A stretch of 64,000 nucleotides of DNA, from contig CM026422.1 of NCBI GenBank assembly GCA_014871385.1, positions 24,660,987-24,724,986 of the forward strand. The letters are read 5' to 3'. Under the pieces are notes generated by a model. It saw nothing but the letters and a program-made list of their open reading frames with translations. It was not told the origin of the DNA and ran no database searches. This DNA comes from Ceratodon purpureus. Taxonomy: Eukaryota; Streptophyta; Bryopsida; Pseudoditrichales; Ditrichaceae. How positions within the stretch are numbered: position 1 is the first letter of the stretch; each line of letters opens with the position of its first letter. Made by a program: the position numbers and the translations under genes. Positions 1-64,000 of the stretch are shown here, in pieces.

Positions 1-449
1 CTTTGGAAGTTTCTTTGGAACTAATTGCAATTGCTAAAGAAGTTTCTACTAAATTGTGACTCATATTTTCAGCTAACAAATTTAATTTAAATTTATGCTT
101 AGTTTGTATTTGAACTTACCTTCTATAAATAAAGATCATATCTACTAAGCCCCTTCAATTATACAATATTCTGTAATAAATCATAAAAAGGTATGTTTAA
201 AAAACAAAAATTGTAATTTTAATACCAAATGTAATCGACTGTCAGATCCACCTTTCAATGTTATATCTTTTTGGAATTTCATTTTCAAAAGTAAGTGTGA
301 AAGAATACTCTCTTTGTGAATCCAAAAAGGCCATGCGTAAGAGTTTTTTTTCCACCTAGTTTCTATTTTTAAAATAAAAATTGCAATTTTTTCTTTTTTT
401 CCTTTTTTGGAATTTATATAAATTCTTAAAAAAATAAATTCATTTTTTG

Positions 450-480
<31 letters not shown>

Positions 481-1692
481 AAAGTCAAATTTATTAACCT
501 TCCACCGTAATAGGTGTCATTTATTATTTAATCACATCTTCAAAGAAAGAGTTTTAAAGTTATGTCTTTTGATAGAAATGGGTGAAAAGATTTAGTTTTT
601 GTAAAAAAAATTCAAACTTATTTTTGAAAAAAAAGGAAATCTTGTGCTCACTGCTCACCGCTCACAAGATAGCGTCACTGTCTCTCCAACCAACAATGTG
701 CTCATGGCTTGGCATTCAAAGCCCTGTAAAAAACTAGCCATACACAAATCACTCTTTATTTGTATTGGTTTTTAGTTTTTGGCTACATGTGACTATAGTG
801 TTTACTCATTGAGACCAAAGTTTCTCTTCTTGTAAGTTGTTGTTATTGATTTTTTTTTCTTCCAAAAATTGCTTGTTATTGGAGTCTTAATCTTGCTCAT
901 GATATTTGATATTTGATTAAGACATTGCATTTTTATTTATATAAATTGATTTTGTAGCTCCTCAGAAAACTGAATACACATAGATTTGTTTATTGTATGT
1001 ACAAGAGAATAATATTTTATTTCATTGTAGAAATTTTAGTTGTTTTGATAATATGTTGAAAAATCAAAAGCAAAAAAATCCAATTTTCATAGTACTATAT
1101 GATAACATCTTCAAAATGAAAAGAAAGAAAGAAGAGATGGTTAATGATTATTGACCAAGTCCGTAAGTGCTGTGCACCTGTCACACTGTTTTTGGATCTA
1201 CTGACTCCCATGCAATTTATGGTCCTATGGGTTCATATTAATTTTGTTTGTGTGGAATATGTGTAATTGAGCAACATATGAGCATGGCAGAATGCATTGA
1301 TGGTTGAAGCAACTGGTAATAAAACAGAAATAGCTTCAATCCACAGCCAAGGGTGAGAAAGATTTGACATCTCTGGTCCAGCTTTTATTTTTTAAATTAT
1401 TTAAAAAAATTTAAAAGAAAATGTAGGAACTTCATTGCAGACTCTGGTCCAGCTTTTACACCACCTGCACTATCACAATATCCAAACAATTCTGTCAAAC
1501 ATAGAGAGACAAAATGCTGAGGTGCAAAACAATAAAAGGTACACAGATGACAAGAGAGTCAGAGATGCATTACAAAACCATTTTTATGTTTTAACACAGA
1601 TGTTGCCACAATGCCATCTAGTAGTACTTTTGAATTCAATATGTCCTTCAATCCATCAATCATACATAGGTCAGCATGACCAAACCACACAC
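1..1692. other. AT-rich intergenic DNA
   Basis: No convincing exon, RNA gene or element end was seen. The stretch holds long T and A runs (for example near 449-475) and scattered short open frames with no coding character. It may be decayed repeat DNA. Confidence 0.6.
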
Positions 1693-1712
1693 TAAAGGTG
1701 GATTACTGTGTC

Positions 1713-1805
1713 TCGTGTTTCGCCACCCTGGACCCTGGTCCGTGGAGGGTCGGTTGTTCCTTTTTCTCTTGCAATGAAGTTTTTCATTTGCTCCAAAAAA
1801 AAAAA
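1713..1805 (+). mobile_element. 5'-truncated LINE 3' tail with 20-bp target duplication
   Basis: A 93-bp insert ends in an A-run (about 1795-1805). It is flanked by a perfect 20-bp direct repeat, 1693-1712 and 1806-1825, beginning TAAAGGTGGATT. A short insert with a poly(A) tail and a long target-site duplication is the classic product of a severely 5'-truncated non-LTR retrotransposition. The segment before the A-run (TCATTTGCTCC) resembles, in reverse, the tail at 4055-4136, so the two probably come from related LINEs. Confidence 0.75.
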
Positions 1806-1825
1806 TAAAGGTGGATTACTGTGTC

Positions 1826-2436
1826 ATAGAATTGTAGATACATTTAAAGAGAAATTGTTCAATATCTAAGGGGATTTAGGGTTTGGGTTTTGTATCTAAG
1901 TCAATATTTTACAGTTGGGTCAATGAACTGGTTTTAGAATAGGAATATTCTTTCTACTAAGTTCACATGAGACTGATGGACACAGGATGACTATTGAATG
2001 CTTCTCGGAGTCTCCTAGCACTTGAACTGTGCAGCCTGATTTTGCAATCCTCAACTCCACAGCCCAACACTAGATAATCTGCTACCCTCCATCATCTGAA
2101 GAGGCTTGGACTTGATTAAGCTGCAAGGACAATTGCAGCCTTAATAATGGTGTTGTCTAAATCCCCACATCAAGAGTGGCTTGGAGGGGGGTGGGGTTGG
2201 GGCAAATCCCCGTCCTTTTTACTATGTTTAAGTGGGGCTCTACTTGATCTCTTGGGGACTCCAGTAGGTATATTGGGTATGTAGGCCCCAAAATTAGCAA
2301 TAAAAATCCGAAAAAGATCTAAGGAGCCCAAAATGGTAAGGGCTAGAAATTTGGATCTAACCGGGCTAGGCTTCATGCCATGCTTGTTAGGGGAGAATAA
2401 AGAGACCCTTAATAATTTCTTGAAACTTTGGTTGTC
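1826..2436. other. Intergenic, no supported gene
   Basis: A 102-codon open frame exists on the minus strand at 2170-2478. It runs across the left end of the Harbinger element that starts at 2440, so it is unlikely to be a gene. Nothing else is supported here. Confidence 0.5.
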
Positions 2437-2879
2437 TAAGAGCATCCCTAGTGCGGAGACGTCAAACACTCCCGTCAAGGGGCCCCGGTGGATTCTGGGA
2501 GGGGAATGACGGGACTCTATCCAAGTCCGCGCCTATAGATGGCTCATGTTACCCACTTGCCGATGTCATGGTGGTCAGGTCAGAGCTTGCGTGGCAAGTT
2601 CAACGGGGCATTCTAGACAGATTATGCTCATCTAATGCTTAGGGCCAGAGCATGAAGCTTTTTTGCAATAAAAGGTTGTCTGTGTAGGTCGAAGAGCTAG
2701 TCCGGGATTAAAATCCGTTGTTGAGGAGAGTGTTGTTAGAGCAGAGATATGAGAAGATTTTATTTTATTTTATTTATTATTATTGTTATTTTTTTCAAAC
2801 AAATGTTTAGGGTTTATGGTCAAATGATGGAAAGTTAGCAAGATGAGCTTGAGAGAAACCTTGGAGGAAATTTAGGGTT

Positions 2880-3110
2880 TGAAGAAGATTTGGAAGATGA
2901 ATTTGAGAACAAATTATTTATGCAAATGGTTGATGTGGTGTCTACAAAGCTTTTGGATGAGCCACTTCCACCGCTAAGGTGGATGGAAGTTTACCAAGTC
3001 GAAGGTTTGTATTTCGTCATAGAAAAACCTATGATAATCTGTTGTACACAAATTATTTTGCATAAATTACTATTTATAAACAAGTGATGTTTAGAAGATA
3101 GTTTAAGAAA
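2880..3110 (+). pseudogene. Harbinger DDE transposase, N-terminal remnant
   Basis: An acidic start (EDEFENKLFMQMVDVVSTKL, from about 2896) is followed, after a frame change, by NYFA at about 3050 and MFRR at about 3088. This matches the order in plant Harbinger transposases, where an acidic lead is followed by a DYF...FRRRFRM segment. The catalytic region is not visible. Stops interrupt the segment. The assignment rests on this pattern and on the neighbouring accessory ORF inside the same inverted repeats. Confidence 0.6.
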
Positions 3111-3129
3111 TTTGTCAGTACATCTCAAA

Positions 3130-3740
3130 TTTTATCCATTACAGCTCTTCCTTGTTGCAAAGCTAGAAATACTCTCGTGCCTCCTCGTTAAGCTCTTTAA
3201 TGTTTATGTGGAAGAAGCTTAAGAAGGAATGGTCCATCATGGCCTCCGCCTTCTGCATGTTAGCGGCTGCCATTTGCTCCATAAGTCTTGCCTATATCTT
3301 CATAATGGAACCCCACCTACCAACCTCAAGCTTCTATTTTGCAACCTTCTGACCCTATGGTCTCAGCCACTTCCGGACAACAATTTGGATAATACCCACA
3401 CACTCCCCTTTGGCAGTACCAACCTCTCCGTCGACGTTTGGTTGGACTTTCTCTGGTTCTAACGCCCGTTCTAGCATGTCTTCCATCCATGTGCATGACT
3501 CTCTACAATCCAAAATCTGCTTCTACGCACCAAAATACTTAGAAATTTCATGCTTGATGCTCCTATAGTTGGTCTCAAAAGATGTTGCAGGTCAAAGCGG
3601 ACTCTGCCTTGCCTTCGTATAATTGAAGTGAGTGGTGGTGCGTTTCCAAAATGCAATGTTGCGTTGGCCATTTCCACAAACATGGTCCTACAACACATTC
3701 CAAAAACTCATACACAAATACGTTTCCTCCTTTGATTAGA
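3130..3740 (-). pseudogene. Harbinger accessory Myb-like (NAM-associated) protein remnant
   Basis: Read on the minus strand and allowing stops, the frame gives SFWNVL, then GQRNIAFWKR, then FETNYRSIKHEISKYFGA, then a C-terminal MEQMAAANMQKAEAMMDH and EEAREYF. This is the layout of the Myb/SANT-like plus NAM-associated C-terminal protein (often annotated glutathione S-transferase T3-like) that accompanies the PIF/Pong transposase. At least five stops are present, so it is not functional. Confidence 0.65.
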
Positions 3741-4054
3741 AATTTTTACCTTTCTTTGCTCTTCCCGCCTCCACCCTTGCCATCGTGGTGTTGATAGAGT
3801 TTATAGAAAGAAAAATGTCTCCCTGCAAAGCTACAAAATTTGGCAAGACTAGGAGGTGAATGGCGAGCATGGCATGATGAGGGGAGGGGTGCGGAGCCCA
3901 TTGGGGTGCGGTGTTTCCCCCGAGCCCGCCATGCATCGTTGGCAGGAGCCATTGCAGTGCCCACTGCGTATGCTCTAAGTGGACATTACCTGTATATGAT
4001 TGACCTACAGCCACTTGGCTCCACACAACCACTGAACTACAAACAGTAGATTTT

Positions 4055-4136
4055 TTTTATTTTTTATTTTTTTTGAAGCAAATGAACGAAATTCATTGCA
4101 ATGAAGGTAAAGAACACACAAAGGCCCTCATCGGAC
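4055..4136 (-). mobile_element. 5'-truncated LINE tail, reverse orientation
   Basis: A T-rich run (about 4050-4073) followed by GAAGCAAATGAACGAA is the reverse complement of a LINE 3' tail. A 13-bp direct repeat, AACAGTAGATTTT, lies on both sides (about 4042-4054 and 4137-4149). The insert is about 80 bp long. Confidence 0.6.
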
Positions 4137-4149
4137 AACAGTAGATTTT

Positions 4150-4786
4150 AACTCCAGTTGAGAATGCAGGAAGGACTGGCCTCTGGCTGAATGAAACATT
4201 AGGGCATGGGAGAGTACTTAAAAATAATACTAGCATCTATGACATGATCTCAATTGCAAAAAGAGCATTGCTCCTGAATGCAAATTTTTGTTACCGTATG
4301 TCATGATTCATGGAATCATGAGTGCAGGCTGAGCACCAGAATAGTGTCATCTGTCAAGCTCCTGAACTCAGACTTGCTTGTTGCAAATGCATGTCTTACT
4401 CTTGAGCTAAGATTCCAAGATCCCAGTTCAATTACAAGACTCATCATTCTGAACTGATCGGTTACATAAAGCTATTGGACTCATTATAATATGGGACATG
4501 GGTTCCTGTGTGAATTGCGTTATCCTCAAAGCAGAAACTAAAATATACGTTTATGGAAAAATCAAAATCAAAATCAAAATCAAAGGAGAAAAATAAAAAA
4601 GGAAAATTATGGAGACAAAAGATAAAGAATGGGTTTTTTTTCCTAGATGTTTTTTCTATTTCTAGACCACTAGAGGCCATTCTTGTGATTATTTTTGCTA
4701 CATTATTTTTTTATTAAATTCATTGAAATTTGGGAGATAAACCTAATTTTAAAATAAAAATAAAAATTTGCCCCTTTTGTGGTGAC
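4150..4786. other. Intergenic, no supported gene
   Basis: Nothing coding was recognised. A short AATCAA microsatellite lies at about 4559-4585. Confidence 0.5.
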
Positions 4787-4790
4787 TTAA

Positions 4791-5625
4791 CCCCTAAAGG
4801 ACGAAGCAACCACTTTTGGATTGCGCCTGAAATTGAAAACCCCGTAAAATCCCCTAGAAGGGTCAGATTTGAGTGTTTTTTGTTCCTAACCTCTTTAGAA
4901 TCAAGTTGGCAATAAGAATATTCTAAAAGTTTGGTGAAAAAGTGAAACCCTGATTTTAGAAAAAAGAAAGAACATGAATCGGTCCTATGTTTCTACAGTG
5001 AAGTTAGTGTTTCTACAGTGAAGTTAGTGTTTCTACAGTGAAAATGTTTCAACCAAACTTTGAGCACATTGAAAAGTGAAATGAAGATCTCTCCTTGAGG
5101 ATTTATTTTTTTAGCATTTTTTCTTTTGGAAATGCTTGTATGACCACTCTTTTATGGCTTCACCGTTTTGGATTTATCAAAAACCCTTTTGAATTTTGCA
5201 AAAAGTGCCATGTTGAAAAAAAAATAATTCAGAGTGACACTTATGTCAAACCCATTTTCTCCAAATTGGTAACTCGAAAAAATCTTTAAAAAATTGTGCA
5301 TGTTCTTAACATACTAGAGAAGAGAATTAGTTTTAGTTGCCAAGTTTTTATAAATTTTTGAATTAGCAATTTTTAGTCAAACTCGGAAACTCACTGTTAG
5401 TATTTCACAAATTCACTAATCTTCCAAACTTCAGATATTATTATCTTTGGATGCGTTGCTTTTCCAAACCCAAAATTTGGTACAGATTTTGGTAGCCCAC
5501 TACTTTCAAAGATCTTACGATTAAATTGCTTATGGTGATTCTCAAATTTGTCTCACTTTGGAAGATGCAAGAATGGCACTATAGGTACTGAAAAACTATG
5601 GAAATACCCCTTCGTCCTTTAGGGG
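4791..5625. mobile_element. Non-autonomous piggyBac element A (835 bp)
   Basis: TTAA (4787-4790 and 5626-5629) flanks an element whose ends are perfect 16-bp inverted repeats, CCCCTAAAGGACGAAG. TTAA target duplications are diagnostic of piggyBac. No transposase frame is present. The motif AATCGTAAGATCTT (reverse complement of 5509-5522) lies 103 bp inside the right end. Element C has AACCGTAGGATCTT 111 bp inside its left end, and D has it 101 bp inside. A second block at about 5428-5460 also matches D. So A belongs to the same family and is inserted in the opposite orientation. Confidence 0.85.
4987..5045. repeat. 20-bp tandem repeat, nearly three copies
   Basis: GTTTCTACAGTGAAGTTAGT is repeated almost exactly inside non-autonomous piggyBac element A. 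It is perfect over two copies, with a partial third. Confidence 0.85.
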
Positions 5626-5629
5626 TTAA

Positions 5630-8600
5630 CTATGGTGCTACTGTAATCTATAGACATCTGCAATGAAATGAACTAAAGACGTAAATTGGACGCTGGTCAA
5701 TAAAACCTTGCATTGCCATTGGTCAAGATGACACCCATTCAAATGCGTTTGAAATACTTTTCAGAAACCCATCGTTGATAACAATTAAATCTATGTCTGT
5801 GTATATTCACTTTCATAGTGGCAAAATGGAAGCTAGTGCAAATAGTTTTAGGCTCTGATCAGTGAGTTGCTGTGCCCGCTCTCTTTGTGTTCATAGTGTT
5901 CATGGTACACTCTTTTCGGCTAACAGTGCCACTTACACAAATTGACATAAAAGGATCTTAACATTTTACGCAAAATAACTTGTAGCTATAATTTCTGTTC
6001 CTTTGTGAAGGTTTTTCCACATGAATAGTACCAATATCTTCATTCTTTGTAAAATTATTCATTTTATATCAAAGATTACAACCTTGAGAGTAAATACTAT
6101 GGATGGTAAGTCTACAGTATTACCCGAAAACAGTGTAGTAATTACGTATGCAGTGAAGTTGCCCCTTCACATTGTCCTGATCTCTGTTTCTGTTTACTTT
6201 TGTGACCCTTGCTCTGCATGTCTGCAACTTACATTGACATGTTTCTAAGCTAATCTCTTCTCCAAATCCCCAGTAGTTACTGGCCACATGAATCAGTCAC
6301 ATGTTATCCAAATTTTAATGCAGTCCATAACATATTACAACACCAGGGTGACAAATCTTTGTCTCATGGGACCATGGTACATCATGTCTGCTGAAAGTGT
6401 CTTGTGATAGTCATATTCAACCAGCCAACATTGTACAGTATCTATGAAGCTCAAATCAAGTCACCATGTTCTACACTCTCCAAGAGTCAACTTCAACCAA
6501 GTGCCTCAAAACTTATTTGTACAACTTGGATCTCAAACTTAGTTGCTAACTGCTGGGCTCATGAAATAACACAATTATCTCTATTCATCCCCACAAAAAC
6601 TAAAATAACTCTCCACTGCAGCGGACTGCAGAGGTTAAAACAAAAATAATCATCAAAAATACAAAAATCAAAAGAAAAACTACAGTTAATCATTTCAGAA
6701 ATGAAGGAGGCCAGGTAAATCTCAACCGAATTCTGTGTCTGGATGCTTGGAGCTGATTGATTCAATGTGGAGAATTGTCAGTCTGATCAGGGAGTTAATT
6801 GCGGGAATGAACATGTGGGGATGAAGTTCAAAGGATGGGGGTGGCAGAGTAAGTTAAGTTATTAATATAAAATGTGCCCCTTGAGTAAGAAAATCAAGGC
6901 CACTGTAAATGGAGCCACTGGGAGCTTGCTGAATGCCATGACTTTCTGTCTGTTTGCGCGCAGGCTCATGACTCTGGCACCGGTTTTTCAAGTTTCAAGG
7001 GGACCTCGGGCCTCGGGTCCTGTTCCCAGGACTCTACCTGCTCTAGGCTGCATGTAGTCAAGGCAAGTCCACCGCAAGACCACCGCAAGGCACCCTTTTG
7101 AAACGCCTTGCGCCATAGCTAAGCTAGTTGCATTCATCAGCTCAATGCGAGCTCATTTTACCATCTTCACCAATATCATGTTCCCCAGCGTGATGTTTTT
7201 GAACTCATTTCATCAGCTGTGAGCTCATTTTCCCTCCCAGTTCGCACACTGTTTGCAGGTACCACTTGACACCATTTTTCTCTATGTAGGCGTTTTGTTT
7301 GTACAAGTAGTGTTCGTGTAGTGATTTCATTGTTGCTGCATCAGCGCCTGTGAGCTCATTGTTCTTCCACCCCATTTTCTCAACACCGGCGTCTTTTTTG
7401 TACCATGTTCTGTGTGAAACGCTCACTTAACGAGTTCTATGTCATTAGTGAGCCTCATTTTTCCTCCAGTTTGATGCTACCATTACCCCACTTTCTGTAC
7501 TACGTTGAATTTTTCGGCCTAGTGATAGCAGTGTTTGGGGACTTTTTTTTTATCTTGCAGGTTGTCCTCGCTACTGAATTTGGTTAAAGTAATGTCTCCA
7601 AGCTGCATTAGAGGGAGTTTCTGATGGGTAACGCCAACACACACGAGGAGAAAATTATTCTGCTGCGATTAACCCAGGTATGAGTTGCTTGTATGTCGAG
7701 TCTCTTTTGTTTTCAGTTGTTGATGTAGCTCCTGAATGCTTGGGTGGTGATTCGACGTGAGCTGTATTTATGCTTGTGTGAGTCCGTGAGCGAGGTTCAA
7801 GAGGCGTACTGCGAGCTTCTTTTTTGGACATTAGTTTCTGTTTCTACTGTGTCCTTCAGTGTCTATTACGCTGCTCAGGCTGTTTTTTGGTGCACCCAAT
7901 TGAGAACACATACAGCGAGGTGTAGTGATGAGATTGAGCTGTTCATGTGATAATGAGGATATGCCTCAGTCCTCGCATTTAGACGATTCTCTAACATTGC
8001 AGCAAGTGGTTGTCCTTTGTCTTCATTGCAACAAATGGCTCTACTTTTGTTCTAGGCCTCCCTGTCTGTCACTTGGTGCGAGTTCTTGGCAGTGGTCATG
8101 GCAATCTGGAACTAGACCATTGACTCCTTTTTCGCAATATGTTAGCCTTATGTTCACGGCGCGACATGGAGAGCTTCACATACTGAGAATGCAGCTCCTC
8201 GAGCGTAGTGTTTTCGCTGTCTTTAACGGCTTCACATGTTTTATCCTCAATGTACTCTGCTAATCCTTGAGTGGAAATGCTCGCACTAATTAAGAATAAG
8301 CACTTTGGCGAGGAAGGAACAAGTCATTCTGAACATGTAGGGTACTACCATTGCTGTTAGACTTCTACACCTTCAGCAGTCGCTTCCATGCCTCTTGTTT
8401 TAGGGGTTTTCGTCTGTCTGAACATTTTCGATTGATGTACCTGTCTTTTGTTGTAGATGTCAGCTAACATCCGAAAAATGTTTTCTGACACGAGTTGCTG
8501 ATATTGCTGTTTCAATCGTTTTTTGCGCAGACAAGTTTTCATTAACAGGATTGTGCTCATGAAGACATTATCATATTCAGACTGTAGATGTCAAAAGAGG

Positions 8601-8746
8601 GGGGCGATTAGAATTGAATCAGACTGTGGGCTAAAATGTGTTTAATGACCATGTGGCTGATTGCCACTGTAAATGGTGCTACGACAACTCTCTGATTGTT
8701 GAGGAGTGATGCTGTAATTTGAAGGGTTACCTATCCAGCTGAAAGC
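5630..8746. other. Intergenic DNA, possibly with 5' leader exons of the downstream gene
   Basis: No gene was established. At 7624 a short ATG frame (MGNANTHEEKII...) runs 18 codons to a good donor, CCAG|GTATGAG, at about 7677. The sequence before 8747 has a plausible acceptor (CTATCCAG at about 8733). A spliced 5' leader joining the two would put this upstream ATG out of frame with the main start, so it would act as an upstream ORF. This is inference only. Confidence 0.3.
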
Positions 8747-11700
8747 ATGGGGAACCCAACCACTGCTTGTACGGTTCAAGTGCCAATGACCCTATCTAAG
8801 AGAAGGCATAGACAATCTCTCTCACTTCAGCTTGAACAAGTTGGACAGCTAGGAAGCATTAATACTTGTGAGAAGAAAAAATCGGCCAGCTTGGAGAGCA
8901 GCCCCAGGGTCACCGAGGAGAAGTCTATTGCATCTTTTCTTAGCGGTAAGCAAGTTCCAAGTAGGAAACCATCGTCTCTCAGTGGTAGCGAAGATTATGT
9001 CGAAGGAACAGACCTTGCAAGGGGGATTTCCACCACGGAAGACAAAAAGACCACAAGCTTCAATCCGTTTCGAGGTTTGTGCTGTCATGGCTTTTCTTTA
9101 CTGGATTAAAGATTTGTCGAATCATCAGTTGATGTCAGGTAGATGATTCTTTTCTGCTCATAAATTCTTATAATGTAACTGCAATACCATATCTGAAGTA
9201 TGCTCGATGTTGAACATTGCCATTCAGGACACAGGAGGGCTGGTTCTGGAAGCATTATCTCATCTTGCAAATCTCTGGAGTCGACACCACGGGGGAAAGG
9301 AGGAAGTCTATCATTCAGGAAGGAAGCTGGAGGAAGTTCGTCGTTTAGGAAGGAAGGAGGAGGAAGTTTGTCGTTCAGGAAAGAAGGAGGGGGTTCATCG
9401 TTTAGGAAGGAAGGAGGGGGTTCATCGTTTAGGAAGGAAGGAGGGGGTTCATTCAGGAAGGAAGCAGGAGGTCCATCGTTCAGGAGGGAAGGAGGGGGCT
9501 CATCGTTTAGGACGGAAGGAGGTGGCTCATCATTCAGGAAGGAAGGAGGAGGGTCATCGTTCAGGAAGGATGGAGGGGGTTCATCGTTCAGGAAGGACAA
9601 GTCTGCAATTGCAAAGATTGCAGCGTCGCTTTTCCACTCCCCCACGAAGCTTGAGCGCTCTATGTCAATGTCAAGGTTGGCTCAGAAAGCCATACCTGAA
9701 GAAGTGGTCTCCTTGCGACAAAAATTTCAACGGTCGTCAGATGATATATTTCCTCAAACAACAGAGTTGGGTGGAGACAAGGAGAGCGGTTCTGATACTT
9801 TGGTTAAGGATATGGAAGGTACCAGGATATTTACTACTTGCTTTGCTTCCACTGCTAGCCATTCAGATATGAGAGTTTGCGGAATGCAGGTCATCTTGAT
9901 TTGATTTCCATCAGCGTAGAATGATAACGTACGCAGGAATAAAAACCCCACAAGAGCGGGAACAGTACCACATTACGAAGAGCGTAATCCGTAGATTGCC
10001 TTTTAGCACCAAGTATATTTTTCGTTTAGTATTTATCTGCTAACAAATGTGCATTTTGTCTTGAAGCAGTTATATCCATACTGCCAGAATTTTGCTAATT
10101 TTTTGAGGTGTTCTGTTTTCATTGTCCTCGCAGAGTCCAGTGCTCGCCCGATGATCTCCAATACATCATTACAGCAACACGAGAGTGTTATTGGAATCAA
10201 AAACAGGTTAAATGGTCAGGGAGAAGCAGAGTTCTTTTCAACCACTGCAATTAATGATTCTCAGCCATTCTCGGGAGATGCTTCAGGATTACCTTCTGTC
10301 GGTTCTGAAGTGTTCGTAAATGCAGCTGAAAGAGTATCGAGTAACTTGTCCGAGGCATCCCTCATTGGAACTTCAAATGACGATCTATTGCACTCGGATT
10401 ACAATCCGTACGGTTGGACGAAAAACTTCTCTCTATCTAATGTGACACGAACATCGGCCCTTCCATCCTCAAGTGAAAAGTATTGTTCTCCCCTTGCATT
10501 ATCAGAATGCAACTCTGAATCGAGTACAGAAGCAAGTCCTAAAGAGCCACCTTCCATAGGGTCACAGAGCTCACGTTTAGCGTGGGTCGATGAAGATCAG
10601 CCATGTACTTTCCTAGAGACAAGCATCCTATCATCAACAGGGGGTCATTCACTGGGATCCTTCCACTCCGAGACAGAAAAAATTAGTCTGCCAATTGAAG
10701 CTGATATTTCTGAAGAAAATCTTGAGAAGGGAATCGCAGCGGACGATCTTCGATCCCTTCTATTCGTCACCGAGAAAGTGACAGAGGAAGAACTAACAGA
10801 AGCTGCAGTATTGTCTAGCCTTATGAGTGAGGAATATCTCACAAGTCCTGTGTTTATGTTATCAGAAAAATCTCAACAAAATCTTCTGACCTCACCTTTG
10901 GAAAAACATACCCCAATATTCTCGCCAAGTACAAGAAGTGAAACTGGTTTGACGAGGAGTCCCTGCAATTCTGATGCTTGTCTCAAAAAATGCATGAGCT
11001 TCGAGCCTGTAGCACGAGACAAGTCCAAAGCTGAAAGTGACCGGAAGGCTGCAAAGCTTCGTAAGAGACGACGAAGTGTGTCGGCTTCAGGAATTGGGGC
11101 CATGCTGCTCAAAGTTGTGAGGGTCTCAGATTCAGGACCAATTATCACGAGAAGATTGCCGAAAGTTGGACCTGAAGTGATTTCTGGGGCGGACGCATTA
11201 CGAGCCAGAGAATATGTACTTCAGAAAACAGCACAAATATCTATGGGACGAGCTTCCGAGTCATCCTCGCCAGCTTCTTCTAGACTTGCTGCTTGCCAAT
11301 GCGAATCAGAGAATGCGGTATGAGCCATTTCTCTCTAGTTGATTTTCTCTGGATTGATGGTTTTCTATTCATTTTTCCTTCAACGTTCATTTGAAATTAT
11401 TTTACCTTCCTTTTGTTCTAGATGTTTTCAAGGAGCCTTTTACCATAACACGATCAAAAACTGAGGATGATTTGTTCTTCTCCTGTATTTGCTATGAATG
11501 ATCGATTAGGTCAAATTAACACACCCCAAGTTTGTAGACGCTGAGAATGGACCTGAAGACGATTGTGTTGAGCTTGTTCAACATTCCAAAGAGGCTCGTG
11601 AAGGTGTTGATGGCACAGGTGGGTATTATATAGTGTTGGTAAATAGCTGAAGAATAGAATCAAGGGACAGGGGGTTTGTGAACTCATAAGAATACCATTT

Positions 11701-13068
11701 GAAAAGGTAGTGTTGACAGGCTTGAGCAGAGTCCAAATGCTGTACATACATTTGGTAGTGCTGTTCGAAGTGGGGAGGATTTTAAGTGCTGCAAGCCTTT
11801 TCAGACATATCTGCTATTTCTTACATGAATGAATTTGGGACGGTGTAATGAAGGTTGTGAAGAAGATTCTACCTGCGAAAATCGACATCAAAACCAGCGG
11901 ACTATACTGGAGAGGCATGTAGAGGTGATTCCAGGACATCTTCCTGACTCTGAAAACACAAATTCTGGAATTAGTGATTGTAGACGTGAAGGAACAGCTC
12001 CTACTGTCCCTGGAAAAGTAGAGCGGGTGAACTCAAATTTGCAACGTCAAATCAAGTCTGCTCTTGTGAGTGCTAGTGCAAACACACAATTAGCAGGCCT
12101 TGCAGAGAATGTCGATGAAAGAAGTGGTGGAAAACCAAAAAAGAAGTCGTGTAGTAGAGGAAGGTCGAACTCCTACAACTTTGACACTCTTACAGGTGAT
12201 TAATTCTAAACCTAATTTCTGTATTGAAACTTGTATTAGATAAACCTTTATGTTAGAAAGTATTAGGCTTTTACCAACTGTATAATGAATCTTGTACACA
12301 TTTTCCTTTTCCCAGAGCATAGATCAGATTCTATAGACAGCGTCCAATCCCCGGCTTTAAAGTCTTGACAACATAAATTTCAAAAATGCAGAGTGTCCTC
12401 AAATGGAGAATTCCAAACAAGCTGCTCTATCTATATTGGACGCTAACGTGGCCATCAGTCGGGAGAGATCACGAAGCTTTGTATCAAGGTTGCAAGCACC
12501 TTCTGCTATGGCCTCTGTAGATATCTTTCGTCTGGCCCCTTCTTCGATCTCCATTCTGGCCAACCCATCCTTCTCCAGCTCTCACCAAGACAGGCTATGG
12601 GAGGAGCAAGCGGAAGCATACTCCAGTGGAGGACGAGGAACCCCTGGTCGTGAAGACGAACCTGCAGCAGCCAACGTCTTCCTCCATTCGCCATCTCCAG
12701 GAGCTCCCATATCATCGGATGATCACCAAGTTCCTTCTGCCTCTGCTTCACTCAGAAGAGGACTTATCGACTCCAGTGCAGGAACTGCCTCATCACTTAG
12801 TGGGGAGAAGGGGCGACACAAGAAAAAAGGCCAAGGCAAGAAAAGGGGAAGACCTCACACACCACTGAGGAGCTTGTTGGCTGATGATTTGCACAGCAAG
12901 AGCTCCGGCAGTACAACAAGAGCATCTCCAGAGGGGGGCCATTTCCTTCAACATATTATGTCGCGCATCAGAGGAAGCTCTTCGAAATCCTTGAGCTCAA
13001 AGAGCCCTGATACCACGTCCAAGAGGCGCAATACCTGGAGCAGCTGCATCTGTTTCTCTAGCAAGTGA
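8747..13068 (+). CDS. Large serine-rich basic protein, six exons, function unknown
   Basis: The model is 8747-9074, 9228-9818, 10134-11317, 11510-11618, 11854-12195 and 12392-13068. All junctions are GT/AG and the phases (1,1,0,1,1) agree, giving 1076 residues. An in-frame TGA about 30 bases upstream supports this ATG. The protein starts MGN, a possible N-myristoylation context. It carries eleven 8-10 residue repeats around SSFRKEGGG (about residues 130-235), long Ser/Glu-rich disordered stretches, a basic patch RKAAKLRKRRRS (exon 3), a Lys-rich GRHKKKGQGKKRGRPH (exon 6) and a Cys-containing end, SSCICFSSK. I recognise no catalytic domain. The acceptor of exon 5 has a poor pyrimidine tract and is the least certain junction. 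A membrane-tethered or nuclear scaffold role would be speculation. Confidence 0.7.
9298..9600 (+). repeat. Coding minisatellite (27-bp unit, about 11 copies)
   Basis: About eleven units of nominally 27 bp (GGAAGGAGGGGGTTCATCGTT core) encode FRKEGGG-type repeats in exon 2 of the serine-rich gene. Unit length varies between 24 and 30 bp but always by whole codons, so the frame is kept. Confidence 0.85.
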
Positions 13069-15537
13069 CCATCTGATATCATACTGGAGGTCTGAACATT
13101 ATCTATTTGTTTAAAGTATCGTTTTAGGAAGTTGTTCGGACCAGGTGTATGAAAGTAGGGAACCATGATCAAAGTTGTGTGTCATGATCGAAGCATGAAA
13201 TGTTTGTTAAAGTAATTGCATTTTGGGTAGGTAGACCAACAAGGCAAATTATGTATCCCTTACACTCTCGATCTTTGCACAATTGATGTACTGAGCTATT
13301 AATCTAGGCTTCAAACATGTACAGGAGCTGTTGCTTGCTTAAAATGATTGGAGACTAATATAGGTGCTTTATTTTATGCTCTGTATTTTGTTGTTCCACT
13401 ATATGAATCCTGGATGCATCAGATGCAGCAATCATGTAACACTCCTATGTAGCAAAATCCCTGTGATCATCTTACTGTATAGTATCCAACATTATCAATT
13501 CAGACCCAATAAACAAGTTATTTGGTTTCCTGTCTACATGCAGTCCTTCACTTTGCTCACTCAACTTTTAAGGGCAAATGTGCAAATGATGCCTTGGATG
13601 CTCATGAGGGTCAAGGCAGAAGGAAAGAACACTAGAGTCGGAGGGTATGAGAATACCATGGTAACTATCGCTGTGCACGGTAAGGCTTCTTTAATTTGGA
13701 GTCTATGTGAATCCCACTATAAGGTAAAACCACCTATAAGCGGGCACCACCCCATGGGCGTGCCCTAAGATTCTTGCCTTTATAAAGATATAACCTCCCT
13801 TGCATGTACCTCATGCGTACATAAACAGGGTGCCCGTTTATAGGTTACCACTTCTTAAGGCTTTGAAAATTTGTACTTAATTATGTGTGTGCTTTAAAAT
13901 ATCAAAAAAATAGGGAAAACTTGTCTTTTCCTATTCCTTATCCCTGAAAAATAGTAACCCACTCATTTCATCACCGAAGAATATAGATTCCTTACATAAT
14001 CCTTAAATGCACGAAAATAGGTGGTTCCACCTTACCATTTACTACACCTGTTAATTCTGTATCTTAGAGAAGAGCCCCTAAGAAATGAAACACAACTCAG
14101 CTGTGAAAGCAGATTACTGGTTACACATTTGCTGGCAGTGGATTTTGTCGTCCAGGTGCTTGCCCTCAATGTCAAATAGGCTTCGAGATTATCAAAATCC
14201 TCTGCCTGCTGACCTTTCATGTTAAATTTGAAAATTTGAAAATTTGAATTCAATTGTAACCAACACTGCAGATTCTTCCTGGATCACACCAGGAAACAAG
14301 TATATCATGTGGAGACAAAGTACATGGTCTCTGTTCCAAGTAGATCAGTTGCAGTGTTGGCTCTGCTACTATGCTCCAATTGGATGTTCCTTACCATAAG
14401 GTTTCATGATGGCACAGAGCTGCAGACTGATACAGTCCTAAATTTATAAGTTGATAATGTAGGCCTTCAGCTGGAGATGTTTGCTGTTGATTCAGGTCTC
14501 CCGTCTTTTGGAGACTGGGGAATCTGTTGAAAGCGTCTTCTTCATTCAGCAAACTTGAACTTTGCAAGAAGTCTATTAGAAAGAGGGCTTTAGAAGGTTT
14601 GTGACAAACCACTGTTGGTGGCTGAGAAGGACTCAAATTCCAAAAGCCTCTCTAAAGACCTTACAATGCACAGCTCAGCACCAATCATGCTATTGGATTC
14701 CATGCTGTGCTTAACACTTAAACCGGAAGTCCGGAGCCTATTTGCCTGCACCACCAAGGTCACCTCAGAGTTGCTGTATTCGGAGGTCAAAGGAACTTGG
14801 CTACTACTGTGATTCAAAGAGAACTCCGAGAGAGGTGGAGAGCCCTCACAAGATTAGGGTTATGAATGGTGCAAAGTTTGTCCCCGCTTTATATAACCGT
14901 ACTTCGGGTCTAAATTTAGAACAAACTCAGAAAAGGTCCATTTTCTATCCTTTTCCTTCAGATTAAAAATTGCAATTAAGAAAATCTTAGGTGCTAAGTG
15001 TCACCTTGATTAGTTGAATTGGGCCACATGAAGTTCGATCTTCAAGCAATTTTAAAATGTGGATATAGACATTTACTAATGGTAAGAGCATCTCCACCCT
15101 ATAGCAACAACGGCATAGGGGCGGAGGGTATAGTAGAGTAGGCTAGTAGTGATGCGAGCTCTACTCCATGTATGCTTCCCACTTGGCCAGCGGCCCCCTT
15201 CCAACTTCAATGCGTGGCACCCTTTCCTCCCCCTTTTTGACTTAGACTCCTTTCTATCTTCTCTCCTATGCTTCCTCCCTCCCACTATGTTTGAGAAATC
15301 AAATTTGGTATTACTTACAGTAAAAAGTCAAATTTTTAGTTCACAATGATTCACGGAAGACTTTAGTGCAAGGGACTTAGTTTGAAGTGACCCTCATGGC
15401 CACTATATTGTCCCTCCTCCCCCCAAACGACAAATCCATTGTTGCCACATATGCACTTGAAATCCATCAAACAATTTGGAAATTGGTAGTAAAACTTAGT
15501 ATATATGTTGTGTGAAGGTCATTTAAAAAGCAGTAAG
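13069..15537. other. Intergenic, no supported gene
   Basis: Several short open frames lack coding character. The stretch contains an inverted repeat (13733-13748 with 13828-13844). At 15086 it has GAGCATCTCCACCC after TAA, which looks like an orphan PIF/Harbinger end. Confidence 0.45.
13733..13844. repeat. Inverted repeat, possible small MITE or hairpin
   Basis: CCTATAAGCGGGCACC (13733-13748) pairs with GGGTGCCCGTTTATAGG (13828-13844), with one mismatch over 16 bp and a loop of about 79 bp. Flanking GGTAAAACC and GGTTACC hint that the arms extend further. No clear target duplication was found. Confidence 0.55.
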
Positions 15538-15949
15538 TAAGAGCATTACCACCCCTAGTTCCAACAAGACCAGTAGGTGGCATTGTGCAAGTCCTTGCCA
15601 AAGGGATGGTGTAGAAGTCTGTCTTTGAGCAAGTTTGAGTCCCTATATAGTGATATGTATAAATCCTTTGGGCCCGCCCTTGGAGCTCTTGCCTTGCTCA
15701 ACAACTTCTTCATGTTGTCTTTGTCTTTTTCCCCACCTTCTACCACCGATCCTCCTTCTCCCTCTTTTTCTTCTGTTTCTTTTTGTAAGTTTATTTTTGA
15801 GTTTTTGTGAGCTTCTAAGAATGGAGGGTTGGAGGCAAGAATAGAGGAGGTATATTAAGATTTTTTAAAGGATGATGAAGAATATGAGGTGAACTTGAAA
15901 ATCAAGCTTGATCAATTGCAAGACCAAATCGATGTGGATTCACAACAAT

Positions 15950-16300
15950 AGGGAGTTGCAAATGGTTCATGTGAAGATAAGAATCATAAATCAAAAGTTA
16001 TATGTACAAAGACTATTTTGCAAATCCTCTAATCTAGATCCTACTTACTTCGGCACTGCTATTGCATGAAGATGTTGCTATTTGGTACTATCTTGGAAAG
16101 TGTGTGTGTGCCCACAATGACATTTTTTTTTACAGAAGAGGGATGCTTGTACCTCTCTAGGATTATCTTTATACCAAATGATTATTACTACATTGCGGAT
16201 GCTTACACTTGGCCCTATGTGCAGATGTCCATGATGATTATTGTTGGACTAGTGACCTTACAATCATGGATTGTCTAAAGAAGTCAAAAGCTCCATTGGT
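15950..16300 (+). pseudogene. Harbinger DDE transposase remnant
   Basis: Across two frames the sequence reads GLSLYQMIITTLRMLTLGP, then CADVHDDYCWTSDLTIMDCL. This is the plant Harbinger (DDE_Tnp_4 type) signature GLSxxQKxxxALRMLAYG ... ADxxDEYxRIGESTxxxxLKRF. The frame shift between the two parts, further stops and the lack of the downstream catalytic block show it is inactive. Confidence 0.65.
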
Positions 16301-16669
16301 CCATATGGAAGGCATATAGTCCATTATTCTGGAAGTGGAGTCCATAGAAGTTAAGCTCTAATACAAGGTCTGGCGCAAAGAGCTTGTCCATTTTTTCTAT
16401 GCCTCCTAGTGACCTTTGTGCCATGCATTCTCCAACGCATCTCTACCCCCCCCCCCCCCCCCTCCCCTTCCACGGGCATAATCATCATACTCAACAAGCT
16501 TCTCTTGCTTCTCAGACTCATTTTGTTGCGCATGTTGTATATTCCTTCTTTGCTATTATGAGCTTTCCTCCAAATTCCTCGTGATCCTCTCCACAACCTA
16601 TGTGCCCCTCTATACACAGTGTGTGTTCTTCTTTGCACCATGTTGTGCAACCTGTGCGCACAACTCCGC

Positions 16670-17313
16670 CCCCCTTATAGCAATGTTTGTTTTGTCTTTG
16701 CAGCCCTTCTATACAACCATTCTGGTATTCTTTGGCATATATTGTTCCTCCTTCATCAATAGACAAAGTCATTAGCATGAGCATGTTTAGATCTTTGAGG
16801 ATGATAGTTGTCTTTATTTGCAATGCCACCATGGTTCTTGTCTCATGAGTTTAGGCATATATTGCTCCCTCTCACACCTTGACATTCTTTGCATCTTGTA
16901 GTCTTCTATCCAACAATTTGACTCTTCAATGTGGTTTGAGACTTGCGGCCCCTCCTTCCGTAATGGGTACCATTTGGTTCGAAGCCTGTGAAATGTTATA
17001 GGTTGTTTGCCTCCCGCTCTAAAGTGGGCGCATTCCTCTTCTCCATTAGTAACTATGTGCACCTATTTCTCCATCTAGGGCACTCCTTGAGCAGCAACCA
17101 ATAATGTTTAAATGCAAAAAGAGCCTTCTTCAAATTCTTTTGCCTACAAAGCTTCTGTGCCCTCCTCAATGTGTCACCGGGCCTTGTACCACTCTTGATC
17201 AATTGTTGCATCTAAGTATAGATTATACTAAACCTTAAGACATCATATTTTATCAATCTCCATATTTTGTTTCTAAGCGTCTTTGCAGGGTGCTGCATTT
17301 GGTCTATGTTCAT
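16670..17313 (-). pseudogene. Harbinger accessory Myb-like (NAM-associated) protein remnant
   Basis: From an ATG at 17313 the minus strand reads KTLRNKIWRLIKYDVLRFS, a TAG, then GTRPGDTLRRAQKLCRQKN, FKHYWLLLKECPRW and, further on, a stretch with ILKDLNML and YAKEYQNG. These match the trihelix/NAM-associated accessory protein of PIF/Harbinger elements: the W..I..DV..F helix, SG....D, F...HYW..LK..P.W, then the C-terminal helical tail. Several stops break it. Confidence 0.65.
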
Positions 17314-17717
17314 CGTAGTACTCACACATTCTCTCTCAAAACACTCTAGCCCTCAACTAGTTACCAACAATCTGATCTTTTCAAAAACACAAACATTCTA
17401 TTCTGGCATAAATGTTCTTCCTCTATAAGGTTGAATTTGTTTTGGCTTCCAAATTGAATCATTCCTCCCTCAATTGCTACTTTGGCTAAGTGGTGCTTCC
17501 TTCTTGTTATCATCTTTGACAAAGTAAATAAGTTTGTTACTAGCTACAATGAGAAAGTCAAAATTTTATAGGACCTTGTACTTCACTACATAGTGGAGGA
17601 AGATGGCTGCTTTTTTATAGTACATGGGAGGGGGTGCCATAGAGAGTGATCTATGCAAGGGGAATCACGGCGGACATGCCGTTGGTGGTCCCATTGGGAA
17701 CTAAAGTGGCAATGCTT

Positions 17718-18630
17718 TTAACATATTAAGAATCTCCCATATTGAGGTGTGGGTCTAGTATGGGTACCAAAAAGGATTGTCCCATCACTTTTTTGCCCTA
17801 CCCTCTAACATTTGAAACTCTATAAATTATTGACCATAGATATTTTAGAGAGAAGTGTAGCAAAAAGTTGATGGTATACTTATCATTTACATGAGAGAAT
17901 TCACTTCGACCGACTTGAATTGGCAACTGAATAGTTTTTAATTACCAGTGTTGTTAATTTGATCAAACAAATGTCACAAACGCCATCGATCGTAACTCGG
18001 ACTTAATATGCTTACTCTTAAAAGAACCGCAAATAGCTTCTTGTCGCACACAGAGCATATGACGAGAGCACGAACATCTACAACGGAATCAGGAGCAACC
18101 CTGGTTAGGGCAGTATTTGTTTTGCTCGTTTGGGTGCCAGGAATCTCCTCTACACCGTCACTCTATGCAGGACCTTGTGATGCATCACCAAGTCGTGTGG
18201 TTGCTATTCTTCCTACAGTTTCCACTAAAACATACCAAGAAAATAAGTCTTGGACAACAATTTCATTATCAACCTAAATCAAAATCCGGATCAAGTTTCC
18301 TAAAACTAGATTAAGTGTCCTAAATGCAGAGCAAGTGTTCGGAATCTAGATCAACCCTGACTCCGGCTACAGACCATAACTCCGGCTACAAGAAATTCTT
18401 AAAGAATCTCTTGCGGATCACAACACTTGTCAAAAAATGCACGGACTCATTTCCTTGGCTGCGACCATGACTCGGCCTACAGACATTAACTGTATTCTAG
18501 AAACTTTGGACGAGAATTTCAAGAAGTGTCTTTCAATATTTCAAGCCTAATCTCCAAAAATCCATTGTATCTCTACACACACAGACAATGCAATCACGTG
18601 ACCCCTGAGATGGTGAAAATGGAATATTAA
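17718..18630. other. Intergenic, no supported gene
   Basis: Short frames only, with no recognisable feature. Confidence 0.4.
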
Positions 18631-18641
18631 GGTATTCTTAC

Positions 18642-19942
18642 CCAATGTTGTGCACTCGCTTCGAGCCGCCATAGCCTTGACAGAGTTCGGCAACGTTGTA
18701 TTTGCCACTTGCGGGCGCAACCCTAAAGCTATTCCGTGCTGACCTTGCAGGTCGGCATTGCAACCGACAATCTTACTCTCACTAGAAGACTTTGCATGCT
18801 CATGCAAACACCATGCATGATAACAATGACCGCAAGATATAGGAATATAATCGAAACAAGAAAACCACAAGCAGCACACAGGGCATGCATTAAGGATGTG
18901 TGTCTTCGTCAAAGGAAGCTCGGGACTGCAAGCAAGAGGTCTAGGCCAAAAAACAGCTCCTCTACCCTCAGTCATAATTCGCAGCTGTTCATTCATTCCA
19001 AGAACTGAACCCTCAACGGATTTTACTTTCAGCTCCACATCTATTTCTTTAAGTGACCCTCTTTCTAGTTCCCTCTCTAAAACGGTAATATTAGCCTCAC
19101 AATCAATTATGGTGTCCTACGACAACCTGGATGTTCGTTCTTGAAACGATCTATTAAAAAGAATCATATCAAGTTGGGCCATGAAGCTGTCAAGCCCACC
19201 TTCATTGCATGTGGACTCTTCGATTAATGCTCTCACCTGCAGCTCTTCTTGGCCTAGTTCTACAAGAATTTTCTTTGCTTCATTGATCAAGACCTCTCTG
19301 TCTGGTAACAACATCCACGCTCTGCGAAGTTTGTCTTCTACGAGCACCCTCTTAGAACTCACAATGGACAAGGAACTACAGCACCGTTTAACAAAAACGG
19401 ACCCCTCCTCAATCACCCTACGCATCTCGTCTACCTCGTCTGTGCCCTATGATGGTGATCCTAAACCCTTTCTCTCCAATGCTAGCCCTTTTTTACCATA
19501 AAAACTCCACCCTGACCACATTTGGCCTGAACACTCAACTTTAAAGAGGTTGGAAAAGCGCCTATGACCATGCAACGTTTCTTTGTAAGATTGGTAGTAG
19601 CCGAAACAACCTCCACTCCTCCCTCCCTCCCTCTCAGCCCTCTCCTTAGCATGACGCTCTTTCTTCAGTTTGAGTCCTGCACGATATTGACATCTTTCTT
19701 TGCTAAATTGGAACCAGTTCACGCACTTTTCTAGGGACATAAGAATCAGACCCCTTGCAAATTGAAGGGTGATTTCCTTGTTAGGCATATCTTCCACATC
19801 GTATACCTTCAAATACAACAACAGGATAGCCGCCTACTCATCACGAGTGGTGAGATAATTGTACTTCCAACCACTCTTTGACGACTTTGGGCCAAAATAA
19901 GTACAGGCTTGCAATGCTTTTAGGAACTTTGTCCCTAATGTC
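18642..19942 (-). pseudogene. Decayed ORF with RING-like cysteine cluster
   Basis: One continuous minus-strand frame is interrupted only by three TAG codons (after TTRDE, after GLGSPS and after ERTSRLS). It ends at a clear splice donor (GT at 18641-18640), so it is an exon of a larger gene. It reads FGPKSSKSGWKYNYLTTRDE, a Lys/Glu-rich helical stretch (KKERHAKERAEREGG), an amphipathic helical middle and a Cys/His cluster CPVCCLWF...ISCGHCYHAWCLHEHA, which resembles the first half of a RING finger. The matching final Cys pair is not evident. The function is unknown. Conserved coding character broken by stops fits a decayed repetitive gene or transposon-carried gene. Confidence 0.5.
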
Positions 19943-20232
19943 ACCAACGATGATATCACCTACAGGTAATCCCTTACATTGAAAGCCTCCCATCTACAGT
20001 AGAAAAGGAAACACGGACTTTAGAAACAAGAACACATTAAAAACTCAGAGTCAGCAATAGACCATTGAAGAGAGAGTGAAATTAGGTCAAAGTTGGAAAG
20101 TCTTACCGTCGTAGCACGCCAGCAGCCGACACAAACAATTAAAGCAAGTCGCAAGCTGGGCGAGTACAATCTCAAAAGATGGAGAAGAAAGAAGGGAGGC
20201 AAAGAAGATGGCCTTGAGAGAAAAGAACTAAA

Positions 20233-20297
20233 TGGCGGGAGGGCAATCAAACGGCGGGAATAGCTCGGACTGGCGGGGTTCGTGGCAATGGCGGGAA
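20233..20297. promoter_or_regulatory. Cluster of E2F-like GGCGGGA sites
   Basis: GGCGGGA-type motifs occur near 20234, 20253 (GGCGGGAA) and 20290 (GGCGGGAA), with a GGCGGGG near 20272. GGCGGGAA is the core of the plant E2F site. The cluster lies about 300 bp upstream of the decayed minus-strand ORF and may be its old promoter. This is a motif match only. Confidence 0.35.
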
Positions 20298-20299
20298 GG

Positions 20300-23200
20300 G
20301 GGGCAGAATGCGAGACATGATTGTGATTAGCAAGACGCGGTCCAGGTGTCCGGGGTATCCTTCTGGGGATACCCTCATCGGACCCACACCCATCACTTTG
20401 CTTGTATGTCCAATGTCATCATGACGCATTACTTGTTTCGAGTGCTAAAAGATGTTTGTTTCTAGACAAGATGTTATTGAATGTTGGTAAGAGCAATGAT
20501 AGTTACTGCTTCAGCTGCCTATCTTGGACGAATTGGATTGTTAATTTTATAGTTAGGAAAATAACTTTGCTTGTATGATCAAAGTTCACCGGTTCCACCT
20601 TTCCAATTCCAGTTTGTGGAGCCACAGAAAGGTACAAATTTGATATCAATTGATGGTTTGATGCATGGTAAGTGTGAGAAAATGATACGGTAGTCTGGAG
20701 GCAGCAGAGAAGGCAAGTTTGAGTAGAAAATACATAGTTCAGATTGCGGTGAAAGGAATAGGCAGTAACCCCAGCTGAACTGTGAGTTTTCTGTGGCTCC
20801 AAGACACGTGTGACACAAGTGCCATTTACGGCTACCAGCTAGAGGGTACAAGATGCCAAAGTTCTGACTCCTCATCAGTCTGTTGGCACCTTGGCATCCT
20901 AACCATATTAATTCACTGATTGGCGTCTGGCCAGTCTCATCCAACTTTGTGCGGCATGGTCAGCCTACACTTGAGAATTCACACAAGCAAGCCTTGAGGA
21001 AGACAGACTTTTCTTCTGTTTACACATGAGGCAGACTTTTCAACTGTTTTTGCCAGATTTAAACTTACTCCTCGCACTAATGTTGCATCAAAAGCATTCA
21101 AAACAGGCGATTCACATCACTCTAAGCTCTGGCCTCATCATATTCATGGATCATCACAAAGAATGCAAGTGTACCACTGTAACTATTGTCAGTATTCTCA
21201 ACTAAGGTAGCCCAGCTGTGATTGGAACTCAACAAAATTTGGAAATTTGCATTCAACATAGAACAGCTATTGCCACAGAGTACACAAGAAGTTAAAAACC
21301 TGTCTGCTGCAAGGAATAGAAAGGTAACAACCACTAGATGCATTAAAAAATAAAAATTCCTCAATTGGGTAACCTGGTACTAGGCCACAGATGAAAATGG
21401 AAAGGACAACTCCATAGCAGAGGTGAGTGCGTCTAATTTTGCAGCATTGAGTTTGAGCAAGTACACTGGTAGTGAATGACGCAATGGGCCTCCCAGTCTC
21501 ACAGTCTGTTACTTAATGCATGAGCAGCAATCTCAAGAAAACATCTTGATGACAAAACAGTTGTACAACAAGAACATGACCAGGGTGGTACCCTCTCAAA
21601 CTTATGCAATCCAGTCCCTTGGTGGGTATATCTCATTTGTGGCAGGGCATGCTTGTCAGGCTTCACCTCCCTTGTTCAATTCTGCATCTGACAAGTCAAA
21701 CGAAGCTCCAGACCGGCGAAGAGGCTTCTGCAAAATCATCAGCACAGCAGAGCCATCTTGCAGGGTGTAACTTAGTGAGGTGTTTGACAAGCTTCGAAAC
21801 CGTACATGACCTTCTTAGTTTTATACATATTACGGTATGTCGTAGACATTGTTTCTGATCCGGATAAAACTAAGACACCATCGTGACCATTTCGGAAAAG
21901 TTCAAGTCAATGTCTTCCATCTTCAGTGAAATTAGAGAAGACTCGAAATTGCCTCCTACAATGCATATATACCTTTGAGATTTTCTGTCCAGTTAACAAC
22001 CGGTATCTGAATTCCAGGGTATGTTGGCAATTGTACCAATTCTCATCATTCACTCAAACTTGACTGCAAAATGAACTTTATCCAACAAGCCATGGAGGTG
22101 GAGGCGTGGTTCCCATGACAGCGGCAGAGATGAAGGTGCCTGCCAATCATGGCACTCAATCACTCATAGTAGAAGCTGCGCCTGTTTGCAAATGACTGGA
22201 GCTGAATCTGTAGGTGAGGTGTTGACCCAGACTTTCCTGAACAAGGTATGGGAGCATTTTCCAGAGTTCTATACGGAGGAAGATGCTGTTGGCTTCTTCT
22301 GGGGAAGCCACGATTCACAGTGAAGATTCCGACCTGTTGATTACAGATGTTGAGAGCGTGACGGAGTAGATCATGTTGACTGGGATACATGTGGATTCCT
22401 TCTGACTCTTGGCCATTATGCGAGAGTGCTTGGATCCTTGGCTCTAGTTTATTTTATTTAAATAGGATTTTGCAATCAGACTCTTGAAGGTGATTCACGT
22501 TCGCTATGAATACAGCTTAATTTTGGTGTGTGTCTTATCCTACTTGTCATTTGCTATTCCTCAAAGGGCTGCAAAAGCTGCACGAAATTATATAGTCGAT
22601 GATTCCATGCTTGACACTAAGGTGTGGTCGCACCAACGATTGGCATCCCCGCTGCACATGCTTCCTGCAGGAAAAAGTCTGGCCCCAATTTTGAAGAAAA
22701 ATCAATGCAGGTGAATCGGCTTCTTGTAATGTACAATACAGCAATTTTATTCTTCTCATCTAATTAGTGGCGTGCAAAAGTATGAACAAGCACTGATTCT
22801 AGCAACTTTGAGTGTTCCAGTGCAGGATTGTCAAGATTGTTAAGAACTATGCTTGTCTGATCAAGCGAATGAGGAGGGAATTCTGCAAGCTACAACCATT
22901 GCAAGATTGATGCAATGAACCACTTCCAAAAGACATCAATGAAATATACCTTAAGTCCTGAACCGTAATGGAGGTCTCACTCCAGCATATAACTTAAACC
23001 TAAGTTACAAATAAGTATAAGTTTACGAGTGGACTCTGAATCACATCACTTATCCCATTCAGCTGGACCATATTCCTAACAAATAATGTTGCCTCCTACT
23101 ACTAATCAAGAGACCTGGAATTATCACCACTACTGATGATACCTTCAAAACGAAGCACAAAAATCCACCAACATCAACATACGCGCTTACCCTTGAGATT

Positions 23201-23649
23201 GGTATTGCACCAGCTGCGCCGTATTACATCTGCCAAATCCTTTCATTAATTTTCTGAACTCTAATTTACAACACTGTGTAACCTATTTCTAATTCAATCT
23301 ATGTAGTTAAACCTACATCTTCCTCCAATACCACTGATGCTAAGCACAATGTGGAGGAGATCTGTGCATGCGTACCCTGCTGGTTAATTAACCCTAATAC
23401 TCTGTACACCGATTGAACTCAATCAGTACTAGCCATGCCCAACAATGAGGAGCTATAATTAATGGTATTGAGAGACTAGAGGCACATTGCCTGAACACTG
23501 GGCAGATAAGAGCCCTGGAAATTTGCAACATCGGTAGCAGTTGGGTCAAGCCTGGTTGATTTGGTTTTCATGAGGCTTTTTCTTTGACCAACCTGTTTCT
23601 TGAGATCATTCGTGTATATTTGTATTGAGCTGGAAAGTTGCTGATCACG
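20300..23649. other. Intergenic, no supported gene
   Basis: Open frames up to 121 codons exist (for example minus strand 20579-20944) but none has splice support or a recognisable domain. It could hold non-coding transcripts or distant 3' sequence of the EPFL gene. Confidence 0.4.
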
Positions 23650-24753
23650 CTAAGGCATAAAAAACTTATTGCCGCACTTACATCTCCAGACCTCGGGATA
23701 GTATTCCTGCTGAGTCACTGACCCTGCATGAACTGGACTGGAGCCGATAGACACATGAATTGGAGTGCATGGCACACATGACCCGCACTTGCCTTGGCAT
23801 GACGGAGGAGCTGAGCCGACTAATAATCTATGCCCATAGATTGAGTCTTCCATCTTCACGTTGCCACGGAACAGCTTCCTGCTCGGAGGAGGTGCCCGGC
23901 TCACGTACTCCTACAACAAACAAATCATGGCAGGGTTGGACCAATTAGCCATTAAACTTGAGAGAAAAAATTGAACTAAAGCAGATTCGTTAATTAGTAC
24001 AACTCGATATTTCTATTCATCTCAAATGCTTCAGCAAGCAGTCCTTCATTTAGAAAGCTTCAACAATCAATGTTTCTTCTGGATTTTAAATCAACTACTA
24101 CAATCATGATAGGTGAGAAAGATCTTTTAATCAGATTCTGGCAAAAACCTTCATTTGAAAAGCACCCAAATAATTACCTGATGATGCTGACCATGTTCCC
24201 AGGTTACTCCTTCAGATCCTGTTTCTTGTGCACTTAACTCTACTTGGGGCGTTGGTGTCAAGCTCGCAATCAATGGCGCAGCTAAGAAAATCAACCGCAC
24301 AGACAAGGTACATGTTAACTTAATAGAAGTCGCTATCAAAAAATCATGAGGTACAAATTGGTTGTGTTCTTCACTAGACAACAATGCTATCAACTCTTGT
24401 TCCATCAGCATAAACATTTGTACAATTCGCGCTTGCAGACTCAGCAACGTGCACAGCGTTGCCACCTCCGATGAAAGCAATCAACTCATATACGTTGATT
24501 TCAATTGGTGTCTGTTATAGCAAGCTGGTTTAATGGAATGAATTATAATACAACCAAAATATCAGCAGCAACAGATTACAAATCTCGAAAGTGACTGTAT
24601 TATGTACACCCCACTGTATTTCAAAGAAGCCATCAAGTAAGCTGAAGCTGTGTAGGAGTACCGGTACTCACCTGGAATTCGTCGTCCAGCAACGGCTACA
24701 ATAGGAACCATTGTCAGCAGAAGTAGAATCCGACAGCTGGGTGGAATTGGCAT
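23650..24753 (-). CDS. EPIDERMAL PATTERNING FACTOR-like secreted peptide
   Basis: The model is three exons, 24672-24753, 24178-24281 and 23650-23910 (complement), with GT/AG junctions and matching phases (1, then 0), giving 148 residues. Exon 1 encodes a signal peptide: MPIPP, then a hydrophobic core ILLLLTMVPIVAVA. The C-terminal domain has six cysteines, C100, C104, C107, C110, C139 and C141, in the EPFL pattern GSxPPxCxxxCxxCxPC ... WRCKCGNKFFMP, and ends at TAG. EPF/EPFL peptides are cleaved, secreted and bind ERECTA-family receptor kinases with TOO MANY MOUTHS to control stomatal spacing and growth. The spacing is closer to the six-Cys EPFL group than to EPF1/EPF2. Upstream in-frame TTG is not the start; the first ATG fits the signal peptide. 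No defect was seen. Confidence 0.9.
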
Positions 24754-27700
24754 TCTTGTAGATGGTATATCCAAGCTGGACTATTCTCCGAAAGGCCTAA
24801 AATCACGAGGTTCTAGTAGCAGCTACCTGGTATTAGCAAACTTGGTGCCGATTGAAGGTCTTCAAAAAATGCGCCTCTGTATGAAGTCATAGGTTTTAGG
24901 CCAGTGATATAGAATTACTACCCAGGTGCTATTCTACCGTGACTAACAAGCTAAGTATCGACTTGTATAATAAGCTGGTCCTCCGGCTGCAAGATATCGA
25001 TCCCTGGAGAACATCATGTTGAAGAGAAGATATCTGAGGGCTCCACGTTTCTCCAGGGTGCGGTGTAAGCGGAATCAGCTTATTCTCTTCATCACTAGAG
25101 TAGTGGCTTTAGTCTAAGTACCGATGACAGAAATGTACCCGAGATATCGATTTTGGTGGAAATCAAAAACCGTTCGCATAACTAGAAATCAGCTGAAAGG
25201 AGTTGAGAGCGGACTCTTAGGATTGACAACCTGGTATGCATGAGTATCATACTGCTAGTGATACCGTGACCTACATGTTGTTCACTCTCGAAATAGAGCA
25301 TCCAGCAAGAGCTACAAATAATGAGTACATATACTTGGGAAGCTGGTGCCCTGTCCCTTCAGAGTCCTTCCCTTCCTTCCCTTTCCTTTTCCTCCCCACT
25401 CAAGTTATGCAACGCAATTGATGCAGGTGTTTGCTGTGTTGAGCCTCTTATCCCTACTACTAGATGCCCCTCACCCTCATCACTACGCCTCTCCAGCTCC
25501 CTCAGCTTCTAGTCATGTCAGAGCAATTCATTGACTTCAAGTACACGCCACTGCCCGCCTACAAAATCATCAACACCCATATGGTAATGATCCCAGTGCC
25601 ACACCCAGAAGCTAGCTCTCCACTAGCTCCCTCCTTCGCCCAAACTTCGTCACGCCTAAGAGTTGTCTCAATATCTTGAAGCAGCTGGGTTAAGAGCTGA
25701 GAAAACATGGAACGCAACCTCTAAGTGAGCCCAGCTCAGTGATCAAGAGCTGGGCCTGGTACAATTGTAGTTTCCTGCATCACTCATGGAACCTCCAGGA
25801 CAACAGCCCCCCCCAGCTCTGACAATGTTACACTCGAGTATGTTACCCTGTGCAGCACCTTAGGTACCAGTCAACAAGTGCTTCTCTTTCCTGTCTGTCG
25901 CTCCACAACATTTTACCCCCTTTCACTTCTACCGTTACCTCACCTCCTTTTTCAAATTCCCTGCCAGCTGAAGAAGGAATGTATCATTTCGGAGGTCCAA
26001 AAAACGGCGTCCTCCGAGTTGATAGCTTCAGAAAACTATATGTAACGATCTGAAAACCATTCTAATAGATTTTCATTCTAGTGTTTTTTTGAACTCCAGG
26101 GACAGGTTGATGAAAGAGAAAGACATCTAAAATGTTACCAGACTTGCGTTTCTAACTGAATTATGTGTACTTTGTATGATTTCTATAACTATGTGTGGAG
26201 CAGCAAGCTGATATAGTGTATGTGAAGTGAAACTCCTGTTTTTTTCTTATGAGCTGTGCATCACCCCACATACTACCACTCATGGTGGTAGCCCCACATT
26301 CTTCCCATTTCTACAGACGGCTGTCCTGCCTTCTTGTTGTGCACTCTTACCATGTTTGACTTGGAGGGAGAGAGTTCTTTGTTATATTCTCTAATTTCTT
26401 TTGTTGAATAATGATATTTCCAAAGTAGGTGCACTGCTCAAGCTCAAGTTGCACAAGCACGTTGAGTGGTCCTCATTGGAATGATTGTCCCTTGGTGTTA
26501 CATTGATCCTTGTTTTCTTGTGTTCAAAATATATGCAGTCCGCGGTTGGGTAAGCGGTATGCACTAAATTTGTGTAGTCTGTGATTATCATACATATCAG
26601 CCTCTGAAAGATGCATTCAGTTGCTAATAATGTATTATCTTTCACCGGTGTGTTATTCATACTTATGTTTTGAACTGGAAGGCAAGATATTAGTGCATGA
26701 CGGTACCCATTGATGGACTTGCAATGCAAAAGCCCGACAGGAAGATCATTGGAGGCTAGGACCACCATCAGCCGCTGTCTTCTTTCTCCAAATGATATAG
26801 GACTTCACTTTTATGAAAGTGATGCATTTGCTAAATTCTTGAGCTAGAAGCTCAGCTTAAGTCAATCATTTTGGTTCTGACTCCTGACTGCATGTACATG
26901 AGCTGGACTGATTGGTTTTGCCATCATCTATATATTTATTGATTGGTGAAGAGAGATTACTGGTAAGGACTATCTAAATATCAAGTTGAGTTACCATTCC
27001 AAGAAATAGGATGTGGAGCTTTCATTAAATTAAGTTATAAAAATGCAATATAAACGGTTTTGATGTCAGCCTAAAAGTTGATTATTGATTTTTTAAGCAA
27101 AAGTACTTGCTCAGGAACTCAGAAACTTGCTCATCATAGACATTGAGTTTTGTACTTGTATATTAATTTACACTTGGGGCAACCAATTTGACTTGGGATG
27201 AGTAGGCAGGCGTGAGCACTCAATAACTTGGAAGCCAAAAGGTAGGCTGCTGTTCATGCAACACCACCGCCATGTACTTGCTGTAGTCATTCCATCATTT
27301 CTAACCAGTGTATCAAACTCAAATTCATCTCATTATGGTTATTCCGAAATCTCACCCTTGCAAAAAGCTCCAGATGAGTATACTATCATATTGCTTGATT
27401 TAAGGTATTGAAAGCGTCCGGACCAGTACTCAGCGTGCACACAGAGGGACCTGAACCGTCTTGCAACCTATGTGCACATTCAACATGATGATTTGCACCA
27501 CGGTTGACCATTTAACCCCAAAATTGTGATTTGGCTGACCTTACATGGATGATTGCCAATGTTTTGGTGACAGTGAAGAAAAGCCTCAGTTTTGAACAAT
27601 TTCAATTGAGTCGGCCTTGGATTTGTTTTGATAAATTTCAGTAAATTTGATTTTGTCTAAGTTCTTTGATTTTGAAACATCCTTAGATGCCATTTAAAAC

Positions 27701-28521
27701 CTAATTTAAAAACCTTTGATAGGCAAATAAAGTTCTATTTTGCCATCATCTCAACCATGTGGCCAAACAATTGAGATAACCTCTATTCCTTATAAAATCT
27801 ACAAAAGATCTTGGCTCCATGTTCTAGTCGTTTCTTCACAACTAACACCTTTTCAAAGACCATTATCTTGTTATCCATTCTTTTGATCCTTCCTTTGGTC
27901 CAACAATATTCATTGAACACTTATTCATTTCGCGCAAAACAATGTATATAGGTCATCAGTTCTCTCAAGAACAACCAAATTTGATTGATGTGCTTGAACT
28001 TAGGTGATTTCTTTCCAAATATGCATTGCTATCTATTGAATTGTTGATATGGTCTAAATATAAAGTTCATTGTAATTGTCAAACCAAATTATACTCTTTA
28101 AAAATTTGATCTTGATGTTTATTGCTAAGTAAATCACATTATTATTTAGGCATGCTCAAATTCTTAGAGATTATATACTACATGATAATGTATATTGGAA
28201 GCTATCAATAATTTAGAACTATCTAGGAATATTGAAACTTCTTTTTAAACTTGTGCAAAAGTTTCTTTTATTCCCACAAGTCAACTTGTTGGAATTTGAA
28301 TAAATTAAAATTTATTGCGTAGTGTGATTCATTTAACCAAAATGATTTTTTCAATATCAATCACATGATGAATCTGATTCGTACCTACAACACTCATTTT
28401 CATTCAAAATCACTCGGCACAACATTATTAATAAATTTTAATGAATTTCATGCAACACTCTATAATTGATGTGTTTTTACAGAATTTGCCACTATATTTG
28501 ATTGTAAAGTCCTGAATGTTT
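24754..28521. other. Intergenic, no supported gene
   Basis: It contains the EPFL upstream region and then AT-rich sequence. No exon, element end or RNA gene could be supported. A short perfect-arm hairpin (CTACCAC...GTGGTAG) lies near 26273-26291. Confidence 0.45.
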
Positions 28522-28525
28522 TTAA

Positions 28526-29361
28526 CCCCTAAAGTTGAAAAGCCTTCAAATTGCCAAAAACCTTCAAAACTAGACTCTTTCAATATAAGGTGTAAGTTTT
28601 TAAGCTTTGATGTATTTTAAGAGGAAATAATTGTAGGATCTGGTACCTTACTTGTACATGTATATGTACCTCTTATCTTAAATTGAAACTCCTTACCGTT
28701 TGTGAGATCATAATGTTCTAAGTTGGAAAAAAAGGTTTTTTTTCCCTTATTGCAAAATGAGTTTGAAGTGTTTTGTGAGCCAAAAAAACCAATTTTAAAA
28801 ACAAATTCGATGTGAAGCTTGTCAAATTCTCTTAGATGGGTTAAGAATATGTCCATGCACTTTTTTCCCTCATACAACCTATAAAACCTAAAGAAATGCT
28901 TGATTTTTCACATGGATGTATGCTGAAGTTCAAATACAAAGCTCGGTCTATGATAGTAAAAAAGGCATATAGAGAAATATTGGATTGAAAATCCGAGTGG
29001 TGAGATCATGTCTTCAAATTTTATTTATATGTAAAAAAACAAAAATTGAAACAAAAAAAAATCTCAATTTTTGGTGAATTTTTGAAGTTTCTGTGATCTA
29101 ATCAATTTTGAGCAAATTTTGAGCATATACTGGAGTTTTGGGCAGATTTCAGTATGCCCCAATAGTGTTTTCAAACTTTGACTCCGGATATCTCCTAAAG
29201 TATGAGGAATGTTGAAGCATGAATGATCTTGTTAGAAAGATATGATAATTATCTACATTGGGCCAAAATTACAGCTTCATCCTACAAAAATTGACTTATG
29301 GCGAGCCTTAGGCTTGCGGACCCTAAATCATACCATTTTTGTTGAGTTGATGCTTTAGGGG
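28526..29361. mobile_element. Non-autonomous piggyBac element B (836 bp)
   Basis: TTAA at 28522-28525 and 29362-29365 flanks an element beginning and ending with the 9-bp inverted repeat CCCCTAAAG. No transposase is present. About 105 bp inside the left end is TTGTAGGATCTGG, matching the AACCGTAGGATCTT block of elements C and D. At offset 172 lies GTTTGTGAGATCATAATGTT (28698-28717), nearly identical to 47621-47640 in C. So B is related to C and D and was probably mobilised in trans. Confidence 0.8.
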
Positions 29362-29365
29362 TTAA

Positions 29366-31006
29366 CAATAAACCAAATATGCATTCTGCAAGTTCAAAAT
29401 GGAGAGCATGAGGAGGAAAACTGCCGAATAAATTGAGAAGTAGAACAACCCTGTTGCATTTGTGTTGGTAAATAAGATCTGCTTTTGGCAGAATTGTACA
29501 ATCGATAATGCTTCTGCTCAAATCCAAGCAGGTTAGATTGAATTATTCTGGCCGTTTCAAATGTCATTGCATAATTTGTTAAAGTTCTTCACGTGTCCAG
29601 TTTCTTGTTGCAATCCCTGCAGCTGCCTCCAACTCACTGCCTGAAGCAAGAGAGTACCACGGACAAGAGTCGGCTAGGCCCAAATTGTCTCACAGGTGCT
29701 GGGATCATACACCACTGTCAAACTAAAACACCAACAACAAAGACAAAATAAGACCATCTTTTCCACTCCTCCAGTAGTCACTCGTGTATTCATGAGCTAC
29801 ATCGCTGAATGTGGACAACTGTAATATTCACCAAGTCCCACACCAGTGAAACAGACACCAGAAATCTGCACAAGACAACTTCAAACATTTGCATTTGTGG
29901 CACGAGCTCAGTTGAACACGGCAACTGTCCTCCCCATTTCAATAGAATAAAGTCTCATCTTGCACGCTTTAACGTACCCAATTTAGGATTTCAGGAGATT
30001 TGATAAAAATATAGCAAAAAACACTGCAGATATAAAGAACTAAGTACCGATATTAAGTCTTTATATAAATTTGAATTAGACAGGAGTATGAATGGAGCAA
30101 GGTGACGAGTATCCGAATACGTCTATACAAGCAGAACATCAGATTGAAATTTCCGAGTGCCTATCGGTTTTCGATATTATTTCATGTGTGTACCTTCTTG
30201 TTCAACTTGCGTCGATGCCCAAGTGTGAACTCCTCCCTGTGATACGGTACCATTAAACAAGTGTGGGGGCGAAGTGTCAGCGCCAAGTTGCCAACTCGGT
30301 GGTACATTAACTGCCGCCACCGCCAGCTTTCGGTAGAAATAATGATCGTGATATATACGTGGTAGTATACTTTCGTAGCGTGGTCTTCAATTCGCTTTAC
30401 GCGTTGAAAAACTTGGCACTACATGAACCAGAGATGACAGGACGTAGTCTTCCGAGCTCTGTCAAGGCAGGGAACCCAAGACCCCCACTATAGAATAGTG
30501 GAATGCGTAGAGATGCACATTGATCATCTTCCATTCACGTGTCTGGCGCTCCGTTTCACAAGAGCGGATTCAAATAACGTGGAAACCAACTGTAGAGTAG
30601 CCATCATTAGTACAACAGATGTATGTAATCAAAGGACCAGATACCGCAAAAAAACGATGATCGAGGTCACCAATGATTGTCAAATTCCTGAAAAATACAT
30701 GCACTCAAACCGGACCTGAAAGGTATGCATGTATCCAAGAACGATTTTTAGAGAGGAACTGACAGTTATTCCCAGCAGCGTAGAACTGCGATAGGAAACA
30801 CTAAACAGGGCTGGGTGGAGGCTGGGTGGATCTAAGATTATTGAGGCAGAGACCAGGTGGATCAAAGAATAAGTGCTCTCTCTGGCAAACTGCATGATCG
30901 CAAATCATTACATGAAGGATAGTCGGACACCACCACTCTCGCTTCAGTTGTATAAGCCTAACACAGATAATCAGATCAACTATAGAAAGGGGACTCACAT
31001 CAGAAG
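29366..31006. other. Intergenic / 3' flank of helicase-like gene
   Basis: Only short frames are present. The right part (about 30700-31006) may include the 3' untranslated region of the minus-strand helicase-like gene. Confidence 0.4.
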
Positions 31007-34000
31007 TCATTTATGTAAAAGAGCGGCTGCTTGAGCCAGGAGAAGCAAAGGCCTGGGCACCGACTGACCACAAGCTTCCAACAGATTCACCAAATCATTG
31101 GCCTGCAGTGCGGCAGCTCCACTGCACAATGTCTCTATCCTGCCATTCAAGCTATTCCGCGCCATCCCTGTCAAAACCTGTGAATAATGCTGGATGGGCC
31201 AGCACAAATCGTAATTAATGGTTACTTCTACTTTTGATAATAACGAAGGCTGGATGGAAGTATCGAATTTTGCAACCAATATTCGGCGTCTCTCTTCCCT
31301 GCCATCACAATAAACGACACATCTCAATGTCAAAAAAAAAAAAAAAAAAAACTCAAGCTGACAGTGGAGAAGATACACATGAACAAAACCTGCTAATTCC
31401 CTTCGGACCTAATTGAGCATGCCGTCCCTGGCGACTAGGGTTATGATAGAACTTGAAACATACAGTTCTACTCAGCTTACTCCTCGCAAAGGAAAATATC
31501 CAAGCTTCACTTCCACATGATATCTTAATCAGACAAGTGAGTTTGAATCGGACACTTCTCATATATTGCGAACTTGATTTCAACTAAAAGGGAGCAGATA
31601 ATAGGCACAGCAGGCAATCTTGCAACGACAGCTACCAATTATGCCCGAGGACAAAATATTAGATACTACAACCTGTAGTTTTCTAGAGATCAGGGCGTAA
31701 AGAATATGACATATTCACAACTGTCAAAGTATGCAGCAAGTGTACCTTGGTGCAATAGCGGGTTCGCTAATGATTTGTGGAACGAACTTGTGTTTCAGAA
31801 GCAAATCCATTGCTGGAAACTCCTCTATACTCTTTACTAGAAGTAGCACGTCTCCCTTGATTTGGTTACTCTCCTGATTTTTCCGCACTTGCTCAAGAAT
31901 TTTGTCAAACTGAAGCATCAACAATTACATGGTCACCATTCTTGTTAGAGGTAAAACTGGTATTAGAGCATGGGAAAAACAAAGAACATGAATCACAACC
32001 CCGCTCTACAATATTTCTCTAATTAGAACCTGAATCCAAAAAACTCCATAATTATGAAAGTCTGGCGACATATGATAAGACTATTACAATAAAGAAGCGC
32101 TGTCATAGTTAGAGAGTTGTTGATCTCCTATTTGGAGAGACTGAGTTGATAACATTGGCTTTGACTGGGACAAAGCTGTCGGAAATTGGTGGCTCACAAG
32201 AAAAACAACTCTTATTCGAGCATATATCATTGTACAAAGAGGTTTGAAGTAGGTGTTGGCATATGGTGAATAATCAAAACATACCTTTAATACTTTGGAA
32301 CCCTGAGTTGTCACAACAGAAACCAACTGCGAGATGCAAGCACTGGACGTTGGCACATTCTTCTCTGTTACGGCTCGGACAATCGGATGCTGGAGCCAGT
32401 TGCCAACTGCACTGACCGTCTCCGCTGAAAACGTTCGGCTCAAAACCCCAACCTGTAGGCCCTTGTGAAGTTGTTGGCTGATAATCTCTAATTGCTCTTT
32501 AAAGCCATCGCTGATAAGATCATCTAGGCCATCCACAACCTATGCAAAAAAAAGAAAATTGCTCCGATAAGTCTACGCAGCGTATTGATATTGACAACAA
32601 TGAAGAAAATCCTAACCCATAATGCTCCAGGTTGATCAAAATAGAGTAAATCTTAAGAGAATGAGACAATACACGCAAACTTCTAAATATCAAGGCCGCA
32701 TGACAAAGGGAGCGAATGCTTCACAAACTGGAGCTGATTCTTCGCAAAATTTAACTTACCACGTACGAGACCGATGAGATACTTAGAGCGCTGAGATTGA
32801 GTAGCTCACAAAGACGATCAGGTGTTGCTACAACAATGTCTTGTGTCTGCATGGCGAGCCTGATTCCCAAAACCCCAAGATATAAACCTCATAGAAGGTC
32901 ACTTCCTGCACTCTCCAGCCCAAGAGCTCTGTCACTCACGCACGCAAACTAATCCTAGCGACTAATTCAACCAAAAAAGAAAAAAAAAGACTGAAAGACC
33001 ACCATTGATACTTCTCATGTCACTGGAACTGAATTCATAGCATGCAGAAAATTTACGTACCCGCTAACTTGGTGCTCAATGGATGCATCGGAATGAAGAC
33101 TAACTGAGTGGATGTTCAAAGCTTTCTTGAGGGGCTTGCAAATCTGGCGGACCTGCAGGTAAGGAGACGAGCAATATTCAAAAAGGATGCCAGCTTAACC
33201 AAAGCAAATATGCCCTTCTCAGCAGCATGATATTAGGCAAGTGATTCTAATAGATACATAAAGCATACAAACAAAGAAGCATATTTCTGCAAAAACATAT
33301 TTGCAGATCAGTGCTTTGAACTTGGGAGGCAGAATTACATAATAGTATCAGTGGGACCATAGAATGCCAAAACCTGATAACCTACACCTGATCATACGAG
33401 TGGTATGATCTATCTAAAGGTGATAGAGGCCAGAGAAATTCTTGCTTGAACCTCTAAACAACTGCATTATATTTCAGGTAAACAATTAGCTACTGCTGTG
33501 ATCCCAGATTAGGTCAAGATGAAGAAACTTACAGAAAGTGCTTGCTCCTTTGATTTCACTAAGAATAAAGCGATAGGACCCTGCGTCGACCCATACAACT
33601 TCCGCTGAACAGCAACGTGAGGAGCAGCGCCCACCACATACGCTTGAACGCAGGAGGTGCCACATCCAGACCCTAGCACGCCAACTCCTTGTGCACATGC
33701 CTGCCACCATTGTGGTTCGAACTCACCTACAGCTGATCCAAGTGCCTCCGTAGAATTATCATCAGAATCCCTGACCTCAAAAATAGAAGAAACAGCCAAC
33801 TGAAAAGCACGCTCTGCCGCAGTCGATGCATCCCCTTTCTTCCCTTTCGCTTCCAACCCAACGCGATCAAGGCTAGGATCCCAGACAACCTTCTTCAGCG
33901 GCCGTGAACTAGGCACTTTGCCGTCTCCCTTCTGAGACCCATTGGCTTGAGCTCTCTGGTTCGACCGTGCGGGGCTCTTCTTATCATTGTCACCTTTCAC

Positions 34001-34484
34001 ACCATTCGCATTCCCAGGCTTCGCCTTCTTCAAAGGTTTCTCGGTCATAAGTTCACTATCACTATCACTGTCCGCAAGCTCGTCTACGCGCTCCACAGGC
34101 CGATTATTTTGATACGAGTCGCTGCTCTTACGATGCTTCTTCTTGTTAAGAAACGGATCATCAGGTGTAGGGAGAGAATAGCACATTGCCTACAAAACAA
34201 ATTAACAACAAATTCACCATCACTAATCAATCTCAGCTGGTCAAACTCCACAAAAACAAACCCCATAATTTGAAAAAAAACCAGAATAAAACTCCCAATC
34301 CTAGGCTCCAAGACACACCGTCTAAAAACATCACCTCACACACACGGCGTGTCCCAGCCCTCCTACGTCGCTTATGCGACTGCACACCCTCAATGGCCTC
34401 CGTCGTCCCAGCTCCAGCTCTCCGGTTCCGCTTCCGAATCGCCTTGTTCTTCTTCTTCGCCAAGGCATCATCTCCTTTCGCCAT
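31007..34484 (-). CDS. Degenerate DEAD-box helicase-like protein
   Basis: Exons (complement) are 34335-34484, 33533-34189, 33061-33152, 32760-32859, 32285-32539, 31746-31909 and 31007-31177. The first six have GT/AG ends and consistent phases (0,0,2,0,0). The join of the last two is off by phase, so a small exon is probably missed. The start MAKGDDALAKKK is basic. Helicase landmarks are in order but altered: the Walker A position is GSGCGTS (about residues 223-229, no Lys), motif Ia is VKSKEQA, motif Ib is VATPDRL (normal TPGRL), and motif II is VDGLDDL instead of DEAD. ATP hydrolysis is therefore doubtful. It resembles a plant group of helicase-like P-loop proteins (from memory, the Arabidopsis At2g28600 type), which I could not check. 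Acidic/basic tails and the telo-box suggest a nucleolar role; this is inference. Confidence 0.72.
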
Positions 34485-34906
34485 CTCTAACCCTAAAAAC
34501 CACCACAAGCAAAACCACCTCTCAATTCCCAGCCAATCACACACAAAACATGAAATCACCCCCGCAACGCCTTGATTTCCAGAATCAAGGCCTCCAACAC
34601 GTACAATGCAATGCCAGAGACTAAAAATGGACAGTACTAGTGGAAGAGAAGCGAAGAGAAGCAAAGCGGAGTGCAATAACACTATGTTGAAGTAGGTGAA
34701 AGCGAGTGAGTTAGTGGGAGCATGCGGAGAATGGCGGTTTGAGAAAAAGATTGGGTATATACCTGGTGTGTTAGTGTGTTAGTGAGACTGTGTGCGAGAG
34801 GCGGAGCGTGATGGAATGTGAAATGGAGACTCAGAAGCAGAAGCGAGAGAGACACAGCCAGAATCACACACAAGAGACGAGAGTAGAGGAGTGGAGAGTG
34901 AAGCTT

Positions 34907-34925
34907 AAACCCTAAACCCTGAACC
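34907..34925 (-). promoter_or_regulatory. Telo-box (AAACCCTAAACCCT) upstream of helicase-like gene
   Basis: AAACCCTAAACCCT (34907-34920) followed by GAACCCTAG lies about 420 bp upstream of the start codon. A single AACCCTAAA sits just before the ATG (about 34489). Telo-boxes are common in plant promoters of ribosome-biogenesis and translation genes, which fits the predicted product. Confidence 0.6.
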
Positions 34926-34989
34926 CTAGTCCCTGAGTCCCACTTCACAGGCTCTCTGCTCATGAATAAACTGAGGGGGAGTGTACAGT

Positions 34990-35287
34990 ACAGGAAGGTT
35001 TAGGAAATGGGTTCTCAGGGACTGTCCAAGTAGAACTGAGTTACATTCTTTTCTGTTTTTACTTTATTTTTACTATCTTATATTTTACATTTTGTGTTTT
35101 GTGTTTTACATTTTTCATTTTCCTTTTTTTCATTTTCCTTTTTGATTTTCCTTTTTTTATTTTACTTTTTTTTAAAGGATATAAGAGGTTGGATGTGGGT
35201 GTTGTTCAATAGAAGCGTTTTGGAACTCATTTCAACAATTTGTGTGTACTTTTGATAGTACATAATTAAATATAAACATAGAGCATT
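34990..35287. other. T-rich intergenic spacer
   Basis: Low-complexity T/A-rich sequence (TTTTCATTTTCC-type) between the divergent helicase-like gene and the RING ORF. Confidence 0.5.
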
Positions 35288-35650
35288 ATGGCATATTCAA
35301 GTATCATAATTGAAAAATCTAAAATTCAAGCATCACCTAATGGCTATGTAAAAAAAGATATTTATGGGATACCAAGAAAAGTTGAATATTTGGGCGATGT
35401 TTGGCAATGTAACATGTGTAATCGTGATATTTTGGGTGGCGAGCGACGATTCAAATATGGTCAATGTGGCCATTGTTATTGTATGCGGTGCATAGGAGTG
35501 TCTATGAAGATTTTAAAGTCAAAGAATTTGGGGCCGAAATGCCCAAGTTGTCTTACTTTTTTGGATACAAAAGATAAAGTTGAAGTTATTATTGAGCCAA
35601 GTATTGGCCCTCATCAACCGATGTATTTGCGATTTCCACAACATCATTAG
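35288..35650 (+). CDS. Small C3HC4 RING-finger protein
   Basis: An intronless ORF of 120 residues starts at ATG 35288. Residues about 46-90 read CNMC...QCGHCYCMRC...KCPSC, which fits the RING spacing C-x2-C-x15-C-x-H-x2-C-x2-C-x20-C-x2-C. Such proteins are usually E3 ubiquitin ligases; no substrate-binding domain is visible. Codon use is AT-rich like the surrounding DNA, and the lack of introns and short length could mean a repeat-borne or retro-copied gene. The Cys/His pattern is complete, so it may be functional. Confidence 0.55.
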   Translation: MAYSSIIIEKSKIQASPNGYVKKDIYGIPRKVEYLGDVWQCNMCNRDILGGERRFKYGQCGHCYCMRCIGVSMKILKSKNLGPKCPSCLTFLDTKDKVEVIIEPSIGPHQPMYLRFPQHH

Positions 35651-36238
35651 ATATTTAGAATATCAAACGATTATAAATATGTAAATTTCAAAGATTATTG
35701 TATTTATACATTTCAATATTTAAAATCTATAAATTTGATATTTGAAGTATACAAAAATATAAATATAAATATTTACTAAGAACTAAGTAACTATAGGTGT
35801 TTGAAATTTTGAAGATATTTACATAGCAGTTGGGAATGGAAATATAAAGGATAAATAATGAGGAGTAATTTAAAATATTGTGGATTTAAGATTGAATTTT
35901 AAATCCAAACCAGCATACAAGACTTGTATTTTTTAACCAATATATCTAAATTTAACGGTTTAGTTAGTAAGAAGTGATATACTGTTGGAATCATAAAAAA
36001 AAAAAAAAAAAAACAGCATTGTAATTGAAATTTACATATTTGAATACACAAAATCAAAAAGACAATCTCAAACAGTCTCAAAGTTGAACAATGACATAAA
36101 TACTACAAAAATTTAGAACTTGAGTCATAACATTGGAAAGTTGGGCAGGCTAATAAGTTGCATAATTTTCGTCATTGAATACACTTTCTATAGTTTCCAT
36201 TCCAATCTTCAACTCATCTTCTTGCACTTACACAATAT

Positions 36239-36670
36239 GGTAGGAGCACCTAAAATCACCACAGCCCCCAAAATCACCACCACCTCAAAAGCACCACCCC
36301 CCAAAATCACCACCCCCAATATGATCCCACCACCCTCCAGAATCTCTAAAAGCGAATTGTCAGTCCTCATTTGGAGGACTAATTTGCTTATTGGTCACCT
36401 TGCTAGTGGTCACCTTGCCTAGAACTTTCACAATCAAAGAGTATGGTTTTGGAGTTGAGGACCACTATTATTGCTCATAGTAAATTCTAAGTTATAGAGT
36501 ACTTTGCACTTTGAGATTTTTTATATAACTGAGAATTGCAAATTTTATGATGCAATTTTTTGCATTCCTCATGAAATCCTATTTTAAAGATAAGAATATA
36601 TTTTAAAGGATTTTTGAATTGCTAAATATAGGACATATTGCTTAAGTTGGTGATTTTAGGTGCTCCTACC
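36239..36670. mobile_element. MITE with perfect 22-bp terminal inverted repeats
   Basis: GGTAGGAGCACCTAAAATCACC (36239-36260; first 20 bases quoted, plus CC) is the exact reverse complement of 36649-36670. The 432-bp element encodes nothing. If the element is taken to start at GGAGCACC, it is flanked by TA on each side, as in Tc1/mariner, but the superfamily is not certain. Confidence 0.75.
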
Positions 36671-36796
36671 AGAATGTTCTATCCATCTGTTTGCTAAAAT
36701 CAATCATTGTTGCTACTCTATTTAGTTGCAAAAACCGTCGATGACACATGAATGATCAAATCACACATGATGCTTATATTGGTGGAGTTCCTGTAG

Positions 36797-37160
36797 GAAT
36801 CAAAATTCGGAGAGGTTGAATCCAGTGAAGAGTCCAAGGATATGCTCAACTCTCTCAGCATCGACACAGACAATCCAGAAACTCTCGAAGTAAGAACTTT
36901 CAGTGTCCCTGTTCTATTTGAATTTCATTTCTCCTAACTTTTCATTTGAGCAAGTCTTCTTGTGAAGAATTGATGTCTTGTAATTTGTTAGAGAAAGGGG
37001 ACTTGGTCTTGCAGCGCGGTCTAGAAGTTCAACAATGGAGCCTCTTAAGCGTCTTGAAGAACTAAGAGAAAAAAGAAGTTCCGTTAGATTCCACATCCTC
37101 AGACAGTACTATGGTTTAGAACACTACAAGGGAAACCGACCCCTGGTCAAGAGAACCTGA
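36797..37160 (+). CDS. Terminal exons of an unknown plus-strand gene
   Basis: Two exons, 36797-36889 and 36992-37160, have good acceptor (CCTGTAG, TTTGTTAG) and donor (GAA|GTAAGA) sites and matching phase 2. The joined frame reads ...TIQKLSKERGLGLAARSRSS then a helical, charged stretch MEPLKRLEELREKRSS, and stops at TGA 37158. Upstream exons were not found; the MITE at 36239-36670 may lie in the preceding intron. No domain was recognised. The second possible frame of the first exon is also open, so this is tentative. Confidence 0.3.
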
Positions 37161-37318
37161 AGAGAATTCTCTTCTGGTGAGGTCTTGGTTCGGAACTCTT
37201 GATCAAAAGTGCGATAAACAGAGTTCTCTTGGTCCATTTCCACGTCACCCAGACCCCGCGGTACGCAGTACACGCTGGACGTGCGGTGATGACCTGGACG
37301 ACAACGTGGAATATACGG

Positions 37319-37598
37319 TATAGGTTGAAGACCGGCGGTTTAGATTCAGGACCGGTGGTTTAGGTTGAGGACCTGCGCTTTAGATTGAGGACCGGCGGTT
37401 TAGGATGAGGGCCGGCGGTTTAGGTTGAGGATCGAAGGTTTATGTTGAGGACCGGAGTTTTACGTTGAGGACCTGCAATTTAGATTGAGGACTGGCGATT
37501 TAGGTTGAGGACCGGAGGTTTATGTTGAGGACCGGAGGTTTACGTTGAGGACCTGCGGTTTAGATTGAGGACCAGCGGTTTAGGTTGAGGACCGGAAC
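37319..37598. repeat. 20-bp minisatellite, 14 copies, with 80-bp higher order
   Basis: Fourteen 20-bp units with consensus TTTAGGTTGAGGACCGGCGG run head to tail. Units 6-9 (37419-37498) and 10-13 (37499-37578) match each other in the order of their variants (TTTAGG, TTTATG, TTTACG, TTTAGA), so the array grew partly by duplicating a four-unit block. Confidence 0.9.
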
Positions 37599-37599
37599 T

Positions 37600-38815
37600 A
37601 AGGAGAGGAATGGTTACGTGTTAATCATCGTATGTACAGACCGTCAGATTAATTCATTGTAATATACTGATTTAGGTTTGGTGTGGGGCCTATCCCAGGC
37701 TTTCTGGTGGGCCTCCATGCGTGCTATATATGGTCATCCTTCAAGGAAGGATAAGCGGTATCTAGCTATGATACGCATAACAACCTGAGAGCATTCAATT
37801 AGGATTCGGGTGAAATTGTAATATTTAATATTCCGTATCTGACGAGATATTCGTTTTTTCGTTCTCCAATGATTGCATGACACATGCGCAAATTCCCTTG
37901 GGAAGGTTGTGGTACTGGAATGTCGGTACAGTATGCCGTGAATGACGAAAAGTGGATAAGATGTCGACACGTGTTTACATAAAATGGTACAGAGAAGTAA
38001 TTCAAAAATTGGTAAAATATATGTATATATATATATGGTATGATTACAGTAAAACAACGGAATTAGATAGTGCACAGCTGCCGACTATTACTCCACACAA
38101 CAATGACAAAATTTGAGCAATACATTTAGTCTGCAATATTGATGGTGTGCAACATCTGCCAATGCGCTAAGTTCCCTAACAACACTTAATACGTTTGCAT
38201 CTCATCATGTTCCCATTTGCAAATGCGCGGATATTACCTTGTACACATATTATCCTCCACCATGCTTGAACCATAGAGGTCGGACATGATACTACACTTC
38301 TTCTACCAAAGGTTTACTCACAGCTGTCCGTATTAAAGTGTGCAGAATTACTTTGCAAGAAAGAACACTTTACTTTAGCCTGCTTCAGAAAAGAATATGT
38401 GAAAGCGTTCCACAAATTTGAGAATAAAATTTTTGGAAGACAGAATTATGTATAACCTTGTAGATTTAAGCTTACCATCGGATTTAACATTTGGGAATCC
38501 AAACACTCTTCCTTACAGCTGGAGGAGGGGATTTAGCGTTAGACGGATTAGAAGCAATGTCGTGATCCGATTCGACAGTCTCTCCTGCGTGCTGTACATT
38601 CCAACGTTGATAAGAATTTAGATAAGAATTATCCTACGACAAGTGTGTATGCTTTTGGGACGTCAAACCTATTCGCCATACAATGTTCGACCAAAAATGA
38701 TTCCTGCTTGAATAACCACTTGGAATAGAACAAGTGAGACAGGGGATTTCTGTAAAAGACCGTGCAAATCATTTCAAACGCGGTTTAGATCTGTACCTCA
38801 TTCATGGAAATCGGG
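37600..38815. other. Intergenic, weak coding traces only
   Basis: No firm feature. On the minus strand, 38500-38640 shows a short open stretch (ETVESDHDIASNPSNAKSPP) that may be another exon remnant of the decayed minus-strand genes to the right. Confidence 0.3.
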
Positions 38816-38817
38816 AC

Positions 38818-38986
38818 CTGCTCTCTCGCCTCAACAGATCTAGAGTGGTGAGAATATCACAAGACTGTGCGTTTTGGCGGAGCACCCGAATCTGCGACAG
38901 AAGACCGTCAATTAACATACGCAAGTCAGTACTGTCACAGTCTAAGGTTCCTTTCAACTCTTCCATTTGGTGTAAAATGATTCGTC
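38818..38986 (-). pseudogene. Probable exon of a decayed minus-strand gene
   Basis: Between an acceptor (GTCTAG at 38987-38992) and a donor (CAG|GTCCCG at 38817) the minus strand is open and helical: LGRIILHQMEELKGT, LRMLIDGLLSQIRVL, LTTLDLLRRESR. It does not extend as an ORF beyond these sites. It may continue the transposon-like gene at 39508-42525 or be separate. Confidence 0.35.
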
Positions 38987-39102
38987 CTAGACATTAGGGG
39001 AAAAATCAGGTCTCCAACGGGCCTTGTAAGACAGCCCGGATTAGGTGAGCTTCCTGCCCGCTGACACTTCTCTTCGAAATCTCATTGGTCGATATCCTGC
39101 CC

Positions 39103-39275
39103 GCTGACAACAAAATTCGCCTCGCTGACAGCAGGATTCGCTGACAGGAGGATCCGCTGACAACAGGATCCGGTACTGTCCAATGGGGTGATAGCAGTGG
39201 GCACACGGTCGGTGACAGTGTCATTACTGCTTATATTGTCCAATGGGGGGGTGGGGTGGGGTGGGGTGGGGAAGG
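39103..39275. repeat. Short tandem repeats: GCTGACA(A)CAGGATCC and GGGGT
   Basis: Four to five imperfect copies of a 16-20 bp unit (CGCTGACAACAGGATC) occupy about 39103-39172. A GGGGT run (about 39244-39270) follows, which could form a G-quadruplex. Confidence 0.6.
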
Positions 39276-39507
39276 GAAGCGATTGGCTGGACCCCCCAAA
39301 TGCCAACTGCTGTCACTGCTGGCAGCATTTGGCGACCTGCTGGCACAGTTGGTGCCAGCAGGTAAAGTGCACGGGCATGCCCAAAACTTTGGCACGGAAA
39401 GCATGGAAAAGGCCCGTTGGAGACCCCAAACTGCTCCTAATGGGATGCCCTCTTGCAAAAGCTATGTCGATGGCCTCGATGTCGATATACTATGGAGACT
39501 CATGACT

Positions 39508-42500
39508 CTATGGTTCGTCAATCATTCCAAGTATGGGCGATGTGAGACCACCATTCTGGAGGTCACTGCTAGGTAAGAAGGCCTCCACCGAACGTGAAGA
39601 GTTTGGGGTGACCAGCCTCAAGCATCCCGAAGAGGCTCCTTCTCCACTGGCACGATCGATTTCGGTCATTGGTTTGAACTTGCGAGGCCTCGATTTTCTC
39701 GCATAACCTTTATCACGGGTAACTTCATCTTCAACCTTGTCCGGGTCTGGAGTCCTACCCAAGCGCATATGCAGTCTCTCGGTAATGTCTGCCACACCTA
39801 TCGGTCCAGTTCGTCCGAGAGTTCTTCTACAGGCGTTTGCATAACGCATTTGCTAAGATTTTGCCTTGAACTTATCTGAGTTGGCCATCGTCACTAGCTT
39901 GGACCAAATCTTTTCACTCACCCAATGAGGTCAATCCCCTTCAGCCTCTATTATCTTAATCAGTTCATGCCTATAAGCTGATAGTGCCGCTCCTATTCGA
40001 GACCGCAGCCATGAAGGACTCACAGTGTCACTCTATTCAAAATTTTCATTCAATCTCTGGATCAATGTATCCATCAGTTGACATGGTTGATGGCGGATGT
40101 CGATGTAGGAGGGATCCAATCCTTGGACGAACTTCCCAAGAGCATCGTTCTAGGTGCCGATTCCCAAGCCATAAATCCTTCCGTCCTCATTTATATGAGC
40201 AAGGAACGGCTTCAATCTGTTTTGTTCCCTATGCGTTGCACTATCCTCCCGTTCCTTTGCACGTTGTTTCCTATCCCTTCGGTATAAAGATTTGTTGTTC
40301 AGGGAGAATGGTGAAACAAGGCCGGAGTTATGCCTAGGCTGAGTGCTGCCCACGTCGCGTGAATCACGGTCTGGATTCCTACTTAGTGAAGACAAACTCA
40401 GAGGAAACGATGCCGTCGGTGGAGTTTGCAGAGTAGGCCTAGGCTGCGTAGAAACTCTTGGTGGAGACAGTGGATGATCATCATAGTCGGAAGCACAACG
40501 TTCTCGACTGGGGTTAAAGTGTGTAGCTGCTTCAGAGTCTCTAGAGACTCTCCCCGACTTATCTCGATCAATATTCGCTATAGGGGGGAAGCACAATAAA
40601 GTGGACCACCAAGTGCAATATGTGATCACTAGGAAGTGAATATGAAGTGTGCTGTTTTTCATAGCTCAAAGCTGATTTTGAGCATTTTGGTGTAATTTTT
40701 GAGCATTTTAGTGACTTTTTAAGGTGTCATAAGGTATCTTAGAGGCATCTCCATAAAAAAAACATCTTCAATTGAAACTTAATTTGACCGCTAGTTCTAA
40801 ATCATGAAAATGAACTCTTCCAAAGTCTTAATTTCTTCATTTGGGGCCCTCTATTGTCTTTAGAGGATGTTTTTTCCAATTTAAATAACAATGTTCGGTG
40901 AAAAAAACCTCACAAAAAGTTTCACCAAAAACAGTATTTTAAAAACGTCCCGGAGATACTTCTCGCCAATCTAGGATTGCAAACACGGCCACCCGGATCA
41001 TTTCTACAAGCGTAATGTACAAACGAAGGGCCCCGCTAAGTCAAAAGTGATTTCTGTCAAAACTACAATGTAATACGGTCACTTTTCCAAGTGGCTGCAT
41101 TCACTTTGTTCAACTTTGTGGTGTTCATTGAGGTGTCTCAATTCAACAACTACGAACGCAAATTTTGGAAGTTGTAGTACATCAAGTCTACTTTCCGTAT
41201 CCCAAACTGAATTTCCCATCAAGAAGTTTTGCATGCCACTTTCTCGCGTGTTTACACAACGGGCTGAAATTGACAATGAGCTAAGCACTTTTGTGGTCCA
41301 CTTTATTGTGCTTCCCCTCTGCAGGAAGTCTCCTATGGTGTCTGTAGCCCGGGCTTTTCGACGGAGACGACGTTGATGGTGACCTCCACGACCGATGTCT
41401 GTGGTCTTTGCGTCTTCTATGTCGGCGCCTTTCACTCTCCTCAAATACAAAAGCCATTCTTGCATATACTTTAAGAGCATCGAATCTCACTACTTTAAAT
41501 GGAGATTCAGTTTGTATAAGGTATACTTCAGATCATATAGAGACTGTACATGTAACAACTAAAAAATCACTGTGTTCTATATTGTAAAACATATCAGACT
41601 ATAGTACACATGTACACTAAAAGGCAGTTTTTACTAATGATTGAAATCCTGCTACAACATGTACAGACATTAAATTACCTCCCTAGAGTCTGTTGAATAG
41701 TAACGTCTTGGAGCCTTAGAATGTCGACATCTCTCGTACGGGCTGTGCCTACGGTGACTTCGTCCCCGAATATAGCCATCTTCACCGGAGTCTGAATCAT
41801 TCGCTCTGTGTGGGACAGGTCTGGGTATATGGTCTGCGGCGTGAGCATCAGAATCCTTTGCAAGATGGCGGTCGTTTCTAGGGGGGACAGGGCTAACTAC
41901 CCTATCGACGGCATTGACTTCTTGTGTGAGATATGCTTCTGGTTCCTTGATTGACTCAACGGTGGCATCCATAGTGACGACGGGAGGTTTAGGGTTAATA
42001 ACTGTACCCAAACACATGAAACCAGGTTATATCAAGATGCCATCTTCACTATAATCTTCCATGATAGATTAATATTGGATTATTGCAATGTTAAACATTC
42101 ACATAAGGGCATTACATAAAGAACAAATGAATTAAGGTTCCGGAGATCTTAAAGGAATATTGCACCGTGTATCAATCTCCAAACATGACAGAACAGCGAA
42201 TTGTAGCACATGTGGATACAACATGACAACTTCAATTGCCAGATGTCTTACCGGGGCTTCCTAGAGGTGGATTCGGACAGGAAAGTCCCGTAGGCCTCGA
42301 TGAGGTTTGACATGTTGAGGTAGGATTGAGTGGAAGAGTGCTCAGAATCTCCTCCTTCAAAGACGTCACTCGATCTGGACCCGGAGGGTATTTCTGCCGC
42401 GATAGTTTTTCCTTCTGCATTAATTCCGGAATTTGTTCCTGCAAAGACTGCACCGTTGTTTTTTTAATGCCACCGCTCCAGGGTTCGGGACCGCACTTGA

Positions 42501-42525
42501 TTCCACCACCTCCTCTTGGAGCCAT
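39508..42525 (-). pseudogene. Decayed transposon gene: RS-rich region fused to En/Spm-like region
   Basis: Exon 1 (42252-42525, MAPRGGGGIKCGPEPWSGG) joins exon 2 (41679-42001) with matching phase. Exon 3 starts near 41530, is interrupted by an inserted element at 40585-41317, then continues to 39508. The N-terminal part is rich in Arg/Ser/His (ERRRHRRRKDHRHRSW). The C-terminal part reads LSAYRHELIKIIEAEGD, WVSEKIWSKLVTMANSDKFK, RYANACRRTLGRTGPIGVAD. It resembles the plant Ptta/En/Spm (Transposase_24-like) region with its K.....N...R....HTGGS-type motif. Four in-frame stops (three TAG, one TGA) fall in the C-terminal half. The family call is from pattern memory. Probably part of a CACTA-type element whose ends I could not find. 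Confidence 0.5.
40585..41317. mobile_element. hAT-like non-autonomous element inserted in an exon
   Basis: Perfect 25-bp inverted repeats GGGGAAGCACAATAAAGTGG(ACCAC) lie at 40585-40609 and 41293-41317, enclosing 733 bp without coding capacity. On the gene's sense strand the flanks are CCTGCAGA and CCTATAGC, a degenerate 8-bp repeat aligned in the same reading frame. Removing the element and one copy makes the exon continuous (RRHHRRLP then ANIDRDKSG). An 8-bp duplication suggests hAT; the termini are not a standard hAT CAGGG. Confidence 0.65.
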
Positions 42526-43240
42526 TATGGAAATGTATATTTGTTCAATCCGCTAGAGAGCCTAGTCTGAGGAGACATGTACCTGAAATTGCAGCTACTT
42601 AGTAAACCTGAAACCAGAACATTTTCGGTTAGCACAGACGGGTTTGTGAACTTAACGTATACTTAGTTATGCACTGACCGATAAATCTATCAACCAACAG
42701 ACCATAGATTGCCATACTGAAGCAACGTCTACACGCCATACTAAAAATGGCGTATATATTCAACGTGGATATGGTTTCAAGTTGCTCCAATAGGTCAATA
42801 GGTCAATAGGTCTGCAGCTGTATCCCGGGAACAAAGAAGTGGCCTATACAGGGATACTCGGAGAAGACTGAACAGTAAAGAGTCCAAATATGCTCTAGCA
42901 TCGACTACAGATCTAACTTGGGTACAATATGATGCTCAGAATAAAAAAATGACAAAGGACAAGCCCATAGTTTGTTCATTCTATTCATTTGCATGCAATT
43001 GTAACAACACATAAAAGGATCCGGGAAGGGTCCGAAATGGAAACCGTTCTTGCTGTACACACCTCTCACAACTAGTACATGTCGCATTCGCTAGTACAGT
43101 TGTTTGCGAATTTTTGAGTAGCGTTAGTTGGAAGAAAAAGATCTTCTGTCCACTCCAAAGCGCTCGCAAAAACCAGTACTTCACCAAAACTTGGACGAGA
43201 TTGAGACACTTGTAATAACCTCCTAACTTACATGCAGCAA
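42526..43240. other. Intergenic, no supported gene
   Basis: Only short frames. A direct repeat AATAGGTC (three copies) occurs near 42790-42811. Confidence 0.4.
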
Positions 43241-43242
43241 GA

Positions 43243-43638
43243 CTACATACGAAACGCAGATATACATGGCTGTTGGTCAGGGCGTTTTTCTAATGCCTCT
43301 GAGTTCAATGGATGGAGACGCCGAAAAGAGAGGAGGGAAAGCTGCGAAAGAGAAGTTTCCTTTTTCCCTTTGGGGCCGTATGTTGCAGCCGCCGCCGGCT
43401 TCAGCTGGTATCCCGAAAATCTCATGAATCTTTCATCTCGTCCACTTTGTTCGGATGGAGTATTAATGGTACAATGTCTTATCGAATGCGGGACCGCCCC
43501 ATCCCAGGCTCTTCCGTATCTTTCCCCGAGAGAACTGCAGTAGCGACCGAAAAGGTCTCCGAAAGATGGGAGACACCAGCGGTGATTTATCAAGTTGGAT
43601 CTACGAACCCATATAGATGTGCTCCATATGTTATCCAT
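43243..43638 (-). other. Open reading frame of doubtful status
   Basis: A 131-codon ATG-initiated frame with moderate coding character in its second half (RFMRFSGYQLKPAAAATYG, KGKKETSLSQLSLLSF). It lies between two decayed minus-strand genes and may be an exon remnant. The plus strand of the same DNA is also open, so I am not sure it is coding. Confidence 0.25.
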
Positions 43639-44121
43639 CCCCCTCCATGCGGGTTGATATTGTTGCTACTGCCAATGCCATGCACTTATAGAGTTTAGTA
43701 TGATAAGTACCTCGCTAGCATTACGTAAGGTCACACACGTCATGTAGCGGGAAAATGACTCTTCACTTGGCCTCTTACTAATTGTTACAGGTGTTCACGG
43801 ATGCACCATACATTTGAAAAAGACTAAGCTTGAACACACTTGCATCTCCCCTCATTATATCCCTTCACGTCTTAAATTTTCTTCTCGATCACCTTTGGCC
43901 ATATTTTTCCAACAACAGTACCACTTCCAAGACAATCAAAAACATGAATCCTTAGAGCTTCTTTTCATGAAAGGTGCGAGGGCTACACGGGAAGATGCTA
44001 CTTTGTCCCTCTGGAAAGAAGAAACCACAACAATCAACTATAGGTAAGGAGTCTATGGTGTATTATACACTGGTTTTTTCTACTTCCATGTAACAGGCTA
44101 CAATGTAACAGCTGCTATGCC

Positions 44122-44879
44122 ATCAACCAGACCCCATATACTTCACTGCTACGTACTTCTCAACTTCTAACAACTCTCCTCCTTCAAGGAAGTCGACGAG
44201 CTAGTCGTGGTACACCACTTGTATGGCGCGACCCTTCGAGTGCCAGAAAGAGCTTAGAGTTACTAGTTCTTCAATGTCTCTCCCTCCGAGACTGCCAAAA
44301 CCGTAAACTTTCAGATGTTGGAGGTCTCGTAAGTACGATTGAAAGTAATGGAATCATGTTATACATAGAAGAGTTTTCCATACATAGACGTGTGTTCAAA
44401 AATTTAAACTAACCTCTGTAGGATGCTCTTCTCGTCGAGGACTTGTTCAGGAAGCCTGTCAGTCACTATGTGAGACGTAGTGTATTCAATGCTATCCACA
44501 GTGGTCGCTTCAAGCATTTTCGCCTCCATCAGAATACCTTGGAGGGTTATAGACGCCATCTCTTGAGAAAATACATTCCAGCACACACCAACAGAAATAG
44601 TGTCACCAATTGAAATCGCATGACCAGTACTGTGCATTGTATTCCATTCGGTTAGGTTTCTCACGTCGTATGGACTGGAGGTCCAGGGAAAATAATCACT
44701 CCGGCGAATATGTTGAAAGCCTTCTGGATGTTCCTCAGAGAGTTCTCGAGTTGCTGCAAATTTGCTTGGATCACCTCTTCCGTGCGGTGAATCTCATTCA
44801 CGAGGGACCTAATGGACATCGAAAAACATTCCCCCGTCAAACGATCAACGGCCGGGTTTTCAATCGGAACACTCCCCAT
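44122..44879 (-). pseudogene. Broken minus-strand gene, function unknown
   Basis: From ATG 44879 the frame reads MGSVPIENPAVDRLTGECFS and a coiled-coil-like helix (NEIHRTEEVIQANLQQLENS). One base is then lost or gained near 44675, and the protein continues in the next frame (NLTEWNTMHSTGHAIS ... SHIVTDRLPEQVLDEKSI) to a donor at 44413. A second exon, about 44122-44330, reads LQHLKVYGFGSLGGRDIEEL with one TAG, ending at TGA. The frameshift and the TAG mark it as decayed. No family was recognised. Confidence 0.4.
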
Positions 44880-45015
44880 TGTCAGTGATATGTGTTTGGA
44901 AAAGAGAGGAGATGCACTGAGAGTACATGAAAGTTCAAACTACTACCATAGTGTAAGCCCAAAAACACATACCACAAGGAAAGCCTCCCCAGGGTGGATA
45001 TTCTCTTCTTTGTAG

Positions 45016-46709
45016 AAGATGCATGGTGAGCACTAAAATTAGCACAGATAAGCGATCAGCGTATCGTTTCTGATAAGAAGCATCCTCTGTCTACTTTTAA
45101 ATTGGGGGTAAAGAGACCGTCCAAGGCAAATAAGCAAACCCCATCAAAGTGTTGTCATTACACGTCCATTTTCAGTGTAGCAGTCCAATAAAGATATTCA
45201 ATAATTTATGCCTCCATGAATATTGAATAAATGAAACATAAATGGAGAAAGAAATAATTAGGTTTCCGGGTGTTTGAATTTTACTTTAAAAAATTCCAAT
45301 TTACTTTTACTAACATTCTTTTAAATATGCGAATGTGAAGTCGTAAGAAACCCATACTTAAAAAAAATATATATGAAATTTAATATTAAGTGTGTGGTAG
45401 GAATTTCATCTGATTTAAAAAAATAATAAAATCAACAATTGTTGTATTTACAAAATACAACAATCTAATGTTAATCTATTGTTATTCCAAAAGAATAATT
45501 TAAAAATACATACTTAATAGAAATAAACAATTGATGTTGTATTCAATGCTTTAAATTTAAAAAATTGATGTCATAAATACTTGTGTATTAAAGAAAATAC
45601 AGTATACCTATTTTAATGAATGCTTTAAATTTAAACCATTGATATCATAAATTTTATTCATATCTGACATAATGATCATTGAATTTTCATAAGAACATAA
45701 AGCCCTTTACAAGTAAATATTAGAGTTCATATCTTCAAGGTGTAGTGCACCTAGTTTGAACATAACCGCAACATCATTGACGTAAGTTCCAACGGAAAGA
45801 GGAGTTGAAATAGGATCTAACTATGTAACTTTTAATATGCAAATATTCGAAGAGAGAGATGGTCATATGGCTAGTAGAAGAGAGTATCGCCGTTTTAGCA
45901 ATAAAATAACCCAACTACACGCATTTACAAACAAACTCACATTTAACACACTATTTAAATTGAATTAATTATAGATTTTAAAGTTAAAAAAACATTTTTA
46001 AAAAAATAATTGAGTATATGAAAAACCTCGTCCAAAAAATTCTCATAAAGTTTGTTCACAAATTTCAATAGCTATATTACTCTTTAATATTCAAATGATC
46101 ATGATGTAAATCTTTGCGTTGTTTACTGTAGTATTCTAATTAATGATCTTATGGTTGGAGTTAACAAAATTTGACTTTTCAAACACTCATACTTTTTATT
46201 TTGGGAATGTTCTGGAGTGTCTGATGGTGAGACATAGTCGTTGAATTTGAGGGGTTAAATTATTGACTTCATGAAACATCATTACATTTTCAGGATAACC
46301 TTACGCCATAGTGATGTACACATCAATACTAGTAATGCTTAGACACTAACTCTAGGTTTTAGGTGCGTTTCAGGGTAAGGTGAAGAGATAGATAAATCAC
46401 ATTAACTATTTGAACACATTATTGAGAAACATTTTGTACTGTATCAAACTGTTACATATGCACAATGAACAACAAACCTGTCCATACTTAATTTTGTCAC
46501 ATAAGGTTCAAGAGATTGCAAATACACTAAAAGAGATTCTGTCCTTTGGAGAAGTGACATTAATGAAATCTGGTCCGCTACAATCTAATGTTATTTTCTA
46601 AATAAAGACAATTTATATATTTTTAATTTATGTTTAATATAATCATTTCTCAACAACTAAGGATATATTGAATCCGTGAATCACGTGACGCTAAACATCT
46701 CAGCATTTT
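45016..46709. other. AT-rich intergenic DNA
   Basis: No gene, element end or RNA recognised. Very A/T-rich with no coding character. Confidence 0.5.
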
Positions 46710-46826
46710 TTTATTTTTTTTTGGAGACACGTAATAAGATTTTATTACTGCAAATAAACCAAACAATTGCCAAGGGCCCCGAGAGGCCCTAGGCCCTGGT
46801 CTTAACTGAAACTGGTAACTGAAACT
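46710..46826 (-). mobile_element. 5'-truncated LINE tail, reverse orientation
   Basis: A T-run (46706-46722) followed by GGAGACACGTAATAAGATTT is the reverse complement of a LINE 3' end. AACATCTCAGCATTTT before it and AACATCTGAGCATTTT after it form a 16-bp target duplication with one mismatch. The sequence differs from the two tails at 1.7 and 4.1 kb, so a second LINE lineage is likely. Confidence 0.6.
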
Positions 46827-47132
46827 AACATCTGAGCATTTTCATTAACCACAAGACTCTTACGTCCACACAGTAATAAAATAGTAGCACCGATCACTTC
46901 CAATTGAAATTATTGCATTCCATCTTCCAAAAGAGTTAAGAATGAAATACTTCATTATCAATAATAACTTTATTTCTTATCAGAAAACAACAAATTGTAT
47001 CAATATGGAATCCGACATACTGCAACGATTATAACATACTCTTAACCACCCAACTGCTACATCCAGAAACTAGAATGTATTGGTAGTCACAAAAATTCAC
47101 TCATTCACTTTTTCCGCTTTTCTTTCTCTCTT

Positions 47133-47436
47133 TCACCTCCAAGAATCGATTCCCTCTCCGTCTATACTCTGACATACACTGATGAGAATTGAATGGTAAT
47201 TCATACAGTCTGCATAAATGCTGTCCAAGTTCTCATTGGGCCCAAACTCGGCGTCGTCTACAGGTTTCTGGCAAAGGAATTTGTCCCACGAAAGCTCCAA
47301 ATATGCAATATCCCTAGACTCTGAAACAGTTCTGAGATGGTTCTGATATTCTCTCAACATCTCATTAAAATCAAAGTCTTTGGATTCCGACTCTGTACAC
47401 TCTGGCTCTCTTGATGAACTGCCCCCTCTCTTGAAA
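47133..47436 (-). pseudogene. 3' half of an acidic-protein gene split by piggyBac element C
   Basis: Minus-strand coding sequence runs from the TTAA target (47437-47440) down to 47133: SSSREPECTESESKDFDFNE, then ENLDSIYADCMNYHSILISV and a final SQW-type end at a TGA that overlaps a good splice donor (GAG|GTGAAAG at about 47136). The real gene may therefore continue in further exons. Its 5' half is at 51921-52259. Joining the halves at a single TTAA leaves the frame off by one base. A run of five G (about 47424-47428) just inside is the likely site of a 1-nt loss. The protein family was not recognised. Confidence 0.55.
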
Positions 47437-47794
47437 TTAACCCCTAAAAATCCAGCCGTTTTTGGAAGCTCCAAGTTCCAAAACTGTCATTTTTGACCGC
47501 TTTGTGGGAATGACGGTTTGGACCAGTTTTTTTTCCTATTTCTAGACATCCAACCGTAGGATCTTGTAATTCACCCTCATTAGAAGAACTGCTGAAATTT
47601 TCAACCGTTGGATGTTTACCATTTGTGAGATTATAATGTTCAAAGTTGCAGCAAAAGTTTTTTTTGGTGTTGCCCGAACGGCATAGGGTAAATGGTAAAA
47701 ATGAGGACTTGATGTTCTATATTCCAAACTTTTTGCTCATATTTTTTTCCATGTAGGAAACTAGGTTGGGCACATCCATGCAAAATTTTGTGTA

Positions 47795-47921
47795 GCGTGA
47801 GCCCCCCGCAGGGGGGGGCTCACGCGATGGGAGCCACCCCGAGGCGTAGGGATAGGGCGAAGCCCGACCCGAGCCGTAGGGAGTGGCTCCCATCGCGTGA
47901 GCCCCCCCTGCGGGGGCTCAC
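47795..47921. repeat. Nested GC-rich palindrome (hairpin within hairpin)
   Basis: The arms GCGATGGGAGCCAC and GTGGCTCCCATCGC pair across a loop of about 45 bp. Outside them each arm is itself a hairpin, GTGAGCCCCCC...GGGGGGCTCAC on the left and GTGAGCCCCCC...GGGGGCTCAC on the right. Composition (about 70% GC) contrasts sharply with the AT-rich host. The loop has two GTAGGGA direct copies and a GGGCGAAGCCC mini-hairpin. Confidence 0.8.
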
Positions 47922-47989
47922 CCGGCGTAACCCCCGAGCAAACATTTACTATCGGGCAGGCCTTCCGAACAGCAATCGAGTTACTGTTG

Positions 47990-48200
47990 TGGAAATGCAT
48001 GATTAATACATGTCCTGAGTGCGTCGCGTCAGATCTCGGAGGTCATAGGATTGATTCCCTGCGGGAACACGTGCGACCGGGCTGCCCGCGTGTACAATCT
48101 AAAATTCTCCCCCTGCCCGGGTTTTTGCTCGTGGCGGGCTTTTGGGCGGGGCGGGCATTCCGGGACAGGAGGTACGTGGGGGGAGAATATAAAATCTCAG
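47990..48200 (+). repeat. Possible tRNA-derived SINE-like segment
   Basis: TCGGAGGTCATAGGATTGAT TCC (48029-48052) resembles the 3' half of a tRNA, with GGATTGATTCC close to the B-box GGTTCGANTCC (mismatches in the core). No good A-box or acceptor stem was found, so this is not a working tRNA gene. It could be a SINE head nested in element C next to the palindrome. Confidence 0.25.
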
Positions 48201-49186
48201 CAAAGGGGGTTACGACTTCATCCCATGCTTTTAGGTCCTTCAAAAAAATTCTTTAGCTAGTTTGGGTCTAAAAGTTCACAAATTTCTCCATTTCATATAT
48301 TTCTATATAGCACTCAATTCATGAACTTTCCGTGGGATCCCAACGGTGGAGTTGTTGTGTGACTCAAATGTGTTTTTTGAGAAAAAAAAAAAATCAAAAA
48401 TACTAAAATCTCAATTAGAGCTGAATTTATAGGGGTAAAATGAATAAAATGGCTTCCAAAATGAACCGGGCAAGGAGGAAATCATGGGTTTAGGGAAACC
48501 CAGGGAACCCATGATTTGGAAGTGGTCAGGTGCATTGAAGGAGCTGACACAACATGAATACACATGCCCCGAGTATAGGTGGTCAATTCCATGTTCATAG
48601 GAACATCCAAGCTAAACTTTGCACATGGCAAGCTACAGTTTGGAATAAGCCAAGCTATAAATCGGGAATAAGCCAAGCTGAAATTAGTCTTATGAGCCGT
48701 TGCAGATCAGCTGAGATCTAGATCAATGGAATGGTTCTACAGTTTGGTCATACCCATGCCAGCTGGGTGACTTGGCATTAGTTTCGCCCATCCATGCAAA
48801 TTTGGATGGGGTGCAGTCATCACCCATGCCATCCATGCCATCACCCAGGCCATCCATGCAAATCAATTAGACTCCTCCCTTCATTGAGAGCTTGGGCCCG
48901 CCTATGGCCGCCCCCTGAACCCGTCCCCCCCTTCCCTCCCCCAACCAGAATCACCTGTACAGTCGACAAGGACTAGGAGGTAAGCACAAAGAGTGTTTTT
49001 TTTTTTTTTTTTTCTTAGTTTCTTTCCATACATTTGTACACTAGTGTATGTGTTTCTAAGAATCACATACTTGAACGGGAAAAATGTTTAGGAGAGGTAG
49101 AAATGGTAATAAGTAGGAAAAACGGGAATGTGTAGGAAAAACGGGAATATGTAGAGAGAAATAAAAATGGTATTTGTAAGAACTAC

Positions 49187-51232
49187 TTACCAAAAACTAA
49201 CAATTTCGTGCCCGTTGTTGAGCAATCGCCGTATGCCATCGCTCATAGCACCCATTATCAAGGCACATCCACTTGTCTCGCATTTATGGCAATAATAATG
49301 AATGAAACGAACTTTGCAAACCACACATTTCCGGCGTAACTTACTATAAGATGGGGTACAAATGATAGGTCGCCGGGGTTGTGGTGGAATGTCAGTAGGC
49401 TCGGTGGTTCTCATAGGCCACTCTCGTAACATTGACTCACACAAACCTTTTTTGAATTGGAGGTGAGTCATGGGAGGGATTGGTATTCTACGATGGAGGT
49501 TGTGATGGGCAACACAGTCCAAGTAAATGACATACATATTGACCACAGAAACATCTAAAAGGAAAAAGAATATCCTATGCCACCATTTGTGTGATCGTAC
49601 CTGACAACTATATGAGGCTCGTAGCTGGTCTGCGACGTCAACGCCCCGCATGTGAGTAGTGTACTCCAACAAAACCGGTGAAGTCTGCACTTGCTCACGG
49701 ACAGCGCCATTGCGGCGAGGAACTGTGACAACTCTCTCACAGGGCGCCTGGATAGGGTTGCTATGTGTGGAAATGAGCAGGACAGGTTTCTTGTCCTTCC
49801 ACATGACACAAGAAATTGTCCTGCTCACATGCATCTTCCACACAATTGTGCCCTGAATCACATTCTTGAATCCTGCAAGATTCTTCGAAAATCCTGGAAG
49901 ACCCGCACGGTTTGCCCGAACAGTGCCAGTGGCATAGACACCTCTAGAAAGAAGAGAGGTGAATAAACTTATGCTAGAAAAAAAGTTATCCATAGTCACA
50001 ACATGCCACCTGTTCCAAAGCCCATCAAGTAGTCTAATCACAACATTGTTAGCAAGCCTAGCATCTGCATCTGGATGGAGAGGTGGAGGAACAACATCTT
50101 CCTTTCCACAATAAATCTCAAAACTCCAAACATATTTGGAAACAGAACATGCAAGGCACCAGACTTTCAAGCCCCACTTCTGTGGTTTCTTGGGCATGTA
50201 CTGTCGGATAGGGGAGTAGGTACCCTTGTACCTTATCATCATCTCATCCACTGTTACATGCTTACCAAGATACCATGCAAGCTTGCAACGATCTCGAATA
50301 GCATTGACTAGCCACCGCGTTTGGCCTATCTTGTCATATCCCACATCACCTCTAGAAATACCATCCACATTGGTGAGGTGAAGACACCTCCTCAGTTCCT
50401 GGAATCTCTGCCTTGTACAGATTCTGGAAATAATAGGACAGTGGAACAATTTGTCCTCCATCCAATATGTGTAATAGTTAGGCTGTGGCTTCAAGCCCAT
50501 GTAGAGAGCTAAAGCCATAAAGGCGTGAAGCTCAAGAATGGTCACATTAGTCCAGAACCGACCACCTCTAATGTTTCCATTCTCACCAACTCCACAATTG
50601 GCATAGCGGTTTGTCTCATCAACAATTCTCTGTAGTATCTCCACGGTCCAGAAAAGAGAAAAGAAATACTGGAAAGTAGGCAAAGAGCGGGAATGCCTTG
50701 TAGGACCTCTTGTAGGTCCACTAAATGGATTAGGCTGTGGGTTGTAATCAAAGTTTGTGGTTCCCCAAGTCTCATCCCTAAACTCCCATTTTAGGCCATT
50801 TTGCTCTTGGATTGGCCCCACATGCTCATTGTCTCCATCACTCTCAACTTCACTCTCCATTTCAGGAAATGCCACACTGTCATTTTTGCTTTCTCCACTC
50901 TCAGAATCCGGTAAAATTTGAGTCCCATCATCATTATCTTCCCCACCATGAAAATCAGTATCAGGCATTTGCAAAGCACCCCAAGCAGCAGAGGCAGCAG
51001 CAAACATACCTAGAGCAGCAAAATGGGCTGGAGCAGCAAAATGGCCTGGAGCAGCAAACATATCCTGAGTTTCAGGCTCCTCCCCACCCATGCGGCGTTC
51101 CTCCCTGGCCCCATCCCCATAACCTCCGACCTTTGAATTCTCATGAACTCCTAGCTCTTGGTTTTCTGCGTTCTGCACAGAACTGAAGTAAACAGAGTCA
51201 CTCACATACTGAGCCGTTGCAATCAGCTGCAT
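49187..51232 (-). CDS. piggyBac transposase (element C)
   Basis: From the in-frame ATG at 51232 the protein has 681 residues. An upstream GTG (51268) also keeps the frame open but is not a plausible start, and a spliced first exon, as in element D, is possible. The order is: acidic N-terminus with FAAP/FAAL repeats (about 58-80), then the DDE_Tnp_1_7 core. Candidate catalytic Asp residues are in VTVDEMMIRYKG (D329), HVVTMDNFFSS (D415) and MRGVDVADQLRAS (D532/D535). Conserved surrounding motifs include RQYMPKKPQKWGLKVWCL and RSHKWWHRIFFFLLD. A C-terminal cysteine-rich domain CVVC...HYYCHKC...C starts near residue 636; in piggyBac it binds the terminal repeats. The frame is intact, so it may be active or recently active. 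It cuts at TTAA and reseals without footprint. Confidence 0.9.
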   Translation of the reverse strand: MQLIATAQYVSDSVYFSSVQNAENQELGVHENSKVGGYGDGAREERRMGGEEPETQDMFAAPGHFAAPAHFAALGMFAAASAAWGALQMPDTDFHGGEDNDDGTQILPDSESGESKNDSVAFPEMESEVESDGDNEHVGPIQEQNGLKWEFRDETWGTTNFDYNPQPNPFSGPTRGPTRHSRSLPTFQYFFSLFWTVEILQRIVDETNRYANCGVGENGNIRGGRFWTNVTILELHAFMALALYMGLKPQPNYYTYWMEDKLFHCPIISRICTRQRFQELRRCLHLTNVDGISRGDVGYDKIGQTRWLVNAIRDRCKLAWYLGKHVTVDEMMIRYKGTYSPIRQYMPKKPQKWGLKVWCLACSVSKYVWSFEIYCGKEDVVPPPLHPDADARLANNVVIRLLDGLWNRWHVVTMDNFFSSISLFTSLLSRGVYATGTVRANRAGLPGFSKNLAGFKNVIQGTIVWKMHVSRTISCVMWKDKKPVLLISTHSNPIQAPCERVVTVPRRNGAVREQVQTSPVLLEYTTHMRGVDVADQLRASYSCQVRSHKWWHRIFFFLLDVSVVNMYVIYLDCVAHHNLHRRIPIPPMTHLQFKKGLCESMLREWPMRTTEPTDIPPQPRRPIICTPSYSKLRRKCVVCKVRFIHYYCHKCETSGCALIMGAMSDGIRRLLNNGHEIVSFW

Positions 51233-51323
51233 GCAATGGCCTCGCCTCTCCAAGCTGAAATTAGTCACTCACATACTGATCAGTTTCACTCAGCTGCATG
51301 CAATGGCCTCGCCCCTCTAAGCT
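51200..51323. repeat. Direct duplication of about 57 bp at the transposase 5' end
   Basis: CAGCTGCATGCAATGGCCTC followed by GCC is present twice, about 68 bp apart (51225 and 51294 regions), with ACTCACATACTGA preceding each. The duplication covers the presumed start of the element C transposase and makes the true start hard to choose. Confidence 0.7.
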
Positions 51324-51920
51324 CTCCTGTTCAGAAACTCAAAAATCCCTCACTCATGTCGTTGCCCTCCCTGTTGCTCATTCTAATGACTACTACAGAC
51401 TCTGATTGATTTTGCAAAGGGAGTGCATGCTTTCCATCTCTGTAGAACTACTTTCACAACTTGACTGTTTGAAATTTCGAACCATGAATGTGTAGCACCC
51501 TTGAATTTTAGAACGTTTGATTACTGTGTAATTAGAGTAACGGAATTTGTAATTAGGAGGTACTTGGCCTACTACTGTCATGGGATTGTCAAGAATCATG
51601 GGTTAGTGCTAAACCCCTCCCTAAACCCCCTGCCCCTCCTCAATCTCCCCACATGACCGCCCACGCTGCCCACTGTGGGCCTCTTCCTCTCATTGGTTTA
51701 CACCATAGCCCGTTCTGCCCGTTTTGGATCCAAAATCAAAAATAAATTCTACAGACCACAGAAAATGGAATTTAGGGTTGAAATTTTTACCACACCTAGT
51801 TCATCCAATTTTCCACTCTCACTAAAAATTTTGACTTCAAATTCGCATTTTTACCCACTAAACAAAGATGCCCAAAACAGCAAAAACCCATTTCGGCTTT
51901 CCTGGATTTTTAGGGGTTAA

Positions 51921-52259
51921 CAACTCCGATGGCTGTGGAGTGTCGAGGTCCTCTCGTTTCCGCTTCATTGAAGTTTCAGAGCAGACATTCCTCTCAGATA
52001 GCATTGTGCCAGGGGTGAATTGACAAACAATGGTTTTGCTAAAGCCCTCCAATGGATCATTTACGTTAGTTGATATTCCGCAGGACTGAAATGATAATTT
52101 TCCTGCGAGCATACTCCCTTGTGAAACATTATCCGGCACTGAAAAACTGTTGTCGGAAATACTTAATAATCGCTCAATGTTATCCCACTCACACTTGTCA
52201 GACGCAATATCTCCCTTTGGAGTTTCTCTCTCCATCTGTGCGGATGTGTCCTCTTCGGC
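51921..52259 (-). pseudogene. 5' half of the acidic-protein gene split by element C
   Basis: From ATG 52262 (MAEEDTSAQMERETPKGDIA) the minus-strand frame runs through DKCEWDNIERLLSISDNSFS and MKRKREDLDTPQPSEL up to the TTAA target at 51917-51920. It then reads into element C and stops at 51858. It is Ser/Glu-rich with a basic KRKR patch. The 3' half lies at 47133-47436. The gene is disrupted as it stands; whether the element could be spliced out with cryptic sites in its ends is unknown. No family was recognised. Confidence 0.55.
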
Positions 52260-52274
52260 CATGGAAACAAACAA

Positions 52275-54780
52275 CTCAAAGTTTGTTTAAGTAGCGCAAA
52301 ACAACAAATCTCAATAAATCGTCACCAGCCTACGACATAGTAATTCTCACATCGACAAGAAATGCAGAAAGAATGTTAGGACCACAGGGTTTTTCTATCC
52401 TCAGATCTGCATGCATAGTAAATGAAAAGAGTCATTTAAAGTAATAGTTACACTACTAAAGGTTCTTATTAACGTTCACCTAATTGAAATTAAAGTCTCT
52501 GTGTGTGCATGTGACAGAGTTTCTCTGGAATTAGAACCTTCTAGCATATATATTATCAACTATCACACATTGTCTGTATGAGTAGGTGTTTACTTTATTT
52601 CTTTTTGAGATGTAAACATGTCATCACGTAATTGAAATAACTTGTGAACACAATTAATAGAAACAATTAATCAAAGTATTCTCTGTATGTGTAAATTACA
52701 ATAGAATAGCGTATAACACAATGCTTTGGGAAGTAAATTTCAGAATTCACCATCCAGTGCAAAAATTCTATTCTTTCACCTTGTTTCAAAATGTATATAA
52801 TTAAAAAACAAATACTAAATATCCATGTATTTTCATGAAAATGTATTTGCTACTATTCTCTCTCATATTTTGAATAGTACATTATTCAACTAATCATGTT
52901 TACGATGAAATAAAATATTTTAGGAGCAATTTAAAATAAAGACATTAATGTTTAGGATTAAGAGATTAATATATTTGAAGCTACACACATTGAAAGTGCT
53001 CGTATTCTTATGAAGGTGTTCAGTATAACCCAACACATGTATTATAATTTGTGTGATATGTCCAATCATCATGTGCTATAACATATTTTAAATTGCCAAC
53101 ACTAATCATCAATTGTCATCCTTTAGTATAAAAAATGAATATTTATTTTGTAATTTACTAGTGAATTTCGTTAACATACTTACTTACTTCGACGCCGTTG
53201 TTCCATTTCTCCAGAAACTAACTTCTCTCCTGTACTCGTCAACTGACTCCTTCCCCAATCAAAACCAACCCCACCCCCCATCCACTTTCATCCAAACCCA
53301 CACATTCCCCCACGCTGAATTTTTATTTTCTCCATCAATTTCTATTTATATATATGTATTTTTATATATACAAATACATATATTATAACATAGTACATTG
53401 GTCGTTCATGTGGAACCAACTTCAATAGGAGTGTTCGCTATTTAGAGTTTTGTTTGTCATCCACAAATTCCTACAAATAATTGTGGTTCAAATATTGAAT
53501 TACAAAGTTTTATGGTATAAATTGACAATTAGTGATTAGAATTTGTTAAACTGAGAATTAAAGAAAATATATGATTCTACCAACGTACATTAGACACGGT
53601 CACAAAAAATTAGAGTTCAGTGGTATTTCTAAAAGAGGTTGTTTCCCAAACTACAAAACATGTAAGTACAAAACATATAACTTGCAATCGCAAACCAACT
53701 AATTTTACTAACATAGTTTTATACAAATATTCAAACACTACATAAGCTTCAATACTATTAAAGTCGCAACACACTGTATGTTGACGAAGGTTCATATGAG
53801 ACTTATGATATTGAACTTCGTAAACCTTAAATATCTGCACGTTTAGTCCGTAATAAATTCTAACGTTGTTTTTAAAATAACTATATATCTTAAAAACTAA
53901 TGTACTTAGGTATTACTTAACTGTTTTAGACGTTGTAAGATTCTAAATTAAAGACATTAAGATTTACTATGGATTAAGTCAGGATGTATGAGCATCATTG
54001 TTCTTACATAACCATAAGTTAAATAAAAGAGTAAAGAACTATCAGAAAAAAATGATAGAGTGAATTATATAGGAAGAGGCAATTTTAAAGTATGTTATAA
54101 TTCCTTAAATTAATACCATGCAGTATTTACAGTTGAGTGTGTTAAAATTAACTTCAATATATATAACTCCCATGACTGCTTCCATTATAAATGATTCACA
54201 TGGGCACTTCTTTTATGCGGGATATTAGCATACTCACAGAAGATTAAAAGTCTGAGTATGGTTGTTGTGGTCGAATTTGTGGTAAGAAGTTTAATACCGA
54301 TTGCATCAATTTGGGATTTTTTTCGTACTATATGGCTTCCAGTACAACCTATATTTTATATTAAAAATTTTAAACATGATATACATGCACGGGAGGCATT
54401 GTCTCTTTTGACACGCATGAGTATTAAGAACACCAAAAGAAGGTATAATTAAGGTTCCCTCGTTCAGTCTAAATGTTTATAAAGTCATAAGTATCTGAGC
54501 TGCTAGTATACTACTGTTAATAGTGAGGACAGTGTTTTAATCCAAATGTCTCAATGTATGCATTAAGATTTTATAGGAAGAAAAGAAAAAAACAACCTAA
54601 GTTAATATCCGCTATATTCTGTTTTTCCCATACTTAGAGACGGCACTTCCAAAAAAATAAAAAAATAATTGAAACAGGGGTCAACGTTAAACTTGGAACT
54701 CCACCACATGTGGCTAGATTCGGTCGCCACAAAGATCCTATCCGCGGTAGGTGTAAGCTTTATTAATTAGACAAGCCATC
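52275..54780. other. AT-rich intergenic DNA
   Basis: No supported gene. Open frames are short and A/T-driven. Confidence 0.5.
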
Positions 54781-54782
54781 CT

Positions 54783-55024
54783 CTATGACTTGTCGCTGTA
54801 GGAAGGGTCCGAGGTAGCGTCAGACAAGCACATAAGCGGAGTAGAATTTTGATCTCCATTGTATTCGGTGAACTCTGTTTCGGGAGAGACTGCGACGTGG
54901 TCAAAGTGTTCCTTGAAATCATCGTCGAAGAAGTCGTTGTATTGGACTCGGACTTTGGCTGCGCTCGCAAAGGCGACTTGTTGATTCTTACTCTTCCGCT
55001 ACCGAGAAGATGATGCTTCAAGTC
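54783..55024 (-). pseudogene. Probable last exon of an acidic-protein gene, with in-frame TAG
   Basis: After a good acceptor (TTTCCCACCGCAG) the minus strand reads, apart from one TAG, SKNQQVAFASAAKVRVQYND, FFDDDFKEHFDHVAVSPETE, FTEYNGDQNS to a TAG at 54783. Composition changes from the AT-rich flanks to clearly codon-structured sequence. It may belong to the gene split by element C or be separate. Function unknown. Confidence 0.35.
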
Positions 55025-55556
55025 CTGCGGTGGGAAATTATGTTTTTAAAAAGAGTAAATATTACATCCTTCCTAGAAAATATAATGTTTAATAAAGTCT
55101 CAAAAGTAAGATGACTATTGTAACATATAAAAATATTGTTGCAGAGCCACACAATAGAGTTTGTTTTCTTAAAGATAAACCAAATTAATCTATTTTTTTA
55201 TAAATCAAAATGAAATAAAGTATCAACTTTATGAAGGACTGTAAACATGTTTTTGAAGTTTGAACACTATGATCATATCATTAGTTTTATTTTGCTTTCT
55301 AAATATTTGGAATAGTACTTTTTGAGAAGTGAGCTATTAGATCCGGTGACTAGATTTGCCAAGATATAATAGAAAAATAAGTAAAATCTGCTTCCTATAA
55401 TAATAAGGGTACTAAAGCAATTTTTTGTCTCAAATTAGCAAATCATTTCAGGACATAAAATTAGTGAAAAAATAAGAAGTGAGGTTGGATGAATAATTTT
55501 TATTTTCTAATTTAGACAATGCTTTTTATCACTTGTGACCTCATGCACTGAAAATT

Positions 55557-55692
55557 AATACACCAATAATTGCAATAAAGTATTATACCAATAATTGCAA
55601 TAAAGTAATATACTAATAGCATATACATCAACTGCAATAAAGTAATACACTAATAGCATATACATCAACTGCAATAAAGTAATACACCAATA
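55557..55692. repeat. Tandem repeats (25-bp and 37-bp units)
   Basis: Two copies of a 25-bp unit (ACCAATAATTGCAATAAAGT) are followed by two copies of a 37-bp unit sharing the GCAATAAAGTAATA part (ACTAATAGCATATACATCAA). Confidence 0.8.
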
Positions 55693-55694
55693 AA

Positions 55695-56865
55695 GCTTTT
55701 AAATTGTAAATGCCTTCTTCATAGTGTTTTTATGTTTAATCTTATTTTTATTTTAGATAGAAAGCAATTCTTATTAATAGTAAGTGTAGATCACATCCAA
55801 ATTGCAGATGATAATGCAGCATTAAGAAGTTCATAAACCTTTAAGTTATGATGAATTTATTTTAGCTATGTACTAAAATAATATTTTTGAAGATCTTTCT
55901 TATTGTTATATTTAAAAAAATAACGATTTTCAGTCAGTTAAAATTTTACATTAATAATGATAGTTTCAAAGCATTTTTAAATAAATCATAGGTATAAAAC
56001 TTTAGCTATTAAATGTTATATAATAAAGTGTACAAGACGTTTTCAAAAGCATATGAAGACATGATAAGTACCTTTTAGAGACCTTTCTTAAGACCTTTTG
56101 ATTAATTTCTGAATACTTTTTGAAGATTTTTTGAATCCCTTTTAAATACTTCTTTAATATTTAATTTTTAAAAGGATTTGCAAATCCTTCTAAATACATC
56201 TTATAAATCTATTGTCTTTAGAGGCATTTTGTAGAATATGTTATCTTGTAATGTGAATTTAAAGAATATATAATATATTCAAATTTTTAATTTGAAAAAT
56301 AAAATATTTCCATATATATCTGTACATAAATAATTATTTATTATGGTAATTATTTAAGTACAATATGTATCCATTTATAACACTTGTATTTCACTTATAC
56401 TAGGCATTTAAATTATAGTCAATTTCTATAGAAAAAAATAAAAAATAATAAATGTTGACTAAGAACATACTAAAGCTGTACATTAGATATAGTAAGAATA
56501 TTTTAAACATTCTATTCAATTACATATCATTAATTGAAAATTATTTTAAAGAGTGCTTAGAAATCCGGAGAAAAACAATGAACTTTGTAAATCAACTATG
56601 TCTAATATATAATGGAAGGTCATTTAAAATAAGAACTTACATTCATTGTAGTAAACAAGAACCTTACATTCATCAAATGAAACATATTTGAAGAATAATC
56701 TATATAAAAGAAAATACAATTATACATATGCAATGGAAGGTTTATAGTCCACACATACATTTGAATTCATATAATGAAAACAATATATTCAACATTATGC
56801 ATTTCTCTATACACAAAGAAAAGTGATAAGATATAAAATCTAATTAGCACCATAAAATCTCTCAG
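55695..56865. other. AT-rich intergenic DNA
   Basis: Only A/T-driven short frames. It lies downstream of the 2-oxoglutarate dioxygenase-like gene and may include its 3' untranslated region. Confidence 0.5.
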
Positions 56866-56997
56866 AATCTAGCCAACTCCTAGTAAAACGGTCATTAATA
56901 CCGTCACGGAGTTTTTGCTCCAATAAATTGTAACCCTGGAAAAATGTACAACTCTGAAACAACGCAATACTCAGTTGTTTTATTGATCCAATAGTCT
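56848..56997 (-). pseudogene. 3' end of the TET/JBP-like gene, left side of element D
   Basis: Directly outside the TTAA target (56998-57001) the minus strand continues the reading frame interrupted at 62796: KTIGSIKQLSIALFQSCTFF, then a charged helix LLEQKLRDGINDRFTRSW and a TAG at about 56848. The segment after the distal His normally carries the Arg that contacts 2-oxoglutarate. Here the position reads Gln (CAA, one transition from CGA), so that residue seems lost. Confidence 0.7.
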
Positions 56998-57589
56998 TTA
57001 ACCCCTAATCGGCCATCATCAAATTTCATCAAAATTGTCCAAAATCTGTCATTTCTAATGCAACTGAAATTGATTAAAGGAAATTAGCAATTTCCAAACT
57101 TTAACCGTAGGATCTTAGAGTAAACCTCTTCAAGAAGTTTCTATAATTTTTTTAGCAATTTTGACCGCACGGATGTGAAGATTATAGCATTTAAACTTTG
57201 AAGAAAAACTTTTTTTGATATTACCCAAGGAGATTACCTTTGTTTGACTACTTGAAAACTGAAATTTTCCCACTACAGAAGTTGGGGGTTTTTGATATTT
57301 AGGAAGATAACCTTTATAGGAACATGTATACCAAATTTGAAACATAGAAAATGAATATAAAATGTCAAAAACAAGCATGCAAAGAAAGTAGGGTACAAGG
57401 CCCTCGAAATGAATGTTCTTGGTTGGAAATTCATTGCCGCCATAATTTTTAAATTTTAGGCAATCCAAACGGTGAAAGTATTAGTCTTCACATGAACTCT
57501 TGCAATATAAAAAAAAAAACATAAAAATATATCAATAGTACAAAGAGATGTGCAAATTCAGGTAAATCAGAATGTTTTGAAGGTTGGGC

Positions 57590-58010
57590 AGTGGATACAG
57601 GCCTGGGAGGCCAATTCCCAGGCGTGTCCACTGGCCCTTGCCCTGGCCCCGTCATCCCAGCCCTCATAAGCCCCCCCTCCCCGCCCACCCCTCTTCCCCC
57701 ACTCAAGACCCCCTCGCATCCCGATCCCGGCCTCTGTGCCTCCCTGTCCCTGGGCACGGTGGCCCATTCCCCGCGCTGCCCCTGATGCCCACCCCGCCCC
57801 GTCCCTGACGTCCGCCCCGCCTTCTCCCGATGCTCCATCCGCCCTTCAGGCCCGGCCCGCCACTGAGCTCCGCCCCGCCTGTGATGCCCGCCCTGCGTCA
57901 GAGGCTGCCTTCCTGGCTCAGCCCACCTCGCCCTCGCTCCCAGGGGCTTCAGGCTCCATATGCATGGCCCCTGCCCTACCCCTTGCACCTCTCCCTCGTC
58001 CCTATCTTCC
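57590..58010. other. GC-rich island inside element D
   Basis: A C-rich (plus strand) stretch, far above the local GC level, with repeated CCCGCCC and CCCTGCC words. The 166-codon frame across it on the minus strand is composition-driven and not a gene. It resembles in composition the Gly-rich coding patch at 60430-61060, and may be a duplicated or captured piece. Confidence 0.5.
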
Positions 58011-58495
58011 CTCCCCCATCAGTGACTGTATTTTTTGACATTTGAAATTTTTGACATTGTAGTATTTTCAAAACTTTTTATGTTATATTTTATTTCCTCA
58101 ATTCCCTTCTGCCTATAATTATAATTTCAGTTTCTAATAAGACCAAAGTCATTATAACGTCCACCAAAATTGACATATAATGTATTTGAAAACTTTATTT
58201 CACCAATGAAATCTTGTGATTAGAAATTTTGAAACAAATAAAGATTCCAGTAAAAAAATTGTAAGCCAAACTTTGTTTACAAGTCGACGGAAAAAAAGAA
58301 GTCCATTGATATGGAAGGAAGATGGGAAGATTCGAACAAAGATAAAAAAAAAATGTACCGCCAATATGTAGTAATGAAATTTATTTCCTATTCTTACTTT
58401 TACTAAATATGATTTTGAATGGATAAAGCATAACAATATTATACCTAAAGAATGAAGGATATAAAACACCAAATCAATGATCATAATTACTCATA

Positions 58496-61400
58496 TTAGG
58501 TAAAAACAAAATTATAGGTTTTCATAAAACTTACATATTGTAGGCCTTGTCGGCGAAGGCCCTCGTGATATATTTCAAAACACGAGTTCGGTCCTTTGAA
58601 ACACATAAACTTATTTTCACAAGAAGGGCAATAGTAATGCGGTCTTTTACCATTATGGTCCTTGGACTTATTGCATACCACACAAGGATTTCTCCTTGTG
58701 GAATGTACGGGGTAGCAATATCCCCGTCCCCCCCGTGGAGAACATAAGTCATCTTCTTCCCGTATTCTCCACCTATGTAATAATGCCTCACATAAATCGG
58801 TTCTAAATTGGAGATGACTCATTGGCTTGCGAACCGGTGTTGAATTTTTGCATTTGTCAATATATATCAAAAACATATTCACCACGGTCATATCAAGTAA
58901 GAAAAAAAATACTCGATGCCACCATTTATGTGACCGATTTTGAGTACAATAGGATGCTCGGAGTTGGTCGGCGACGTCTACTCCACGCATATGCGTTGTA
59001 TATTCCAAATGCATCGGCGATGTTGGAATATCCTCTCTAATGGCTCCATTCCGACGTGGCACTGTTTGCACAATCAATCCGGGAGTGGTGGTTGGTTGTG
59101 CATGAGTCGATAAAAGTAAAACCGGTTTCTTATCTTTCCATACAACGGAAGCCATAGACCTTGACTCGTGCATCCTCCAGTCCATCCAACCTTGCACTTC
59201 TTTCCTGTACACCTTTGTATTTCTCAACACAAGAGGCACACCAATTCGATTCGATCGCATTGTCCCCGTTGCATAAATTGACTTCGAAAGTAATTCTCTA
59301 AATAATCCAACACTTGTAAAGAAATTGTCCATGGCAATGACATGGCCCTTTCCCTCAATTGCACTTGCCAAATCCAAGACAACATTGTGCGCTAATTTAG
59401 GTTCTCCTCTAGCCACCCGTTGCTCATCCCGTACTACTTGACTTTTGCCACAATAAATAGAGAAGTTCCATACATATTTTGTTTTGGAACATGCCAAGCA
59501 CCAAACTTTTATGCCCCATTTCTGCGGTTTCTGAGGCATGTATTGTCTCAAAGGACAATACGAACCTTTGTACCGTATCATCATTTCATCAATCGTACAA
59601 AACTTCCCTAAATTCCACAACTTCTTACAATTCTCTTGCATGCTTTCTATCAACCATCTAATTTGCCCCAACTTATCATATCCTGGTAAATCTCTCTCAC
59701 GTACATATGTAGCTGGATTGGTGATGTGTAGACATTTTGTGAGGCTCTTGAACCGTGTCCGGGACATAATTTTTGAAATGGTTGAACAATGATAAATTGA
59801 ACCTCTTGTATGCCAATAAGATTCGATGTGTGGTTGGCGCTTCATACCCATATACAACCATATGGCCATAAACGCCTTCAATTCTGGCACAGTAAATTCA
59901 ACCCACCCTGTACCCCCCATCGTATTTCCGTCGTTGTCCACCGCCGTCGCATAACGATTTGTTTCCCGAACAATGTCCCTCAAAATGTAATGTGTCCAGA
60001 AAATCTCAAATAATTGCATCATAGTAGGTAATGACCTCCAAAATATATTTGACATCAAAACACCAATAAATTCCTGAGGCTTCGGATCATAAGTGAAATG
60101 CGTCTTCTTCCATGATGAATCTCGAAACACATATTTTATGTCGTTTGAAATTTCCACATCTCCTCCCTCATTTTCCTCTTCACTCAAAAAATCATCACTT
60201 CCATAATCCTCACTGTCGCTCTCCAAAGTAGGTGGTGCATAATCATCAAACCTCTCTCTTCTCCTTGAAAACTGAATACTTGTACGCCCACCATGAATTC
60301 CAAATTCTGCTTGATGATTTCTAACATTGCCTCTACCATGCTGTAATCCCTCGTTCATAAACTGCTGTGGTCCATAAGCCTCTCCATCAAATTCAATGGG
60401 GACTGTGTCATTGACCCCATTCCCCCTAAAACCCCTCAACCCATCCCCAGCAAATTCTGATGGCCCTCCAATCCCGTCCACAAATTCTGAGGGCCCCGCT
60501 CCTTGAGGGGTCCAGCCTGGACCATGGGATGGCATGGCTCCTGCATGACTTGGCGGAACCCCATACAGCTGGGCACCATGCGGTCCCAGGCTGTATGGAG
60601 CCGTTGGGGCGCCACTTTCCCCGCCCACCCCAATAGCTCCCCATTCCCCATCCACCCCAATCCCTCCCCCTGCCCCGCCGAGCGCATCCTCTGATCTCTC
60701 CCCACCCAGCCCAACCCCCCCGTCATCCCAATCACCCAGTCCCCACCCCGCTCCCCTCACAGTGTTCCCTCGCTCCCCGACCCCATCCCGCCCGCCCTCA
60801 GACTCACTCCCTGTTCGCTCCAAACGCTCCCCGCTCCCTCCCGGTCCTCCAGCGCTCCCTGTCCAGGGCTCCCCCGCTCCTTCACCGCTCCCCGACGACC
60901 CTCCCCCCATGCCCGCCCACTGTGCATGCCCGCTCCCCGCCCTGATCGCATGCAGCGACTCATCACCTCCCTCTCCCGCAAACCTCCTGTCCGACTCATG
61001 CCGCACTTCTTCCTGCAGACCTCCTTCCCCGCCTTCTCCCGATGCCTCTCGTCTCTGAATGCGATGGTTGTGTCTTCTTCTCTTCTTGAACTTTGCATTG
61101 AACTTCTTGACGTTGTAGTTAGATTCTTCAGGCCACCATAGGTCCTCCAAACTTCTGTCTTCCTGAAAACCATAGTCTCCTTCATCGAAGCTGTCTTCAC
61201 TGTGGTGTTCACATGAACTATCCCTCCCATCCTTTCCAGAGCTCTCTTGACTGTCAGAGAGGTTAGAGTTTGATTTACCAATTCGTGCTTGTAATAAAGC
61301 ATATATATCTCCTTCAACATCTACAGGTTGTGTGGGAAGAGGTGAGGGAGGTTCTGGAGGTTGGATTGGAGTAGGAGGTGGAGGTGAAGGTAATGAGGGA

Positions 61401-61613
61401 GGATGGAAGTCCGAACTTCCTGATGCTTGATTCGATTGTAACCGTAAGCTGCGTCGAGGAGCTTCCAAAAAGCTTTCCTACAGATATCAACAGAAACAAG
61501 TGTAAGTATGTAGCAATCTGAAATGGTAAGAGTGGTTTCAATCTCATAAGAAAACATGTCAATGCATCACTTACCTCCTTCCCCCTCCATGACCTTGCTC
61601 CCCGTCGTGGCAT
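58496..61613 (-). CDS. piggyBac transposase (element D), two exons
   Basis: Exon 1 is 61575-61613 (MPRRGARSWRGKE) with donor GTAAGTGATG. Exon 2 is 58496-61477 after acceptor ATATCTGTAG, in phase 0, giving about 1006 residues. The large exon has no ATG near its start (its first start-like codon is TTG at 61468), which supports the intron. The N-terminus is Pro- then Gly-rich and disordered (about residues 30-410). The DDE_Tnp_1_7 core follows, with CTIDEMMIRYKG (D643), HVIAMDNFFTS (D730) and MRGVDVADQLRAS (D847/D850). The C-terminal cysteine-rich domain reads CVVC...H...HYYCPSC...C...C....H (about 945-984). It shares long motifs with the element C protein but differs throughout, so the two are separate lineages. 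Intact and possibly active. Confidence 0.92.
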
Positions 61614-62799
61614 CTTAGAATAATACAGGTTGCTAGAGGTTATGACGACTTGAGCTTGAAGTATTGGAGAAGAACTTTCAGATCTAAACTTATAGGTTCT
61701 TCTATCAGACTTTGAAGTAGTCAGGCAGTGAAGTTTTCGGCAGAATTCTATGTGACAGATCCAGTCTTACTTAGTGGCTTGGAATCTGAATGACATTGGA
61801 TGCTTGGAATTCCACCTCACTTGCTCTGACAATGTAATTACTGGAAGCCTTCATCTTTCATGTGTTGTCCTAGTCAAAGTCGCCTCACATGTCAGTGCCT
61901 TCTAGAGAGTTGGTAGTTACTGATTTGTTTGGCCCTGTTTTGTTAGATGCATCTGTACATTGCTCATTTACAGCATGGTCGATACATATCGTCCATTTCG
62001 ATTTATTTTTCATGCTCTTTGTCTGCAGGCTGAGAAGAAGTTTGAGCCATCGAATCATTGATCAGGTGCATTTATTTTTTTCTTCTGTGCTGCTGGATTT
62101 TGTATTAGCATACCTCTGAGCCGTAGCCCAATCTTAACTGATTTCAAAACAAATTATAAAACACACAGACATAGTCTGTGTGCACATTCACTCCGACTGT
62201 GTCTGCAGACACAGTCCCGGCATCCTTCACCGCACATGAAGTGGAGGCCCTGGCCCGGCCCACAAGACCCTGGTCCATGACCGCCGGGCTTGCGGTGCCT
62301 CCTTCCCGTCCTGCCCCATTCAGCCGCTCCGCCCCTTCACAGCCCGACCCGGTCCAGTTGGGACTTTTCCCCTGCCCTCGCCCAGGGCCCTCGCACCCTT
62401 GCCCTTCCTCCCTGATCTGCTATTTCCAAGTCCCCCCTCTTCCCCCTGCGACTTCCCCTTGAGATGGAGTCTTCCCGCCCCCCCCCCCCCAAAATTCCCT
62501 GTATCCACATCTGACCGACTTGATCTGGCCCTGACCTTCATGAAAAAGTCAAACTACCTCCTTCGTTCTCATTGGAGGTTCAGACTGCCCCTGCTGCCCC
62601 TAGAGTAGCATTTTGGGTTCAAACAGCCATAACTTTCCGCCCCTTCATCTAAAAAAAAATTTAAAAATACCCCCAGAAAGCTCTCAAAAAGTACTTTTTG
62701 GAAAAAAAAAATAAAAAAATTCAAGTATTTTTGGCTTCGTGGGACCCTGCCCAAATTTCAAAAACGCCCATTCCAGGACAATGGCCGTTTAGGGGTTAA

Positions 62800-64000
62800 A
62801 CAATGAACTATCTCATTCCTCTTGCAGAGAAGAATATCTCCGATAGCAGGCTCAAAATAGTAACCAAGAGCTAGAAAATAAAACCTCGTTTCATTTCCAA
62901 CATCATCTTGAGTACCTACATTCAAAAAATACAATTACAATTAAATTAAAAAAAAAACAACAAAATAAGATAATAAAGATAAATTATAAAGTTTTAAGAA
63001 TTACGGAATACTTACCATTGGCTCCCAACCATATAAAAAAGCCATAATTCTGGTCTCCTTCGTCCTTAGGGGGTTCGAGGAAAAATCCTTGGTAACATTG
63101 ATAGCTGTGAAAGGAGATTCACCAAATCTACCAACACCTGCTGGTAGATTCTTTTTGGCCCAAATCATCTCCAACTGTTCCAAGACTGGAGGAAATAAGG
63201 ACTTCAAATGGTGGTAAAGCATAGAAGCTAGCTTATCACCATAAGAGTAGCAGAAAGGATCATCCTGCTTAAACCTGCAAAAATATTTACAAAAATTTAG
63301 ATTTATGTAAAAATAATTACAAAGACTTTAACCATAAATAAACAAAATGTTAAAAATATATATATATAAGTAGTATTTGTTTAATGAAACTTACCTTCCA
63401 ATATAACCGTGGCTATGGCAGAGACCGGAGCACATCATTCTAGTGCCACCTTTTATTCCTTCTTTCTTATCATCCTTCCTTACACGATTACCTTTTTTCT
63501 CAAGGTATAATGTCAAGGTAGTCATCTCCTTAACATTACTCTCACTAAATTCTCCATTCACAATTTGAAGAAGAAATTAATTTCTACCATTAGAAAGGAT
63601 AGTAGTCGGCCCTGTCAGCTTCTTAAAGTCTGCAATCGCTGCAGGTAAATCAAAGTTCTTCCAGAACTTCTTGGTTTGCTTTGCTCCTTGGTTGCCATGT
63701 ATAATCTTCGGTACCTCAGAACCCCTCTAACCTAATGGGGATGGAGCAAGATAGAAAGGTTGAACAGTAGACAAGTGTTTTTTGAACACATGATGCTAAG
63801 CTGTTCATAATTTGAAGGCAAATTCTCCCTTTGGCAACACTCCTTGTTACATCTGAAGCTCTTTCTCCCTTCCATCCAACTGAGACCATGTTTCAAGAGG
63901 AAAGGGTAAAATAACTCCAACTTCTCCATATTCTTGTGAATTCTTCCCTTGAAGTGTTCTTCAAGTCCTTGGCCAGCAATTGTTTTAGAACATGCAGAAC
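62800..64000 (-). pseudogene. Decayed 2-oxoglutarate/Fe(II) dioxygenase gene, TET/JBP-like, split by element D
   Basis: Minus-strand exons are >63395 (start outside or unclear), 63016-63274 and 62800-62915, continuing across element D at 56848-56997. Splice sites and phases agree (2, then 1) only if one base is missing from the middle exon (259 instead of 260 nt). That loss falls in the iron-binding motif: the DNA reads FSSNP then, one frame over, KDEGDQNYGFFIWLGANG, where family members carry HxD. Downstream are FYFLALGYYFEPAIGDILLC and the distal His in EIVHCL. The order HxD, GF...LG, G..f....Gd.ll, H, R/K is that of double-stranded beta-helix oxygenases, closest to the TET/JBP group by memory. 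An in-frame TAA occurs near 63583. Clearly dead. Confidence 0.6.

What the first reader, a model, noticed from the sequence alone, without database searches (positions are those of the whole stretch)
4787..62799. Four piggyBac insertions of one family in a land-plant window
Seen: four elements (4791-5625, 28526-29361, 47441-51916, 57002-62795), each with TTAA on both sides and termini starting CCCCTAA. Two carry full transposases with three conserved Asp motifs and a cysteine-rich tail; two are about 835 bp without a gene. Known: TTAA duplication and this domain set define piggyBac, which is rarely reported from flowering plants. Inference: an active or recently active family in this lineage, with internal-deletion derivatives.
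Basis: partly seen in the sequence, partly recalled or inferred. Interest (0 to 1): 0.85.

Follow-up and report, generated by a model that had tools for sequence, protein, structure and literature searches.

The report
piggyBac transposons thriving in a moss
Four jumping-gene copies of the animal-famous piggyBac type sit in what is most likely a moss genome, and they and their relatives share an unusual, rigidly spaced pair of DNA signals near one end that probably serves as a docking site for the enzyme that moves them.

Summary
Both large ones encode transposases matching DDE_Tnp_1_7 (3.2e-75, 5.8e-82) with all four active-site Asp. The host is not a flowering plant: 362 Mb with one 110.5-Mb chromosome fits the moss Ceratodon purpureus (inferred). 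The genome holds at least 116 transposase places and at least 40 places for each short element. Copies up to 99% alike lose homology at or near TTAA, so the group moved fairly recently. 'One family' is half right: the two transposases are about 50% identical, yet all four elements share an end plan not in the finding. On the end 3' of the gene only, ACCGTARGATCT lies about 103 or 113 bp from the tip and an AGATTATA block exactly 75 bp further: 30 of 30 elements in 14 clusters plus one more, including 20 of 20 picked before looking; the spacer is little conserved. I read this as a one-sided recognition signal of an asymmetric transpososome; binding is not shown. Element 57002-62795 has an open, apparently spliced gene; 47441-51916 has a frameshifted zinc tail.

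The parts
4791..5625 (.). m1: 835-bp non-autonomous piggyBac element (TSD TTAA 4787-4790 and 5626-5629); its signal-bearing end is the RIGHT end
5510..5521 (-). m1 block 1 (ATCGTAAGATCT), 105 bp from the right tip
5427..5446 (-). m1 block 2 (AGATAATAATATCTGAAGTT), 180 bp from the right tip, 75 bp from block 1
28526..29361 (.). m2: 836-bp non-autonomous piggyBac element (TSD TTAA both sides); signal-bearing end is the LEFT end
28630..28641 (+). m2 block 1 (ATTGTAGGATCT), 105 bp from tip
28705..28724 (+). m2 block 2 (6 mismatches to the model sequence), 180 bp from tip; lies in a 50-bp stretch shared at 86% with element 47441
47441..51916 (-). A47: 4476-bp piggyBac element with transposase (TSD TTAA both sides); signal end LEFT (3' of the gene)
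49187..51268 (-). A47 transposase ORF (693 aa stop to stop); DDE_Tnp_1_7; zinc tail frameshifted after CVVC..HYYCHKC
47553..47564 (+). A47 block 1 ACCGTAGGATCT, 113 bp from tip; a one-mismatch copy of its first 10 bases starts 51 bp further (47604)
47628..47647 (+). A47 block 2 (5 mismatches to the model sequence), 188 bp from tip
57002..62795 (-). A57: 5794-bp piggyBac element with an open transposase gene (TSD TTAA both sides); signal end LEFT (3' of the gene)
61575..61613 (-). A57 putative exon 1 (MPRRGARSWRGKE), followed by a GTAAGT...GTAG intron 61574-61478 (inferred from conservation in relatives, no RNA seen)
58496..61477 (-). A57 exon 2: 993 aa, DDE_Tnp_1_7 at residues 487-867, cysteine tail CVVC..HYYCPSC..FMC..CFEIYH
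57104..57115 (+). A57 block 1 ACCGTAGGATCT, 103 bp from tip
57179..57198 (+). A57 block 2 AGATTATAGCATTTAAACTT, 178 bp from tip

Best explanation
These are four insertions of piggyBac-superfamily cut-and-paste transposons in a moss (most likely Ceratodon purpureus). They belong to one large, old, still fairly recently moving clade whose members share an asymmetric end architecture. The transposase (DDE/D core plus C-terminal zinc tail) recognises short CCCCTAA tips and inserts into TTAA (anatomy shown; chemistry inferred from the superfamily). At one end only, the end 3' of the gene, two sequence blocks separated by exactly 75 bp form a subterminal recognition signal. I infer that transposase zinc tails, or a host protein, bind both blocks on one rigid stretch of DNA and so fix which end is which in an asymmetric transpososome. 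The 835-bp elements are non-autonomous copies that keep this signal and are moved in trans by relatives' transposase (inferred).
For: Superfamily: Pfam and PDB matches; the four Asp of T. ni piggyBac and piggyBat are kept in 20 of 20 moss sequences aligned. Mobility: 30 m1 copies read (the window's own among them) have TTAA on both sides in 20 and at most one mismatch per side in 29; an intact relative on C10 with TTAA and matching tips; five pairs of copies at different sites (95.1-99.0% alike) lose homology at the signal-end TTAA: exactly in 2, 1 bp outside in 2, 9 bp outside in 1. Signal: block spacing 75 in 30 of 30 elements, which fall into 14 clusters at 65% identity; mean pairwise identity of the 14 representatives is 0.91 in block 1, 0.71 in block 2, 0.40-0.46 in the spacer, 0.51 just after block 2, 0.35-0.38 in the other stretches. 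Prospective test: 19 of 20 new places, the 20th recovered once its tip was fetched. Shuffled ends reach block 1 with at most 2 mismatches in 11 of 3300 trials. Opposite ends: 5 of 5 read lack both blocks. dN/dS is 0.04-0.59 over 12 pairs of relatives, so the genes have mostly been kept by selection.
Against: No binding or transposition was measured. The blocks could serve transcription or RNA processing, since they lie 3' of the gene. In aged m1 copies the blocks vary (block 1 has 0-4 mismatches). Block 2 is loose (up to 6 of 20 mismatches, reached in 36 of 3300 shuffles). The genome-wide count of tip plus block did not complete. The 20 test places were picked by profile range, not at random. 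A57's nearest scored relative (C13, 90%) has two stops in its gene and a lost right tip. The clade-outside control is weak (tips recognised in 2 of 10).
Confidence: 0.75

Rival explanations
1. The blocks are transcription or RNA signals of the element (an antisense or outward promoter with a TATA-like block 2, or a 3' processing signal of the transposase mRNA), not recognition sites.
For: They lie only 3' of the gene; block 2 holds TTATA, and a T run and TGCCC follow near 210-225 bp in most elements.
Against: Both gene-less elements keep them at the same place, although inheritance from a deleted parent would also give that. Rfam finds nothing in the window at gathering cut-offs.
Confidence: 0.2
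2. The blocks are shared only by common descent, with no present function.
For: The 8 bearers that are in the protein tree fall in one supported 14-row clade (98/99; the ends of the other 6 rows were not read for that tree).
Against: Between bearers of different clusters synonymous divergence is large (L010/L018 dS 2.2; A57/A47 beyond correction), yet block 1 stays 91% identical and the spacing never changes in 30 of 30, while among m1 copies only about 5% diverged it has already changed in 2 of 30.
Confidence: 0.1
3. m1 and m2 are TTAA elements unrelated to piggyBac that merely resemble it.
For: They share almost no sequence with the large elements: one 50-bp match, m2 with A47.
Against: Same tips, same TTAA, both blocks with 75-bp spacing; that 50-bp match scores 65 against a shuffled maximum of 24 and lies at the same distance from the tip.
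Confidence: 0.03

Closest known systems
Trichoplusia ni piggyBac (PDB 6x67, 6x68)
   Same: DDE/D core with the same four Asp, TTAA target, C-rich tips (recalled), unequal ends; best solved match of A57 (E 1.2e-28)
   Different: Its motifs are identical 19-bp palindromes on both ends, arranged asymmetrically, with minimal ends LE35/RE63 (passages of PMC11707139). Here two blocks lie 101-208 bp in, at one end only, at fixed 75-bp spacing. A57's protein is about 1006 aa with a long low-complexity N-terminal part and a putative intron.
piggyBat (Myotis lucifugus, PDB 9c0f)
   Same: Best solved match of A47 (E 2.9e-26); left end richer in motifs than right end, LE153 sufficient (PMC11707139 passages)
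   Different: The piggyBat motifs named there (GCGGGA repeats, an imperfect palindrome three times on the left end) do not look like ACCGTARGATCT or AGATTATA; compared by eye only.
PiggyBac entries in plants (Ceratopteris repeat table in PMC6890710; one-line statements in PMC8086355, PMC10813416, PMC4438587; passages only)
   Same: Same superfamily, plants
   Different: The passages seen give counts or a one-line mention; they describe no element, end or moss.

Membership tests
piggyBac superfamily | DDE_Tnp_1_7 (PF13843) transposase | tested here: met
   E 3.2e-75 and 5.8e-82, far over cut-off
piggyBac superfamily | catalytic Asp residues equivalent to those of T. ni piggyBac | tested here: met
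   four aligned Asp in A47, A57 and 18 relatives, as in the two solved outgroups
piggyBac superfamily | TTAA target duplication | tested here: met
   4 of 4 window elements; m1 copies 20 of 30 exact, 29 of 30 with at most one mismatch per side
piggyBac superfamily | short inverted repeats with C-rich tips (CCC/CCY rule recalled) | tested here: met
   8 of 8 window tips begin CCCCTAA
piggyBac superfamily | C-terminal cysteine-rich zinc domain | tested here: met
   C..C, C..C, C, C...H pattern in A57 and most relatives, judged by eye; not met in A47, frameshifted; no Pfam zinc family reaches its cut-off
piggyBac superfamily | seamless excision | not testable with these tools
   needs an excision assay or two accessions
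piggyBac as in T. ni (same subterminal motif on both ends) | same motif repeated at both ends | tested here: not met
   blocks at one end only; 5 of 5 opposite ends read lack them. The T. ni 19-bp palindrome itself was not searched for.

The most novel reading that the evidence does not exclude
A moss piggyBac clade evolved a one-sided, rigidly spaced two-block end signal. Two main tip distances about one DNA turn apart (103/104 and 113/114) but a never-changing 75-bp inter-block gap imply a helically phased asymmetric transpososome unlike those solved for piggyBac or piggyBat, possibly using a host DNA-binding protein.
Probability: 0.4. Interest if true: 0.65.

Novelty: new variant of a known kind. 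Interest (0 to 1): 0.5.

Why it matters
piggyBac is a main gene-delivery tool, and how its enzyme handles two unequal ends is under active study. A plant clade with many natural variants and a fixed-spacing signal gives a directly testable comparison, and candidate plant-adapted piggyBac systems. It also shows that piggyBac, only briefly mentioned for plants in the papers seen, can be abundant and fairly recently mobile in a land plant.

Tried and rejected
Viral relatives: no match for the A47 transposase in viral contigs. Tip plus block 1 in viral contigs and in prokaryote genome contigs: 0 hits each. The first pair tried for recent copies (C10 5.92 Mb, C3 4.65 Mb) was only 82-93% alike and held no CCCCTAA tips, so it says nothing on recent moves. 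A second copy of the block-1 core in the spacer is clear in the A47 and L095 representatives (1 mismatch, +51) but weak over all 14 (mean 3.6 against 4.2 mismatches in shuffles), so it is not part of the claim. The C9 copy of the C10 element lacks its right end; CCCCTAA tips of another element lie nearby. Outgroup branches in the tree are very long; only the inner clade is used. Rfam: nothing over gathering in the window. I first took A57's gene to lack its start; the conserved splice sites removed that. The first m1 scan did not orient loci and found only 10 of 30 TTAA pairs; one search replaces it.
Full report
OBSERVATION. Script one search confirms the four elements at 4791-5625 (m1), 28526-29361 (m2), 47441-51916 (A47) and 57002-62795 (A57), each with TTAA on both sides and CCCCTAA on both tips. 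TTAACCCCTAA occurs four times in the window and TTAGGGGTTAA four times; these are precisely the eight ends. The inverted repeats are short and differ between elements beyond about 7-8 bp.

SUPERFAMILY. The ORFs 49187-51268 and 58496-61477 (minus strand) match Pfam DDE_Tnp_1_7 with E 3.2e-75 and 5.8e-82 and the solved piggyBac and piggyBat transposases. Four Asp positions shared with T. ni piggyBac and piggyBat are kept in 20 of 20 moss sequences aligned (L004, which is A57 itself, and L005, whose frame is broken, were left out). A57's tail has the full cysteine/histidine pattern; A47's is frameshifted after the second CxxC, with the missing motif visible in another frame. No Pfam zinc family reaches its cut-off on either tail. 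A57 has a putative 13-codon first exon, ATG at 61613, then a GTAAGT...GTAG intron. Of A57 and seven relatives aligned, the acceptor AG is present in 8 of 8 and the donor GT(A/G)AG in the 7 that reach it. The intron is inferred, not seen in RNA.

HOST. The window lies on C2 of an assembly of 362,488,568 bases in 151 contigs. Contigs C1 to C13 are of chromosome size, and C6 is 110,524,308 bp. Passages of PMC8000587 give Ceratodon purpureus a 360 Mb genome with U and V chromosomes over 100 Mb each, about 30% of the genome; a table in PMC13120521 gives 358 Mb for strain R40. That Ceratodon has 13 chromosomes, that R40 is the male and that its V is 110.5 Mb are recalled. So the host is most likely male Ceratodon purpureus, a moss. 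The primary paper was not held, and no gene was used to test the identification.

ABUNDANCE AND MOBILITY. The own-genome search scored 116 places with DDE_Tnp_1_7 out of 998 first-look candidates, all over the cut-off; 0 of 14 control genomes matched. m1 has 40 scored places of 321 candidates, 84-100% alike; m2 has 40 scored places of 2742 candidates, 84-100% alike in their main pieces; both include the window's copy. Thirty m1 copies, the window's among them, were read: TTAA on both sides in 20, at most one mismatch per side in 29; median distance to the majority sequence 0.0475. Two of the thirty, L036 and L039, share flanks and look like a segmental duplicate. A57 has one nearly full-length relative at 90%; the main piece of each other scored relative is at most 85% alike, and two internally deleted relatives are seen at C4:22377987-22380475 and C13:14330806-14331885. 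A relative on C10, about 5.46 kb, has TTAA and matching tips at both ends. Five pairs at different sites lose homology at the signal-end TTAA: L078/L089 and L078/L093 (97%) exactly there, L089/L093 (99.0%) and the C10/C9 pair (95.1%) 1 bp outside, L095/L096 (98.9%) 9 bp outside. Only that end was compared, over 369 to 1053 bp in four pairs and 4.8 kb in the fifth. So the clade moved fairly recently. The m1, m2 and A57 copies of the window have no relative closer than 94%, 88% and 90%; the search with A47 did not complete.

SHARED END SIGNAL. Comparing A47 and m2 showed a 50-bp match at the same distance from the left tip. Aligning ends of relatives showed a common plan on the end 3' of the gene: block 1 ACCGTARGATCT about 103 or 113 bp from the tip, block 2 AGATTATAGCATTTGAAGTT (looser), then in most a T run and TGCCC near 220. 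m1 carries the blocks on its right end. Each block was placed by its own best match in a wide range. Over 30 elements the block 1 to block 2 distance is 75 in 30 of 30; tip to block 1 is 101 (1), 103 (15), 104 (6), 105 (2), 113 (4), 114 (2). They fall in 14 clusters at 65% identity. Mean pairwise identity of the cluster representatives is 0.91 in block 1, 0.71 in block 2, 0.40-0.46 in the spacer, 0.51 in the 30 bp after block 2 and 0.35-0.38 elsewhere.

TEST ON NEW ELEMENTS. I chose 20 further places by profile range (start 3, 4 or 7, end 347, as in the clade), not at random, and fetched 1.2 kb of each 3' side. Nineteen of 20 had tip, block 1 (0-2 mismatches) and block 2 (1-6 mismatches) 75 bp apart; these 19 are among the 30 above. 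L085's stretch also holds a further exact block 1 outside the element. The twentieth, L081, was 99.5% like L078, whose tip would fall outside the stretch; a further 551 bp gave its tip, block 1 at 113 and block 2 at 188 with 6 mismatches. In shuffled ends block 1 with at most 2 mismatches appears in 11 of 3300 trials and block 2 with at most 6 in 36 of 3300. Ten transposase places outside the clade or of other profile range (L001, L002, L003, L006, L008, L014 and L065-L068) show no block 1 with at most one mismatch in the stretches read, but a tip was recognised in only two of these (L006, and C9 at 13.2 Mb), so this control is weak. The opposite ends of five elements lack both blocks. Instead, the seven gene-bearing right ends aligned share GGGCA near 45-50 bp from the tip, most with a TGGG/GGGC and T-run stretch before it (L020 lacks that part); it is not evident in m1 and m2.

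WHY I THINK IT IS FUNCTIONAL. Synonymous divergence between families is large: 0.47 to 2.2 for seven between-family pairs inside the clade, beyond correction for A57/A47. dN/dS is 0.04-0.39 in ten of the twelve pairs with a value; L001/L002 and L013/L017 give 0.44 and 0.59. Among m1 copies only about 5% diverged, the spacing has already changed in 2 of 30 (74 and 76), so an unchanged length over such divergence points to selection on length. Two main tip distances about 10 bp apart suggest helical phase; this is inference.

MECHANISM. Shown: tips, TTAA, catalytic residues, one-sided blocks, fixed spacing. Inferred: the transposase (zinc tails) or a host factor binds both blocks and orders the two unequal ends; the short elements are moved in trans. 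piggyBac and piggyBat also have unequal ends, but with different motifs (passages of PMC11707139).

LITERATURE. In the held library, piggyBac with Ceratodon gives one paper, where the word is 'piggybacking'; piggyBac with mosses and transposase gives five papers, unrelated by title and start of abstract; the passages seen of a Physcomitrium transposon paper name Mariner elements as its expressed DNA transposons. Plant piggyBac is mentioned or counted elsewhere (passages). In these searches I found no description of moss piggyBac ends; most subscription papers are not held and Repbase was not searchable. Binding, transposition and a genome-wide count remain open.

Noticed in passing
genome C6 (110.5 Mb, probable V sex chromosome): Best-scoring copies of m1 and m2 are scarce there: 3 of 40 and 1 of 40 against 12.2 expected each; transposase places 19 of 116 (35.4 expected); A57 relatives not scarce, 11 of 40. 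Only best-scoring copies were counted, so the sample leans towards the autosomal query.
   Followed up: partly
window 51858-52286 and below 47437, minus strand: A47 appears to sit inside a host coding stretch: an open frame of at least 100 codons runs up to the TTAA from the right, and one of about 100 codons follows on the other side in a different frame.
   Followed up: partly
L006; C9:13207600-13210300 (L067): Two relatives have tips CCCTTAAACGTC and no block 1 (up to one mismatch), so at least two end types coexist in this genome.
   Followed up: partly
window element tips: The tip CCCCTAAA contains CCCTAAA, the plant telomere repeat (recalled); probably coincidence, not tested.
   Followed up: no
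window 37316-37596 and 9297-9597: A 20-bp tandem array (14 copies) and a 27-bp array (about 10 copies), the latter coding a Ser-Phe-Arg-Lys repeat in an open frame.
   Followed up: no
L072 5170-6253 (reverse complement of the locus): Two facing CCCCTAA tips about 1.08 kb apart, one resembling the m2 right tip, lie beyond the truncated end of a larger piggyBac element on C9.
   Followed up: no
C10:5922900-5931900 and C3:4646400-4655400 (L069, L070): A diverged DDE_Tnp_1_7 family (955-aa frames) without CCCCTAA tips in the stretch read; homology at 82-93% runs over about 6 kb.
   Followed up: no
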